This document shows positions 1-64,000 of a DNA stretch of 64,000 bases, piece by piece. Each line of letters begins with the position of its first letter. Position 1 is the first letter of the stretch. Under the pieces are notes generated by a model. It worked only from the letters and a program-made list of their open reading frames with translations, did not search any database and had not been told where the DNA came from. Origin of the DNA: Paenibacillus graminis. GTDB taxonomy: Bacteria; Bacillota; Bacilli; Paenibacillales; Paenibacillaceae. The DNA is taken from contig NZ_CP009287.1 in the NCBI RefSeq assembly GCF_000758705.1, positions 1,798,001 to 1,862,000 on the forward strand. Direction: 5' to 3'. The position numbers and the translations under genes are program-made.

Positions 1-726
1 ATTGATGACCGGCCTTTTGAGCTGGATGAGGTAAAAAGTGTTCATGCAGCCATCAATTGCGTTCATGCCGATCGTTACCAGGAGCTGCTTGACCATTCTT
101 CGCTGATCCCCGCCTTCATCACAGAGGACTCAGTAAAAAGAAGGCTCATGTATCTGGAGGATATGAAACGAAAACAGGAAGAAGAAGCGTTCTCGGGAAC
201 AAGCGAGGAGTTTCTAAAATCGCTGGGCATGAAATTCATCATCAGTGAGGCCGGGGAGGAGGATTTGAAGCGTGCCGAAGAATTAACCGTACGCACCAAT
301 CAGTTGAATTCGACGGGGCGGATCTACAGCTACGACGAGCTGAATCACTTTCGGGAATCACCCGGCCATAAGCTGTATGTCTGTGAGCTAACCGATAAAT
401 ACGGCTCTTACGGCAAAATTGGCATCGCCTTGGCCGAGCTGACAGAAACCCATTGGCATATCAAGCTGCTGATTATGTCATGCCGGGTGATTTCGCACGG
501 GGTTGGCACGGTTCTGCTGACGCATATCATGCAGCAAGCCAAACAAGCCAATAAAAGGCTGTTAGCTGACTTTAAGAATACGGAACGCAACAAAATGATG
601 TACGTCTCTTACAGGTTCTCCAACTTCAAAGAGATAGCCAAGGCGGAGGACGGATTTGTTATCCTGGAAAATGATTTGACAACGATTCAGAAATTCCCTC
701 CTTATATCGAGCTTCTCGTCAGGTAA
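1..726 (+). CDS. FkbH-like HAD-family glyceryl-ACP synthase, 3' part only
   Basis: The reading frame is open from the first base, so the gene starts upstream; 241 C-terminal residues are visible. The frame opens with IDDRPFEL, which matches the late HAD aspartate motif of FkbH proteins, followed by the helical linker and the C-terminal acetyltransferase-like domain (for example GIALAEL and VGTVLLTHIM). FkbH enzymes dephosphorylate 1,3-bisphosphoglycerate and load the glyceryl group onto a dedicated ACP, the first step to hydroxymalonyl- or methoxymalonyl-ACP. The ACP, methyltransferase and acyl-ACP dehydrogenase that follow fit that pathway. The N-terminal catalytic DxD and the family's usual 3-hydroxyacyl dehydrogenase partner (FkbK) are not in the window and may lie upstream. 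A glyceryl or lactyl starter-unit role is the alternative. Family assignment is confident; the exact product is inference. Confidence 0.85.
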   Translation: MDDRPFELDEVKSVHAAINCVHADRYQELLDHSSLIPAFITEDSVKRRLMYLEDMKRKQEEEAFSGTSEEFLKSLGMKFIISEAGEEDLKRAEELTVRTNQLNSTGRIYSYDELNHFRESPGHKLYVCELTDKYGSYGKIGIALAELTETHWHIKLLIMSCRVISHGVGTVLLTHIMQQAKQANKRLLADFKNTERNKMMYVSYRFSNFKEIAKAEDGFVILENDLTTIQKFPPYIELLVR

Positions 727-750
727 TATTGCCCGGAAAAAATAAAAAAT

Positions 751-757
751 AAAGGAG
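751..757 (+). promoter_or_regulatory. Strong ribosome binding site of the free-standing ACP
   Basis: AAAGGAG lies 8 bases before the ATG at 766 in an A/T-rich gap after the FkbH stop. It is one of the best Shine-Dalgarno matches in the window, consistent with a small carrier protein needing high expression. Confidence 0.75.
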
Positions 758-765
758 TTTTTACA

Positions 766-1017
766 ATGAGCATGCATGAGCAAATCCGCAATTTTATTCA
801 GGACAATCTGGTGGTTTTTGATGATGATGTTGAATTCAGCAATGAAGACAATATTTTTGAGCTGGGCTTCGTGAATTCATTGTTTGCCATGAAATTGGTT
901 ACGTATATTGAGAGTGAATTCAATACGACCATTGAGAGTGAGGAAATGGATATCAACAATTTCAATACGATAGATAACATCGTAAACTTTATCCATTCGA
1001 AAACGGTCTATCAATAA
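766..1017 (+). CDS. Discrete acyl carrier protein of the glycerate extender pathway (FkbJ-like)
   Basis: An 83-residue acidic protein of typical ACP size. The phosphopantetheine attachment serine is S38 in GFVNSLFAM, the form seen in FkbJ-type carrier proteins (GxVxSLFAxxLV) rather than the GGDSL of module-borne carriers. It would carry the glyceryl group made by the preceding FkbH and present it to the downstream dehydrogenase and methyltransferase, then to an acyltransferase domain of the assembly line. The start is fixed by AAAGGAG eight bases upstream. It lies 39 bases after FkbH and 9 bases before the methyltransferase. The carrier function is clear from sequence; the cargo is inferred from neighbours. 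Confidence 0.88.
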   Translation: MSMHEQIRNFIQDNLVVFDDDVEFSNEDNIFELGFVNSLFAMKLVTYIESEFNTTIESEEMDINNFNTIDNIVNFIHSKTVYQ

Positions 1018-1026
1018 GGGCACAGT

Positions 1027-1722
1027 ATGATTTATACGACGAAAAACACTGGGGCCGTTTTTAATTGGGATGAGTATTTTATGAAGCTGAAGAACGGGGA
1101 AGTTGCGGCGTTTAACGTGGAGTCGTATTTTCATAATGTCAGGGATTTGCTGAGCGAGAACGCTCACTTGCTGGCCCTGGTCTTGGGGGATGTATTGCGC
1201 AAGCTGTTGAGGGGCGTTCAGATCCAGCCGGAGCCAAGAGTCCTGGAGCTGGGGGCGGGTACAGGGTTTCTGACTCGTCTTTTAGTAACCATGTACGGAG
1301 GCAGCGGAGCTTTGGTGGATAATTGCCGGACCTCCTTTGACGCCTATAACCGGATAAAGGACAAGAGTGAGAACCGCATTACGTATCAGTTGGAAGACTT
1401 GTTTGCCTTGAAGGTGGCAGAGCCGTTTGATATTGTTTGCAGCTTTGGACTCATCGAACATTTTAAAGAGAAGCAGGAGATTCTGTCCATCCACAGAGAG
1501 CATTGCCGCCCGGACGGATATATCATTTTGATCGTACCGATGGACAGCTTTTTGACACGGGCCTATTACGAGGTTCATCCCGAAATCAACCTGGGGTATA
1601 GAGAATTGTTAACCAAGAAGACCGCATTGGAACAGATTCAGACATGTGGGCTGCAGCCGGTCCGGGCAGAAGCCAGCCAGGGCTATGTTTATGATTTTTT
1701 GACGGTTTTGTGCAAGGGATAG
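1027..1722 (+). CDS. Class I SAM-dependent methyltransferase, probable O-methyltransferase of the extender unit
   Basis: A 231-residue protein with the SAM-binding motif I VLELGAGTG at residues 72-80 and a later FDIVCSFGLIEHF segment (motif II/III region), typical of Methyltransf_11/25-like enzymes. Position between the FkbJ-like ACP and the FkbI-like dehydrogenase makes it the candidate FkbG analogue that methylates the hydroxyl of hydroxymalonyl-ACP. If so, the cassette would supply methoxymalonyl-ACP. It could instead methylate the finished product or an intermediate, because substrate specificity cannot be read from the sequence. The start ATG is 9 bases after the ACP stop; the Shine-Dalgarno is weak (GGGCAC), suggesting coupling to the ACP gene. 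Confidence 0.75.
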   Translation: MIYTTKNTGAVFNWDEYFMKLKNGEVAAFNVESYFHNVRDLLSENAHLLALVLGDVLRKLLRGVQIQPEPRVLELGAGTGFLTRLLVTMYGGSGALVDNCRTSFDAYNRIKDKSENRITYQLEDLFALKVAEPFDIVCSFGLIEHFKEKQEILSIHREHCRPDGYIILIVPMDSFLTRAYYEVHPEINLGYRELLTKKTALEQIQTCGLQPVRAEASQGYVYDFLTVLCKG

Positions 1723-1772
1723 CTGTTGGGTCTTTTTCAGAACATACACTCTAATGATGGGATGAATGAAAA

Positions 1773-2939
1773 ATGGCGATGACTAGAAATATTTCACACA
1801 GCATTCTGGAAGAAGTGAAGCAGTTCGTCGAGGAAGATATCCGGCCCTTCGCGGCTGATTTTGAAGCACAGCAGGCACTGCCCCCGGAGTTAATCCGGAA
1901 GATGGGGCAACAAGGATACCTGGCCGCGAGCTTCCCTGAGGAGTTCGGGGGGCTGCAGCTGGACCCGCTTGAATACGGCAGTCTGGTTGAAGAGATCGGC
2001 AAGGGAGCCTTGTCCGCTGCCATGCTTCTTACCGTAAGCACAGGTTTGGTAGGCGAGACGCTCATCCGTTGGGGAACGGACTACCAACAAGAGAAGTATG
2101 TGCTGCCCATCGCCAGGGGAGAAAAGATCGGCGCTTTTGCGTTGACCGAGCCGGGAGTGGGAAGCGGAGCGAAGGATGTTGAAAGCGCTTACGTAAAAGT
2201 CGGAGATAACTACCGGATTACAGGCCGGAAAAGATGGATATCCTTCGGCGAAATCGCTGATTTTTTTATCGTCATTGCTGCCGAACAATCGAACAAGGCC
2301 GTCAGTGCTTTTCTCGTGGACCGCAATCTGGAAGGCGTGAATATATCCAAAATGAAGGGACTGATGTCGTGCGCCGCCTCACAGCTTGCTGACGTCGAGC
2401 TAACCGATGTTGAGGTCGGACCGGAAATGATGGTTGGCAAGGAAGGGATGGGTTTTGCCGGCATCGCCAATTTTGCCTTGGACTATGGGCGCTTCAATGT
2501 AGCATGGATGGGTGTAGGTTTGGCGCAGGAGGCCTTGGATGTGATGGTTACTTACGCCAGAAAAAGAAGCCAGTCCGGGCAAAAAATCTTTCACCATCAG
2601 CTCATCAAGGGCATTATCGGAGATAATGTCACGAATGTTATGGCTGCACGTTCGTTATGCAAGGAGGCCGCGAGGATGAGAATAGACAATCACCCGGATG
2701 CTGCCATCCAAACGACAGCAGCCAAGTATTTCTCGTCTACCGTTGCCAACAAGGCTGCCGCCGATGCGATTCAGGTTCTCGGAGCCAACGGATGCAGCAG
2801 CCGGTTTCCGGTGGAACGTCTGTTCAGAGAGGCAAAGGTCCTTGAAATCATTGAAGGGACTTCACAGCTTCAGCAGCAAATGATCGCCTTGTATGGCGCG
2901 AATAAATATTATCAGCCAAAAAGGATCAAGGAAATATGA
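1773..2939 (+). CDS. Acyl-CoA/acyl-ACP dehydrogenase, FkbI-like
   Basis: A 388-residue flavoprotein of standard acyl-CoA dehydrogenase length. The FAD and substrate-binding segment FALTEPGVGSGAKD is present, and the C-terminal EGTSQLQQQMIA segment holds the conserved family motif (E361-G362-T363). In methoxymalonyl and aminomalonyl pathways an FkbI-type dehydrogenase oxidises the ACP-bound glycerate or serine derivative. Here it sits directly after the ACP and methyltransferase. Its stop overlaps the start of the first megasynthase by four bases (ATGA at 2936-2939), so extender supply and assembly line are translationally coupled. A beta-oxidation-type role on an acyl chain is possible but less likely in this context. 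Confidence 0.85.
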   Translation: MAMTRNISHSILEEVKQFVEEDIRPFAADFEAQQALPPELIRKMGQQGYLAASFPEEFGGLQLDPLEYGSLVEEIGKGALSAAMLLTVSTGLVGETLIRWGTDYQQEKYVLPIARGEKIGAFALTEPGVGSGAKDVESAYVKVGDNYRITGRKRWISFGEIADFFIVIAAEQSNKAVSAFLVDRNLEGVNISKMKGLMSCAASQLADVELTDVEVGPEMMVGKEGMGFAGIANFALDYGRFNVAWMGVGLAQEALDVMVTYARKRSQSGQKIFHHQLIKGIIGDNVTNVMAARSLCKEAARMRIDNHPDAAIQTTAAKYFSSTVANKAAADAIQVLGANGCSSRFPVERLFREAKVLEIIEGTSQLQQQMIALYGANKYYQPKRIKEI

Positions 2940-5900
2940 AGAAATTGGATGCAAATCATGTGAGTGACATCATCTCTCTTAGTTCGATGCAGGAAGGGAT
3001 GCTTTTTCATTATTTGAAGGAGCCCAGCAGTACCCTGTATTTCGAACAGGTGAGTTTGCACATTGCATCCCGGGTTGATCTCTCCGCTTTTGAGGCGGCA
3101 TGGCAGCATGTTGTCTCCAGCAATGAGATGCTCCGGGCGGTTTATCGCTGGGAAGGCGTCAAAGAGCCTGTGCAGATTATTCTGAAAGAGCGGTCCCAAT
3201 TCCTGCAAATTATCGATGCTTCTTCCCAGAGCACAGATGAGCGCAGTGTATGTATTGCAAAGATTATGGATGATGACAGAAACAACAGGTTTGATCTAAC
3301 GGAAGGGGCTTTCCGCGTCTGTCTGTACCTGTTCGCTGAAGCCGACTATCAAATGCTTCTGAGCCATCATCATATTTTGTTCGACGGGTGGAGTACGGGG
3401 ATTATCCTGAATGAATTCATGGAAGCCTATCAGCTTTTCCTGAATCATCAGCAGCCATCCGCTGCACCCAAGAAGAGATATAAGGAATTTATCGGGCTGA
3501 CCCGAAACAAGGACAAGGCGGAGCAGGAAAAGTTCTGGACCGGATATTTGCAGGATGTTAATCCCGTATGGCTGCAGGATATTCTTCCGGCCAGTCCATC
3601 CGGGAATCAGGCGGAAGGGAACAAGCAGCTTCGTATGGAGCTGCCCCTTGCTCTCTATGAAGAGATAAAGCAGGAGGGGAAATACCCGGTAAGCTGTTAC
3701 CTTTATGCAGCATGGGCGCTCCTTCAGGCTTTTTATACCGACAGCAGGGACATTGTGTTTGGCACAACCATTTCGGGCCGGGAAGAGGCTATGCATGGAT
3801 GGGAAGATACAGTCGGCTTATTTATTAACACGCTGCCGCTCAGGCTCAGGATTGACCCGGAAGAAACCTTCAAGGCTCTTCTGGAGAAAGTATTTGCATC
3901 TCTGAATGCAAGACAACTGTATGGCTCCACACCGCTCAGGGATATCAAACGCTACAGCGGGATGCCTTTTGAAAAAGAATTATTTGATACGATTCTGGTG
4001 ATTGAGAATTATCCTTTGCAAAATAACTTGAATAGTCGGAATATGATTATCGATTCCTTCTCATATAGAGAGGAAACCAACTATCCTCTGTCCATCTCGA
4101 TTACATTATGGAATTCCATTGAATTCGTTGTGGATTATAACAGCCAGATGTATAGTGAGTCATTTGTTAACGAGGCAGCATCCCGCTATCAGTTGATCCT
4201 GTCTGCGCTTGTTCAACATCCGGCAGCACCGGTTGCTGCTGCTGATTTTTTGTTTCCGGAAGAACAAAGGAAGCTGCTGCAGGAATTTACGAATACGTAC
4301 GTTGCGGTTCCAGCCGAAAAAACCATTCATCGGCTATTTGAAGAGCAAGCGGACAAGGAGCCTAACCGGATTGGGCTTCGTTATGCAGGTCAGGTCTACA
4401 CTTACCGGCAGCTCAATGAACAAGCCAATCAGCTGGCGAATTGTTTAATCGACAAGGGGATTAAGCCTAACCAGCTGGTTGGCATCTGCATGGACAGACG
4501 GCCTGAACTGCTGATCGCGATGCTTGGAATCTTGAAATCGGGAGGAGCTTATGTACCGGTTGATCCAATGCTGCCAGAGGAACGCATCGCAGCCATGGTG
4601 CAGGACGGGCAGATTCAAGTAATCGTCACCGTCCAGAGGTACACGGAGGCCATAATGGGCATGGATGGGAAGCAACCGGTCCGCCTGACGCTCTTATGTA
4701 TGGATCAAGACATGCTGCAGGGACATTACGGTTTGCAGGACATCGGCAGATACTCCCGTGAAGCCGGCATCTCTCCTTCAACCCCGGAGGATCTTGCTTA
4801 CGTGATCTATACGTCGGGATCGACCGGGACGCCCAAGGGCGTTATGGTCAGCCATGGAAACGTAGTGAATTTTATATATGGCATGGACCAAAAAATCGGA
4901 TTCCGGCATGACGATAAGATATTGGCGCTCACGACCTATTCCTTTGATATATTCGTCCTGGAATCCTTGCTGCCGCTTTGTTTGGGCATGAAGCTCGTGC
5001 TCGCCACCGATGGGGTACAGAAAGACCCTGATGCCATATTGCGGCTCATCGAACAAGAGTCCATCGATGTTCTCCAAGCGACGCCGTCACGTATGAGAAT
5101 GCTTGCAGACTCTTCCTTAGCCGGTTGTCTTCAGCAGCCGAGAAAAATTCTGATCGGCGGGGAAGCCTTTCCCGAAGATCTGTACCAATCCTTGCGCGGA
5201 ATCACGGAGCATCAGATCTACAATGTGTACGGACCGACGGAAACGACCGTTTGGTCTACCGTGCAGGAGCTTGAGGATACCATGTCTATTGGGCAGCCCA
5301 TTGCCAATACAGGCATCTATATTTTATCCAAAGACAAACATCTGCGCCCCTTGGGTTATCCGGGAGAACTATGCATCTCCGGGAAAGGTGTGGCTAAAGG
5401 ATATCTTAACCAGCCCGAATTAACCGGCGATAGGTTCATTGCGAATCCGTTTCATCGGGAGGAAAGGCTGTATTGTACCGGGGATTACGCGTATTGGCTG
5501 CCGGATGGAAGACTTCACTTCGTAGGAAGAAACGATGGCCAGGTCAAAGTCAGGGGACATCGGATCGAAATTGGCGGAGTAGAAAGCACAATAAAAAGCT
5601 ATCCTGCTGTAAAAGATGTGGTGGTCATCGAAGTGAAAGAGGCCCGCGACTCGGCGCTGGCCGCTTATCTGGTGACGGGCGGCGGATTTGTCCGTGAGGA
5701 TTTCCAAACGTTTCTCAAGAGCAAGCTCCCGTATTATGCAGTGCCGGCTTATTTGTATGAAATCGGCGAGATTCCCTATACGAGCAATCTAAAGGTGGAC
5801 CGGAAGGCACTCGCCCATATGAAAATTGACCGCATGGTTCAGCCTGGAAAGCTGGTAGAGCCGCGCAGCAAGCTGGAAAATGAGGTTGCAGAGATTTGGA

Positions 5901-8900
5901 AAAAGGTACTGAAGACGGAGAAAGTGGGCATATTCAACCGCTTTTTTGATATCGGCGGCGACTCGGTGAAGGTCATTCATCTATGTAATGAATTAAAGAC
6001 CCGTTTGAATATGGAGGTCCCGGTTCAAACCATTTTTGACTATTCGACGATCCATGAATTTGTCAGTTACTGCAATGAAACAACGAAAAAAGCAAGCGGC
6101 GAAGCCCGGCAGCGGCTGCAACCCGAAGCACCTAAGGCTTTCCAGCCTCCAACCCTAGACTTCCAAGATACGGATGTGGCTATTATCGGGATGGCCGGCC
6201 GTTTTCCAGGGGCTGCTGACAAAGAACAGTTCTGGAGCAACCTGGTGAATGGGAAAGAAGCGATCAAATTTTACACCGACGAGGAATTAAAGGCGCTTGG
6301 AATTGACAGTGAGCTTTTGAACAATCCCAAGTATGTGAGGGCAAAAGGAAAGCTAGAGGACAGCGACTGCTTTGATGCTGATTTCTTCGGGTATACCGTT
6401 GCCGAAGCCAGGTGGATGGACCCGCAGATTCGCTTGCTCCATGAGTGTGCCTGGCATGCGCTGGAGGATGCCGGATATGAACCGGAGTCCTACCCTGGAG
6501 CAATCGGACTGTACATCGGATCTTCGTATAACATTTATTGGGTACCCGAGAACTTCAGCCCTTCCCTGTATGCTTCAGATCAGTATCAAATCTATAACAT
6601 GAACAGCAATTCGTTCGCTACGCTGATTGCCTATCGCATGAATCTGCGGGGACCGGCGATCACCGTCCAAACCGCCTGCTCCACCTCGCTGGTGGCCATT
6701 GACCGTGCCTACAAGGACTTGCTCTTTGGCGATTGTGACATTGCGGTTGCCGGAGGCGCTGCGGTTACGCTGCTTGATGAAATGGGTTATATCCACCAGG
6801 AAGGGATGGTCCTGTCCAAGGATGGGCATTGCAGAGCTTTTGAGAAAAAGGCATCAGGCACCGTGACCGGCAACGGAGTGGGGCTGGTCGTCCTGAAACG
6901 CCTCAAGAATGCCCTTGCCGACGGGGATCATATTTATTCCATTATCAAGTCCACTGCCGTGAATAACGATGGAAACCGTAAAGCGGGTTACTCCGCTCCA
7001 AGCGCAGAAGGACAAGCAGCGGTCATCCAGAAGGCCATTCAGCGTTCCGGCCTTGGCTCCGAACAGATTCATTATATTGAGGCGCACGGAACAGGGACGG
7101 TATTGGGTGATCCGGTCGAAATCGAAGGGCTCAAACGGGCTTTTAACACAACTAAGAAAAATTATTGCGGACTGGGCTCCGTCAAAACGAATATCGGACA
7201 TTTGGAAGCTGCCGCCGGAATCGCAGGGCTGATGAAAACGTCCATGTCCCTGCAAAAAAGAATGATTCCTGCTTCGCTCAACTGTGATGAGATCAATGCA
7301 CATATTGTATTGGAGGATTCCCCGTTTTATGTGAATACCCAGCTTCTTGATTTGCGAAATGAGGACAACTATCCGCTGCGGGCGGGTGTAAGCTCGTTTG
7401 GGCAAGGGGGCAGCAATGCGCATGTGATACTGGAGGAAGCACCGCAGGTGGACTCGGGTCCTGCCCATAGACGTTACGTCATTATGACCCTATCCGCTAA
7501 AACGGAGCCGGCGCTGAACCATTTGAAGGGAAAAGTAAGAGAGTCGTTCAAACGTAATCCCAGTGTGCATTTGGCTGATGCCGCGTATACGTTGAAGGTG
7601 GGGCGGAAGAGTTTTAGACATCGTTCTGCTTTTCTCTGTACAGAAACCAAAGAAGCCATAGATATTCTTACGGCGAAAGAGACAAGCAAAAGATGGGAGG
7701 CCGTGGTTTCGGAGCAGGCCCCATCCGTTGTATTCATGTTTTCGGGCCAAGGTGCAGAATATGTAAATATGGCTCTGGATCTTTATCGTCATGAGCCGGT
7801 TTTCCGGGACAAACTGAATGAATGCTTGACGGTTTTGCAGGAGATTTCCGGTTTGCGCTATCGGGATTTTTTATTCCCGGATGAGCGGGAGCAGCAGGCA
7901 GAGGGGCATATTCACAGACAGAGCGTCTCCCAGCCTCTTCATTTTGCGCTGGAATACGCTTTGGCATGGCTGCTGATGAATTGGCAGGTTGAGCCGCTGA
8001 GTATGATCGGGTACAGCATCGGAGAGTATGTCGCTGCGTGTCTGGCAGGTGTGTTTTCCTTGCGGGATGCCTTGTTTCTGACCTATCAGCGGGGAGTCCT
8101 TATGGAGAAGCTGCCTGAAGGGCTCATGATTACGGTTCCGCTGCAGGAGGAGGCATTGCTGCAAATGCTTCCATCCACTCTGTCGGTTGCCGCTGTTAAC
8201 GATGAGTCTTGTATTGTTTCTGGAAGCAAGGACAGTATTGCCGATTTTGAAGCTCGGCTCAAGAGCCAAAAAATCATCAGCATGCGATTGCAGATTTCAC
8301 ACGCGGGTCATTCCAAAATGCTCGATTCGATGGTAAGCGAATTCAGGGAATGTGTGATGAGTGTGACCTGTAATCCGGCGGCTATTCCTTTCGTATCCAG
8401 TGTAACCGGAGATGTCATCACACCCGAAGAGGCAGCCTCTCCGGAGCATTGGGTGCGTCATTTGCGGGAGCCTGTACGCTTTGCGGAAGGATTCAAGAAG
8501 CTTGCGTCGCAAGAGAATACCCTGTTCATCGAGATCGGCCCAGGGCGGAATCTATGCACGCTGGTTCAGCGCTTTATACAGCCTGACCGCAAGCAGAAGC
8601 TGCTCGATACCCTGCGGGCGGAGCGTAAAAAAACAGCGGATGACGAGTATCTGTTAAGGACGGCCGCGCAATTATGGGTATACGGCGTTCCTGTTGATTG
8701 GAGCCGCTTTTACAGCAATGAACAACGAAGAAGAGTTCCTTTGCCGGGCTACCCTTTTGAGAAAAAACGCTATTGGCTCCGGGATTTTCGCTATGCTGCG
8801 GGAAGCCCGGCCATTGAAGCGGCGGCAGGCCGGGACACTTATGGTGTGCAGGAAGCACCGGTGGAGTCCGAGGCAAGTCCGGTTCAAGCTGAGCGAAGTC

Positions 8901-11900
8901 CAATGAGCAGTGAAGCCGCCATGCTTGTCCAGATCACAACGGATATCATCGGGGGCACAGCTATTGGCGAAGATGATGATCTGTTCGAGCGGGGATTTGA
9001 TTCCCTGAAGGTGATCTCCCTGATCTCGAAGATTGCAGACGCCTTCCGCGTTCATTTAACCATGCATGAGGTGTTCCAAAACCCGACGATCAGGGAATTG
9101 CTGCCAGTGATCCAGAGGCAGGCACCGGTACAAGCCGTCACCATCCCGAAAGCGCCGGAAGCAGAGTATTATCCGGTTTCCTCCCAGCAGAAAAGGCTGT
9201 ATGCGCTGCAGCAATTCGATGAGGACAGCATCGCTTACAATATCCCCGGGGCATTTGTCTTGCGCGGCAAGCTGGACCCCGAACGGGTGGAAGCCGCGTG
9301 CGGCGGTCTGATCCGGCGGCATGAGGCGCTGCGGACCAGCTTTGCATTGATGGGACAAGCGCTGGTGCAACAGGTAGATCCCGATGCAGCGTTGGCCATT
9401 GAATACTCCGAACTGCCGGGGGCCGGAGTGGAAGAGACGCTGCAGGGCTTCGTGCAGCCGTTCCGGCTGGATCAGGCTCCGCTGCTGCGGATACGGCTGG
9501 TGCGTGTAGCGGACGAATGCCATGTGCTGCAGATTGATATGCACCATATCATCTCGGACGGGCTGTCCATTGAACTGCTGGTCCGGGATTTCCTGGCGTA
9601 TTACGAGGGACGGACGCTTGCGGAGCCCCGGATACAGTACAAGGACTACGCCGTATGGCAGCAGAACAGGGATTCGGCGTTCTGGCAAGAGGAACGGGCG
9701 TTTTGGCTGGAGCAATACAAAGACGGCTACGAGCTGCTGGATCTGCCAACCGACTTCCGGCGTCCGCCGCTCAAGCAGTTTGCCGGCTCGCTCCGCCCGT
9801 TTGCCTGGACCGGGGAAATCAGCGGCTCGCTGCAGGCGTTCTGCCAGACCCATCAGATTACGCCGTACATGCTGCTGCTGGGCTGCTTTACTATTCTGCT
9901 CTCGAAATACAGCGGGCAACAAGAAATCTGGGTAGGCACACCGGTCGGCGGCCGTGTTGGCGTGGATACGGAAGATACAGTGGGAGTCTTTGTCAACACG
10001 CTGGCCCTCCGCAGCCGCCCGGACGGAGCGAAGCCAGTGCTGGATTATTTGCAGGAAGTACGCGAGTATTGCCTGCACGCCTTTGACCACCAAGGGTATC
10101 CCTTCGAAGAGCTGGTGCAAGACATTGAGAAGGAGCGGGACGTCAGCCGCAATCCGCTCTTCGATACCATGTTCACCTGGGAGCAGCGGGACCGGAGCCG
10201 GCTGCACCTCTCCGGTCTCCAGGTGGAGCGCTGCGATTTCCACAGCGGCATTGCCAAGTTCGACCTGATGCTGCAGGCCTGGGAAGAACAGGGGGAAATG
10301 GGCTTTAACATCGAGTACGCCACCGCGCTGTTCAAGGACTCCACGATCCAGCGGATGGGGAGACATTATCAGCAGATCGTCAAGCAGGTTCTGCAGGCTC
10401 CCGGCCGGACGATCCGGGAGCTTAGCCTGCTCGGGCCAGAGGAAGCTGAGCAGATACAGTACGGATTCAATCAGACGGAGGCGGGGTATGACCTCAGTCA
10501 GAGCATCATCGCGCTGATCGAAGAACAAGCGCAGAAAAGGGGGGGCGAAACGGCCGTTGTCTGGGAAGGACAACGCCTGACCTACCGCGAGCTGAATGAG
10601 CGGGCCAACCAGGTCGCCCGCTTGCTGCGGGATCGGGGCTGCCAGCGGGAAGAAATCATCGGCCTCCTGGCGGAGCGCTCCCTGGCGATGATTATCGGCT
10701 TGCTGGGGATCGGGAAAGCGGGCTGTGCCTATCTCCCGCTGGACCCGGACTATCCGGCGGAACGGACCGGGTATTTGATCGAAGACAGCGGGCTGCGCCT
10801 CGTCTTAACCCAGACCGCCTTCGCGGGCCGGGTGGCTGCGCTGGGCGTAACCGCTGTGGATGTGGAAGAGGAAGCAAGCTATGCCGGATATGAACGGGAT
10901 AATGCTGCGCTGGACATCCGCCCTCATCATTTGGCCTATGTGCTCTACACCTCCGGTTCGACCGGCAAACCCAAAGGGGTCATGCTGACCCACGGGGGAC
11001 TGGCGAACCGTCTGCGCTGGATGGCGGAGAAATACGGGATGGATGAGCAGGAGGTCGTTCTGCAAAAGACCACGTATACCTTTGACGTATCGGTCTGGGA
11101 GCTGTTCCTCCCGCTGATGATCGGGGGAGTGGTCTGCCTGGCGAAGCCGGGCGGGGAGAAAGACCCGGATTATCTGTACCGGTTAATCCAAGAGCAGGGG
11201 ATAACGACGCTGCATTTCGTGCCTTCGATGCTGGCGGGTTTTGTGCATGCGCTGCCGGAGAAGGCGTCATTGGGGCAGCTGAGGCGCTGTATTTGCAGCG
11301 GGGAAGAGCTGACGCTTGAAGTGAAGGAGCGGTTTTTCCGCAGAGTCGAAGGGGTCGAACTGCATAACTTGTACGGACCCACTGAAGCGTCGATCGATGT
11401 CAGCTCCTATGAGGTACACCCGTCCGACGCTTCGATTCCAATCGGAAAGCCGGTGGCGAACACCCGCCTGTACATCGTATCCGAAGAAGGCAGGCTGGTG
11501 CCGGTGGGCATTCCGGGAGAGCTGTGCATCGGCGGCGTGCAGGTGGCGAAGGGGTACCTCAACCGTCCGGAGCTGACGGCGGAGAAGTTCAAGGCGCTGC
11601 CTGGACTGCCGGAAGAACGGCTGTATTTCACAGGGGACCTCGCCCGGTGGCGGGAAGACGGGAACATCGAGTATCTGGGGAGAAAGGATACCCAGATCAA
11701 GCTGCGGGGCTACCGGATCGAGCTGGGGGAGATCGAGTCCGCGATCCAGAAATATGACAGCCGGATCGAAACGGCTGTCGTGGTGAGCCAGGGGAGGCAG
11801 GCAGAAAGCCAAGCGCTCTGCGGCTATTTTACAGCCAGGGAGCAGATCGAAACGGGGGCGTTGAAGGAATATTTACGCCGGGAATTGCCGGCGTATATGG

Positions 11901-14900
11901 TTCCGGTCTTTTACATGCAATTGGATGCGCTCCCCCATACCTCCAGCGGGAAGGTTGACCGAAAGTCACTGGCGGAAGCGGCTGTAAGCCCTAGCAGCAA
12001 GGAGACGATGACAGAGGTTATCTCCAGTAAGGAAGGGCAAATGCTGGAGACCATTTTTAGAGAGACACTGGGCTGCGGGAATATTTCTCCGGCGGACAGC
12101 TTCTTTGAACTGGGCGGTAATTCGCTTGCGGCAATCGTGTTGAAAGCCAGAATATCCGAAGCTTTTCATGTGAATGTAACCGTCCTTGAGATTTTTGCAA
12201 ACCCGACGATCAGGGAATTGCTGCCAGTGATCCAGAGGCAGGCACCGGTACAAGCCGTCACCATCCCGAAAGCGCCGGAAGCAGAGTATTATCCGGTTTC
12301 CTCCCAGCAGAAAAGGCTGTATGCGCTGCAGCAATTCGATGAGGACAGCATCGCTTACAATATCCCCGGGGCATTTGTCTTGCGCGGCAAGCTGGACCCC
12401 GAACGGGTGGAAGCCGCGTGCGGCGGTCTGATCCGGCGGCATGAGGCGCTGAGGACAAGCTTTGCATTGATGGGACAAGCGCTGGTGCAAAAGGTAGATC
12501 CTGACGCAGCGTTGGCCATTGAATACTCCGAACTGCCGGGGGCCGGAGTGGAAGAGACGCTGCAGGGCTTCGTGCAGCCGTTCCGGCTGGATCAGGCTCC
12601 GCTGCTGCGGATACGGCTGGTGCGTGTAGCGGACGAATGCCATGTGCTGCAGATTGATATGCACCATATCATCTCGGACGGGCTGTCCATTGAACTGCTG
12701 GTCCGGGATTTCCTGGCGTATTACGAGGGACGGACGCTTGCGGAGCCCCGGATACAGTACAAGGACTACGCCGTCTGGCAGCAGAACAGGGATTCGGCGT
12801 TCTGGCAAGAGGAACGGGCGTTTTGGCTGGAGCAATACAAAGACGGCTACGAGATGCTGGATCTGCCAACCGACTTCCGGCGTCCGCCGCTCAAGCAGTT
12901 TGCCGGCTCGCTCCGCCCGTTTGCCTGGACCGGGGAAATCAGCGGCTCGCTGCAGGCGTTCTGCCAGACCCACCAGATTACGCCGTACATGCTGCTGCTG
13001 GGCTGCTTTACCATTTTGCTCTCGAAATACAGCGGGCAACAAGAGATCTGGGTAGGCACACCGGTGGGCGGCCGTGTTGGCGTGGATACGGAAGATACAG
13101 TGGGAGTCTTTGTCAACACGCTGGCCCTCCGCAGCCGCCCGGACGGAGCGAAGCCAGTGCTGGATTATTTGCAGGAAGTACGCGAGTATTGCCTGCACGC
13201 CTTTGACCACCAAGGGTATCCCTTCGAAGAGCTGGTGCAAGACATTGAGAAGGAGCGGGACGTCAGCCGCAATCCGCTCTTCGACACCATGTTCACCTGG
13301 GAGCAGCGGGACCGGAGCCGGCTGCACCTCTCCGGTCTCCAGGTGGAGCGCTGCGATTTCCACAGCGGCATTGCCAAGTTCGACCTGATGCTGCAGGCCT
13401 GGGAAGAACAGGGGGAAATGGGCTTTAACATCGAGTACGCCACCGCGCTGTTCAAGGACTCCACGATCCAGCGGATGGGGAGACATTATCAGCAGATCGT
13501 CAAGCAGGTTCTGCAGGCTCCCGGCCGGACGATCCGGGAGCTTAGCCTGCTCGGGCCAGAGGAAGCTGAGCAGATACAGTACGGATTCAATCAGACGGAG
13601 GCGGGGTATGACCTCAGTCAGAGCATCATCGCGCTGATCGAAGAACAAGCGCAGAAAAGGGGGGGCGAAACGGCCGTTGTCTGGGAAGGACAACGCCTGA
13701 CCTACCGCGAGCTGAATGAGCGGGCCAACCAGGTCGCCCGCTTGCTGCGGGATCGGGGCTGCCAGCGGGAAGAAATCATCGGCCTCCTGGCGGAGCGCTC
13801 CCTGGCGATGATTATCGGCTTGCTGGGGATCGGGAAAGCGGGCTGTGCCTATCTCCCGCTGGACCCGGACTATCCGGCGGAACGGACCGGGTATTTGATC
13901 GAAGACAGCGGGCTGCGCCTCGTCTTGACCCAGACCGCCTTCGCGGGCCGGGTGGCTGCGCTGGGCGTAACCGCTGTGGATGTGGAAGAGGAAGCAAGCT
14001 ATGCCGGATATGAACGGGATAATGCTGCGCTGGACATCCGCCCTCATCATTTGGCCTATGTGCTCTACACCTCCGGTTCGACCGGCAAACCCAAAGGGGT
14101 CATGCTGACCCACGGGGGACTGGCGAACCGTCTGCGCTGGATGGCGGAGAAATACGGGATGGATGAGCAGGAGGTCGTTCTGCAAAAGACCACGTATACC
14201 TTTGACGTATCGGTCTGGGAGCTGTTCCTCCCGCTGATGATCGGGGGAGTGGTCTGCCTGGCGAAGCCGGGCGGGGAGAAAGACCCGGATTATCTGTACC
14301 GGTTAATCCAAGAGCAGGGGATAACGACGCTGCATTTCGTGCCTTCGATGCTGGCGGGTTTTGTGCATGCGCTGCCGGAGAAGGCGTCATTGGGGCAGCT
14401 GAGGCGCTGTATTTGCAGCGGGGAAGAGCTGACGCTTGAAGTGAAGGAGCGGTTTTTCCGCAGAGTCGAAGGGGTCGAACTGCATAACTTGTACGGACCC
14501 ACTGAAGCGTCGATCGATGTCAGCTCCTATGAGGTACACCCGTCCGACGCTTCGATTCCAATCGGAAAGCCGGTGGCGAACACCCGCCTGTACATCGTAT
14601 CCGAAGAAGGCGGGCTGGTGCCGGTGGGCATTCCGGGAGAGCTGTGCATCGGCGGCGTGCAGGTGGCGAAGGGGTACCTCAACAATCCGGAGCTGACGGC
14701 GGAGAAGTTCAAGGCGCTGCCTGGACTGCCGGAAGAACGGCTGTATTTCACAGGGGACCTCGCCCGGTGGCGGGAAGACGGGAACATTGAGTATCTGGGG
14801 AGAAAAGATACCCAGATCAAGCTGCGGGGCTACCGGATCGAGCTGGGGGAGATCGAGTCCGCGATCCAGAAATACGACAGCCGGATCGAAACGGCTGTCG

Positions 14901-15475
14901 TGGTGAGCCAGGGGAGACAGGCAGAAAGCCAAGCGCTCTGCGGCTATTTTACAGCCAGGGAGCGGATCGAAACGGAGGCGCTGAAGGAATATTTACGCCG
15001 GGAATTGCCGGCGTATATGGTTCCGGTCTTTTACATGCAATTGGATGCGCTCCCCCATACCTCCAGCGGGAAGGTTGACCGAAAGACACTTTCCCAAATG
15101 GAAATACATGTGGAGAAAGTGCGGTATGTTCACCCAAAAACCGGGCTGGAACGGCAAATGTCACAGCTCTGGAAAGAGATTTTGCAAATCGACAGGGTGG
15201 GTCTCCGTGACGACTTCTTCCAGATCGGCGGGGATTCCCTCAGTGTGATTATGCTGCATCAGCAGGTGAAGCAGCATGTAGACGCTGAAATCTCCATCGC
15301 CAATTTGTACCGGTACCGCACCATTGAAGCTTTTCTGGATTACCTGAGCCAAAAGCAGAATACTTCTGCCCGGCACACGGCAAGCAACGCCGGACGAAAA
15401 GAGCTGCTGCTGCAAGGCAATGAGAAAAGAGCGCAAAGATTATCAAAAAGAAAAGGGATAAACCGAGATGAGTAA
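2936..15475 (+). CDS. Hybrid NRPS-PKS: C-A(Gly)-T-KS-AT-ACP-C-A(Ser)-T-C-A(Ser)-T
   Basis: 4179 residues. Domains: C (about 1-440, HHILFDG at 145-151); A (about 460-960), whose ten code positions read by eye as DILQLGVVWK, a glycine-type code; T (S1010); KS (about 1078-1500, catalytic C1248, H1384, H1422); AT (about 1596-1940) with nucleophile S1694 in GYSIGEY and HAGHS at 1789-1793 in the substrate-choice loop; ACP (S2023); C (HHIISDG from 2203); A with code DVWHISLIDK, serine-type; T (S3063); a second near-identical C-A(Ser); T (S4101). The KS module has no reductive domain, so the glycyl chain would gain a beta-keto C2 unit. The protein begins with a C domain, so an acyl or peptidyl donor is expected from a protein outside the window, or glycine is the effective start. 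It ends in a short basic tail (KRAQRLSKRKG), a possible docking element for the next protein. Confidence 0.93.
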   Translation: MKKLDANHVSDIISLSSMQEGMLFHYLKEPSSTLYFEQVSLHIASRVDLSAFEAAWQHVVSSNEMLRAVYRWEGVKEPVQIILKERSQFLQIIDASSQSTDERSVCIAKIMDDDRNNRFDLTEGAFRVCLYLFAEADYQMLLSHHHILFDGWSTGIILNEFMEAYQLFLNHQQPSAAPKKRYKEFIGLTRNKDKAEQEKFWTGYLQDVNPVWLQDILPASPSGNQAEGNKQLRMELPLALYEEIKQEGKYPVSCYLYAAWALLQAFYTDSRDIVFGTTISGREEAMHGWEDTVGLFINTLPLRLRIDPEETFKALLEKVFASLNARQLYGSTPLRDIKRYSGMPFEKELFDTILVIENYPLQNNLNSRNMIIDSFSYREETNYPLSISITLWNSIEFVVDYNSQMYSESFVNEAASRYQLILSALVQHPAAPVAAADFLFPEEQRKLLQEFTNTYVAVPAEKTIHRLFEEQADKEPNRIGLRYAGQVYTYRQLNEQANQLANCLIDKGIKPNQLVGICMDRRPELLIAMLGILKSGGAYVPVDPMLPEERIAAMVQDGQIQVIVTVQRYTEAIMGMDGKQPVRLTLLCMDQDMLQGHYGLQDIGRYSREAGISPSTPEDLAYVIYTSGSTGTPKGVMVSHGNVVNFIYGMDQKIGFRHDDKILALTTYSFDIFVLESLLPLCLGMKLVLATDGVQKDPDAILRLIEQESIDVLQATPSRMRMLADSSLAGCLQQPRKILIGGEAFPEDLYQSLRGITEHQIYNVYGPTETTVWSTVQELEDTMSIGQPIANTGIYILSKDKHLRPLGYPGELCISGKGVAKGYLNQPELTGDRFIANPFHREERLYCTGDYAYWLPDGRLHFVGRNDGQVKVRGHRIEIGGVESTIKSYPAVKDVVVIEVKEARDSALAAYLVTGGGFVREDFQTFLKSKLPYYAVPAYLYEIGEIPYTSNLKVDRKALAHMKIDRMVQPGKLVEPRSKLENEVAEIWKKVLKTEKVGIFNRFFDIGGDSVKVIHLCNELKTRLNMEVPVQTIFDYSTIHEFVSYCNETTKKASGEARQRLQPEAPKAFQPPTLDFQDTDVAIIGMAGRFPGAADKEQFWSNLVNGKEAIKFYTDEELKALGIDSELLNNPKYVRAKGKLEDSDCFDADFFGYTVAEARWMDPQIRLLHECAWHALEDAGYEPESYPGAIGLYIGSSYNIYWVPENFSPSLYASDQYQIYNMNSNSFATLIAYRMNLRGPAITVQTACSTSLVAIDRAYKDLLFGDCDIAVAGGAAVTLLDEMGYIHQEGMVLSKDGHCRAFEKKASGTVTGNGVGLVVLKRLKNALADGDHIYSIIKSTAVNNDGNRKAGYSAPSAEGQAAVIQKAIQRSGLGSEQIHYIEAHGTGTVLGDPVEIEGLKRAFNTTKKNYCGLGSVKTNIGHLEAAAGIAGLMKTSMSLQKRMIPASLNCDEINAHIVLEDSPFYVNTQLLDLRNEDNYPLRAGVSSFGQGGSNAHVILEEAPQVDSGPAHRRYVIMTLSAKTEPALNHLKGKVRESFKRNPSVHLADAAYTLKVGRKSFRHRSAFLCTETKEAIDILTAKETSKRWEAVVSEQAPSVVFMFSGQGAEYVNMALDLYRHEPVFRDKLNECLTVLQEISGLRYRDFLFPDEREQQAEGHIHRQSVSQPLHFALEYALAWLLMNWQVEPLSMIGYSIGEYVAACLAGVFSLRDALFLTYQRGVLMEKLPEGLMITVPLQEEALLQMLPSTLSVAAVNDESCIVSGSKDSIADFEARLKSQKIISMRLQISHAGHSKMLDSMVSEFRECVMSVTCNPAAIPFVSSVTGDVITPEEAASPEHWVRHLREPVRFAEGFKKLASQENTLFIEIGPGRNLCTLVQRFIQPDRKQKLLDTLRAERKKTADDEYLLRTAAQLWVYGVPVDWSRFYSNEQRRRVPLPGYPFEKKRYWLRDFRYAAGSPAIEAAAGRDTYGVQEAPVESEASPVQAERSPMSSEAAMLVQITTDIIGGTAIGEDDDLFERGFDSLKVISLISKIADAFRVHLTMHEVFQNPTIRELLPVIQRQAPVQAVTIPKAPEAEYYPVSSQQKRLYALQQFDEDSIAYNIPGAFVLRGKLDPERVEAACGGLIRRHEALRTSFALMGQALVQQVDPDAALAIEYSELPGAGVEETLQGFVQPFRLDQAPLLRIRLVRVADECHVLQIDMHHIISDGLSIELLVRDFLAYYEGRTLAEPRIQYKDYAVWQQNRDSAFWQEERAFWLEQYKDGYELLDLPTDFRRPPLKQFAGSLRPFAWTGEISGSLQAFCQTHQITPYMLLLGCFTILLSKYSGQQEIWVGTPVGGRVGVDTEDTVGVFVNTLALRSRPDGAKPVLDYLQEVREYCLHAFDHQGYPFEELVQDIEKERDVSRNPLFDTMFTWEQRDRSRLHLSGLQVERCDFHSGIAKFDLMLQAWEEQGEMGFNIEYATALFKDSTIQRMGRHYQQIVKQVLQAPGRTIRELSLLGPEEAEQIQYGFNQTEAGYDLSQSIIALIEEQAQKRGGETAVVWEGQRLTYRELNERANQVARLLRDRGCQREEIIGLLAERSLAMIIGLLGIGKAGCAYLPLDPDYPAERTGYLIEDSGLRLVLTQTAFAGRVAALGVTAVDVEEEASYAGYERDNAALDIRPHHLAYVLYTSGSTGKPKGVMLTHGGLANRLRWMAEKYGMDEQEVVLQKTTYTFDVSVWELFLPLMIGGVVCLAKPGGEKDPDYLYRLIQEQGITTLHFVPSMLAGFVHALPEKASLGQLRRCICSGEELTLEVKERFFRRVEGVELHNLYGPTEASIDVSSYEVHPSDASIPIGKPVANTRLYIVSEEGRLVPVGIPGELCIGGVQVAKGYLNRPELTAEKFKALPGLPEERLYFTGDLARWREDGNIEYLGRKDTQIKLRGYRIELGEIESAIQKYDSRIETAVVVSQGRQAESQALCGYFTAREQIETGALKEYLRRELPAYMVPVFYMQLDALPHTSSGKVDRKSLAEAAVSPSSKETMTEVISSKEGQMLETIFRETLGCGNISPADSFFELGGNSLAAIVLKARISEAFHVNVTVLEIFANPTIRELLPVIQRQAPVQAVTIPKAPEAEYYPVSSQQKRLYALQQFDEDSIAYNIPGAFVLRGKLDPERVEAACGGLIRRHEALRTSFALMGQALVQKVDPDAALAIEYSELPGAGVEETLQGFVQPFRLDQAPLLRIRLVRVADECHVLQIDMHHIISDGLSIELLVRDFLAYYEGRTLAEPRIQYKDYAVWQQNRDSAFWQEERAFWLEQYKDGYEMLDLPTDFRRPPLKQFAGSLRPFAWTGEISGSLQAFCQTHQITPYMLLLGCFTILLSKYSGQQEIWVGTPVGGRVGVDTEDTVGVFVNTLALRSRPDGAKPVLDYLQEVREYCLHAFDHQGYPFEELVQDIEKERDVSRNPLFDTMFTWEQRDRSRLHLSGLQVERCDFHSGIAKFDLMLQAWEEQGEMGFNIEYATALFKDSTIQRMGRHYQQIVKQVLQAPGRTIRELSLLGPEEAEQIQYGFNQTEAGYDLSQSIIALIEEQAQKRGGETAVVWEGQRLTYRELNERANQVARLLRDRGCQREEIIGLLAERSLAMIIGLLGIGKAGCAYLPLDPDYPAERTGYLIEDSGLRLVLTQTAFAGRVAALGVTAVDVEEEASYAGYERDNAALDIRPHHLAYVLYTSGSTGKPKGVMLTHGGLANRLRWMAEKYGMDEQEVVLQKTTYTFDVSVWELFLPLMIGGVVCLAKPGGEKDPDYLYRLIQEQGITTLHFVPSMLAGFVHALPEKASLGQLRRCICSGEELTLEVKERFFRRVEGVELHNLYGPTEASIDVSSYEVHPSDASIPIGKPVANTRLYIVSEEGGLVPVGIPGELCIGGVQVAKGYLNNPELTAEKFKALPGLPEERLYFTGDLARWREDGNIEYLGRKDTQIKLRGYRIELGEIESAIQKYDSRIETAVVVSQGRQAESQALCGYFTARERIETEALKEYLRRELPAYMVPVFYMQLDALPHTSSGKVDRKTLSQMEIHVEKVRYVHPKTGLERQMSQLWKEILQIDRVGLRDDFFQIGGDSLSVIMLHQQVKQHVDAEISIANLYRYRTIEAFLDYLSQKQNTSARHTASNAGRKELLLQGNEKRAQRLSKRKGINRDE
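9079..11965 (+). repeat. Tandem duplication, copy 1 (C-A(Ser) unit)
   Basis: A 2887-base segment running from the last helix of the upstream carrier domain (ANPTIREL) through the C and A domains to the A10 motif (KVDRK). It recurs 3120 bases downstream with about 24 mismatches counted by eye. Between about 10165 and 11490 I find only one mismatch, at 10807. Confidence 0.95.
12199..15085 (+). repeat. Tandem duplication, copy 2 (C-A(Ser) unit)
   Basis: Second copy of the unit at 9079-11965. The mismatches change only about six amino acids (Q/K and L/M in the C domain; R/G, R/N, Q/R and G/E in the A domain). The carrier domains after each copy (S3063 and S4101) are unrelated at DNA level, so the repeated unit is C-A without its T domain. 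Confidence 0.95.
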
Positions 15476-18400
15476 ACAAACAAACGGACTGGAGATTGCA
15501 GTCATTGGCATGTCGGCCAGGTTTCCGGGTGCAGCGGACGTTCATACCTTCTGGGATAATTTGGTGAACGGCAAAGAATCCATTACATTTTTCACTGCGG
15601 ACGAATTGCTGGAGAGCGGGCTTGAACCGGCCGCGGTGTCCCATCCCGGTTATGTCCGCGCTAAAGGCTATCTGGAGAACAGCGATCAGTTTGACGGTTC
15701 CTTCTTCAACTACTTGCCGCTGGAAGCCGAAGTGATGGACCCGCAGGTCCGCATCTTTCATGAATGTGTCTGGGAAGCGCTGGAGGATGCCGGTTATTGT
15801 GCCGGTACGTATCCGGGCCTGATCGGATTATATGCGGGGGCGGCGGGCAGCCTCTATTGGCAGGCGCTCTCCTATGTATCGGAAAGTGCCCGGTTGCTCG
15901 GTCCATTTACCGCGAACCAGTTCGCGAACAAGGATTATCTATCGACGCTGATTTCCCACCGCCTCAATCTAAAAGGGCCGAGTCTGACCATCAATACAGC
16001 CTGTTCAACCTCTCTTGTAACCATTCACCTTGCGGCTCAGGCGCTGCTGAACGGTGAATGTGATATTGCTCTGGCGGGCGGTGTGAGCATCACCATGCCG
16101 CTGAAATCCGGCTACCTGTATCAAGAGGGAATGATACTGTCGCCAGACGGACACTGCAAGGCGTTCGATGAGGAGGGACAAGGCTCTGTTCCGGGAAATG
16201 GGGCCGGGGTAGTAGTCCTGAAGCGATATGAGGAGGCTATCCAAGACGGAGATCATATTTATGCAGTAATCAAGGGGTCGGCGATCAATAACGACGGAAA
16301 CCGCAAGAGCGCCTTCACCGCCCCAAGCGTGGAAGGACAGGCCGAAGTCATACAAACGGCCCAGCAGCTGGCCGAGGTGTCGGCGGCTTCGATCCAATTT
16401 GTTGAGACGCACGGAACAGCCACGGTATTGGGGGACCCGATTGAGCTGGAGGCGTTAAAAGCCGCTTTTGGAAACAGTGCAGGTGTCTGCCGGCTTGGTT
16501 CGGTGAAGTCGAACATCGGCCATCTCGATGCGGCGGCAGGTGTCGCCGGATTTATCAAGGCAGCGCTCAGTTTACAGCACAAATTGCTGCCGCCTACTTT
16601 GCACTTCACCAAATTAAATTCAAAAATCAGTCTGGCGGATTCTCCCTTCGTGATAAATGCCAAGCTGTTCGATTTATCAGGCGCAGGCAGCACGCTCAGG
16701 GCCGGGGTCAGCTCCTTTGGGATCGGCGGCACGAATGCACATATCGTTCTGGAAGAAGCGCCCCCGCCGCCAAGGTCATCGAAGGGAAGAGATTCACAGC
16801 TCATTCTGATTTCAGCAAAAAGCAAAAGCGCTTTGGAGCAGCACAGCAGCAATCTGGCGGCTTATCTCCGTGACCATCCTGATGTGTCCTTGGCGGATTT
16901 GGCCTATACCCTGCAGGTCGGGAGAACGGATTTCGGGCACAGACAGTTTATCGTGGCAAACCATACGGGCGGGCTTTCGGAAATGCTGTCGCCGCTTGGC
17001 AAAGAGAAAGGAAAGCATTCACGGAAAATATTCACGAGTACCGTTGAACAGGAGAACAAGCCGATCGTATTTATGTTTCCGGGCCTAGGCAATCAGTACG
17101 TGGATATGGGCCTGGGGCTATATTGCACGGAGCCTCTTTTTAAGCAAGAGCTTGATAGATGTTTTGACTTGTTGGACCGCCGCTTGGATTTCTCCATGAA
17201 GGCCATTCTTTTCCCGCAGGAAGCACGGGAGGAAGCGATTGAACAGCTAAACCGGATTGATATCAATCAAATCGCGGTCTTTATCTTTGAGTATGCTCTT
17301 GGCAGGTATCTTATGGAGCTGGGGATCAAGCCCAAATATATGATTGGCTATAGCTTTGGAGAATTCGCCGCCGCTTGTCTGGCAGGCGTTTTTGAGTTGG
17401 AGGATGCCATCCGCGTGATTATCAAGAGGGGGCAGATGATTAAGGGGACGGAGGAAGGCGCTATGCTCAGCGTTCCGATGACGGAAGAAGAGCTGCGGCC
17501 TCTACTCCCGCATAACATCTCCTTAAGCATCGTGAATGGCCCTTCTTGCGTGGTAGGCGGAACCCGGACGGCAGTTGAACAGTTTGAGGAGCAACTGAAA
17601 GCATTGCGGCAGATCTGCATCCGCCTGGACACAGCTTATGCCCTTCATTCTGCGGTGATGGAACCAATCAGGGAAGCATTTGCGGAAGAAATGAAGCAAA
17701 TCCGTTTGTATCCGCCGCAGATTCCGTTTATTTCGAACATCAGCGGGAACTGGATTACCGATGAGGAAGCCACCGAACCAGCGTATTGGGGCAAGCAATT
17801 AACCGATTCGATCCGCTTTGCAGATGGCTTGCAGGAGATATTGAAGGATGAAGCGCTAACCTTCCTCGAAGTAGGACCGGACCGGAATTTAAGTGCGCTT
17901 TTGAGATACTTTGTGCACCGCGATTCGTCGCATACGGTCCTTAATCTTATTCGGAATCCGCAGGAACAAGTGGAGGATCAGAACTACCTGTATACAAGGT
18001 TGGGCCAGTTATGGGGAGCAGGACACAGCATTGAATGGATGAAGCTGTATGCCTATGAGACAAGAAAAAGGCTTTCTCTGCCGACCTATCCGTTTGAACG
18101 GCAAACCTATGGGCTGGAGGGCAGCCCGTTTGACATGCTGGAGGGTCAACAGAAGGGCAAGCATTCGCTCCTGCAAAAACAGCCGCATATGGAAGACTGG
18201 TTTTATCTCCCGCTCTGGCAGCAGAAGGAACTGCCGCTGGCGGCCAGGCTGCCGGGCGGGCAGAGCTGTCTTCTTTTTGCGAACCATGATTCCATCAGCA
18301 GGGAATTGCGGCAAGCGTTATTGAGCAGCGGGCACCGCGTAATTACGGTTTATTGCGGCCATGAATTTAGTATGAACAATGACCACGAATATACGATTCG

Positions 18401-20138
18401 CCCGGAAGCGCTGACGGACTACCAAAAGCTGTTTGCCGACCTGGAGGAAAAAAAGGCGGAGGCGGATAACCTGATTCATCTGTGGAGCCTGGAGCAGCGG
18501 GTTTCCGCGCATTTGGATGCGGCTGGATTTCATGAAAGCCAAAAAAACGGGTTTTACAGTGTCACCTATATTGTCCAATGCCTCCATCAATATAGCAGAC
18601 ACAAGGGGGTTAGGATTGAAGTTGTGACGGACGGAGTTTTCTCTGTGACGGGGCAGGAAAGACTGTACCCGGAGAACGCCCCTTTGATTGGGCTGGGCCT
18701 GGTGATTCCGCAAGAAATGCAGCATATCCGGCATCTGACAGTAGACATTCAGTCTGCTTCTGTAGAAACAGGGGAAGAGGCTAAACTATTGGCACGGATG
18801 CTGTTAGAGGAGCTGGGCGGAGAATATCGTGACCGGCAGGTTTCTTATCGGGGGTTCCAAAGATGGGTTCCAATCTATCAGCCTATCAAGCTGGAACCCC
18901 AGATCGTCAAGCCGGATCTGTTTCGGACTAATGGTGTGTATGTCATCACTGGCGGAGCGGGCATGATCGGGTGGATGATTGCTGAGCATCTCGCCATAAA
19001 CTATCGCGCCTCCATTGCTGTTATTCAGCGCGCTTTCCCGGTGAGACAGGAATGGGACAAGTGGCTGGCAGATCACCCTGAAGATGATCCCAGAAGCCGG
19101 ACCATCCATGAAATGATGCAGGCCGAGAAGCTCGGTGCGAGCATCGCCATCTATCGGGCCGATGTGAGCGACTACGGGCAAATGGCGGACGCCATTGAGG
19201 CTATCGAAGGCGATCTGGGAGGCATTAACGGTGTAATCCATTGTGCCGCAAACATGGGAGCTGAGTTTTTTAACCCGGTTACCCAGTTGGATCAAGAGCT
19301 GTGCCGGGCCATTTTCCAGCCGAAGGTTGACGGTTTGCTGGTTCTGGATAAGGTGCTGGAGGATAAAAAGCTTGATTTTTGTCTGCTCATGTCCTCAACG
19401 GCAGCGGTCCTGGGGGGCTATGGGTTTGCGGCCTACTCGGCGGCAAGTGTATTTATGGATACGTACACGAAGACAAGAAATAAGCAGCGGCAGGTCAAAT
19501 GGCAAACCATCGATTGGGAAGCATGGAGGCGGGAGACGAGGGCAGAGGCAGGATATACATCCTCGATTGGTGACCTGGCGATGAGTCCGGAGGAGGGAAT
19601 TGAGGCCCTGAAACGGGTGCTGTCGGCAGAACGATACCACCATCTTGTTCACTCCCCCGGCCTGCTTGACAAGAGACTGGCTGAGTGGGTTCACCTCCAA
19701 GGGATTTCAGAAGGCAAGCCTGTGCAGTCCGGAGATGGACAAAAGAAACGGCAGCGTCCCGTGGCAATGACTGAATACGAGGAGCCTTCCAATCATCTGG
19801 AGAAGCAAATTGCAGAGATTTGGGAGGAGTTTTTGGGAATCAAGGACATCAGCATTCATGATAACTTTTTTGAGCTGGGAGCTACGTCCTTGACACTGAT
19901 ACGGATCAAAGCGATTTTGGAAGAGGCGCTCAGCCTTCAAATTCCTATCGTTGATTTGTTTGCCAACCCGACCATCGCAGCGCTGGCCAAACGGATTGGG
20001 CAGGTTGTGAATGGCGGGCATGACGGTCAGGAGAATACAGTGCTGAGCGGGCTGGGAAGTGGAAGATCCGGCTTAACAAGACAATTGCAATTCAGAAAAC
20101 CTGCAGGGACCGATTCAGGTCCACACGATAAAGCTTGA
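15468..20138 (+). CDS. Type I PKS module: KS-AT-KR-ACP
   Basis: 1556 residues. KS (about 8-430) has C179, H315 and H352. The AT (about 532-870) is full length, with nucleophile S629 in GYSFGEF and YALHS at 724-728 in the specificity loop, which matches neither the malonyl (HAFH) nor methylmalonyl (YASH) consensus. The KR has its NADPH motif TGGAGMIG at 1161 and catalytic Y1323, but the usual catalytic Asn four residues later is Ser1327 (YSAAS). The ACP serine is S1474 in an atypical LGATSL. It is one of only two modules in the window with an intact AT and is a candidate user of the upstream glycerate-derived extender. The start overlaps the previous stop by 8 bases (ATGAGTAA) with AAGGG upstream. 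It is expected to extend the seryl-seryl chain by one C2 unit, hydroxylated if the KR is active. Confidence 0.92.
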   Translation: MSKQTNGLEIAVIGMSARFPGAADVHTFWDNLVNGKESITFFTADELLESGLEPAAVSHPGYVRAKGYLENSDQFDGSFFNYLPLEAEVMDPQVRIFHECVWEALEDAGYCAGTYPGLIGLYAGAAGSLYWQALSYVSESARLLGPFTANQFANKDYLSTLISHRLNLKGPSLTINTACSTSLVTIHLAAQALLNGECDIALAGGVSITMPLKSGYLYQEGMILSPDGHCKAFDEEGQGSVPGNGAGVVVLKRYEEAIQDGDHIYAVIKGSAINNDGNRKSAFTAPSVEGQAEVIQTAQQLAEVSAASIQFVETHGTATVLGDPIELEALKAAFGNSAGVCRLGSVKSNIGHLDAAAGVAGFIKAALSLQHKLLPPTLHFTKLNSKISLADSPFVINAKLFDLSGAGSTLRAGVSSFGIGGTNAHIVLEEAPPPPRSSKGRDSQLILISAKSKSALEQHSSNLAAYLRDHPDVSLADLAYTLQVGRTDFGHRQFIVANHTGGLSEMLSPLGKEKGKHSRKIFTSTVEQENKPIVFMFPGLGNQYVDMGLGLYCTEPLFKQELDRCFDLLDRRLDFSMKAILFPQEAREEAIEQLNRIDINQIAVFIFEYALGRYLMELGIKPKYMIGYSFGEFAAACLAGVFELEDAIRVIIKRGQMIKGTEEGAMLSVPMTEEELRPLLPHNISLSIVNGPSCVVGGTRTAVEQFEEQLKALRQICIRLDTAYALHSAVMEPIREAFAEEMKQIRLYPPQIPFISNISGNWITDEEATEPAYWGKQLTDSIRFADGLQEILKDEALTFLEVGPDRNLSALLRYFVHRDSSHTVLNLIRNPQEQVEDQNYLYTRLGQLWGAGHSIEWMKLYAYETRKRLSLPTYPFERQTYGLEGSPFDMLEGQQKGKHSLLQKQPHMEDWFYLPLWQQKELPLAARLPGGQSCLLFANHDSISRELRQALLSSGHRVITVYCGHEFSMNNDHEYTIRPEALTDYQKLFADLEEKKAEADNLIHLWSLEQRVSAHLDAAGFHESQKNGFYSVTYIVQCLHQYSRHKGVRIEVVTDGVFSVTGQERLYPENAPLIGLGLVIPQEMQHIRHLTVDIQSASVETGEEAKLLARMLLEELGGEYRDRQVSYRGFQRWVPIYQPIKLEPQIVKPDLFRTNGVYVITGGAGMIGWMIAEHLAINYRASIAVIQRAFPVRQEWDKWLADHPEDDPRSRTIHEMMQAEKLGASIAIYRADVSDYGQMADAIEAIEGDLGGINGVIHCAANMGAEFFNPVTQLDQELCRAIFQPKVDGLLVLDKVLEDKKLDFCLLMSSTAAVLGGYGFAAYSAASVFMDTYTKTRNKQRQVKWQTIDWEAWRRETRAEAGYTSSIGDLAMSPEEGIEALKRVLSAERYHHLVHSPGLLDKRLAEWVHLQGISEGKPVQSGDGQKKRQRPVAMTEYEEPSNHLEKQIAEIWEEFLGIKDISIHDNFFELGATSLTLIRIKAILEEALSLQIPIVDLFANPTIAALAKRIGQVVNGGHDGQENTVLSGLGSGRSGLTRQLQFRKPAGTDSGPHDKA

Positions 20139-20149
20139 AGGGAATTTGA

Positions 20150-20863
20150 ATGATGCATCTTTATATTGTCCGCCACGCGGAACCGGATTATGAAAATGAT
20201 ACCCTCACTGCTGCCGGAGAGCTTGAGGCAAAAGCACTGGCGCAATATCTGCAGGTTCAGGGAGCCGACTATATTTATTCATCGCCGATGGGCAGGGCGT
20301 TGAAGACGATGAGCTATACCTCCGAGCTGCTAGGGATAGAGCCGCGGACTGAGAATTGGTTAAGGGAGCTGACCGATTTATGGATTGAGAATTCTCCTTG
20401 GGGGTATATAGGGGTTTTTGATATTCCGGGTGAAGTAATCAGAAACGGAGACTCATTCCCGACTCATGAAACCTGGCATCAGCTTAATTATTACCAGGAG
20501 GTGCAGGCGAAAGAAAGAGTGGAGGAGATCCGCAGAAGCTCTGACCGGTTTTTGCTGCGCCATGGATATGAAAGAATGGACGGACGGTACTCATGCATCA
20601 ATCCGAGCCAGGATAAAATTGTGGTGTTTTGTCACAGAGCGATTGGTTTAACCTGGCTTGGCCATTTACTGGATATCCCGATTTCATTAATGTGGTCGGG
20701 ATTCTGGATGCCGCCCAGTTCAGTCACGACGGTTGTTCTGGAACAGCGGTCGGATCGCTGGGCAACGCCAAGATGCATTGGCTTTGGGGATACTTCGCAT
20801 ATATTCAAACATGATTTGATGTTGAAAGCCAAAGATATCCATAATGACTGTTTTGTTAAATAG
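20150..20863 (+). CDS. Histidine phosphatase family protein (phosphoglycerate mutase-like)
   Basis: 237 residues. The N-terminal VRHAE motif holds the nucleophile His9 next to Arg8, and a second catalytic histidine is at about 162 (VVFCHRAIG), the pattern of the PhoE/cobC branch of the superfamily. It sits between two PKS genes and just before a BtrH-like gene. Its RBS (GAAGGGAA) overlaps the preceding PKS stop, so it belongs to the operon. It could remove a phosphate from a phosphorylated intermediate or from a phosphorylated, self-protected product; there is no sequence evidence for which. ATG at 20153 is an equally placed alternative start. Confidence 0.8.
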   Translation: MMHLYIVRHAEPDYENDTLTAAGELEAKALAQYLQVQGADYIYSSPMGRALKTMSYTSELLGIEPRTENWLRELTDLWIENSPWGYIGVFDIPGEVIRNGDSFPTHETWHQLNYYQEVQAKERVEEIRRSSDRFLLRHGYERMDGRYSCINPSQDKIVVFCHRAIGLTWLGHLLDIPISLMWSGFWMPPSSVTTVVLEQRSDRWATPRCIGFGDTSHIFKHDLMLKAKDIHNDCFVK

Positions 20864-20893
20864 GCAGCTAACTAATAAACTCAAGGTGATTAC

Positions 20894-22480
20894 ATGAACG
20901 TATTGGATATCATTCCGATTCACCGCGATTGGAGAAATTGCACGGAGGACACCATTGTTTCTGTTGCATCCTGGCTGCAGCGGGACCATGAGCTTATGTA
21001 TGCAGAATCGTGGGGATTTGCCTTTGACATCCGGCAATGGAGCAGCACGGGAAAACTATCTTCCTCCTTGAGTCCGGATTCCGGTAATATGTTTCCTTTA
21101 CTGGCGCAGTACCATGGTATCGATATCCGGATCGTAGAAAACCTGAGCTTTCAAGATACGGCCGGTGTAGTCGCCAGGGAATTGGCAGAATCCAGACCCG
21201 TCATCGTTGAACTGGATACTTATGAATGTCCCTGGGACTCCGGTTATCACAGCTATCATTACCCTCATACCAATTTAATTGTCGGGTACGACGAGGCAAA
21301 TCGCATGTACAGCTTAATAGATTGTTTCTATCAGAAACAATCTATTAAGCTTTCAAGTGAAAGTTGTTTTTCATACGATAGCAACCGTAACCGTGTAGCT
21401 GTATTCCAATGTTCAACCCTGCCGGAGCCCGTTGCGGATTGGAGAACCATAATTCGGCATGCCGCCAGGAGAATAAGGGGACCGGAACAAACAGATCATT
21501 CATTCCATCAGATGAGAAGTCTCGCAGCTATTTTGGAGCAATCTCCCGATTTGAACGAAGAATTCAAGCAGCATAAGCATATTTGGATGGCCCCGTTACT
21601 GTCCGTACTAAACGCTATTAGCAATGGCAGAAGACAGTTTGCAGCGGTACTGCAATATTTGAATACCAGACAACAGGAACAGGATTTCCATGATACGGTG
21701 GATGAACTGTATTATGCTGCGTCACAATGGAGCATTCTGCTCTCTATGGTGACCAAATCCTACTACAGCCCAAGGGATAGAAGTCTATTGCCCAGAGCGG
21801 CCGATAAGCTTCGAATGATCGCAGACAAGGAAGAACAGATTGCCGGTCAGCTTCTCTCAATGTGTGAAGAAAAGGCGGTAGGTCAGCAGACTATGTCCAA
21901 AAACATTATCGTGGGTCCAATCAGCGATCAAGCGGATAGGCAATTCGTGGAGCTGGCGGAATATTACAATAATAAAGGATTTGACCGTTCGCTCTCAGAG
22001 GAGAGCAAGGCGGATCTTACGCTGATGGGAGATTATTTGTTAGCCGATGATCCTCCGGTGGAATGGAAGCTGGAAGGAATGAAATTTTCCCTCCCGGTAT
22101 TGAACTGCAGTAATTATGACAATATTTCATGCGCTGCACAGTCCATCAGGATTCCGGCAGGCCATTATTCTGCCATAGTGCTTGTGGGATGCTCGGAGTG
22201 TGGAAGTTACTCGGATCAGATCGAGCTTGTGTACGAGGACCGGTCCGCGTCCGTCCTCCCAATTGCATTTACAGATTTCTATATGGAACCTCTTTACGGT
22301 GAATCCATCGTTTGGTCAGGCAGAGCGGCATCCCGAAAGAACGGGCAAAACCAGCTGAATGAATCCCAAGCACATGTATTTACCCAAAATTATGCACTGG
22401 ATACAACCCGGAAAATGGTAGGCATGCGACTGCCTGATTGTCCTAATTTACATATTTTTGCTATGGCCTTATATGCCTGA
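20894..22480 (+). CDS. BtrH_N-like cysteine acyltransferase/peptidase-fold protein with C-terminal beta-rich domain
   Basis: 528 residues. The N-terminal part resembles butirosin BtrH: an early cysteine in NCTEDTIVSVASWL (Cys16) as candidate nucleophile and a later histidine in PHTNLIVGYD (His125), as in papain/C39-like folds. BtrH moves an acyl group from an ACP to an aminoglycoside amine, so this protein could transfer a chain from a carrier domain. A central helical region (about 190-320) is followed by a C-terminal domain (about 380-528) rich in predicted strands, possibly a galactose-binding-like sandwich; that is a guess. The coding sequence contains a perfect 19-bp inverted repeat at 21311-21351. 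The start has AAGGTGA just upstream. The family call rests on N-terminal motifs only. Confidence 0.68.
   Translation: MNVLDIIPIHRDWRNCTEDTIVSVASWLQRDHELMYAESWGFAFDIRQWSSTGKLSSSLSPDSGNMFPLLAQYHGIDIRIVENLSFQDTAGVVARELAESRPVIVELDTYECPWDSGYHSYHYPHTNLIVGYDEANRMYSLIDCFYQKQSIKLSSESCFSYDSNRNRVAVFQCSTLPEPVADWRTIIRHAARRIRGPEQTDHSFHQMRSLAAILEQSPDLNEEFKQHKHIWMAPLLSVLNAISNGRRQFAAVLQYLNTRQQEQDFHDTVDELYYAASQWSILLSMVTKSYYSPRDRSLLPRAADKLRMIADKEEQIAGQLLSMCEEKAVGQQTMSKNIIVGPISDQADRQFVELAEYYNNKGFDRSLSEESKADLTLMGDYLLADDPPVEWKLEGMKFSLPVLNCSNYDNISCAAQSIRIPAGHYSAIVLVGCSECGSYSDQIELVYEDRSASVLPIAFTDFYMEPLYGESIVWSGRAASRKNGQNQLNESQAHVFTQNYALDTTRKMVGMRLPDCPNLHIFAMALYA
21311..21351. repeat. Perfect 19-bp inverted repeat with 3-base loop inside a coding sequence
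   Basis: The left arm agcttaatagattgtttct (21311-21329) is followed by the loop atc and the exact reverse complement (21333-21351). It encodes the SLIDCFYQKQSIKL stretch of the BtrH-like protein. No T-tract follows, so it is not an ordinary terminator. Confidence 0.95.
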
Positions 22481-22537
22481 AATTAAAGCGCAGATGCAGA
22501 GCAGAGCAAAAAAAATGACGAAAAAACGAGGGTAATT

Positions 22538-25500
22538 ATGAAGGAAAACACGAGAACAGGGTTAGAAGTTGCCATTATTGGAATGTCGGGTTCTTTTCCG
22601 GGGGCCAAAAACCTTGAGCAATTTTTCCAGAATGTAAAGAATGGTGTTGACAGCATTTCCTTCTTTACAGACGAACAATTGGAGGAGGCCGGAGTTCCCG
22701 CAGAGGTATACACCAAAGAGAACTTCGTCAAAGCAAAAGGTTATCTCGATGAGTGTGAGTACTTCGATAATTCCTTCTTTGGGTATACACCGAATGAAGC
22801 GCAATTTATGGACCCGCAGACGAGGCTGCTGCACGAGCATACTTGGATGGCACTGGAGGATGCGGGTTATCCGCCTGGCAGGACACAGGATACCATCGGG
22901 GTCTATGCAGGAGGGCGGCCCCACTTTCACTGGGAGGCGCTGTCCCTGTCCATGGGCTCCCGCAACGGGGCTGAGGATTTCGAGATTGCCCATCTGAATG
23001 ACAAGGATTTAATGAGCACGAGAGTCTCCTACAAGCTGAATTTAAAAGGGCCCAGTTATACGCTGTTCACAGCCTGCTCTACTTCGCTCGTTGCGGTCCA
23101 TGCGGCTTGCCAGGGGGTCATCAGCGGAGAATGTGATATGGCGGTAGCCGGCGGGGTATCTGTTACAAGTCCATTGAAGAACGGATATTTCTATCAGGAC
23201 GGGATGATCCTGTCGTCGGACGGCCATTGCCGGGCGTTCGATGCCGCATCGGACGGTACCGTGGTGGGCAATGGCATCGGCCTGGTGATATTGAAACGGC
23301 TGGAAGATGCCTTGGACGACAAAGACCATATTTATGCAGTTATTAAAGGAACGGCAATTAATAATGACGGCAACCGCAAAGTAGGCTACAGTGCGCCGAG
23401 TGTAGATGGACAGGCAGAGGTCATTCGGACGGCCCACCGCGTGGCCGGGGTAGATCCCGGGGAGATTGGCTACATAGAAGCACACGGAACGGGGACGGCT
23501 CTCGGTGATCCGATTGAGGTCAAGGCGTTAACTACAGCCTTCTGTACCAATCGCAAACATTTCTGCGGGATAGGCTCAGTCAAAACCAACATTGGCCATC
23601 TTGACAGCGCGGCTGGAATAGCCGGGCTTATAAAAGCGGTGCTGGCCCTGCACCATAAATGCCTGCTTCCAACCTTGCATTTTGCGGACCCCAATCCGCA
23701 TCTCATGCTTGAAGACAGCCCCTTTTACCTGGTAGACCGGATGAGGGAATGGGAGAGCGGTTCAGGGCTGCGCCGGGCAGGAGTAAGTTCATTTGGTGTT
23801 GGCGGAACCAACGCGCATATCGTTTTGGAGGAAGCCCCATCAGAGCAGAGCGTAAGGCCAGAGGAGGAGCAGGAGCGGCTGCTGGTTTTTTCAGCCAAAA
23901 CCAAAGAAGCGCTGGAGGAGTCCATTGAAGCGTTTGTACAAGATGTGCAGAAGCATCCGGGGAAAGATTTATCGGATATTGCGTATACGCTCCAGCAGGG
24001 ACGCGAGCACTTTTCCTACCGTCAATATGTAGCCTGCAAGTCACTGCTTGCCGGTTGTGCAGCATTAAGAGTGAAGGCACCGCAAGCCCTGTGGGTTGAT
24101 CCGAAAAAAGCATTGAAGCCTGTATACTTTTGGTTTGCCGGGATGGAACCCAAAGAGGCGATTCAGCATTACCACAATTGCTTGCGCAATCCGTATTGCC
24201 GTGAGGAAATGGAAGCGCTCTTGCTTCAGGCGGGCGGGATGAGCGGCGCTGCGCGTGAAGGGTTTTTAGGGGATGGGAATGAGGATGCTGGACAGACGCC
24301 GGTCTTTCTCTTCCAACTGGCCTTGGCCAGATGGCTGCTGCGTGCGGGTGTGAAGCCAGCTGCCCTTATGGGGACCGGGACCGGGGCGTATGTGGCGGGC
24401 TGTTTAGCCGGTGTTTTTAGCTTGGAAGAAGCGCTGATGCTCATTGAGAAAAGAGACCGGCTGCTGGAGGAATGGCGGGGCAGCGAAGGGGATTTATTTT
24501 TGCTGGAGGCCCTTCAGTCCGAGTTTTACGAGGCATTTGATTCGATTGCCTTGTCTGCGCCTTCGATTCCGCTGCTCTCTGCGGATGCCCGAAGAAATAC
24601 AGTGAATGATGTGACGCTCCCGGACTATTGGGTCAATCCATTAGGTGCAGAGGATGACGGTACAAGCTTGCCCGCAAAGGTGGAAGAAGAGGATAAGCAT
24701 CTGGTTCTTGACTTCGGTACAGGAGGTGAGCCATCCGGCCCGTCGGGGCATATTAGCCTTGTGACAGGAGAGCCCAATCTCCTTGATGCGGTCGGCTGCA
24801 TATGGGCAACCGGCTATCCCCTCAATTGGGACGAGCTTGCTAAGCATCACAACCCATCCCGATTGACACTGCCAACCTATCCCTTTGCCCGGAAAAGATA
24901 CTGGGTGGATTCGCAGCAGATCAAGCAGTTCCAGCATAACTGGAAACGTCAAGATCCCCAAACCGGCAAGAAAAGCAAAGAAGAATGGCTGTATGTTCCC
25001 TCCTGGATACGTTCTGAACACATACCCGAGGCCGGGGAGCGGCAGCAAGGGTTATTCGCAGTGTTTGCCGCACCGGAGCCCTTTGCAGCCCGATGCATGG
25101 AGCAGCTTGAACAAATGGGACATACCCTTGCCCGGATTGAGCCCGGTGAATCCTTCAAATCAAATAAGATGTCATTTGAGATCAATCCGGAAATCTTGGA
25201 TGACTTCATACAGCTGCTGGATACACTTGCCCAGCGGGGGGATGGGCCGATCCGGATTGTGCATTTTTGGTGCATGCATCCACAGGCTGCCGCCCATGAA
25301 CAATTACCGGAAGCGGAAGAATACAACCGCCTGGGGTACTATACCTTATTGAACATTGCCAGGGCGGTTGGCCAGCTTCAGCTCCGGCAGCCGGTAACCA
25401 TCGATATCGTTGCCAACCAGGTGGCTGAAGTCATCGGGAACGAGACGGTTGTCCCTGCAAAGGCCACATTGTTCGGGCCGCTTCGTGTTATCGCCAAAGA

Positions 25501-28500
25501 GTACGAGAACATTGCCTGCAGGCTGGTCGACACCGATCAATACGACCATCATCTCCTTTGCCGCATACTGTCCGAGCCGGAAGAGAACCGCCGTGCCGAT
25601 TGGATCGCGCTTCGGAATAGCTATATATGGGAGCCCACCTTCAAGCAGGTGCGCCCAACCACTCCGCTGAATACAGTCTCCAAGCGTTTAACAGCAGGAG
25701 GGGTATACGTCATCACCGGAGGTCTTGGAGGCATCGGGCTCTATGTGGCCAAGTTTCTGGCAGAGCAGTATCAGGCCCGTGTGGTCTTGCTCAGCCGGTC
25801 GCAGTTTCTTCCCGAGGAGGAGTGGGACAAGTGGTATACAATCCACAGCGGGGATGATCCGGTGAGCGCCAAAATTGCCGGCTTGCGGGAAATCAAAGCA
25901 GCGGCAAGCGGATTCTGTTTGGTTCAGGCGGATATTACGGATACAGCGCAGGTCAGAGCCGTTTTTGGGCAGATCCTTGAGCGCTACGGGGCTATCAACG
26001 GGATTATCCATGCTGCAGGTGTACCGGATGGAGCGGTCATTCAGCGAAGAAGCAAGGAGATGTGCGAAGCGGTTTTTGGCAGCAAAATTTATGGAACCCA
26101 GGTCTTGCAAAAAGTCATCGAAGAGCTGTCCTGTCCGGTCGATTTTCTGCTGCTCTTCTCTTCCTTAAGCGCGCTGCTCGCTCCACCGGCGCAAGTAGCG
26201 TACAGCGCAGCCAATTCTTTTTTGGATGCCTTTGCCCTGGTTAACACCAGAAGGGGGTATTTCACCCAAGCGATCAACTGGGATATGTGGAAAAACACCG
26301 GGATGGCCAGCCTTTCGGCGCTCTCCCGTCCAGCCGGTTCTGCTCCGGGAATCGCTTATCGTTCCGAAGAGCATCCGCTGTTTAAGTATTCCCTGACAGA
26401 AAATACAGGACGTACTACGTTTCTTTCTTATTTCCATACCGGCAGAGATTGGGTCTTGGATGAACACCGCATTGTTGACCAGGCCGTGCTGCCGGGAACA
26501 TGCTATCTGGAAATGGCGCGTGCAGCCTATCAATCAGCGACTTCAAATCCTGAAGCAGCCGTACTGATCCACGATGTTTTCTTCTTAACCCCGCTGGCAG
26601 CAGCGGAGAATACGGATGTTCCGGTCCGGACGGTCATTATCCGGGACACGGAAGGTTATCGGTTTACGATTGAAAGTTACTCGGGGGCTCCCAAGGGCAG
26701 GTGGGTGCTCCACGCACGCGGCTGCATGAGCGCCAGTAATCTCAAGCCCCAAAACTATGAATTGGATGTCATCCGCAATGCCTGCGAGCACAGCCGCTAT
26801 GGCAGAGAGCATTACAACAACCGGCGGGACAGCAAATTCCGGTACGGTCCCCGGTGGGACAGCTACCGCTGGGGAGGATTCTCTCAGGAGGAGGGGCTGT
26901 CTTGGATTGAACTTCCGCAAACGTTCGCGGGAGATCTGGCTGCTTACGGGCTTCACCCGGCGATCCTTGATGTGGCGCTGGTGCACATGGGTCTTGCACA
27001 CACCGGGGCCGGCCAGTATGTTCCGTTCGGCTACAGAAACATTACGGTCCATGGGAAGATGCCCGGAAGAGTGTACAGTTATATCCGTCACCGGACAGAA
27101 CACTCTCTTGGAGACAAAATCCTGGAGTTTGATCTGACGATTATGGATGAACACGGCAAAGGGATCATGGAAATCGAGGGGTATCAGGTTACAGCTGTCA
27201 CGAATGAGCAGGTCAGCGGGGGAGGCGCGGCGGCCGAAAAAACAACTGCAGTCCAGGCGGCTGCGGCAGCTTCCGACGGCAATTCGGGTTCTCTGACTCC
27301 TGAGGAAGGACTTATGATTCTGGAGACCGCATTATCGGCAGCCTATCCACAGGTGATTGTATCTACTGTTGATTTGCTTACACGGGTAGAAGCCTACAGA
27401 AGTGAGAAGGTAAGCCTGTATCAAGACAGCAGCGGCAGCTCTGCGGGGGACAAAGTGCGGGCTTCAGGGGTGAAATTGTCCGTCCAGGAGTTAGAAGATG
27501 TGATCCACAGCATTTGGAAGAGTGTTCTGGGGCATGAGCAGATCTCCAGAGACGATGATTTTTTTGATTTGGGCGGGGATTCGCTGAAGGTGCTAACGGT
27601 CGCAGAGAGGATCTATCAGGCGATCAGCATCAAGATTCCGGTTTCGGTCTTCTTTCATACCACCGTGCTGAAAGAGCTTGCCCGGCGTATTCAAGCTGCC
27701 TATCATACAACCAATGAATATGCTGCCATTCAAAAGGCTGCGCCTAAGGCTCATTATCCCTTGTCATCGGCGCAAAAACGGTTGTATTTCCACCAGCAGC
27801 TCCAGCCGGACAGCGTTGCCTACAACATCCTGGAGGTTACATCGGTTGAAGGTGATCTCGATCCGGATAAATTACAAAACGCATTTGACCTGTTAATCCG
27901 GAGGCATGCGGTATTGCGGACAAGCTTTGACATCATCAACGGGGAGATTGTCCAGATCATCCATGACCATGCCGGGTTTCAAGTGGAGCAGGTGACCGTA
28001 AAGGAAGAGGAAGCCGATCAGGTGGTTGAACAGTTTATGCAGCCGTTTGATCTGCGGTCGGCTCCTTTACTGCGTGTAAAGCTGGTCCGCTGCGGTATGC
28101 AGAAGTATGTGTGGCTGTTTGATATACACCATATCATTGCCGATAACCTCTCGGTTGAGATTCTCAAGAGCGAGCTTATCCGTATTTATAACGGTCAAGC
28201 CGGGCAGCTCAAGCCAATCCCTTTGGAGTATGTTGACTTTGTGGGCTGGCAGAACGAACAGATCAGACGCGGAGCATTCGACAAGCAAACCGGGTACTGG
28301 CTCCAGCAATTATCGGGGGAGCTGCCGGAGAACCATCTTCCCACTGATTACCCGCGGCCTGCCGTGCTGAGCCACCAAGGCGATATTTATACATGTACTT
28401 TAGAAGAAAACGTAACGCGCCGGCTGAAGCAGGGGATGAAGCGCAATACCACCACATTATTCATGAATATGATGGCCCTTTACAGTATCTTGCTGCACAA

Positions 28501-29089
28501 ATATACGGGCCAGGATGAAGTGATGATCGGGGCCAGTCTTGCCGGAAGAAACCATGCAGATCTGGTGGACATGGTCGGCATGTTTGCCAATGTGCTGCCT
28601 TTCCGTTCCCGCATCAACCGCGAAACATCGTTTGAACAGCTGCTAACAGAGGTCAAAGCGCAGAGTTTGCGGATTTTTGAAAATCAGGATGTACAGTTTG
28701 AGATCCTGGTCGAAGCATTGGGGCGGAGCCATCAATTAAGCGAGAATCCCTTATTCAATGTCATGCTGGTGCTGCCCGATGTTGCCCCCGCCGAAGCGGC
28801 TATGGACCGGGTAAGGCTGCAGGCGTATCCGTTCCGCAACCCGTCATCCAAATTCGACTTGACCTTATGGGTGTACGATTATGACGACAGGATAGAAATG
28901 CGGATGGAGTATTCGACGGATTTATTTGCCCGCAGGACGATCACAACCATGTGCCGGCACTTGCTGGATATTGCCGGACAGGCTGCCGGGAACCCGGACA
29001 TCCTCGTCAAAGAAATTAGGCTGGATTCAGGTCTTGTCCGGACGGAAACGCTGGATTTGCTTGATGACGGGAATGATTTTGCATTTTAA
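22538..29089 (+). CDS. Hybrid PKS: KS-decayed AT-KR[DH]-ACP-C
   Basis: 2183 residues. KS (C180, H316, H354) is intact. The AT region (about 528-785) is some 85 residues shorter than an intact AT, and the GHSxGE nucleophile motif reads GTGTGA, with Gly614 replacing the catalytic Ser. The KR has TGGLGGIG at 1060 and Y1222/N1226. A DH-like domain follows (about 1290-1560, H1310 in HRIVDQAVLPG, D1478 in HPAILDVAL). After it comes LTPEEGLMIL (from about 1586), which looks like the displaced C-terminal tail of the KR. ACP serine is S1682. The terminal C domain has HHIIADN from 1864, with the usual motif Gly replaced by Asn1870. The module should add a C2 unit reduced to hydroxyl or enoyl, then pass it to the Thr module. 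Malonyl loading must come from elsewhere. The start has a modest GAGGGT upstream. Confidence 0.9.
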   Translation: MKENTRTGLEVAIIGMSGSFPGAKNLEQFFQNVKNGVDSISFFTDEQLEEAGVPAEVYTKENFVKAKGYLDECEYFDNSFFGYTPNEAQFMDPQTRLLHEHTWMALEDAGYPPGRTQDTIGVYAGGRPHFHWEALSLSMGSRNGAEDFEIAHLNDKDLMSTRVSYKLNLKGPSYTLFTACSTSLVAVHAACQGVISGECDMAVAGGVSVTSPLKNGYFYQDGMILSSDGHCRAFDAASDGTVVGNGIGLVILKRLEDALDDKDHIYAVIKGTAINNDGNRKVGYSAPSVDGQAEVIRTAHRVAGVDPGEIGYIEAHGTGTALGDPIEVKALTTAFCTNRKHFCGIGSVKTNIGHLDSAAGIAGLIKAVLALHHKCLLPTLHFADPNPHLMLEDSPFYLVDRMREWESGSGLRRAGVSSFGVGGTNAHIVLEEAPSEQSVRPEEEQERLLVFSAKTKEALEESIEAFVQDVQKHPGKDLSDIAYTLQQGREHFSYRQYVACKSLLAGCAALRVKAPQALWVDPKKALKPVYFWFAGMEPKEAIQHYHNCLRNPYCREEMEALLLQAGGMSGAAREGFLGDGNEDAGQTPVFLFQLALARWLLRAGVKPAALMGTGTGAYVAGCLAGVFSLEEALMLIEKRDRLLEEWRGSEGDLFLLEALQSEFYEAFDSIALSAPSIPLLSADARRNTVNDVTLPDYWVNPLGAEDDGTSLPAKVEEEDKHLVLDFGTGGEPSGPSGHISLVTGEPNLLDAVGCIWATGYPLNWDELAKHHNPSRLTLPTYPFARKRYWVDSQQIKQFQHNWKRQDPQTGKKSKEEWLYVPSWIRSEHIPEAGERQQGLFAVFAAPEPFAARCMEQLEQMGHTLARIEPGESFKSNKMSFEINPEILDDFIQLLDTLAQRGDGPIRIVHFWCMHPQAAAHEQLPEAEEYNRLGYYTLLNIARAVGQLQLRQPVTIDIVANQVAEVIGNETVVPAKATLFGPLRVIAKEYENIACRLVDTDQYDHHLLCRILSEPEENRRADWIALRNSYIWEPTFKQVRPTTPLNTVSKRLTAGGVYVITGGLGGIGLYVAKFLAEQYQARVVLLSRSQFLPEEEWDKWYTIHSGDDPVSAKIAGLREIKAAASGFCLVQADITDTAQVRAVFGQILERYGAINGIIHAAGVPDGAVIQRRSKEMCEAVFGSKIYGTQVLQKVIEELSCPVDFLLLFSSLSALLAPPAQVAYSAANSFLDAFALVNTRRGYFTQAINWDMWKNTGMASLSALSRPAGSAPGIAYRSEEHPLFKYSLTENTGRTTFLSYFHTGRDWVLDEHRIVDQAVLPGTCYLEMARAAYQSATSNPEAAVLIHDVFFLTPLAAAENTDVPVRTVIIRDTEGYRFTIESYSGAPKGRWVLHARGCMSASNLKPQNYELDVIRNACEHSRYGREHYNNRRDSKFRYGPRWDSYRWGGFSQEEGLSWIELPQTFAGDLAAYGLHPAILDVALVHMGLAHTGAGQYVPFGYRNITVHGKMPGRVYSYIRHRTEHSLGDKILEFDLTIMDEHGKGIMEIEGYQVTAVTNEQVSGGGAAAEKTTAVQAAAAASDGNSGSLTPEEGLMILETALSAAYPQVIVSTVDLLTRVEAYRSEKVSLYQDSSGSSAGDKVRASGVKLSVQELEDVIHSIWKSVLGHEQISRDDDFFDLGGDSLKVLTVAERIYQAISIKIPVSVFFHTTVLKELARRIQAAYHTTNEYAAIQKAAPKAHYPLSSAQKRLYFHQQLQPDSVAYNILEVTSVEGDLDPDKLQNAFDLLIRRHAVLRTSFDIINGEIVQIIHDHAGFQVEQVTVKEEEADQVVEQFMQPFDLRSAPLLRVKLVRCGMQKYVWLFDIHHIIADNLSVEILKSELIRIYNGQAGQLKPIPLEYVDFVGWQNEQIRRGAFDKQTGYWLQQLSGELPENHLPTDYPRPAVLSHQGDIYTCTLEENVTRRLKQGMKRNTTTLFMNMMALYSILLHKYTGQDEVMIGASLAGRNHADLVDMVGMFANVLPFRSRINRETSFEQLLTEVKAQSLRIFENQDVQFEILVEALGRSHQLSENPLFNVMLVLPDVAPAEAAMDRVRLQAYPFRNPSSKFDLTLWVYDYDDRIEMRMEYSTDLFARRTITTMCRHLLDIAGQAAGNPDILVKEIRLDSGLVRTETLDLLDDGNDFAF

Positions 29090-29105
29090 ACAGCCAATCA
29101 ACTGC

Positions 29106-29112
29106 AAAGGAG
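29106..29112 (+). promoter_or_regulatory. Ribosome binding site that fixes the GTG start at 29122
   Basis: AAAGGAG lies 9 bases before GTG 29122. It supports this as a genuine start and therefore supports the view that the protein naturally begins in the middle of a C domain rather than being a broken continuation of the previous gene. Confidence 0.75.
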
Positions 29113-29121
29113 TGGGGTATC

Positions 29122-31773
29122 GTGAAAGGCAATTTCTTCGCCAATGTGCCGTACTTGAATGACGTGTACAAGAAGGAACATCAATACTGGCTGCACAAGC
29201 TGGCCGGCCTGCCTGATAAGAGCTGCTTCCCCTGCGAACAGCATACAGATCTTCATCGGGAACGCCGGATAGAGACAATACCCTTTGTACTGGACCCCGC
29301 CCATGCCGGCAAGCTGGTGCAGATCAGCAATGGCTCCGATGCCCGATTGCATGTGCTGCTGTTGGCATTCACTTCCGTGTGGCTGCTCAAGTATACGGGA
29401 CAAACGGATATCGTGCTTGGCACGAGCATTTATAGGCAGCACAGTGAGGAGGATTTCATTAATACAGTCCTCCCGATTCGCGTACAGGTTCACAACGGCA
29501 TGCGGATGATTGATGTGATCTCTTTGATGAAGCAGACGGTTTCCGAAGCGGCCGAGCACCAGAACTATCCGTTCGGGCTAATGCTGAAGCAGGCAAGCTT
29601 AGAACCCGGCTTTTTGGATGTATCCGTGATTGTGGACAACATTCAGGATGAGCAGTATTTATCCGGAACGATGTCCAATTTCACATTGATCGCCCACAGG
29701 GAGGAGAACGTACTCCATGGTAAAATCCGCTTCAATGCTTCGGTCTACAGTGCCGATACGGTCCGCCAATTGCTGGAGCATTTCCATGTGCTGCTGGAGC
29801 AGTCGCTACCAGACCTGCGCAGCCCTGTGCAGGAGCTTTCGATACTGACAGAGAGGGACCGGCGAATCATCGGACGCAGCAATGACACATCTGCAGGCTT
29901 TCCGGAAGAAGCAACGATTCCCTCCCTCTTTGAGGAATGTGCTGCTAAATATCCGAAGCATACGGCAGCGGTATTTGCCAATGAGCGCTTGTCCTACCAA
30001 GAGCTGAACCGCAAATCGAATCAAGCGGCCCATCATTTGCGCCGGCTTGGCGTAACGGCCGAATCGGTGGTAGCCCTGATCCTGCCGCCTTCTCTGGACA
30101 TGATTATTGGTATCCTGGCGGTCCTTAAGGCGGGAGGCGCGTATTTGCCCATCGACCCGGACCTCCCGGCACAGAGGATGGACTATATCCTGCAGGACAG
30201 CCGGACCAGGCAGATTCTAACGGTTCAATCGCTCTCCTTACCGCCAGGGACGGCCGGCGGGGACTGTGAGGTGATTTTTCTCGATGACCCCAAGCTGGAG
30301 CAGTATCCCGGTACCAACTTGGAGCATATCATTCATCCTAATGACCTGGCTTATATCATTTATACATCCGGCACCACAGGAAATCCCAAAGGTGTCATGA
30401 TTGAACACCGGAATGTAGTCCGGTTATTTTTTCATGAGAATAACAGGTTTGATTTCACCTGCCAGGATACATGGACCCTATTTCATTCGTTTGGCTTTGA
30501 TTTTTCCGTGTGGGAAATTTTCGGCGCGCTGCTGCATGGCGGCAAGCTGCTGCTGATTCCGAAGCTGCTCAAGAAAGATTACCGGTACGTTGTGCAGGCG
30601 CTCCGAAATGAGAACGTAACCGTATTCAACCAGACGCCCTCCTCCTTCTACCAATTCATTCAGGAAGAGCTGGAAGATACCGGGGAGAAGCTGCGTTTAC
30701 GTTATGTGATTCTTGGCGGAGAGGCTTTGCAGCCGGGCAAGCTGGAAGCTTGGAGAGTGAAATATCCCGGCACCCGGATCATCAACATGTATGGGATTAC
30801 CGAAACGACGGTACATACAACTTTTAAAGAAATCGGGGCAGAGCAGATCCAATCGAATCAGAACAACATCGGTGCGCCTTTTTCCACAGTAGAGGTCTAT
30901 ATCTTCAACCGGCAGCATGAGCAAGTCCCTATTGGAACTCCCGGAGAAATATGGGTTGGCGGCGAAGGGGTAGCGCGCGGATATCTCAATCGGACGGAAT
31001 GGACCGGAGAAAGATTCCGAACCTGCAGAATTGGGGAGCGTTGGATACGTCTGTACCGGACCGGTGATCTCGGCAGATATCTGCCGGGCGGTGAAATAGA
31101 GTATATGGGGCGCAGCGACAACCAGGTGAAGATAAGAGGGTTCCGCATTGAACTGGACGAAATCTCCGCCCATCTCCTGACGGTAGAGTCCATCAAGGAA
31201 GCCGTGGTGTCGGCACGGGAGATTGAGCCGAAAACCCCTGTCCTGGTTGCCTATATTGTACTAAAAGAGGGGCGCGAAGACGCTTTTGATCCAGTGGAGA
31301 TCAGGCAGTATCTGCAAACGCGGATAAGCGATTACATGATCCCTTCCTTCCTGCTGCCCATTTCAAAGGTTCCGTTAACACTCAATGGAAAAGTGGACTA
31401 CGGCAAGCTGAATGCCCTGGAGCTTAAGCAGCAGACTCAAGCGGTATTGACGCCGCCAAGCACAGAAATGGAGCACAGAATCGCAGAGGTTTGGAAAACC
31501 GTCCTCAGAATGGATCACATCGGTGTGCATTCGACCATCTTCGATCTGGGAGGAACTTCGTTTGATGTAATCACGATCAGCAAAGCATTGTCAGAAGACT
31601 TAGGGCAAGAGGTGCCGGTGGTCACCTTATTTACCTATCCAACGATAAGTATGCTGGCTACTGTGCTTAAGGCGGATAGTCCTGTGACGGAACTGAACGC
31701 CGATTCAAGAGAAGCTTCCATCGAGGAAGGCAAGCGGGCAAGAAGGCAAAAATTACGTCTGTTGAAAAAGTAG
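29122..31773 (+). CDS. NRPS module: truncated C lobe-A(Thr)-T
   Basis: 883 residues from a GTG start. The first 245 or so residues match only the C-terminal lobe of a condensation domain (starting near HQYWLHKLAG, ending before the A domain); the HHxxxDG-bearing N-terminal lobe is absent. The A domain (about 268-760) has YTSGTTGNPKG from 414. Its code positions read DFWNIGMVHK, the threonine code. The T domain serine is S813 in LGGTSF. The preceding protein ends in a complete C domain, which probably supplies condensation in trans, with the orphan lobe serving as an interaction surface; that is inference. The C-terminal tail is basic (KRARRQKLRLLKK), like those of the other proteins here that end in a T domain. 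Confidence 0.9.
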   Translation: MKGNFFANVPYLNDVYKKEHQYWLHKLAGLPDKSCFPCEQHTDLHRERRIETIPFVLDPAHAGKLVQISNGSDARLHVLLLAFTSVWLLKYTGQTDIVLGTSIYRQHSEEDFINTVLPIRVQVHNGMRMIDVISLMKQTVSEAAEHQNYPFGLMLKQASLEPGFLDVSVIVDNIQDEQYLSGTMSNFTLIAHREENVLHGKIRFNASVYSADTVRQLLEHFHVLLEQSLPDLRSPVQELSILTERDRRIIGRSNDTSAGFPEEATIPSLFEECAAKYPKHTAAVFANERLSYQELNRKSNQAAHHLRRLGVTAESVVALILPPSLDMIIGILAVLKAGGAYLPIDPDLPAQRMDYILQDSRTRQILTVQSLSLPPGTAGGDCEVIFLDDPKLEQYPGTNLEHIIHPNDLAYIIYTSGTTGNPKGVMIEHRNVVRLFFHENNRFDFTCQDTWTLFHSFGFDFSVWEIFGALLHGGKLLLIPKLLKKDYRYVVQALRNENVTVFNQTPSSFYQFIQEELEDTGEKLRLRYVILGGEALQPGKLEAWRVKYPGTRIINMYGITETTVHTTFKEIGAEQIQSNQNNIGAPFSTVEVYIFNRQHEQVPIGTPGEIWVGGEGVARGYLNRTEWTGERFRTCRIGERWIRLYRTGDLGRYLPGGEIEYMGRSDNQVKIRGFRIELDEISAHLLTVESIKEAVVSAREIEPKTPVLVAYIVLKEGREDAFDPVEIRQYLQTRISDYMIPSFLLPISKVPLTLNGKVDYGKLNALELKQQTQAVLTPPSTEMEHRIAEVWKTVLRMDHIGVHSTIFDLGGTSFDVITISKALSEDLGQEVPVVTLFTYPTISMLATVLKADSPVTELNADSREASIEEGKRARRQKLRLLKK

Positions 31774-31783
31774 GGATGATACA

Positions 31784-34700
31784 GTGCAGAATTACAATGG
31801 CTTGGAAATTGCCGTAATTGGCCTTGCCGGCCGGTTTCCGGGAGCAAGCACGATTTCAGAATACTGGGACAATCTAAAGAACGGCGTTCATTCGGTCCGG
31901 ACCTTTAGTGTGCCGGAATTGATTGCCGCCGGAGTAGAGCCGGACTTGGCTGCGAAGGCAGAGTATGTCAAGGCAAAGGGTTATCTGGAAGCAGGCAATT
32001 GTTTTGACGCCCGTTTTTTTGACTATACTCCCCTGGAAGCAGAACTGATGGACCCGCAGATGAAAGTGTTCCACGAGTGCATTTGGGCGGCTCTGGAGGA
32101 TGCCGGCTACGCGGCGGAGGCGGATCAGCAGCTTATCGGGTTGTTCGCGGGGGCATCTCCGAATCATATTTGGGAAGGGCTGATGGGCTTGTCCGGCAAA
32201 AGCGGGGTTATAGGGCATTGGGCCGCCTCTCAACTGCTGGATAAGGACTATTTAAGCTTGCGGATCGCGCACAAATTAAATCTCAAAGGCCCAGCCCTGT
32301 CGGTCTACACGGCATGTTCCACCTCTCTCGTCGCCGTGCATATGGCAGCGCAGTCGCTGCTGAACGGCGAGTGCGATATCGCCCTGGCGGGCGGGGTCAC
32401 GGTCACCCTGCCTGAGAAAAGCGGTTATGAATATCAGGAGGGAATGATCTTATCCCCGGACGGGAAATGCCGGGCGTTTGACGCTGATGGAAAGGGAATC
32501 GTTGGGGGAGATGGAGTTGGCGCAGTGGTTCTGAAGCGCCTGCAGGATGCCCTTGATGACCGTGACCAGATTTATGCGGTCATCAAAGGTTCCGCAGTGA
32601 ATAATGATGGTCATCAAAAAACGGGATTTACAGCCCCCAGCACCATCGGACAGGCAGAGGTTATCCGGACAGCGCTCAAGCTGGCTGAAGTATCGCCGGA
32701 CAGCATTGATTACATCGAATGCCACGGGACAGGGACGCCGCTGGGCGATCCGATTGAATTGGAAGCCTTGGAGCTGGGCTATAACCCGGAGCGAAGACAT
32801 GCGTGTGCGCTCGGCTCAGTCAAAACGAACATTGGGCATCTGGACAGCGCAGCAGGCATTGCCTCCTTCATCAAAACCGTTCTGGCACTCAAACATACCA
32901 TGCTCCCTCCATCCCTGCATTTTCAAACGCCGAATCCGGTGTTGAATGTGATTGAAAAGGGCTTCTATATTAATGACCGGCTGACCGAATGGCCCCGCAA
33001 AAATGAGCCCTTACGGGCCGGAATCAGCGCGTTCGGCATCGGCGGAACCAACGCCCATATCATTGTCGAGCAAGCACCGACCTTGCCGGAATCCTCTGCC
33101 GGGCGGGAGTGGCAGCTGCTTCCCGTATCCGCCAAAACACCGTCGGCTTTGGCGGGGCTCAAAAAGGAGCTGGAGCGGTATTCTAAGGCAGGACAAAGCC
33201 GCCTTGAAGATATTGCATATACACTGCAAGTGGGCAGAAAACACTTTCCCGTCCGCGAGTTAGTCCTGGTCAACCGGAAGAGCCACCGGGTTCTTCAATT
33301 TGCTGAAATGGCAACAAAGAAGGGCACGGCAGGATGGGAAGGTGCTCCGGTAATTTTTGTGATCCCGGACTTTACGCAGCACGTATGGAGCGGCAGCGAG
33401 CTTGTTGAACTTGAGCAATGGTATCAAGAGGAACCTGGAGCCCGCCGCTTCCTGAATCAGGCTCTGGAAATTATGAACCGGCTTGTTCCGGGCAGAGCTG
33501 CTTTGAAGCCGGAGGACCTGCGGAAACGTGAGTACAATCCGGTGCTTGCGTTTGGCAGCTATTATGCGGCAGGAAAGCTGTTCATCGAATGGGGATTGCA
33601 CCCGGAAGCTGTGATAGGGAGGGGAAAAAGCCAATGGCTGGCTGGCTGCCTGTCGGGAGAGCTTTCGCTTGAAGAGGCTGTCCGTTCTTTTCTGTTGAGT
33701 CTGGATGATTGCGGAACGGAGCAGCCTGAGGCTGACCGCAGAATTGTCCGGCGGGAGGAGATTTGGCTGGTGTTAGGTGCAGAGGAGGAGGTACAGCCCT
33801 TCTTGGACAAGCAGTCTGCTAAGCCCCAAATCATCGCCCTGGACCAGCTGAACACCTACTCCCTTATGGCTGCCGTAGGTTCAATGTGGCTGTACGGCAA
33901 GGACATCAAATGGCGGGAATTATATCAATACGAGCAGCGGAACCGTCTCTCCTTGCCCACCTATGCTTTTGACCGCCAAGAGTTCCCGGTAGATACACAG
34001 CTGTTCAACCTTAAGCATCTTCTCAATCGTCCTCCATCCGGGAAGGACTGTCCCCCGGCAAGAAGTGACGATATCGGCAAATGGTTGTATGTACCCGCTT
34101 GGGAAAGCGCCGCTCTTCCTAACTATGAAGGCCGAATGCTCTCCAGGGATGCAGTCTGGCTCATTTTTTGTGACCCGGCCGGTCTGGGAGCAGCGCTGGA
34201 CGATCTGCTCAAGCAGCAGCAGATCCGCTGCATTATTGTTGAACATGCAGAGCATTACGGGCAAATTACGGCAGATCACTATAGGGTGAACCCGCTGCGC
34301 AGTGAAGAGATGGACCGGCTGTACCGCAGTCTGGATACGGTTCCTGATCACATCTGCTATCTCTGGACGGTTACCTCTCCGATGGAGCCGGAGCTGGCCA
34401 ATATCGAAATCGGCCAGCAATTGTTTTTGCATCATATTTTGCATCTGGTCCAATTCTTAGGTGCTGCGGCTGTTGCTCAAGAGGTGCACTTGCAGATCGT
34501 TTCAAACGGGCTATATTCAATAACGCAAGAAGAAATGCTGTGCTCCATGAAAGGGCTGCTGCTGGGTGCCGGCAAAATTATTCCTTACGAGTATCCGAAT
34601 ATCAAGGTTTGCCATGTGGATTTCCCGCTGGCGGAAGGTGATGCCACGCGGACAAGAGAACAGGCCCGGCAAATGCTCCGGGAGTTCCAGTTTGAGTTTC

Positions 34701-37700
34701 CGAACAAGCAAGTCGCATATCGCGGGAAAAGCCGGTGGATCGAATCGATTCAAAAACCGCTTTTTTTGGCCAGCCCCGGCAAGGTTTCGCTATTCAAGGA
34801 AAATCCCGTCTGTATGATTACAGGGGGGTTGGGAGGAATGGGCTTGGCGCTGGCGGAATATTTAGCCAAGCAGCATACAGCCCGCCTGGTTCTGGTGGGG
34901 CGTTCTGCTTTTCCGCCGAAAAGTGAATGGGAGCAGCGGTTGAACCGGCCAGAGGACGCAGAAATAACCCGGATCATTCGAACCCTCCGGTCACTGGAAG
35001 CGGCAGGAGCGGTGATCGAGGTGCATAGCGCCGATATCTCTGATTTCAGCGCCATGCAGCAAGTGGTTGCCCAGGCGGAAGCGCGGTTGGGTCCGATTAC
35101 CGGAGTCCTGCACACGGCTGGCGTTGCGGATTATGCGGGAGTCATTCAAAGACGGACACAAGCGATGACCGACGAGGTGCTGCTGCCCAAGGTTACAGGG
35201 ACCATCGTTTTGGATACACTTTTCCGCAACCGCAAGCTGGACTTTTTTGTTTTATTTTCATCCATCGGCAACTATATCTACGGCCGCAAGTTCGGACAAG
35301 TGGGATACAATGCGGCAAATGAGTTTTTGGATGCCTTTGTACACTACCGCTTACAGCACCGGGAAGGCTTTACAGCCACGATTAACTGGAACGACTGGGC
35401 GGAAGCGGGAATGTCCGTGAAAGCGATGGAGAAGAACCGCGGCCTGCACAAGGAGGTCAACGACCTTCAGTTTGAAGCCGAGGCGATCACGACAGAGCAA
35501 GGTGTGAACGTGTTCCGGTATATCATGGAGAACCAAATGAACCGGGTGATTGTTTCTGCGCTCGATTTGCCGGCATTGATGGAGGAGAGCAACAACATCA
35601 GCGTGGAGGCTATCCTGGAGCAGGAGGCGGCTGTCCATGCTGCGGAAGCTGGAACTGCAGCAGTCGGCAGCAGCACGCTTACGGAAGCTGAGCTGCAGCA
35701 GCAGATTGCGGGGATCTGGAGCACAGTCTTGGGGATAACCGCAATCGGCATCGACGAGGATTTCTTCGCATTGGGCGGGGATTCGCTGAAAGCGATCACT
35801 ATCCTTTCACTGGTCTTCAAAAAGCTTGGCGTCAAGCTCCCGCTCCCTGCCTTTTTCCACAAGCCAACGATCGGTGAAATCACCCGTGTCATCCATGAGG
35901 CAAACCGGACGACTTATGCACAGATCAGGCACGCCCCCCAAAAAGAGGGCTATCCGTTAACTCCGGGACAGAAAAGACTCTATTTCCTGAGCCAAATGGA
36001 GAAGGAAAATAAACAGTACAACAATATCATCGCGCTGCAAGTAAAGGGGCCTTTGAACTTCGGAAAGTTGGAGGCTTGCCTGAATCAGTTGATCCGCAGG
36101 CATGAGAGCTTGCGAACCTGCTTCCGGAGAATCAGCGGGGAATGGGTACAATGCATTGAGGAAGAGGTTCAGCTAACCCTCGATGTTGTGGCAATCCATG
36201 GAACGGTCAATGACAAGCACATCGAGGACTGGATACAGTCATTTGATTTGGCTGCAGCGCCGTTATGGAAGATGGGTGTGTTTAAGGAAAGTGAACACCA
36301 GCATCTTATTGTGTTTAACATTCATCATATCATCACAGACGGGACTTCCAACGCCATCCTGATCGACGAGTTCACTACCCTGTATCAAAATGACGGGAAC
36401 CCCGGCGCCTTGCCGCCATTAACGATACAATACAAGGATTACGCGGAGTGGCGGAATGATGGGGCGAACATCAGCAATGAAGCCGCTGAGGCCTATTGGC
36501 TGGACACGTTCTCCGGGGAAATCCCGCTGCTTCAATTGCCGGCAGACTTTTCACGTCCGGCATTCAAGACCTACCGGGGGTCCGCGGAGATGTTCAGCAT
36601 CCCGAAAGAGCAGGTACAGGAAATTAAAGAGCTGGCAGCACAACAGGAAGCAACGCTGTATATGGTGTTGTTTGCGGTTTGGAATATCATGTTGGCTAAG
36701 CTGAGCGATCAGGAAGAAATCATTGCAGGCGTGCCCACCTCGGGGAGAAATCACAGCGATATCGAGCGTGTAATCGGCATGTTTGTCAATACCCTTCCGA
36801 TCAGAAGCCGGGTTTCCAAAGAGCTGACGTTTGCTGAAATCCTGCTGGCCATGAAAACGAATATTTCCAATGCGCTGGAGCACCAGGATTACCCTTTTGA
36901 GGATCTTGTCAGCCGGCTTCAGATTACACGTGATTTTGGGCGGAATCCCTTGTTTGATGTGATGTTTGCTTTTCAAAATGCCAACGTACAACGGCAAGAA
37001 GCCGGACAGGTCCATCTGAATGAGCTGCAAATAGCGCCTTATCCGTATAAGGCAACCACATCGCGCTTTGATCTGACACTGGACGGCGAAGAGCGGGCCG
37101 GCGAGCTTGTTTTCACTTTGGAGTATGCTACGGATTTGTTCAAAAGAGAAACGGTCAAACGCTTTATCCGATATTTCCGTACAATCCTTCAGGAAGTGCT
37201 GAAACATCCCGCCCAGAAGATGGGTTCGATTCATCTGCTCGACGATCAAGAGCGGGACCAGCTGCTGCACCGGTTCAATCAGACCGCGGGTGAGTACCCG
37301 GAGCACCTGACCGTTCATCAGATCTTTGCGGACAGGGTGAAAGAGCATCCGCACCATGTGGCTGTCACGTTCCGCAATCAGAGCATCACGTATCATGAGC
37401 TGGACCTTCGGGTGAAACAAGCGGCATATGCTTTGCAGGCACAAGGAATCGGTCCCGATCAGATCGTTGCACTCCTCACCACGCGGTCGGTTGACATGAT
37501 CGTCGGAATATTAGCCATATTACAGGCCGGCGGGGCATATTTGCCCCTTGATCCAAGCCTTCCGGCGAATAGAGTCGCTTATATGCTGGAGGACTCCCGG
37601 GTTCAAGTTATTTTGACCAACACGTCTGTAGAGAACCAGGGAAATCGTGTCGTCATCGACATGCGCAGCCTGGAGATTGGACAGGGTGCCTCCCACTCCC

Positions 37701-40700
37701 TTTCATTGCCGCCAGTTAACAACAACCGCAATCTGGCGTATTGCATGTATACTTCGGGAACTACCGGCTTGCCGAAAGGGATTCTGGTTGAGCACCGCTC
37801 CTTAATGAATTTTTTATCAGCGATGTTGGACATGCTGTCCTTCGGGAAAGATGAGGCGTTTTTATCTTTAACTACGGTCTCATTTGATATTTTCTGGTTA
37901 GAGAGCATCCTGCCTCTGTTAGCCGGATATCGGGTGGTCATTGCCGATGAGCTTCAGCAAAAAGATGTACACGCATTGCTGACCCTGGTAAAACAAGCGG
38001 AGATCAGCGTAATGCAAACCACGCCGTCGCGTCTGAAGCTCCTGCTGGCTGATTCAGAGCAGGCGAAAGCGCTAAGCTCCTTGCGTTATTTGCTTGTCGG
38101 AGGGGAGCCCTTGCCGCAGGCCCTGGTAGAGCAGGCAAGAAGGATCATGAACAGCAGCCGGATATTTAATCTGTATGGTCCAACGGAAACCACGGTTTGG
38201 TCAACGGCACAAGAGGTGACGGCAGGTCCCGTAAATATCGGCCAACCTATCAGGAATACACAAGTTTATATTCTCAATGATGAGCTTCTGCTTCAGCCCA
38301 TAGGTGTTCCCGGCCTCTTGTATATCGGCGGTCACGGTGTTGTGCGGGGGTATCAGAACAATCCGGAGCTGACGAACCAGAGGTTCATTGAGAATCCGTA
38401 CCGTCCGGGTGAACGAATCTATTGTACGGGAGATATAGCCAAGTGGACGGAAGAGGGTACGATTGAATATTTGGGAAGAGCAGATTTCCAGGTGAAAATC
38501 CGCGGCTACCGCATGGAGCTGGCGGAGATCGAGAAGCAGCTCGATACTCATCCCGCCATTGAAAAGTCTGTGGTCCGTGCCCGGCAGGATGCCCAAGAGG
38601 AACAAATACTGGTTGCGTATTATACAACAGCCCGCGCCGTTTCGGGCGGGGAGCTGCGGGAGCATCTGCAGAAGTTTTTGCCGGTGTACATGATTCCGCA
38701 GCATTTTATGCAGCTCGATAAGCTTCCCCTCATGATTAGCGGCAAGCTTGATGTGAAGGCGCTGCCGCCTGTAACGGGTACTTTGGTTCAACCGGGCGAA
38801 GCACGCAAGCCGCAGGATGAGGTGGAGACGAAGCTTCATGAAATTTGGCGGAAAGTAATGCGTATTGAGGATGTCGGTGTACAGGACGGATTTTTTGAAA
38901 TGGGCGGAAATTCGATTCAAATCATGCAGCTCGTTTATGAAATCAACAAATGTTTTCCGGTGTCCTTTCAGTTTACTCATTTTATTGAACGGCAAACGAT
39001 AGAGAGAATAGCGGGTTTCATCAAAGAGGCCATACAAGAGGAGCGGGAGCAGGAATTGCCGTTCATTGCTGCTGATCCTGCCAACCGGCATGAACCGTTT
39101 CCATTAACCAATGTGCAAATGGCATATTACCTGGGCAGAAGCAGCCATTTTGAATTGGGCGGTGTTTCGACCCACTCGTATCTGGAGATTGCAACGGAGC
39201 TGGACATCCGCCGGTTGAACCAATGCCTGAATATCCTGATTCGAAGACATCCCGCGCTTCACACCGTGTATTTGCCGGATGCCACACAGCAGATTCTGCG
39301 GGAAGTGCCGGAATACCCTATTTGTGAATACGATCTGAGCGGATACGCCGAAGAAGCCAAAGACCAGAGAATTGCTAAAGAAAGAGAGCGGATGTCTCAT
39401 CATATCTTCAATCCGCAGGTATGGCCGCTGTTTGAAATTGTGTCCTTTCGCTCTTCCCCGGAGGAGAGCCTGCTGTGCGTCAGCTTTGATCTGCTGATTA
39501 TGGATGCTTACAGTCTGGAGATTCTGCAGAATGAGCTCCTGGCGCTGTATGCTGACCGCTCATCGCCACTGGAGGAGCTGTCCATTACCTTCCGGGATTA
39601 CATTGTAGGCTACCAGCAGATGAAAACCACCAAGTGGTACCTGGAAGACAAGGAGTACTGGCTGCACAAAGTGGACGATTTCCCTTTGGCTCCCAGCCTT
39701 CCTCTGCTGATACAACCGCAGCACGTCAAAAATCCCTATTTCAAGCGGAAGTCGAAGCAATATTCGCAGCAGCATTGGCGGCAACTGAAACAAATTTCGC
39801 AAAACCATAATTTGACCCCTTCGGCGGTGTTATGCACTGTCTATGCCGAAGTGTTGGCGAATTGGAGCAATCAGCTTGAGTTTGGCTTGAATCTGACGCT
39901 GTTTAACCGGCTGCCCTTGCATTCTGACGTAGACAAGCTGATCGGGGACTTCACCTCTCTGTTGTTGTTGGAGGTCCGTATGAATCCCGAAGATTCATTC
40001 TGGGAGAAGGCGGGCAGCATTCAGCAGGTGCTGATGGAAGCATTGGGCCATCGTCATTTCGACGGTATTGATGTGATGCGGGAAATCAGCAAAAGGAGAG
40101 AGCTGGGGAACAAGGCGCTGATGCCGATCGTGTTCACAAGCGCATTATTTGAGAATGGTGAAAACGGCGGGGAAGCAGCAGAGGAACAAGGCGGTGCCTC
40201 TGACGGGAAGCAGGACACTGGCGGAATCACGCAAACATCCCAGGTCTATCTCGATAACCAGGTGGCGCTGATCCATGGGACAATGGTGATTAATTGGGAC
40301 TATATCAGCGAGCTGTTTGATCCTGCCCTGATGGATGCCATGTTTGAGCAATATCTTGCGCGGATCGAAGCCATTTTGCATTCCCGGGAGGAAATGGGCT
40401 TTCCGGCGGTCCCGGCGTCCGACTACGCCAGTATTCAGGCCTATAACCATACCGAAGAGCCGATACCAAGCAAGACCTTGCACGGGCTTTTTGAAGAAGC
40501 CGCCCACCAAACTCCATATGCGGCAGCCATTGAAGCCGATGACGCAAGCATTACCTATAAAGAGCTTGATGAGAGAGCGGACCAGGTGGCCGGTTGCCTG
40601 CGGAGTCTTGGGGTAAGCGCCGGTGATAGGGTTGGTGTGATTGCCAGGAAGGAAATTGCTACCTTTATTAATCTGTTAGGCATCCTAAAAAGCGGCGCTG

Positions 40701-42295
40701 CCTATGTGCCGATTGATCCGGAATACCCGCAGGAACGGGTGGACTATATTCGAAACCATAGTCAGTGCAAGCTTGTTCTGGAGACGGATTTTTACGAGAA
40801 GACCCGTAGAGGACAGCAGCCGGTGGAGCTGCAGCCTAACGCCCATCTACCGGAAAGCTTGGCTTATGTAATCTATACGTCGGGAAGCACAGGGAATCCC
40901 AAAGGCGTTATGATCAGTCACCAGGCTGCATGCAATACGGTGCTGGATATCAATCAGAAGTTCCAGGTGGATGCAGCAGACCGGATATTGGGCATCTCTT
41001 CGCTTTGCTTTGATCTCTCTGTTTATGATATTTTTGGAGCATTTGCTGCCGGGGCCACGCTTGTATTGGTGAAAGACCAGAAGGATATCGGGCAGCTTGC
41101 CGCTGCCTTGTCAGCCGGAAAGATCACCATCTGGAATTCTGTTCCCGCGATCATGGACCGGGTGGGAGCAGAAATAAGAGCGCAGGGCATATCTCAGAAA
41201 AATCTTGATTTACGGCTGGTGCTGCTGAGCGGAGACTGGATTCCCCTTCATTTGCCGGAGACTGTCAAGCAGTTGTTCCCTGCGGCCAAGCTAATCAGTT
41301 GTGGAGGTGCAACGGAAGCGTCCATATGGTCCATCTATTATCCAATAGACGAGGTGTTGCCGCAGTGGACAAGCGTTCCCTATGGCAAGCCTTTAGCCAA
41401 CCAGCAATTCTATGTCCTCAACCGGCAGTTGGGCTATTGCCCGCTTGAAGTGCCCGGCGAGTTGTATATCGGGGGAAGGGGAGTGGCAAACGGCTACCTG
41501 AATGATCCCGGAAAGACCAGCCATTCCTTTATTCATCATTCCGAATTGGGGTACATTTATCGAACCGGCGACTACGGAGTATTGCATCGGGATGGCTGGA
41601 TGGAGTTCCTGGGCAGGAAGGACCAGCAGGTGAAAGTGGGCGGCTACCGCATCGAGTTGGGCGAAGTGGAGGCGCAGCTGCAGCGTTGTGAAGGGGTCCG
41701 GCATGCGGTTGTGCTGGCAGCAGACGGGGAAGAAAAGCGGTTGAGCGCCTATCTGATTCCAGACAGCCATTCAGCAGACCAGGCAGCATTCGTCAATGAA
41801 GTCAGAGCGCGTATAGCCAAGGTTCTGCCCGATTATATGATCCCGTATTCTTTTGCCGTGCTGGAGCAATTTCCTCTGACTGCGAACGGGAAAATAGATG
41901 TACAAGCGCTGCTGAAGCTGCAGCCCTGCGGCAATAAGCAGACCTCAGCCTATACGGCTCCGCGCAACGAGGTTGAAGAGCGCATCGTAAACATCTTTAA
42001 GGCGCTTCTGGAAGCGGACCAGGTGGGTACACTGGACAATTTCTTTGAGATGGGCATCAACTCCGTCCAGATCGCAATGATTAACAATAAGCTGAAGCAG
42101 GAATTCCAGAAGGAGATTCCTCTCCTCACTCTGTTTGAATACGCAAATATTCACGCGCTGGCCGAGTATTTATCCGGGAATGACCAGAATGAGACGGATG
42201 AAATGCCGCAGGAACAACTATCCACGCGGAATCAAGGGAGAGAGCGGATGAAACAACGAAGCGCCAAAAGAAGGGGGCATACGGACAGTGAATAA
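31784..42295 (+). CDS. Hybrid PKS-NRPS: KS-decayed AT-KR-ACP-C-A(Gly)-T-Cy-A(Cys)-T
   Basis: 3503 residues, GTG start with AGGGAT upstream. KS: C178, H314, H352. The AT remnant is the shortest in the cluster (about 522-725); GHSxGE has become GRGKSQ, Gly614 at the nucleophile position. KR: TGGLGGMG from 1013, Y1175, N1179. ACP: S1334. C: HHIITDG from 1514. A: code DILQLGLVWK, glycine-type. T: S2377. The next condensation-like domain has DLLIMDAYS from 2569 (DxxxxDxxS) in place of HHxxxDG, the signature of a heterocyclization (Cy) domain. The last A reads DLYNLSCIWK, one residue from the common cysteine code DLYNLSLIWK. T: S3427. Prediction: addition of a hydroxylated C2 unit, glycine, then a cysteine cyclised to thiazoline. 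No oxidase domain is present, so thiazole formation is not supported. The basic tail ends ERMKQRSAKRRG. Confidence 0.92.
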   Translation: MQNYNGLEIAVIGLAGRFPGASTISEYWDNLKNGVHSVRTFSVPELIAAGVEPDLAAKAEYVKAKGYLEAGNCFDARFFDYTPLEAELMDPQMKVFHECIWAALEDAGYAAEADQQLIGLFAGASPNHIWEGLMGLSGKSGVIGHWAASQLLDKDYLSLRIAHKLNLKGPALSVYTACSTSLVAVHMAAQSLLNGECDIALAGGVTVTLPEKSGYEYQEGMILSPDGKCRAFDADGKGIVGGDGVGAVVLKRLQDALDDRDQIYAVIKGSAVNNDGHQKTGFTAPSTIGQAEVIRTALKLAEVSPDSIDYIECHGTGTPLGDPIELEALELGYNPERRHACALGSVKTNIGHLDSAAGIASFIKTVLALKHTMLPPSLHFQTPNPVLNVIEKGFYINDRLTEWPRKNEPLRAGISAFGIGGTNAHIIVEQAPTLPESSAGREWQLLPVSAKTPSALAGLKKELERYSKAGQSRLEDIAYTLQVGRKHFPVRELVLVNRKSHRVLQFAEMATKKGTAGWEGAPVIFVIPDFTQHVWSGSELVELEQWYQEEPGARRFLNQALEIMNRLVPGRAALKPEDLRKREYNPVLAFGSYYAAGKLFIEWGLHPEAVIGRGKSQWLAGCLSGELSLEEAVRSFLLSLDDCGTEQPEADRRIVRREEIWLVLGAEEEVQPFLDKQSAKPQIIALDQLNTYSLMAAVGSMWLYGKDIKWRELYQYEQRNRLSLPTYAFDRQEFPVDTQLFNLKHLLNRPPSGKDCPPARSDDIGKWLYVPAWESAALPNYEGRMLSRDAVWLIFCDPAGLGAALDDLLKQQQIRCIIVEHAEHYGQITADHYRVNPLRSEEMDRLYRSLDTVPDHICYLWTVTSPMEPELANIEIGQQLFLHHILHLVQFLGAAAVAQEVHLQIVSNGLYSITQEEMLCSMKGLLLGAGKIIPYEYPNIKVCHVDFPLAEGDATRTREQARQMLREFQFEFPNKQVAYRGKSRWIESIQKPLFLASPGKVSLFKENPVCMITGGLGGMGLALAEYLAKQHTARLVLVGRSAFPPKSEWEQRLNRPEDAEITRIIRTLRSLEAAGAVIEVHSADISDFSAMQQVVAQAEARLGPITGVLHTAGVADYAGVIQRRTQAMTDEVLLPKVTGTIVLDTLFRNRKLDFFVLFSSIGNYIYGRKFGQVGYNAANEFLDAFVHYRLQHREGFTATINWNDWAEAGMSVKAMEKNRGLHKEVNDLQFEAEAITTEQGVNVFRYIMENQMNRVIVSALDLPALMEESNNISVEAILEQEAAVHAAEAGTAAVGSSTLTEAELQQQIAGIWSTVLGITAIGIDEDFFALGGDSLKAITILSLVFKKLGVKLPLPAFFHKPTIGEITRVIHEANRTTYAQIRHAPQKEGYPLTPGQKRLYFLSQMEKENKQYNNIIALQVKGPLNFGKLEACLNQLIRRHESLRTCFRRISGEWVQCIEEEVQLTLDVVAIHGTVNDKHIEDWIQSFDLAAAPLWKMGVFKESEHQHLIVFNIHHIITDGTSNAILIDEFTTLYQNDGNPGALPPLTIQYKDYAEWRNDGANISNEAAEAYWLDTFSGEIPLLQLPADFSRPAFKTYRGSAEMFSIPKEQVQEIKELAAQQEATLYMVLFAVWNIMLAKLSDQEEIIAGVPTSGRNHSDIERVIGMFVNTLPIRSRVSKELTFAEILLAMKTNISNALEHQDYPFEDLVSRLQITRDFGRNPLFDVMFAFQNANVQRQEAGQVHLNELQIAPYPYKATTSRFDLTLDGEERAGELVFTLEYATDLFKRETVKRFIRYFRTILQEVLKHPAQKMGSIHLLDDQERDQLLHRFNQTAGEYPEHLTVHQIFADRVKEHPHHVAVTFRNQSITYHELDLRVKQAAYALQAQGIGPDQIVALLTTRSVDMIVGILAILQAGGAYLPLDPSLPANRVAYMLEDSRVQVILTNTSVENQGNRVVIDMRSLEIGQGASHSLSLPPVNNNRNLAYCMYTSGTTGLPKGILVEHRSLMNFLSAMLDMLSFGKDEAFLSLTTVSFDIFWLESILPLLAGYRVVIADELQQKDVHALLTLVKQAEISVMQTTPSRLKLLLADSEQAKALSSLRYLLVGGEPLPQALVEQARRIMNSSRIFNLYGPTETTVWSTAQEVTAGPVNIGQPIRNTQVYILNDELLLQPIGVPGLLYIGGHGVVRGYQNNPELTNQRFIENPYRPGERIYCTGDIAKWTEEGTIEYLGRADFQVKIRGYRMELAEIEKQLDTHPAIEKSVVRARQDAQEEQILVAYYTTARAVSGGELREHLQKFLPVYMIPQHFMQLDKLPLMISGKLDVKALPPVTGTLVQPGEARKPQDEVETKLHEIWRKVMRIEDVGVQDGFFEMGGNSIQIMQLVYEINKCFPVSFQFTHFIERQTIERIAGFIKEAIQEEREQELPFIAADPANRHEPFPLTNVQMAYYLGRSSHFELGGVSTHSYLEIATELDIRRLNQCLNILIRRHPALHTVYLPDATQQILREVPEYPICEYDLSGYAEEAKDQRIAKERERMSHHIFNPQVWPLFEIVSFRSSPEESLLCVSFDLLIMDAYSLEILQNELLALYADRSSPLEELSITFRDYIVGYQQMKTTKWYLEDKEYWLHKVDDFPLAPSLPLLIQPQHVKNPYFKRKSKQYSQQHWRQLKQISQNHNLTPSAVLCTVYAEVLANWSNQLEFGLNLTLFNRLPLHSDVDKLIGDFTSLLLLEVRMNPEDSFWEKAGSIQQVLMEALGHRHFDGIDVMREISKRRELGNKALMPIVFTSALFENGENGGEAAEEQGGASDGKQDTGGITQTSQVYLDNQVALIHGTMVINWDYISELFDPALMDAMFEQYLARIEAILHSREEMGFPAVPASDYASIQAYNHTEEPIPSKTLHGLFEEAAHQTPYAAAIEADDASITYKELDERADQVAGCLRSLGVSAGDRVGVIARKEIATFINLLGILKSGAAYVPIDPEYPQERVDYIRNHSQCKLVLETDFYEKTRRGQQPVELQPNAHLPESLAYVIYTSGSTGNPKGVMISHQAACNTVLDINQKFQVDAADRILGISSLCFDLSVYDIFGAFAAGATLVLVKDQKDIGQLAAALSAGKITIWNSVPAIMDRVGAEIRAQGISQKNLDLRLVLLSGDWIPLHLPETVKQLFPAAKLISCGGATEASIWSIYYPIDEVLPQWTSVPYGKPLANQQFYVLNRQLGYCPLEVPGELYIGGRGVANGYLNDPGKTSHSFIHHSELGYIYRTGDYGVLHRDGWMEFLGRKDQQVKVGGYRIELGEVEAQLQRCEGVRHAVVLAADGEEKRLSAYLIPDSHSADQAAFVNEVRARIAKVLPDYMIPYSFAVLEQFPLTANGKIDVQALLKLQPCGNKQTSAYTAPRNEVEERIVNIFKALLEADQVGTLDNFFEMGINSVQIAMINNKLKQEFQKEIPLLTLFEYANIHALAEYLSGNDQNETDEMPQEQLSTRNQGRERMKQRSAKRRGHTDSE

Positions 42296-43100
42296 ATCTC
42301 AGGTGCTGCAATTTTACACGGAGTATACTCCGAACACAGACCCATTCAGCCTGCGCTATCTCTTCGATGAGCTGCCAAGTGATCTGAGCGGGTTATGCAG
42401 ATTGATTAAATGTCAATTGATTCATCCTGGGATGGTGAAGAAGGTAAGACATTTGCTCACTTCCTATACCAAAAATGAAGACGAGAAATTCTATACCATT
42501 CATGACATGCTCGAAGCATTGGTGGAACGCAATGCCAATGGAATTATCGATGAGCGGCTGCCCCGGGAACGCTTGATTGTCTCCTGCCGGTACCATTCGC
42601 TGCTGCTTATTTCCATGCTGCGTTCCATGGGAGTTCCCGTGCGCGGCAGAGTCGGATTTGCAAGGTATCTCTCAGAGCATCAATTGAAATATATAGATCA
42701 CTGGATTTGCGAGGTGTGGAACGAAGGCGAATCGCGCTGGATCAAAGTGGACCCCGATATGGAAATCGTCGATCTTCAAGGGGATGATTTCCTGTTGGCC
42801 GGGGCTGCCTGGTTAATGGCCAGAGACAAAGAAATCAACCCGCAGCTTTTTGGCGTGAAAAAATCATGGGGAATGCATTATATCCGCAACAACCTCTGTT
42901 ATGATCTGCATGCTGTGCTTGGCCGGGAGCTGCGGTACTGGGATTATCCTCCTATTTGCCAAAAGGAAATAGAGGATATGGATTTCGAGGAGCTGCAATT
43001 GCTCGATGAAGTCTCCATATATCTTCAAGACCCGGATGCGCACTTCGGGCAGTTGCAGGCACTTTTTCTGGAGAATGAATCGCTGCAATTCAAAGGGTAG
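42288..43100 (+). CDS. Transglutaminase-like superfamily protein
   Basis: 270 residues, GTG start overlapping the previous stop by 8 bases, with AAGGGGG about 10 bases upstream. The transglutaminase/NGT-type triad is visible: Cys100 in SCRYHSLLL, His138 in YIDHW and Asp155 in KVDPDM, the spacing expected for the Transglut_core fold. No signal peptide or membrane segment is seen, so it is cytosolic. Homologous folds act as amide-bond formers in some hybrid pathways (AdmF in andrimid biosynthesis) and as amidases in others. In a cluster without a thioesterase it is a candidate for chain release or for joining an amine to a carrier-bound acyl group. It lies between megasynthases, so it is part of the operon. 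Confidence 0.75.
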   Translation: MNKSQVLQFYTEYTPNTDPFSLRYLFDELPSDLSGLCRLIKCQLIHPGMVKKVRHLLTSYTKNEDEKFYTIHDMLEALVERNANGIIDERLPRERLIVSCRYHSLLLISMLRSMGVPVRGRVGFARYLSEHQLKYIDHWICEVWNEGESRWIKVDPDMEIVDLQGDDFLLAGAAWLMARDKEINPQLFGVKKSWGMHYIRNNLCYDLHAVLGRELRYWDYPPICQKEIEDMDFEELQLLDEVSIYLQDPDAHFGQLQALFLENESLQFKG

Positions 43101-43134
43101 GAGAGCCGAAGGATCAAGAAAGCGATGGTGTTAA

Positions 43135-46100
43135 ATGATGGACAAATTGAAAAAGTACATCTACGAGCTTGTTGCATCCAAGAAGCTGACTGCCAAGGAA
43201 GCGACGGAGTACATCACATACCTGCAAAACGGAAATGAGCATAGGAGCGAGGAGATTGCGGTTATCGGAATCTCCGGGAGGTTTCCAAAGGCAGATAAGG
43301 TAGAGCAGTTCTGGGAGAATCTCTATTCCGGCAGAGATTGTCTAGATACCTTTCCTGAAGAGCGGTTTCAGGATGGACAGGCCTTGGGACCCGGCGGGCA
43401 TGTGACAGGCGGGCGCTTCAAAAAAGGCGGATATTTAGACGAGATCAGTTTTTTTGATGCAGAGATGTTCCGCATTTCGCCTAAGGAAGCCTTATCGATG
43501 GAGCCATACCAGCGGATCATGCTTGAAGTTGCTTATGACACGTTAGTCAATGCAGGCTATGAAACGCAGGATATTCTCGGCTCCAGAACCGGGGTTTTTA
43601 TCGGGCGGGACCACGTAACAGGGATTGAGTACCGCAACTATGCCGCACCCGATATCTTTCGTTTAACGGGGGGCTGGCCGGGTATCTTGGCCAGCAGAAT
43701 CTCCTATGTATACAACCTGAAGGGGCCGAGCGTTGTTTTTGATACCTCTTGCTCCTCCGGGTTGGTAGGACTTCATTTTGCTTGTGATTCTTTGCGCAGA
43801 AATGAATGTGACATGGCATTTGTAGGCGGCATTAGCGGCCTTTTTTATTTTCCCCCCGTCAAGGAAGACGGTTCCCTGGATCAAGTCGAATCCGCTGAAG
43901 AAATGATCCGGGCTTTTGACAAAGATGCAGAGGGCACGGTTTGGGGAGAAGGCTGCGGCGGGTTGCTTTTGAAGCCGCTGTCCAAGGCGGTCGCAGATAA
44001 GGATGTGATTTACGCGGTCATCAAAGGCAGCGGAATCAACAACGACGGCCTTTCCAAAGGCATCACCGCACCGAATGGGGAAGCGCAGGAAGAACTGTTG
44101 AAAAAGGTATGGAAGCAAGCGCAAGTCAACCCCGAAACGATCCGTTATATCGAGACTCACGGGACGGGAACCGTCTTGGGAGATTCGATCGAATTGAATT
44201 CGATCATCAATGCTTTTCAAGCGTTCACCCCCAAGAAGCAGTTCTGCGGTGTGGGTTCGGTAAAAACCAATATCGGCCATTTGGTCGGGGCTTCCGGGAT
44301 CATCTCCCTGATAAAAGCCGTATTGATGCTGCAGCATGGGGAAATTCCGGCCTCGCTGCATTTTCAGGCGCCTAGTCCGTATATCAATCTGGCAGATTCG
44401 GCCGTATTCATCAACGATCAGCGGAGCAGGCTGGAGAAGCGGAACCACCCGATCCGGATCGGGATTAACTCGTTCGGATTCAGCGGTACGAATTGCCACG
44501 TTCTGCTTGAAGAGCCGCCGGTGCCTGTATATGAAACAAAGGCGGAGAATAACGTATTCCTGCTGACTTTATCCGCCAGAAGCGGCCAGAAGCTGTTAGA
44601 GGCTGCGCAGAGCATGCAGCATTTCTTGCTCACGAACCGCAGCATTAATCTGGCCGATCTGTGCTGCACCGCAAGCCGGTTCCGCAATCATTTCACTAGC
44701 CGGGTGGCTATCATGTTCAGCAGCTATGAAGATTTGCTGGCCAAACTGAAGATTATTAAGGAGACACGGGATCTTTCCCGGTGGAACGATCATCCCGGAA
44801 TCAGCTGCCAAACCCATGAAGTGGTATCGGATACGAAATCATGGATAGAAGCTTGGGAGATCAGGGAAGGCGAAAAAATCGCACTGGATAAAACCGCAAA
44901 CGAAGTGATTAAGGAGCTGCTGCAAAAGAAAGCAGGCAATGAAATGCTCTGGGAGCAGGTTGCCCGCTTCTACCTCAAGGGCGCCAGCATTATTTGGCGT
45001 ATGCTCTATCCTGACGGCAGAAAACTGGCTATGCCCGGCAATGTTCTGGAACGGACGAAATATTGGCCGGCTAAAGCCAAGCGGGAAGAGGTATTCCAGG
45101 ATGAACTGTATTATAAGGCTGAATGGGTAGAAGAGCACAGGCAGACCGCAAATACGGGAGCTGCCCGTGATACGGTCCTGCTGATTGTGCATGAGACGGA
45201 TACAGCCCTATGGGAGCCGCAGCTTTTCAGGAAAATACGGGGAAAGCGTTGCATCCTTGTAGAAATCGGCAGACCCTATCAAAAAATAACCGGCACGCAT
45301 TATTATGTATCCAATTCAGCTGAGGATTTCTCCGCACTCTGCGGGGAGCTGGATATTTCGGCCCTGGAGCAAATTCTGTATGCAGCGCCTTCCCGGGACG
45401 GACTCCCGGATTCTCTGGAGGAATTCAAGGATAGCTTCAATCAGACAGTGATGAATCTGCTGTACCTGGTGAAAGCCCTGCAGGCTGCCAATAGCCTCAA
45501 TAAGAATCTGGACATGGCCTTGATTACACAAAATGCCCATGTCCTGCAACCCATGGATACGGTTTCCGACCCATTCGCCCATACGCTCTATGGAATAGGG
45601 AAATCAATCCTGCAGGAAAACCGTTCCTTTCATGTTCGGCATATCGACATCAGCCATGAGCCTGCCGATATGGATTCACTTCTAGCAGAGCTGGAAGTGC
45701 CTTCTGCCGACTATTCGGTAGCGCTGCGCCATGGCCGCCGATACGTTGAAGTCATCAAGAGGGCGGATATGGCGGAAGAAGCCAGTGAAGCCGCAGGCAT
45801 AGAAGCGGGAGACACTTTCCTGATTACCGGCGGCTTGGGGCTGCTGGGAATTGAGGTCTGCAAATATCTAAGCCAAAAGAACAGAGTGAAGCTGATCGTC
45901 CTCGGAAGAACGGCTATTCCTGACAGAGCATCCTGGCCATCGGTCATTATGGAAAATGAAGATAAACAGCTGCTGAAAAAAATCAATGGCATTCTGGCTA
46001 TTGAAGCTCTGGGCTTCACGCTTGATTACCATTGTGTAGATATTTGCGACGAAACCCAGCTCCGGCGGACCGTCCAGCTGATCCGGGAGCATCACGGGAG

Positions 46101-49100
46101 AATAAACGGTGTATTCCATTGTGCCGGAGTTGGGGTAGGGGACATCGAGGATTTTGGCATGAGTGAGCAGGAATTTGAACAAAGACATGCGGCGAAAACC
46201 TATGGAAGCTGGCTGGTACACCAGCTTACAGAGCCGTTCAATACCGGGTTTACCCTGTTGTTTTCTTCGGCCGTCAGCATTACTGGCGGAAGAGGTTCGC
46301 TGGCCTACACGGCGGGCAATGCTTTTATGGATGGCTTGGCGGAAACCATCAAGCTGCAGGGGCCAAACGTGATGGCCATAAACTGGTCCACCTGGGAAGC
46401 GACCGCATCCCATCTTTCCTTGCAGGAGGACAAGCATTTCTTTGAGTTCCTGTCCACCCATCAGGCATTGCAGGCACTGGATCTGGTTATCCGCCGCCGG
46501 ATGTTCCGGACCATCGTCGGCAAGCTCAACGTTCGGAACAAGCTGCTTGAATTGGAGAACGTATGGCCTTTCCGGTTGGCGGATGAGATCAAGCAGACAC
46601 TGTTCACGAAGACACACCGTGAGGAGCAGCCGATCCGGCAGACCCGAGTCACAGTGAAGGAGCCGGAAGGTTATACAGCCACACACCGGGAATTGGCCCA
46701 GGTATGGGGTGATATTCTTGGACTCGCCTCGATCAGCGTGTTCGATTCTTTTCATCAGCTGGGCGGGGACTCGATTCATGCTGCGCATCTGCACAAGCGC
46801 TGGAATGAGCGGCATCCCGGCACGCTTGACGTGACGGATATTTACAGATACCCGACCATCCATGAAATGGCCGGGTATCTGGACAGCCGACAGACAGGCC
46901 AGCCTGCTGCGCTTAATCTGGATAGTATTCTGGAAGGGTTCAAGGGGAGCAAATATTCCAAAGAAGAGGCAAAGAGGCTGTTGGCAGAATGGACTGAAAA
47001 TTCATCCGGTCAGCGCCTTCACCCCGCCGGGAGTGACGAATATGCCATCATTGGATACGCCTGCAAATTCCCGATGGCAGATGATGCCGAACAATTCTGG
47101 CGGAATCTTACGTCGGGAGTCAACGCGATCCGGCCATTTCCTGAGTCAAGAAGAAAGGATACCGACAGTTACCTGGCTGCACATCAGATCAGCCCTGGGG
47201 ACAATGCGTATTGTCAGGGGGGGTATCTGGAGGAGATTGACCGGTTTGATTCCGCCTTCTTCCACATTTCTCCCAGAGAAGGAGAATTGATGGACCCCGA
47301 GCAGCGGCTGCTGCTGGAGAATGTGTATCAGGCTGCCGAACACAGCGGCCTGGGCGGCCGAATCCTGTCGGGTACCCGAACCGGCGTGTATGTCGGAAAG
47401 GATACCACAGGACGGAATGAGTATAACAACAGGGTGGATATCCTGGACCCCTTGAAAGTGACTTCAGGCTCGACTGGCATTCTGGCCAGCAGAATCGCCT
47501 ACTATCTTAATTTGAATGGCCCTTGCCTGGTTGTGGATACAGCATGTTCTTCCAGTCTGACCGCAATATGTCTGGCGACGCAGGCCCTGAAGCAAGGACA
47601 GATTGATATCGCCATTGTGGCGGGCGTATCTCTGGCGTATCTTCCTACCCAGCATAACTCTCTGATAGACTCTGTTGACGAAATGATCCGTCCTTTTGAT
47701 GCTGAGGCTAACGGGACCATGTGGGGCGAGGGGGCAGGGACGATCATCCTGAAGCGGATGAATGAAGCGGTGCAGGACAACCATGTGATTCATGCTGTAA
47801 TCAAGGGTTCGGAGATGAACAACAACGGAGCATCCAACGGTATAACTGCACCGAATGCCGAAGCGCAGGAGAAAGTACTGGTAGCCGCCTGGAAAGCGGC
47901 CAATATTGATCCCGAAACGATCTCTTATATCGAGGCCCACGCAACCGGAACCCAATTGGGGGACCCTATTGAAATAAAGGGAATTACCAATGCTTTCAGG
48001 CGGTTTACGAATAAAAAGCAATTCTGTGCCGCAGGCACCGTGAAAGCCAATATCGGACATTTGGTCGGGGCCTCAGGGATGGCGTCGGTCATCAAAATGA
48101 TTCTGGCGTTTAAGCATAAGCAATTGCCTCCGGTTCTACAGTTCAAAAATCCGAATCCATTTATAGAATTTGCCGATTCTCCTATTTATGTTAACGACAG
48201 GCTTCAGGATTGGAACGGCTCGGCCGCTCCCCGCAGATGCGGCATCAGTTCATTTGGGTTTAGCGGAACGAATTGCCATATCCTGCTGGAGGAACCTCCA
48301 ACCTTCCCCGGTCCGCAGGAAGAGAAGCAGGACTGGTATATTCTGGCGCTGTCGGCAAAGACGGCAGCATCCTTGAGCGCATTAATCAAGCGCTACATTC
48401 TTCAGATCAACGGATCAGTCACGCTGGATTTGCGAAATCTTTGCTTCACCGCTAACATCAGCCGGGGACATTATGAGCATCGGGTCGTCATCCTGTTCCG
48501 GACCGGCAATGAGCTGCGCGCCAAGTTCAAATATCTGCAAGAGGCGGGTCTCCCGGAAGCGGCGGATCACGATCAGAGAATCTATTACAAGGCCAGCAGG
48601 ATCAGTTATGACCGGAATGGTGATGACGAAGAAGGACTGCTTGAGGAAGATAAGCTCAAATTAAACAGGCTGGCAGAGAGCTTAATGGAGGAATGGAGCA
48701 TTGAAGAGACGTTGTTCGCTGTGGATCATTTGCACAAAATTGCGCGATTGTACACGGATGGAGCGGATATCAACTGGGATCGTCTATATCAGGGCAAGCC
48801 TTACCGGCTGACCGAGCTGCCGGTCTATTCCTATGAAGCTGTCCGCCATTGGATTGGCGACAGCAGCCGGAAGCTGTTGAACCCTTCAGTGAAACACTAT
48901 CAATTGCAATGGCTGCCGGATCATAGAGAAGAATCCGCAGGGAGCAAGCCGAACGAAGGTGCCTGGCTGTTTATAGGGGGAACCGGAACCAAGAGCAAGG
49001 AGCTGCTCAGCGAATTGCGCAAGCAGGAGATTGAACTCATTGAGGTCACTCCGGGAACCCATTACCACCAATTAGCTGCTAATCGGTACAGCATCGGTTC

Positions 49101-50799
49101 GGGCGAAGAGTATTCTCTTTTGCTGAAAGAGCTTTCAAATAGAAGGGTCCGGAATATCATTCACTGCCTGAGCCTTGCCGACGAAAAGATTGCCGGGATA
49201 GAGGACCTTCATGCTGCGGAGAACAGGGGTGTATATAACCTCTATCATTTGGTAACCGAGCTGCTGAACGGACAGTATCATCAAGAACTGAACCTGTTCT
49301 TCGTTGCCGATCATACGTTTAGGGTGAACCGGCATGAACCGGTGCTGAGCCCGCATCATGCCGTCATGTTCGGGTTAGCTAAAGTGATTCCTCAGGAATA
49401 CCCGCAATTTAAATGCCGCTGCATCGATATCGACAATGCTACAGCTTCAGCGGCTGTCTGGGAAGAGATATGCTCCGGTTCAGCGGATTTCCAAGTGGCC
49501 TATCGGGACAACACCCGCTATATCGAACATCTCGAAGAGCGGTTGCTGGGAGCTGCCGAAGCGGGCGGCGTGTCCCTGCAAGAAAACGGCGTCTATGTGG
49601 TAACCGGAGGACTCGGCGGTATTGGCCTGGCGGTTGCCCATTATCTATCCGGGAAGCAGCGGGTTCATGTCTGTCTGTTGAACAGGGGAACATCGCCGCC
49701 CGGCCCAAGCCAAATCGAAAGGATTCGCCAGATCGAAGCTAACGGGTCTGAGGTGGATTTGTATACCGCAGACATTTCCGAACCCGATGAACTGCAAGGT
49801 GTATTGCAAGCCATCCGCACCAAATATGGACAGATTCATGGTCTATTCCATTGCGCGGGCATTGCCGGGGAAGGGCTGCTGATTAATAAAGAGAAGCCGG
49901 AGATTAAGCGGGTGCTTGATGCCAAAGTAACGGGTACCTGGTTATTGGATCAGTATACGGCCCAGGATAACCTGGACTATTTTGTGCTGTTTTCTTCGGT
50001 CACAAGCCTGCTGGGGGGGATGGGACAGGCGGATTACACGGCTGCCAATGCGTATTTGGATGTGTTCAGCGACTACAGGCAAGCGAATAACCGCAGGAGT
50101 GTTACCATCAATTGGCCTGCATGGAAAGAAGTCGGCATGACCCTGAAATATGATATTCAGGAGGGACTCTCCCCTTTTCTGGGGTTGACAGAGGAGCAGG
50201 GGATCAGCATCCTGGATGCTGTGTTGCAGCGGAAGCTCTCACGGATTATTGTCGGTCAAATCAATGAGCGCCATTTCCGGAGCGGAAACCATTCGTTGCC
50301 TTTTGTTGTCCCGCCGCAGATAATCTCCCGGGGAACCGGAGCGTTCCTTCCGGAAGCAAGAGCAACTGCAAGTGCAAGTGTGCCGCCCATCATGCCTGTC
50401 TTAAAAGGCAGAAATAATCACAGCTACAATTCGTATGAAACCTCGCTGGCAGCGATGTGGCAAAGGGTGCTGGGAGTCGCAGAGGTCAATGTGTATCTGC
50501 CTTTTCAGGAAACAGGCGGAAACTCCATTCTGGCTACAAGCCTAGTCAAAGAAATGGACGACGTCTATCCGGGTTGTGTCAACATAGCGACCTTGTTTGC
50601 GTACCCCTCCATCGCCCAAATGGCGGAATACCTGGAGCAGAAACAAAGCCACAACGCATCCCCGCAGGAAGCAGACCCGGGAGACTCCCAGCGAATGGAG
50701 CTCAGCGATAAGCTGTCCGGGTTTGTCGAGGGGAAAGTGTCGATAGAGAATATATTGCAGTATCTGGATACCAACGGGTTGGGGGATGATGATGATTAA
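43135..50799 (+). CDS. AT-less bimodular PKS: KS-KR-ACP-KS-KR-ACP
   Basis: 2554 residues. It begins with a helical docking segment (LKKYIYELVASKKLTAKEA), as found at the N-termini of trans-AT PKS proteins. Module 1: KS (C206, H342, H382), a linker with no AT at all, KR (TGGLGLLG from 898, Y1058, N1062), ACP S1213. Module 2: KS (C1471, H1602 in EAHATGT, H1642), no AT, KR (TGGLGGIG from 2157, Y2301, N2305), ACP S2464 in TGGNSI. The C-terminus carries an acidic helical segment (KVSIENILQYLD) likely to dock with the next protein. Each module should add one hydroxylated C2 unit using malonyl supplied by an acyltransferase acting in trans. The KRs lack a full LDD motif. The start ATG has no good RBS nearby; 43138 is an in-frame alternative. 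Confidence 0.92.
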   Translation: MMDKLKKYIYELVASKKLTAKEATEYITYLQNGNEHRSEEIAVIGISGRFPKADKVEQFWENLYSGRDCLDTFPEERFQDGQALGPGGHVTGGRFKKGGYLDEISFFDAEMFRISPKEALSMEPYQRIMLEVAYDTLVNAGYETQDILGSRTGVFIGRDHVTGIEYRNYAAPDIFRLTGGWPGILASRISYVYNLKGPSVVFDTSCSSGLVGLHFACDSLRRNECDMAFVGGISGLFYFPPVKEDGSLDQVESAEEMIRAFDKDAEGTVWGEGCGGLLLKPLSKAVADKDVIYAVIKGSGINNDGLSKGITAPNGEAQEELLKKVWKQAQVNPETIRYIETHGTGTVLGDSIELNSIINAFQAFTPKKQFCGVGSVKTNIGHLVGASGIISLIKAVLMLQHGEIPASLHFQAPSPYINLADSAVFINDQRSRLEKRNHPIRIGINSFGFSGTNCHVLLEEPPVPVYETKAENNVFLLTLSARSGQKLLEAAQSMQHFLLTNRSINLADLCCTASRFRNHFTSRVAIMFSSYEDLLAKLKIIKETRDLSRWNDHPGISCQTHEVVSDTKSWIEAWEIREGEKIALDKTANEVIKELLQKKAGNEMLWEQVARFYLKGASIIWRMLYPDGRKLAMPGNVLERTKYWPAKAKREEVFQDELYYKAEWVEEHRQTANTGAARDTVLLIVHETDTALWEPQLFRKIRGKRCILVEIGRPYQKITGTHYYVSNSAEDFSALCGELDISALEQILYAAPSRDGLPDSLEEFKDSFNQTVMNLLYLVKALQAANSLNKNLDMALITQNAHVLQPMDTVSDPFAHTLYGIGKSILQENRSFHVRHIDISHEPADMDSLLAELEVPSADYSVALRHGRRYVEVIKRADMAEEASEAAGIEAGDTFLITGGLGLLGIEVCKYLSQKNRVKLIVLGRTAIPDRASWPSVIMENEDKQLLKKINGILAIEALGFTLDYHCVDICDETQLRRTVQLIREHHGRINGVFHCAGVGVGDIEDFGMSEQEFEQRHAAKTYGSWLVHQLTEPFNTGFTLLFSSAVSITGGRGSLAYTAGNAFMDGLAETIKLQGPNVMAINWSTWEATASHLSLQEDKHFFEFLSTHQALQALDLVIRRRMFRTIVGKLNVRNKLLELENVWPFRLADEIKQTLFTKTHREEQPIRQTRVTVKEPEGYTATHRELAQVWGDILGLASISVFDSFHQLGGDSIHAAHLHKRWNERHPGTLDVTDIYRYPTIHEMAGYLDSRQTGQPAALNLDSILEGFKGSKYSKEEAKRLLAEWTENSSGQRLHPAGSDEYAIIGYACKFPMADDAEQFWRNLTSGVNAIRPFPESRRKDTDSYLAAHQISPGDNAYCQGGYLEEIDRFDSAFFHISPREGELMDPEQRLLLENVYQAAEHSGLGGRILSGTRTGVYVGKDTTGRNEYNNRVDILDPLKVTSGSTGILASRIAYYLNLNGPCLVVDTACSSSLTAICLATQALKQGQIDIAIVAGVSLAYLPTQHNSLIDSVDEMIRPFDAEANGTMWGEGAGTIILKRMNEAVQDNHVIHAVIKGSEMNNNGASNGITAPNAEAQEKVLVAAWKAANIDPETISYIEAHATGTQLGDPIEIKGITNAFRRFTNKKQFCAAGTVKANIGHLVGASGMASVIKMILAFKHKQLPPVLQFKNPNPFIEFADSPIYVNDRLQDWNGSAAPRRCGISSFGFSGTNCHILLEEPPTFPGPQEEKQDWYILALSAKTAASLSALIKRYILQINGSVTLDLRNLCFTANISRGHYEHRVVILFRTGNELRAKFKYLQEAGLPEAADHDQRIYYKASRISYDRNGDDEEGLLEEDKLKLNRLAESLMEEWSIEETLFAVDHLHKIARLYTDGADINWDRLYQGKPYRLTELPVYSYEAVRHWIGDSSRKLLNPSVKHYQLQWLPDHREESAGSKPNEGAWLFIGGTGTKSKELLSELRKQEIELIEVTPGTHYHQLAANRYSIGSGEEYSLLLKELSNRRVRNIIHCLSLADEKIAGIEDLHAAENRGVYNLYHLVTELLNGQYHQELNLFFVADHTFRVNRHEPVLSPHHAVMFGLAKVIPQEYPQFKCRCIDIDNATASAAVWEEICSGSADFQVAYRDNTRYIEHLEERLLGAAEAGGVSLQENGVYVVTGGLGGIGLAVAHYLSGKQRVHVCLLNRGTSPPGPSQIERIRQIEANGSEVDLYTADISEPDELQGVLQAIRTKYGQIHGLFHCAGIAGEGLLINKEKPEIKRVLDAKVTGTWLLDQYTAQDNLDYFVLFSSVTSLLGGMGQADYTAANAYLDVFSDYRQANNRRSVTINWPAWKEVGMTLKYDIQEGLSPFLGLTEEQGISILDAVLQRKLSRIIVGQINERHFRSGNHSLPFVVPPQIISRGTGAFLPEARATASASVPPIMPVLKGRNNHSYNSYETSLAAMWQRVLGVAEVNVYLPFQETGGNSILATSLVKEMDDVYPGCVNIATLFAYPSIAQMAEYLEQKQSHNASPQEADPGDSQRMELSDKLSGFVEGKVSIENILQYLDTNGLGDDDD

Positions 50800-53700
50800 C
50801 CGTAAAGAGATCAATGATCATATTTTACAGTTGTTAAAATCAGGAAACCTGAATCAGGAAATGGCTGTAGCCATTCTGGAAAAGGTCAACCGCTCCTCAG
50901 AGGTGAAGCGGCAGGATATTGCCGTCATCGGGATCGCCTGCCGTGTTCCCGGAGCCAATACCCCCCGGCAGTTTTGGGGGAATTTGCTGGGGAAGATCAA
51001 CAGCATCGGAGCGTTTCCGGAGGAACGCCTGCAGGACCTCTCCCCGTTTATCCCGGAATTGGAGGAGATGCTTGCACAGTCCAATCATCAAGCAGGCTAC
51101 TTGGAGCAGATCGCCCGCTTTGACCATCCGTTTTTTCGGATCAGCGAGAAGGAAGCCATGGCGATGGAGCCCTATCAAAGACTGTTTCTGGAGACGGCAT
51201 ACCACGCGATGGAAGACGCAGGGTATGGCGGAGATCAACTGAAGCATTCGAACACAGGCATATTTGTAGGGATGGAAACGGCTTACCAGTCCCACTATCG
51301 CGCTCTGCTCGAACATGAGGATATTTCTTCGTTGACGGGTTCTTTGGTAGGTCTGTTAGCCAACCGGCTTTCCTATTTTCTGGACCTCCGGGGACCCGCC
51401 CTTGTGGTAAACACAGCTTGCTCCTCCGGGCTGGTCGCATTGCACCAGGCCTGCCTGGCCTTGGCGAACAAAGAATGCGAAACGGCACTGGTTGGCGGTG
51501 TCAACCTGATGGTTATTCCGCAAGCCGCAGGGAAATTAGATGATCTGGAGTCCTCCCAGGGAAAGGTGAAGGCGTTCGACAAGAATGCCGACGGGACGAT
51601 TTGGAGCGAAGGAATCACAGCCCTGCTTATTAAGCCGTTAGAGAAGGCGTTGAAGGACCGGGACCCCGTCTATGCCGTCATTAAGGCTAGCGGAGTTAAC
51701 GCCGACGGGGCCTCCAATGGCTTAACCGCTCCAAATCCGGAGGCTGAGACAGGGCTGTTCATCCGCACCTGGGAGAAAGCCAAGATCGATCCGCTCTCGA
51801 TTTCATATGTGGAAGCCCACGGTACAGGTACACTGCTTGGGGATTCCATCGAATTGCAGGCGATAAACGATGCATTTAAAAAATACACGGATACCCCTCA
51901 TATTTGCGGCATTGGTTCGGTCAAAACCAATATTGGACATACAGTGGCTGCCTCAGGCTTAGCATCATTGCTCAAAGTCATATTGTCGTTGCAACATAAA
52001 AAAATCCCTGCGTCCTTGAACTATGAGTCCCCGAATCCGTTTATTGATGCCGAGCACTCTGCCATCTATATAAATACGGAGGTGAAAGACTGGGAGCGAA
52101 AAGATACGCCGCTGCGGGCCGGCATCAATTCCTTCGGCTTCAGCGGTACGAACTGCCACGTAGTGGTGGAGGAAGCCCCGGAGATGAAGCGTCAAGAAGC
52201 GGAAGGTTCGCCTCCGGTCCATTTTTTAACCATGTCCGCCGGATCAACAGCGGGCCTAGGCCGATTAATCCAGGCGTATTATGCCTTTTTGCAAGCCCAT
52301 GATTCCATTGATCTCGAAGATCTTTGCTATACGGCCAATACCGGCAGAGTTCAAGCTGACAGCAGGGCTGCGTTCGTTTTTGCCACCAGAGACGAGTTAA
52401 TGAAGCAGTTGGCAAATGCGGATGTAACCCGAACCGGCGTATCCGGCGAAGATGGAATCTATATAAGCGGAAATGTCCAGCCGGAAGATGTCTTAGCTGC
52501 TGCAGATGAGTTCGAGATTAACCAGCTGGCTAAGCGGTATATCTGCGGGTTATCCGTCGATTGGGCAGCTCTATACCCGCAAAAGCGGCAGAAGCTGAAT
52601 TTGCCCGGTTATCCCTTTGAAAAGATCAGGCTATGGCCGGCCGCAGCTGCCAAATCCGGTTTTGCAGCCCGGAAACAGCCTAATATGCATGAGACGTCTA
52701 ACCCGGATGAAGAAGCGCCGCAGTCCCGGCTCTACCACAATATTCAATGGTTGCCCGTTAACACAGAACCCCCTCACCCGCTGCCTACGAGCGAAGAGGC
52801 AGTCCTGGTGTTCACCGATCCGGCAGACTGGGGCTGGGCGCTGGCAGATGAAATCTCCCGGCACACCCCCCATGTCATTCATGCCCGGCTTGCCGGAGCT
52901 TACCACAGGGAGAGTCCGGCATTATACAGTGTGAGCGGCACGGAAGCAGACTTCTGCCAATTGATAACCGATATAGGCTCCGTGAAGATAAGCAAAATAC
53001 TTTGGGCAACCGGAATGGATGACTGTGATATCGGGGACAGCCGCGATGTTGAGGAGCAATTGACCCATACATTATACCCGCTGCTGTGTCTGACGAAGGC
53101 ATGGGTCATGCAGGAAATGAACCTGACAGAGGTTATCCTGGCCGGGAAGAACGGTCAAAGGGTTATCCCCTCAGACGAGAAGATTTATCCATACTTCGCA
53201 TCGCTTTACGGGATGGGGAAAGTCATTCGCGAGGAATACAGCGGACTCCGCTGCAGATGCATTGATTGCGATGAATCGACACCGGTCCGTGAACTCGCCG
53301 AAGAAGTATTTAGACAATCAGACTACTACCAAATTGCGATTCGGGAAGGAAGGAAATATTACCCGCAATTAACACCTGTTGAGCTGGACGCTTTCGGCCC
53401 TTCTGCGGCAGGCTTTAAGGAGCAAGGGGTATATGTCATCACCGGGGGAACGGGCGGAATTGGCTTGCAGCTGGCACAGCATATTGCCCTGCAGCACCAA
53501 GTGAAGCTTGTATTAATCAGCCGTTCCGGGCTGCCAGCGCGCGAAACCTGGGAAGAGCTGATCCAATCGGCCCAGGAGCCGGACGGAAGAGTGGCGCTGA
53601 TCCGCAGCCTGAAGCATCTGGAGCGCAACGGCTCACAACTATATACATACAGTGCGGACGTTGCCAGGCTGGATGAATTAGCGCCAGTAATCAGCAGGAT

Positions 53701-56700
53701 CACAAGCCAGCTTGGGAAAATAGACGGAATCATTCACGCAGCAGGCCTTCCAGGCAGCGGTTTGCTGGTTGAGAAGGACGGGCCATCGTTTGCCGCCTCC
53801 ATTGCTGCCAAAATTAAAGGAACCCATTATCTGCATCAGTTAACCCGTGAGAACCCGCCCGATTTTCTTCTGTTGTTTTCATCCATAGCTTCTGTAGTGG
53901 GGGGCATATATTTAGGAGATTATGTGGCGGGGAACAGCTATCTGGACGCGTTTTCCGGTATGCCAACCGAACATACCCGGCTGATTTCCATCAACTGGAC
54001 GACATGGATGGACACCGGTATGGCGAAGAATACAGGCGGGAACCTGGATGTTGCCTTTCGCTCGATTTTGCCCCGCCACGCGCTCCATGCCTTTGATCAG
54101 ATTCTAGGCAAAAAAATAAATAACATTGTGGTCGGCAGCATCCAGTTCAATAATGACCTGTTCTGGAACCGTCCTTTGCCGGTTGAACTGGCTCCTGCGA
54201 TTAGAGCGCAGATCAAGTTTCCTGAAGCTGAAATCGATGTCCGGCTAACCGGAAGGGCAGATGATGCCTATACGGAGATCGAGCGGCAATTGGCCCAGAT
54301 CTGGGGCAACCTGTTCCAGATGCCAAGCATCGATATTCAAGATAATTTCTATGAGCTTGGCGGCACGTCCATCATGGGCATCAAAATGGCGAACCGGATC
54401 AATGAGCAGTACCGTGTAGCCATGACCATTCAGGATATATTCACCCATCTGACGGTATCATCCTTGGGGAATCTGGTGGAGCAAAAGCTGAGTACCAGAA
54501 CTGAAGCCGGGGCGGTGACCAAGCAGGAAGTGGAACCCGCCCAAACAAGTATGCCTTTGTCACATGCGCAAAGGCGTATTTGGTTTTTGCAAAAAATGAA
54601 TCCCGACCTGGTGGCGTACAATTTGCCCTTTATCCGCTTCTTTGACATGGACATAGACGGGGAACTGCTGCAGCAGGCGGCTGCCTTCCTGGCCGGCAGA
54701 CATCTCATGATGCGCACGAAATATGTATTGAAGGACGGAAACCCGGTGCAGGAGGTGCTGCCGGCGTATGTGCCGGCCGTTCAATTTATCGATGCCGCCG
54801 GGCAAAATGATCCGGAGTTATTCGTGAGGATGAATATACACCAGCAAAAAATGAAACCGTTCAATCTCGAAATGCCGCCTTATAGAATCTATCTGTACAC
54901 CATCAGCGCTGAGCGGGCTTGCCTCTACATCAATTTCCACCACATCCTCACAGACGGCTGGAGCATTGATATTTACTACAGAGAATTGTTTAGCCTATAC
55001 CAATCCTTCCTGCATCGGCAGCCGCCCAGACTGCCGGAGATGAGGTACGATTACTTTGATTGGATTCTAGAACAACAAGCATGGGAGGAGAGCGAAGCCT
55101 TTGTGGAGCATGAACAATTCTGGCTGAAGGAGCTTTCCAAGCCCTTGCCGGTTTTGAACTTGCCTTCAGACCACAAAGCGCCTGCCGTTCAGACATATAG
55201 AGGCAGCTTCCACAAATTCACAATTTGCGGCGAGCTGTACAGAAAGCTGAAGGCGCATCTTGAAACTCAGCAGATTACAGCCAACAACTTTCTCTTGAGC
55301 GCGTATTTTCTGTTATTGCACAACCTGTCGCAGGAGCAGGATATTATTATTGGCGTGCCTACCTCAGGAAGGAATGAACAGAAATGGGAGAGAGTCGCGG
55401 GCATATTCATTAATACCCTGTGCATCCGCGTTCAGTTTCAGGGAATTACCACATTCATGGAATTACAGGATACCGTGAAGCACAAGGTATGGTCGGCTAT
55501 TGATAAAGCCCAATATCCGTTTGATTTATTGGTGGAAAAAGTAAATCCGGAACGGGATTTGTCCAGAAATCCCATTTACAATGTTCTCTTCCAGTTTTAT
55601 GATAAATTATATTTGGAAAATGAAGGAATCAGCCCGTTTGAATTAAGCTGCCTGGCCCAAGAAACCGATCAGCAAATTGAGATTTCGTTCGAGTACAATT
55701 CTGATATGTATACAGAAGGCACCATCTCCCGGTTTGCAGGATACTTCCTGAATATCATCGGACAGGTTGTAGACAAGCCGGAATGCCTCCTCCAAGAGGT
55801 TACCTTGTTGAGACATCAGGAAGAAACCGAGCTGTTAAGCCGTTTTCAAGGGGAGCAGGTGGAGCTGGAGGACGACCAGACGGTTCACAGACGTTTTGAA
55901 GCGCAGGTGCAAAAAAATCCGGAAGCCATCGCTTTAGTTGATGAGGAAGGGCAAATGACCTTCCGGGAAGTGAACGAGCAGGCCAATCAGCTTGCCTGGA
56001 TGCTGATCGATAACGGGGTTCAGCGAAATACCCCGGTCGGGATTTTTGTAGACAGGAGCTGCTGGACCGTCATCGGTATATTGGCGGTTCTGAAGGCGGG
56101 CGGAGCCTATGTACCGCTTGATCCGGGTTATCCTGAAGACAGGCTCGCTTATATTCTTGCGCACAGCGGCGCCAGATTGCTGCTGACAGAAAACCGCTAT
56201 CTCCAGAACGTGGCAGCATTCGCGCATGATGGAGGGATTACGGTCATCAATCTGAGTCCGGTCAAGGAACAGACGCCTGTAAGCCAGATGTACTTAACGG
56301 ATTATGAGGAAGCGCTGTCCAGGGTGAATCCGTCTACCGGAAGCCAAGGAGCGGACTGGATGTATATCATGTACACCTCAGGCTCTACCGGCAAGCCCAA
56401 AGGCGTATTGGTTACCCATTCCAACGTCTTGAACTTCGTTGAATGGAGCATTGGAGAATTGCAACTTCAGCCCAGGGATGCACTTCTGCTGGTAACCTCA
56501 ATCAGCTTCGATATTTCGGTGTTCGAGATATTCGCTGCGTTGTTAAGCGGCGCCCGGTTATGCATTGCAGCTAAGGAACATTTGAGGGATACCGAAAGCC
56601 TGCTGGCTTATATGGAAGCCAAGGGGATCACCATCTGGCATTCTGTTCCCAGCCTGATGGTTCAGCTTATGACATTTATCGGGAACAATCAGGGCCGGTA

Positions 56701-57766
56701 CCGCCAATCGCCGGTATTACAGCAGATCAGGCACTTAATGCTTGGCGGGGAGGCATGGAGTACTTCACTGGCCCAAAGCCTGCGCGCGACCTTTCCGCAA
56801 GCGGAGATTCGCAATATGTATGGCCCGACGGAGGCAACAATATGGATCTCCAGCTATAAACTGGGTGCGGAGATCGATGAGTCGCATCCGGTCATGCTTA
56901 TCGGCAGGCCGATTGCCAACAATCAGCTAATCATCCTGGATCAGTATGGCAACGTTTGTCCGCAGGGAGTCACCGGGGAAATTTATATCGCCGGGAACAA
57001 TGTGACCCAAGGATATTATAGCGATGAACAAAAGACGAAAATGGCCTTTATCCCGCAGAACAATGGGCAGATCTATTACAGGACGGGCGATTTGGGAAGA
57101 TATTTGCCGGAAGGGAATGTGGAGTTCGCCGGGAGAAGAGACCAATTGGTCAAAGTAAGGGGATACCGTATTGAGTTAGGAGAAATTGAGCAGGCCTTAC
57201 AAGAGCTGACGAATCTGCAGCAGATCGCTGTAACGACTGTGAAGGATGGGGAAACCAACAAAATTATCTGCCTTTATACCGGCGGCCCGCCGGTTCCGCA
57301 GAACCAGTTAAAGGAGGCTGTAAGGCAAAGGCTTCCGGAATATATGATTCCCGCCCAATTTTTTCATGTGGACCAATTCTTGTTCACGCCAAACGGAAAA
57401 ATGGACTGGAGGTCCATGGAGGCCCTTATTGCCGGAGAAACTGCGGGCAGCATGGATGCAGCGGGAATCCGAAACGAAGTGGACAAGAAGCTGTCCGGGA
57501 TGTGGACAAAACTGCTGGGCATCCCTGTTGCCGGCATTCAGGATAACTTTTTTGATATTGGCGGGAACTCTTTATTGATCGTACAGATGCAAGGGATGAT
57601 CCAGCAGGAATTCTTCCAGGACATCCCGATGATGGATCTGTTCAAATATACGTCGATTGAAAAGATATCGGATTACCTGCAGGAGCATACGGTAAAAGTA
57701 TCGAGTGTGGAAACAGGCCAAAAAAGAGCGGACATGAGAAAAAGACTGCGCAACATGAGAGGTTAA
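50786..57766 (+). CDS. AT-less hybrid PKS-NRPS: KS-KR-ACP-C-A-T
   Basis: 2326 residues, overlapping the previous gene by 14 bases. Three consecutive ATG codons begin the frame; the third (50792) is best spaced from GGGGG, so the start could be 6 bases later. An N-terminal docking helix (EINDHILQLLKSGNLNQE) pairs with the preceding C-terminus. KS: C212, H345, H385; no AT; KR: TGGTGGIG from 886, Y1046, N1050; ACP: S1195; C: HHILTDG from 1385; A: YTSGSTGKPKG near 1863, code DIFHMGMIWK, which I cannot match to a known specificity; T: S2262. It would add a hydroxylated C2 unit and one amino acid. It ends with a basic tail (KRADMRKRLRNMRG) like the other T-terminal proteins. Confidence 0.91.
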   Translation: MMMINRKEINDHILQLLKSGNLNQEMAVAILEKVNRSSEVKRQDIAVIGIACRVPGANTPRQFWGNLLGKINSIGAFPEERLQDLSPFIPELEEMLAQSNHQAGYLEQIARFDHPFFRISEKEAMAMEPYQRLFLETAYHAMEDAGYGGDQLKHSNTGIFVGMETAYQSHYRALLEHEDISSLTGSLVGLLANRLSYFLDLRGPALVVNTACSSGLVALHQACLALANKECETALVGGVNLMVIPQAAGKLDDLESSQGKVKAFDKNADGTIWSEGITALLIKPLEKALKDRDPVYAVIKASGVNADGASNGLTAPNPEAETGLFIRTWEKAKIDPLSISYVEAHGTGTLLGDSIELQAINDAFKKYTDTPHICGIGSVKTNIGHTVAASGLASLLKVILSLQHKKIPASLNYESPNPFIDAEHSAIYINTEVKDWERKDTPLRAGINSFGFSGTNCHVVVEEAPEMKRQEAEGSPPVHFLTMSAGSTAGLGRLIQAYYAFLQAHDSIDLEDLCYTANTGRVQADSRAAFVFATRDELMKQLANADVTRTGVSGEDGIYISGNVQPEDVLAAADEFEINQLAKRYICGLSVDWAALYPQKRQKLNLPGYPFEKIRLWPAAAAKSGFAARKQPNMHETSNPDEEAPQSRLYHNIQWLPVNTEPPHPLPTSEEAVLVFTDPADWGWALADEISRHTPHVIHARLAGAYHRESPALYSVSGTEADFCQLITDIGSVKISKILWATGMDDCDIGDSRDVEEQLTHTLYPLLCLTKAWVMQEMNLTEVILAGKNGQRVIPSDEKIYPYFASLYGMGKVIREEYSGLRCRCIDCDESTPVRELAEEVFRQSDYYQIAIREGRKYYPQLTPVELDAFGPSAAGFKEQGVYVITGGTGGIGLQLAQHIALQHQVKLVLISRSGLPARETWEELIQSAQEPDGRVALIRSLKHLERNGSQLYTYSADVARLDELAPVISRITSQLGKIDGIIHAAGLPGSGLLVEKDGPSFAASIAAKIKGTHYLHQLTRENPPDFLLLFSSIASVVGGIYLGDYVAGNSYLDAFSGMPTEHTRLISINWTTWMDTGMAKNTGGNLDVAFRSILPRHALHAFDQILGKKINNIVVGSIQFNNDLFWNRPLPVELAPAIRAQIKFPEAEIDVRLTGRADDAYTEIERQLAQIWGNLFQMPSIDIQDNFYELGGTSIMGIKMANRINEQYRVAMTIQDIFTHLTVSSLGNLVEQKLSTRTEAGAVTKQEVEPAQTSMPLSHAQRRIWFLQKMNPDLVAYNLPFIRFFDMDIDGELLQQAAAFLAGRHLMMRTKYVLKDGNPVQEVLPAYVPAVQFIDAAGQNDPELFVRMNIHQQKMKPFNLEMPPYRIYLYTISAERACLYINFHHILTDGWSIDIYYRELFSLYQSFLHRQPPRLPEMRYDYFDWILEQQAWEESEAFVEHEQFWLKELSKPLPVLNLPSDHKAPAVQTYRGSFHKFTICGELYRKLKAHLETQQITANNFLLSAYFLLLHNLSQEQDIIIGVPTSGRNEQKWERVAGIFINTLCIRVQFQGITTFMELQDTVKHKVWSAIDKAQYPFDLLVEKVNPERDLSRNPIYNVLFQFYDKLYLENEGISPFELSCLAQETDQQIEISFEYNSDMYTEGTISRFAGYFLNIIGQVVDKPECLLQEVTLLRHQEETELLSRFQGEQVELEDDQTVHRRFEAQVQKNPEAIALVDEEGQMTFREVNEQANQLAWMLIDNGVQRNTPVGIFVDRSCWTVIGILAVLKAGGAYVPLDPGYPEDRLAYILAHSGARLLLTENRYLQNVAAFAHDGGITVINLSPVKEQTPVSQMYLTDYEEALSRVNPSTGSQGADWMYIMYTSGSTGKPKGVLVTHSNVLNFVEWSIGELQLQPRDALLLVTSISFDISVFEIFAALLSGARLCIAAKEHLRDTESLLAYMEAKGITIWHSVPSLMVQLMTFIGNNQGRYRQSPVLQQIRHLMLGGEAWSTSLAQSLRATFPQAEIRNMYGPTEATIWISSYKLGAEIDESHPVMLIGRPIANNQLIILDQYGNVCPQGVTGEIYIAGNNVTQGYYSDEQKTKMAFIPQNNGQIYYRTGDLGRYLPEGNVEFAGRRDQLVKVRGYRIELGEIEQALQELTNLQQIAVTTVKDGETNKIICLYTGGPPVPQNQLKEAVRQRLPEYMIPAQFFHVDQFLFTPNGKMDWRSMEALIAGETAGSMDAAGIRNEVDKKLSGMWTKLLGIPVAGIQDNFFDIGGNSLLIVQMQGMIQQEFFQDIPMMDLFKYTSIEKISDYLQEHTVKVSSVETGQKRADMRKRLRNMRG

Positions 57767-57794
57767 CATCCGCCCATGTGAAAGGAACATGACC

Positions 57795-60700
57795 ATGGAA
57801 AATGATCTTAGTCTTAACTCGAAGATTGCTGTCATCGGAATGGCTGGAAGGTTCCCGCAAGCAGGGGATATCGGAGAATTCTGGCGTAACCTGGTTCAAG
57901 GTGCGGAAGGGATTCAATTCTTCTCCAAGGAGGAATTGAGGCAGGCGGGGGTGAGTCCGGCCCTGCTCGAGAAACCCGAGTATGTACCGGCTTCCGGCCG
58001 TTTACAAGACATCGGGGAGTTTGATGCCGCTTTTTTTCAATACACACCAAGAGAATCGGAAATCATGGACCCGCAGCAGCGGTTATTTCTGGAGTGCGCC
58101 TGGAATGCAATAGAGGATGCCGGGCATAGCCTGTCCCAATACGAAGGAGCGGTTGGCGTATTTGCAGGGGTAGGTGCGAATAAATATGTAACCCATATTA
58201 TGAGCCATCCTGAGCTGCTGCATATCTTGGATCACCGGCAAATTGAGGCGGCCAATGACAAGGACTTTCTCACCACACGCGTTTCCTACAAATTGAATGC
58301 GACCGGCCCCAGTTTTGCAGTACAGACCGCTTGTTCTTCTTCCCTCGTGAGTGTGCATATAGCATGCCAAAGCTTATTGAATGGCGAGTGCGATATGGCA
58401 CTGGCCGGAGGCGTTTCCATTCAATTTTTAGACAAGAGCGGATATCTCTATAAAGCGGGCGGCATCGAATCGCCTGACGGACACTGCCGCTGCTTCGATG
58501 AAAAGGCAGAAGGAACCGTGTTCGGCGATGGGGTTGGTGTGGTTGTGCTCAAAAGGCTGGAGGACGCCGCTAGAGACAATGATCATATTTATGCGGTGAT
58601 TGGCGGTTCAGCCATCGGCAATGACGGGGCGGGCAAGATCGGGTTCACGGCTCCGGGATTAGATGGACAGGTACAAGTGATTTCGGAAGCTATGGAAGTG
58701 GCCGGAGTGACGCCTAACGATATAGGGTATATCGAGGCGCACGGCACCGGCACCAAATTGGGTGATCAGGTAGAGATTGCGGCCCTTAAGGAAGTGTTCA
58801 AAGGCCGGACTCGGGAAGAGGCGTGTTACATTGGATCCGTTAAGTCCAGCATTGGGCATTTGAACACCGCCTCAGGCATCGCCGGCTTAATCAAAACGGT
58901 TCTGAGCATCCAGCAGAATCTCATCCCGCCGCTCCTGCATCTCCGCAGCCCTAATCCGCAGTTGGAATTAGAGGACAGCCCGTTCCGGCTGAACCGGAGT
59001 CCGGTGACATGGGCTGCGGGTGAGCAGAAAAGGGTGGCGGGCGTCAGTTCTTTTGGCATCGGAGGCACCAATGCCCATGTCATTGTCGAACAAGCCCCAG
59101 ACCTTTGCCTGGAACCAAACGGACAAGAGTGGCATCTGCTGCCGTTCTCGGGAAAAACGGAACAGGCCCGGCAACGAAACCTTGAAAATCTGCAGGCGTA
59201 CCTCCAAGCCCATCCAGAGGTTGATCTGTCGCGGGTGTCATCTACCCTTCAGACGGGAAGGGAGCATTTTGACTTTCGCGGATTTCTTCTTTGCGGCAAT
59301 CATGGAGGGCACCGGGTGTTCTGTCCGGAACACCGGGCGGTAAAGCAGGAGAAATCCGTTGTTTTCTTTTTCTCTTTGGAACAGGCTCCCCCCGTAACAA
59401 TGGTTCAGGAATTGTACAGGCAGGAGCCGTTCTTTCGAAAAACAATGGATGAAAGCTTTCAAATGGTGGAACGGATGTTTCAGCTTGATCTCACCAAGCG
59501 GATATCCCCTGAAGCGGATACTATTCAAGGGCAAGCGGAATTCCCCTCCAGCCAAGAGCCCTATGGGCCGCTTCTGTCTTTCATAGCGGGTTATTCCCTG
59601 GCACAGCTCTGGCAGCACTGGGGCGTTTTCCCGCAAGCGGTGGCCGGGGATAGAATCGGCGAATATGTCGGCGCTTGCCTGGCGAATGTTTTTTCACGTG
59701 AGGCTGCCTTGAAATTATTATTTTTCCAAGGGGATGTTTCGGAAGGCATTGTGTTGGGACAACCAGCCCTCCCGGTTCTGTCGAATGTATCGCATACCTG
59801 GTTAGATGAAGAACAGGCGGTTTCTCTCACCTATTGGAAAGAGGTCTTGAACCAGCCAAACAATCTGCTGGCTTGCGTACCAGAGCTTGCCGCACTCCAA
59901 AATCCGGTTTTTATCAAGATCGGTCCGGGAAACCATCGTCTCGATAGCCTGGACCTAACCATCCAAGAAAAGAATCCAACCGCCCTATTGCTGGATTCAC
60001 TTCCACGCGAAGCAGACCACGAGGCGGCTGACAAGGTTCTTCAGGACGCCTTGGGGAGGTTGTGGCTGGCAAACATTGAGGTCTGCTGGAAGAACGTTCA
60101 ATCCGGCAGGCAGACCAGAAGAATTCCGCTGCCTACCTATGCTTTTGACAGAGAAACTTACTGGATTGACAGAGCGGCTGCCCAAGAACAGGACGGATTT
60201 GCGGCAGATAAACTCCACGAAGAACCATTGCAGGCAGTGGGCAGGGGAGACCATTTCGTTCAGGTTGGCGGCACACGCTATATGCTGGATTCGTCTCAAC
60301 TGCAGGAAATTCAAGAGCTGCTTGCCAGCTTCTCCCCGGACACTGCCGGATCATTTCCGGATTCACAGGAGAAGCGGAAGGAGTACATCGTTCCCAGACT
60401 GTGCAGCCTCTTGGAGGAGTTATTGGGAAAAAGACCGATCAGCAGCCAGGACGACTTTTTCGAATGTGGGGGCGACTCTGTAACAGCGATCCAGTTTGCC
60501 TCCCGTGCGAAGGATTTCGGCATCGTGTTTTCTTCGGAGCTGCTTTTTGAATACCCGACGATAGAGCAATTATCGGATAAGCTCCTGGAGCAGCCGGCAG
60601 CCTCCCTGCAAGAAGAAGAGCCTATGCCGGAACAACGGGCGGGCATTCATTATTTTGATGTGGCTGCATCCGATCAGAGCCTGTTGGCGGAGGTCTTGCC

Positions 60701-62042
60701 TGCCGAAGAAGTGGAAAGTGTGTATCCGCTGTCATTTATGCAGCTTCTGGTGTTGAATCACAACATCATTAATGCCCGCTCAGGCACGGTGAATCTGCTT
60801 TCGTTCCAGATTTCCGAGGAGCTGGATTACGACCGCTTCCGGTCAGCCTGGCACAAGGTGGCCAACCGCCACACCCTGCTGCGGACAGGCTTTGTCTGGA
60901 GAAGAATCTCCAATCCGGTTCAGTTTGTCAAAAAACAGGTGGAAATCACCATCCACGAGCTGGATTGGACCGGACTCTCCCCAGAAGGACAGCAGCGCGC
61001 ACTGGATGAGTTCCTGTCCCTTGAAAGAAAAAAAAGCTTTAAAGTGGATGAGGTTCCGCAAATGCGTTTCCACCTGATGAAGCTTCGGGAGGCCTGCTAT
61101 CAATTTGTCTGGTCCTACCAAAACTCTTTGTTTGACGGCTGGAGCATGAACATTATTCTGCGGGAAGTATGGGACAGCTATGGACAGAGCGAATCCCGGA
61201 TGCTTGTGCCCGAAACCGCGCCTACTCCTTATCTGGCCTATATACAGTGGCAAAAAACAAAGGATATTGAGGAAGCGAAGTGGTGTTGGACAGAAGAAAT
61301 GAAGGGTTTCAGCATGGAAACGCAGCCGGAGTTAGCGGACGACATCACCCCTCTGAACTACGAAGGCGCCTTTCAGAGTGCAGATATTCTGCCGGGTGAT
61401 CTGCAGACGGCAAGAGATTATGCCCGAAAAGGGCAGATCACGATGAATACGCTGTTTCTTGGCGTGTGGGGCCTGGTGCTTGCCCGGCTGCTTAAGAAGA
61501 ATGACATCATGCTGGGAATGATTACATCCGGAAGAGTCCCGGAGGTGGAGCATATGGACACCATGGTGGGATTGTTTACGAACAGCCTGCCTGTCCGCTT
61601 GACGTACACTCCTGCGGAGCGTGTCCAGGACTGGTTTCAAGCGCTGCAAAAAAAATTACTGAAGCTCAGACGCCACGAGCATGTTACCTTACAGCAGATA
61701 AGCCAGTGGTCCGGGCTTCCTGTCGATTATTTACAGCGGGTGACCAACACACGGAGCTTGGTCTACACCAATTTTCCGTTTCACATGAACCAAATTCCAA
61801 ACGGAAGCGGGCAGAATTTGCTTCAAGCCGAGAGTATCGGACAACTGCATCTTCCGCTGCGTCTGTTTGTCAATCCGGGCGATGAGCGGTTTACGCTACG
61901 GATTGAATACAACCGCAGTGTATATGATCCTGACCATATCGCTCAACTCCTGCTGGATATCCAGCAGCAGGTAGCCAAGATTCCCCATGCGCCAACACTC
62001 GGAGAGTTAGTCCATCACAAGGAAGAAGGAGCCGCGTTATGA
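57795..62042 (+). CDS. Final PKS: KS-decayed AT-ACP-C-like release domain
   Basis: 1415 residues from ATG 57795, chosen because AAAGGA at 57781-57786 is 8 bases away; ATG 57789 would leave only 2 bases. KS: C180, H316, H355. The AT remnant (about 520-780) has GDRIGEY at the nucleophile motif, Arg620 replacing Ser. There is no KR. ACP: S895 in CGGDSV. The C-terminal 400 residues form a condensation-type domain whose HHxxxDG motif reads QNSLFDG from 1109: both histidines are gone while DGWS remains. No thioesterase or reductase follows. It is probably the last assembly-line protein, adding an unreduced C2 unit. The altered C domain may bind rather than catalyse, or may release the chain by a different mechanism. 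Its stop overlaps the next start by four bases. Confidence 0.9.
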   Translation: MENDLSLNSKIAVIGMAGRFPQAGDIGEFWRNLVQGAEGIQFFSKEELRQAGVSPALLEKPEYVPASGRLQDIGEFDAAFFQYTPRESEIMDPQQRLFLECAWNAIEDAGHSLSQYEGAVGVFAGVGANKYVTHIMSHPELLHILDHRQIEAANDKDFLTTRVSYKLNATGPSFAVQTACSSSLVSVHIACQSLLNGECDMALAGGVSIQFLDKSGYLYKAGGIESPDGHCRCFDEKAEGTVFGDGVGVVVLKRLEDAARDNDHIYAVIGGSAIGNDGAGKIGFTAPGLDGQVQVISEAMEVAGVTPNDIGYIEAHGTGTKLGDQVEIAALKEVFKGRTREEACYIGSVKSSIGHLNTASGIAGLIKTVLSIQQNLIPPLLHLRSPNPQLELEDSPFRLNRSPVTWAAGEQKRVAGVSSFGIGGTNAHVIVEQAPDLCLEPNGQEWHLLPFSGKTEQARQRNLENLQAYLQAHPEVDLSRVSSTLQTGREHFDFRGFLLCGNHGGHRVFCPEHRAVKQEKSVVFFFSLEQAPPVTMVQELYRQEPFFRKTMDESFQMVERMFQLDLTKRISPEADTIQGQAEFPSSQEPYGPLLSFIAGYSLAQLWQHWGVFPQAVAGDRIGEYVGACLANVFSREAALKLLFFQGDVSEGIVLGQPALPVLSNVSHTWLDEEQAVSLTYWKEVLNQPNNLLACVPELAALQNPVFIKIGPGNHRLDSLDLTIQEKNPTALLLDSLPREADHEAADKVLQDALGRLWLANIEVCWKNVQSGRQTRRIPLPTYAFDRETYWIDRAAAQEQDGFAADKLHEEPLQAVGRGDHFVQVGGTRYMLDSSQLQEIQELLASFSPDTAGSFPDSQEKRKEYIVPRLCSLLEELLGKRPISSQDDFFECGGDSVTAIQFASRAKDFGIVFSSELLFEYPTIEQLSDKLLEQPAASLQEEEPMPEQRAGIHYFDVAASDQSLLAEVLPAEEVESVYPLSFMQLLVLNHNIINARSGTVNLLSFQISEELDYDRFRSAWHKVANRHTLLRTGFVWRRISNPVQFVKKQVEITIHELDWTGLSPEGQQRALDEFLSLERKKSFKVDEVPQMRFHLMKLREACYQFVWSYQNSLFDGWSMNIILREVWDSYGQSESRMLVPETAPTPYLAYIQWQKTKDIEEAKWCWTEEMKGFSMETQPELADDITPLNYEGAFQSADILPGDLQTARDYARKGQITMNTLFLGVWGLVLARLLKKNDIMLGMITSGRVPEVEHMDTMVGLFTNSLPVRLTYTPAERVQDWFQALQKKLLKLRRHEHVTLQQISQWSGLPVDYLQRVTNTRSLVYTNFPFHMNQIPNGSGQNLLQAESIGQLHLPLRLFVNPGDERFTLRIEYNRSVYDPDHIAQLLLDIQQQVAKIPHAPTLGELVHHKEEGAAL

Positions 62043-62488
62043 AGATTGCCGTCGTGAACGGTCCGAATATGAATTTAACCGGTGTACGGGAAACCGGGTT
62101 TTATGGAAAAGTCACATGGAAGCAAATTGAGGAGAGGCTGCGGAAACTGGCTGAAGAATGGCAAATCGAGCTGCTTTGTTTTCAATCGAACCATGAGGGG
62201 GAGATCGTTGATTTTATTCAAGAGCATCTATCTTCACTGGATGGGATTGTACTAAATCCGGCGGGACTATCCAAAACCGGGTATTCCATCCTGGATGCGA
62301 TGTCTTCGGTCGGCATCCCTTATATCGAAGTGCATATGTCCAATATTTTTGACAGGGGAGGCTGGCACGCACAATCCATCTTTTTTGAGAATGCCGCCGG
62401 ACTGGTCGTGGGCCTGAAAGGTTATTCCTATGATCTTGGTCTGCAGGGGATGAAACAGTATTTGGACACAGCGCTTGCTCCGAACTAG
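62039..62488 (+). CDS. Type II 3-dehydroquinate dehydratase-like protein with altered active site
   Basis: 149 residues, the normal AroQ length. NGPNMNLTG opens the protein as in type II dehydroquinases, and R17, Y22, N73, H99 (in EVHMSN) and R106 match the family's catalytic set with a constant offset of two from the Mycobacterium tuberculosis numbering. The catalytic His (His81 there) is Lys79 here (NPAGLSKTG), and the substrate-binding Arg112 is His110. Normal shikimate-pathway activity is therefore doubtful. Its ATGA overlap with the last PKS and position in the operon suggest a tailoring or precursor role. It could still be a dehydratase on another substrate, or a binding protein. The fold assignment is confident; the function is not known. 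Confidence 0.85.
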   Translation: MKIAVVNGPNMNLTGVRETGFYGKVTWKQIEERLRKLAEEWQIELLCFQSNHEGEIVDFIQEHLSSLDGIVLNPAGLSKTGYSILDAMSSVGIPYIEVHMSNIFDRGGWHAQSIFFENAAGLVVGLKGYSYDLGLQGMKQYLDTALAPN

Positions 62489-62505
62489 CAGAAGGGACAT
62501 GTGAA

Positions 62506-64000
62506 ATGAAACATATTGAAGTCTATAATGCCAAATTGCATAATCTCAAAAACATCACAACGAAGATTCCAAAACAGCAGCTCATTGTCGTAACAGGCAT
62601 CAGCGGATCGGGGAAATCCAGTTTTATCTTTGATACGCTCCATCATGAAGGGCAGCGGCTTTATCTGGAGGCCTTAGGCATTTCTCACGACGTCCTGCAC
62701 TACGACTCGTTTGATATGATTCAGGGACTTAGTCCGACGATTGCCGTACAGCAGAGAACCGTAAGCAATCTGAATCCAAGGTCGGTTGTAGGGACGGCCA
62801 CCCGGCTCTTGAACTTGATGGCGCTGATCTACGTGAACGAAGGGGTAGAGAAGGGGAGCGGACAGACAGAGACATCGTTGCGGGAATATGTCCCTGGAAT
62901 GTTTATGTTCAACTCGCCCCACGGTTCCTGTCCGGCCTGCAGTGGCAGAGGAACGATTACAGAGGTGAACATCGCGAAAATTCTGCCGCCAGACAGTGAA
63001 TCAATAGAAACATGGCACCAATTCGCCTATGAGTTCCCGCAGCACAAAAAAGAAGAAAAGGAATATGTCACCAAGAGGTTTGATAACTTTATCAGCTGTT
63101 ATAACCTCGCGCCGGAGACGCCGTTTTCACAATTATCCGGTGAGGCCAGAGACGTTTTTTTGCATTATCGGCCCAAACGGACGCAGAGCAAAGGGAACCT
63201 TATCTTTTATGGAGTGAATGTGGTGATCGAAGAGAAGCTGAAAAAAGTGAATCTGCAGCAGCTCCCCGATCTCCACATCACCCGGCCATGTACAAGATGC
63301 CACGGGTACCGGATCGGGGACAGGGCACTCGCCATCACGTTGGAGAATAACCATATTGGCCAGCTTTGCCGGATGGATGTGCTTGGGCTTACAGCGTTTT
63401 TTCAGCATTATCTGGCCGTAAGGCCGCATACTGCTTTTGTGGTGCATTTAATCAAGGAGATCCTCAGCAAGCTGGCCTGTATGGAGACCGTTGGATTATC
63501 TTATCTCAATCTGTACCGGGAAATTCCGTCTCTTAGCGGCGGGGAAATTCAGAGACTGCATATCATGTCCCATCTCTCGGCCAAAGTGGATTCGATTATT
63601 TATATCTTTGATGAACCGACGGCCGGCTTGCATGAAGTGGAGAAGGCCAAGATTATCGAGAGCTTTCAAAGCTTGAAGCAGCAAGGAAATACTGTGATTG
63701 TCGTAGAGCATGATGAAAGTGTGATCCGGCAGGCGGAGTATATTATTGATTTTGGTCCCAAAGCGGGTCAAGAGGGCGGGACTATCGTCTATCAAGGGGA
63801 CTATGCCAACTTCCTGGATTCCGCTGAATCGATAACGGCCAAGTATCTGCTTCATAAACCGATGCCGCCCAAAGAATATGCGGGGATAGTGGACGCCTCC
63901 ACGCCCAGGCTTTCCATCAGGAATGCCCAAACCAACAACCTCAAGAATATTAACGTGGATATCCCGCTGCAGTCTATCGTCGGAATTTGCGGTTTATCCG
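62506..64000 (+). CDS. UvrA-like ABC ATPase, probable self-resistance protein, 3' end outside window
   Basis: 498 residues visible; the frame is still open at the last base. Walker A GISGSGKSS at 31-39, ABC signature LSGGE at 343-347 and Walker B IYIFDEPTAGLH near 365-376 form the first nucleotide-binding domain. CPACSGRG and CTRCHGYR supply four cysteines typical of a UvrA zinc site. A second domain begins (NNLKNINVDIP, then a Walker A start GICGLS). The distance from Walker A to LSGGE is shorter than in canonical UvrA, suggesting that the UvrB-binding insertion is missing, as in UvrA2/DrrC-type resistance proteins. In antibiotic clusters such proteins protect DNA from the producer's own compound. 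ATG 62506 follows AAGGGAC by about 7 bases, 17 bases after the AroQ-like gene. Confidence 0.85.
   Translation, partial: MKHIEVYNAKLHNLKNITTKIPKQQLIVVTGISGSGKSSFIFDTLHHEGQRLYLEALGISHDVLHYDSFDMIQGLSPTIAVQQRTVSNLNPRSVVGTATRLLNLMALIYVNEGVEKGSGQTETSLREYVPGMFMFNSPHGSCPACSGRGTITEVNIAKILPPDSESIETWHQFAYEFPQHKKEEKEYVTKRFDNFISCYNLAPETPFSQLSGEARDVFLHYRPKRTQSKGNLIFYGVNVVIEEKLKKVNLQQLPDLHITRPCTRCHGYRIGDRALAITLENNHIGQLCRMDVLGLTAFFQHYLAVRPHTAFVVHLIKEILSKLACMETVGLSYLNLYREIPSLSGGEIQRLHIMSHLSAKVDSIIYIFDEPTAGLHEVEKAKIIESFQSLKQQGNTVIVVEHDESVIRQAEYIIDFGPKAGQEGGTIVYQGDYANFLDSAESITAKYLLHKPMPPKEYAGIVDASTPRLSIRNAQTNNLKNINVDIPLQSIVGICGLS

Follow-up and report, generated by a model that had tools for sequence, protein, structure and literature searches.

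Assembly lines that combine cis- and trans-acting ATs are already known. The zwittermicin A line has been described as using ACP-tethered extender units, with cis-acting and discrete ATs present together (PMC4207774, PMC6164871). In leinamycin-type lines, non-catalytic "AT-docking" regions located after the KS have been proposed to receive the discrete AT (PMC6164871). "Zwittermycin A-like" trans-AT PKS/NRPS clusters have also been reported in Brevibacillus, with the product not being detected (PMC10753013).

The window, i.e., the whole stretch of DNA analysed here (64,000 nt), contained eight KS modules, two with an intact AT, three with a shortened AT and three without AT. The whole cluster comprised ~140 kb and 16 KS modules (three intact ATs, five AT remnants and eight modules without AT), with two remnants, one intact AT, five AT-less KS and one discrete AT being located beyond the window. 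The joint presence of intact cis-ATs, AT-less modules and a discrete AT, also observed in the orthologues, is that of a hybrid cis/trans-AT NRPS-PKS cluster, and we consider it probable that the line is a stable hybrid and not one in transition. No product name for this cluster was met in the literature searched, Paenibacillus and Brevibacillus included. Coordinates below refer to the window, and all features are on the + strand.

The preliminary description had assigned a full AT with a GYSxGE motif to two modules of the window, which the profile search confirmed. In ORF 2936-15475, the cis-type KS (6170..7423) is followed by intact AT 1 (7721..8605; GYSIG / ISM / HAGH), with PF00698 matching aa 1599-1882 (profile positions 1-280 of 319; nucleophile motif GYSIGE). 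In ORF 15468-20138, the cis-type KS (15492..16742) is followed by intact AT 2 (17055..17945; GYSFG / ICI / YALH), with a match at aa 534-840 (profile positions 1-307 of 319; GYSFGE). The distance between the KS end and the LPTYxF motif was 451-457 aa in the intact modules. The AT tree kept 21 of the 22 chosen reference ATs (P0013 was left out for a length <260) and grouped the intact ATs in one clade (100/99) with ZmaA-AT, which takes hydroxymalonyl-ACP and is the single characterised member of that clade. The RxR site of the three intact ATs was hydrophobic (ISM, ICI and VCT) and contained no basic residue, the third residue of VCT being polar. The GYSxG motif is not decisive by itself, as reference P0013 presents GYSLG with HAFH. 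Based on these sequence features, the intact ATs are predicted to accept an ACP-tethered hydroxy- or methoxymalonyl unit.

A putative extender-unit cassette was found at the beginning of the window. It comprises an FkbH-type HAD protein (1..726, starting 308 bases before the window), whose orthologue in Paenibacillus G047 (97% identity) matched TIGR01686 at 268 bits (cut-off 147), a discrete acyl carrier protein (766..1017; PF00550, 33 bits) that is present in the orthologous clusters, and an acyl-CoA dehydrogenase-type oxidase (1773..2939; PF00441/PF02771). Beside them lies a SAM methyltransferase (1027..1722; Methyltransf_23/25/11 matches).

The three shortened ATs carrying GTGTGA, GRGKSQ and GDRIGE were also located where they had been described, with the Ser replaced and the catalytic-His column deleted in the profile alignment. 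Remnant 1 (24116..24763; GTGTGA, with Gly at the Ser position) follows the cis-type KS of ORF 22538-29089 (22565..23818). Remnant 2 (33347..33850; GRGKSQ, again with Gly at the Ser position) follows that of ORF 31784-42295 (31805..33058) and is the most reduced. In remnant 3 (59352..59993; GDRIGE), which follows the cis-type KS of ORF 57789-62042 (57822..59078), 84-86 aa including the catalytic His have been excised, Arg occupies the Ser position (Trp in the orthologues shown) and Asp replaces the preceding His/Tyr. PF00698 scored below the 32.7-bit cut-off in ORFs 57789 (22.8 bits) and 22538 (20.9 bits), and the profile search listed no match in ORF 31784. The KS end to LPTYxF distance was 362, 310 and 362 aa for remnants 1, 2 and 3, respectively; this agreed with the length drop noted earlier, where the lengths corresponded to slightly different cuts.

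When all five remnants of the cluster were considered, the Ser position was occupied by G, G, R, K and G, and no Ser was present there in any of them or in the orthologues aligned. The catalytic-His column was deleted in four of the five, the fifth (w67542) having Thr. Neither the GxSxG Ser nor the small-subdomain His expected in a catalytic AT was thus found in any remnant. The predicted loss of the catalytic core stood in that no Ser-His dyad could be aligned and that the remnant 3 model was an AT fold minus the small subdomain, although this fold was partly imposed by the intact ATs held in the alignment. It was qualified by the invariant His residues (six rows), which were absent from three of the remnants but remained in w57789 (H610) and w67542 (H594, H634 and H676), where they might belong to a dyad placed elsewhere.

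In the KS tree, the 16 KS domains fell into two clades, eight of cis type and eight of trans type, and not into the single cis clade that would have contradicted the preliminary description. Its proposal of mixed cis and trans logic was in this sense right in spirit. The cis-type clade was common to the three intact-AT and the five remnant modules, and all the trans-type modules were AT-less. The references were 16 cis and 16 trans proteins hand-picked from the search matches, their labels resting on absence of PF00698 and not on biochemistry; one cis reference was dropped (no KS above the 350-residue limit) and each trans protein contributed at most two KS. Of the 32 reference KS taken from AT-less proteins, 20 joined the trans clade (support 100/99) and 12 fell outside both clades. 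A single clade of the three intact modules was rejected (p-AU 0.0259), and the union of intact and remnant modules in one clade versus the references was neither shown nor rejected (p-AU 0.0855).

The three AT-less modules described in the window were recovered as such. ORF 43135-50799 contains two trans-type KS (43246..44499 and 47038..48279) and ORF 50786-57766 contains one (50903..52159). Each is followed by a linker without AT (44500..45099, 48280..48849 and 52160..52660, respectively), and the domain search gave no AT match in either ORF. In these two proteins, the first AVIG motif is preceded by 41 and 45 residues, versus 9-13 in the four proteins of the window with a cis-type KS at their start. 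With AT absent, the KS in the trans clade and a discrete AT in the cluster, both ORFs were classified as trans-AT.

That discrete AT was revealed by a search of the flanking genome, as had been suggested, at window coordinates 89372-90649 (G000:C1:1887372-1888649). It lies 25 kb downstream of the window, in the same run of genes and on the same strand, and has an intact GHSLGE motif. The earlier view that no discrete AT was in sight is corrected accordingly, while its argument that modules without a working AT need malonyl in trans held, with a discrete AT encoded in the cluster outside the window.

We have then compared the AT state among related clusters. In Paenibacillus G047, G054 and G029, whose cluster proteins were mostly 84-97% identical, the five remnants and the intact ATs recurred at nearly equal lengths. 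In G029, where the first PKS gene lies on two contigs and the contig analysed stops inside ORF 108136, the comparison covered the intact ATs from the second onwards and all but the last AT-less module; in G054, ORFs 108136 and 112806 were aligned in part only. G052, with many broken frames, was left out of the module-by-module AT comparison, and a further genome, G446, entered the analysis as a match only. The full pattern of three intact ATs, five remnants and eight AT-less modules was also present in G370 and G251, two Brevibacillus-type genomes of another genus (mostly 60-84% identity). Since the same pattern occurs in relatives and purifying selection acts on the remnants (dN/dS 0.26-0.40), the AT state appears old and stable.

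This did not support the notion of decaying ATs in a line caught midway between the two logics. A line in transition, in which ATs are now being lost and the remnants are decaying relics, would agree with the unequal reduction of the remnants (cores of 168-217 aa) and with their faster evolution (39-50% identity to G370, versus 69-76% for the intact ATs). It would also agree with remnant 3 being more AT-like in the Brevibacillus-type genomes, where its AT pieces scored 74+40 and 73+34 bits versus 36+20 bits here. However, the same remnants occur in three Paenibacillus orthologues and in two genomes of another genus, they are under the purifying selection mentioned above, and they differ by only 0-1 gap per pair within Paenibacillus. 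As the pattern is shared by orthologues of two genera, we rejected the midway state, and ongoing loss seems highly improbable. It is less easy to dismiss that one remnant arose once and was then propagated by duplication of its module or by recombination, which we still find doubtful. The AT-region tree (17 references), in which long branches meet, did not reject one origin of the remnants (p-AU 0.315), whereas the KS tree rejected a single clade of remnant modules (p-AU 0.000136) and placed remnant w31784 as sister to intact w15468 (99/98), with the proviso that recombination can blur KS trees. The deletion boundaries also differ among remnants in the profile alignment. Because the KS tree rejects a single origin but the AT-region tree does not, we have kept it as a rival without adopting it.

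The source of malonyl was weighed in the same way. The AT-dead modules might be supplied by another AT of the cell, namely FabD (C1:3358275), a second discrete AT (C1:789357) or an intact cis-AT reaching across modules; all these carry GHSxGE or GYSxGE, and the discrete AT of the cluster has no basic RxR residue. Yet the gene of the latter lies inside the cluster and accompanies it in all six orthologous clusters compared (in the frame-broken G052 only residues 132-425 were aligned), and the intact cis-ATs seem dedicated to ACP-tethered extenders, which makes such a supply quite unlikely. It is also very unlikely that the substrate of the discrete AT is an ACP-tethered unit of the aminomalonyl type (cf. 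ZmaF and ClbG), loaded onto a few modules, with FabD giving malonyl. Its malonyl-CoA specificity is uncertain because the hydrophobic ISI at the RxR site resembles the IAI of the aminomalonyl-ACP-loading ZmaF and not the RAI of the genome's FabD. Its APFH resembles the GPFH of ZmaF, though the FabD of this genome also has GPFH. Conversely, its motif is GHSLG and not the GYSLG of ZmaF, and its named homologues of similar length were S-malonyltransferases or malonyl transacylases (among the best 120 listed, most of them unnamed).

Under the stable hybrid reading, the 13 modules that have no functional AT would receive malonyl on their ACPs from the discrete AT. The three intact ATs would survive because the discrete AT would be unable to deliver the special extender that they load, an ACP-tethered unit (hydroxymalonyl- or methoxymalonyl-ACP) whose putative source is the FkbH/ACP/dehydrogenase/oxidase/methyltransferase cassette immediately upstream. 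Own loading ATs thus seem to be kept only where an unusual building block is needed. We infer from the sequences that the gutted ATs persist as inert scaffolds, possibly acting as structural spacers, perhaps also as docking surfaces, that keep the KS-AT and post-AT linkers in place. As the remnants evolve faster than the intact ATs and their dN/dS values fall inside the range of the flanking linkers of the same modules (0.14-0.57), any role beyond that of spacer would be speculative. Taken jointly, these loading and scaffold steps are less certain than the overall reading. As a tentative proposal, several independent AT inactivations may have occurred in one line, each with loss of the Ser and a cut into the small subdomain that bears the catalytic His, while selection would have preserved the large subdomain and the two linkers as a passive scaffold or as a place for the trans-acting AT to land. 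AT survival would then be dictated by substrate, with only the ATs for ACP-tethered extenders staying.

If true, AT loss governed by substrate could repeatedly lead from cis to trans loading, and it would have become fixed in two genera. Polyketide evolution has yet to explain how cis-AT lines turn into trans-AT lines, and AT replacement is among the chief tools of engineering. The eight cis-type modules of this one line provide matched cases, including one pair with sister KS and an intact versus a gutted AT, and offer a clear, testable rule for AT survival. The remnants, as natural ATs with the catalytic part deleted and the scaffold kept, are a possible blueprint for trans-loadable modules that spares the KS-linker architecture.

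To our knowledge, the zwittermicin line has no set of gutted ATs. The likeness to that line lies in the intact ATs, which are here of the ZmaA-AT type. The roles of the other ATs would be reversed, given that in zwittermicin biosynthesis the discrete ZmaF is described as loading the unusual aminomalonyl unit and ZmaK-AT as taking malonyl-CoA (PMC4207774, PMC6164871). The Brevibacillus "Zwittermycin A-like" entry probably catalogues the orthologous Brevibacillus cluster, its description, as far as available, not discussing the ATs (PMC10753013). The kirromycin pathway likewise combines cis-AT and trans-AT PKS modules, NRPS and discrete ATs, but its description includes a single cis-AT PKS protein, and AT remnants are not mentioned in the sections consulted (PMC5818483). 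Colibactin shares with this locus a prodrug peptidase (PMC9889268) and a discrete AT, ClbG, by which several PKS-bearing proteins of that hybrid line are reportedly loaded; ClbG, however, loads aminomalonyl, and the corresponding parts of these accounts do not mention an FkbH-type cassette (PMC5923317, PMC10924459). Unlike the leinamycin-type docking regions, the remnants described here stand behind cis-type KS, and in the one modelled, most of the AT scaffold is predicted to be retained. The remnants may perhaps serve as landing or docking sites for the discrete AT.

Pfam scans of the window (G000:C1:1798001-1862000), which lies in a 7.17-Mb genome represented by a single contig, revealed eight KS domains. 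ORFs 2936-15475 and 15468-20138 combine KS and AT, ORFs 22538-29089, 31784-42295 and 57789-62042 carry a KS with a shortened AT-like stretch, and ORFs 43135-50799 (two KS) and 50786-57766 (one KS) have no AT. The preliminary description had reported altered nucleophile motifs in the three shortened stretches, and all three were recovered at the positions given when the sequence was read. The upstream 20 kb and the downstream 110 kb were read as well. Biosynthetic genes occupy the same strand from about -8997 to about 135000 (window coordinates; those negative or above 64000 fall outside the window), and the whole cluster holds 16 KS domains. Compared by phmmer with the KS of ORF 15468, eight scored 414-941 bits (ORFs 2936, 15468, 22538, 31784, 57789, 67542, 76753 and 81044) and eight 252-297 bits (ORFs 43135 twice, 50786, 90567, 95381, 100164, 108136 and 112806). 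A full AT with GYSxGE is present in three modules of the first group (2936, 15468 and 81044) and an AT remnant in the other five; sequence and motif reading of the cluster found an AT in none of the eight modules of the second group.

The remnants were profile-aligned to 26 intact AT sequences. The nucleophile position is occupied by Gly in w22538, w31784 and w76753 (modules named by ORF start), Arg in w57789 and Lys in w67542. Four of the five lack the catalytic-His column, which holds Thr in w67542. In all, the remnants are short by 93-154 residues, with boundaries that vary between them. The PDB match of w57789 to the zwittermicin ZmaA-AT is split (residues 95-227 and 314-443), and the 86 residues skipped include His297, the catalytic His reported for ZmaA-AT (PMC4207774). 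Over six genomes, an invariant His inside the remnant was found only in w57789 and w67542. Hence, no conserved dyad is possible inside the remnant stretches of w22538, w31784 and w76753.

A KS phylogeny, which the preliminary description had suggested, was run on all 16 KS (65 rows; reference labels derived from Pfam content, not named biochemistry) and separated cis-type from AT-less KS. The eight cis-type KS grouped with 15 reference KS of AT-bearing proteins (support 100/100) and the eight AT-less KS with 20 of 32 reference KS of AT-less proteins (100/99), the remaining 12 falling outside both clades. A single clade of remnant modules was rejected on KS (p-AU 0.000136, one Brevibacillus orthologue included), and remnant-bearing w31784 and intact w15468 were sisters (99/98). 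We therefore favor several independent AT losses, a preference held back since the AT-region tree, with its long branches flagged, did not reject a single remnant clade (p-AU 0.315).

The same description had pointed to the flanking genome as a possible source of a discrete AT, and one was found at 89372-90649 (G000:C1:1887372-1888649; 425 aa, GHSLGE, PF00698 130 bits). Genome-wide, PF00698 gave seven matches above the Pfam cut-off and two below, both of the latter being remnants. The residue sets are GHSLG/ISI/APFH for the discrete AT and GHSLG/RAI/GPFH for FabD of the same genome; as judged from these motifs, the Ile at the RxR site is an argument against plain malonyl-CoA specificity. A second discrete AT lies elsewhere (G000:C1:789357-790193; open frame also 425 aa, GHSLGE, GSFH) and adjoins a piece reading like NRPS.

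Both intact ATs of the window matched ZmaA-AT best by far. A clade supported at 100/99 united ZmaA-AT with the three intact ATs of the cluster, from our genome and from the Brevibacillus-type genome G370, apart from 21 references. Their residue sets are GYSIG/ISM/HAGH, GYSFG/ICI/YALH and GYSLG/VCT/KVIH; that of ZmaA-AT is GYSFG/MCM/GAAH, and hydrophobic residues at the RxR site have been proposed as a mark of ACP-tethered extenders (PMC4207774). Directly upstream is a set of genes for 3-hydroxyacyl-CoA dehydrogenase (-1226 to -345), FkbH, ACP, methyltransferase and acyl-CoA dehydrogenase. Sets of this kind make hydroxymalonyl-ACP or, with O-methylation, methoxymalonyl-ACP; the methyltransferase could alternatively be a tailoring enzyme. 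We propose that the discrete AT would load malonyl in trans, the intact ATs would load the special extender and the remnants would serve as scaffold. With DEBS, there is an in vitro precedent for trans-ATs loading AT-null cis modules (reviewed in PMC6164871).

The cluster was also found in Paenibacillus relatives, four of which (G047, G054, G029 and G052) contain most of its genes in the same order, some accessory genes not being listed in some of them. ORFs 108136, 112806 and 126195 are only partial in G054; in G029, the first PKS gene is split over two contigs and the fetched contig stops inside ORF 108136. The G052 copy (G052:C1:3707001-3847000) is broken into many frames, reflecting sequencing errors or a decaying cluster. 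The histidine-phosphatase-like and BtrH_N-like genes (20150-20863 and 20894-22480) are present in G054 and G029 and not listed for G047 and G052; of the two, only the BtrH_N-like gene is listed for the Brevibacillus-type genomes (46%). All six orthologous clusters that were fetched keep a transglutaminase-like protein (42288-43100; 73-93%).

Across our genome, G047, G054 and G029 (three genomes only for ORF 2936), dN/dS was 0.07 for the discrete AT, 0.03-0.12 for cis-type KS, 0.12-0.19 for intact ATs and 0.26-0.40 for remnants (codon-bootstrap intervals spanning 0.19 to 0.54). Linkers before and after the remnants gave 0.14-0.57 and those after the three trans-type KS of the window 0.23-0.28. 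Among 398 genomes drawn from the class, the discrete AT was found at E <= 1e-150 in four: our genome plus three from a single other genus, which protein names suggest to be Brevibacillus. The two of these that were fetched each have three intact ATs, five remnants and eight AT-less KS in the same places. Identity to G370 was 79-85% for cis-type KS, 69-76% for intact ATs, 80% for the discrete AT and 39-50% for the remnants, whose lengths agree within 0-6 aa. The arrangement is thus older than the split, or a transfer, between the two genera and has been stably maintained; the remnants are less constrained than the enzymes, yet not junk.

Among the accessory genes, a type II dehydroquinase (62039-62488) scored above cut-off; a phosphatase closest to an AHBA-synthesis-associated family (76078-76734), a Gfo/Idh-type oxidoreductase (118692-119774), a ROK kinase (119771-120715) and a DegT-type aminotransferase (120643-121893), all outside the window, scored below the cut-off of their best NCBIfam models. 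Together they resemble a pathway of the aminoshikimate/AHBA type, a tentative product assignment. G047, G029 and G052 have no listed copy of the dehydroquinase. An 805-aa ABC-ATPase protein (62506-63999, gene to 64923) is UvrA-like by eye, its in-window part matching ABC_tran (35 bits) and, weakly, SMC_N; it possibly provides self-resistance to a DNA-binding product. Outside the window, a C-A-PCP-C NRPS (-8997 to -4489) precedes a fusion of a beta-lactamase-family peptidase with an ABC exporter of the cyclic-peptide type (-4473 to -1348), a pair that we take to resemble the prodrug start/activation pair of zwittermicin or colibactin.

In the open-access literature covered, we found no report of a single line carrying five gutted ATs. 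Hybrid cis/trans-AT lines have been reported for kirromycin (PMC5818483), zwittermicin (PMC6164871, PMC4207774) and colibactin, whose ClbG can serve several PKS proteins (PMC5923317). In Brevibacillus genomes, trans-AT PKS/NRPS clusters termed "zwittermycin A-like", their product undetected, have been described (PMC10753013); these probably correspond to the Brevibacillus orthologue of the cluster studied here.
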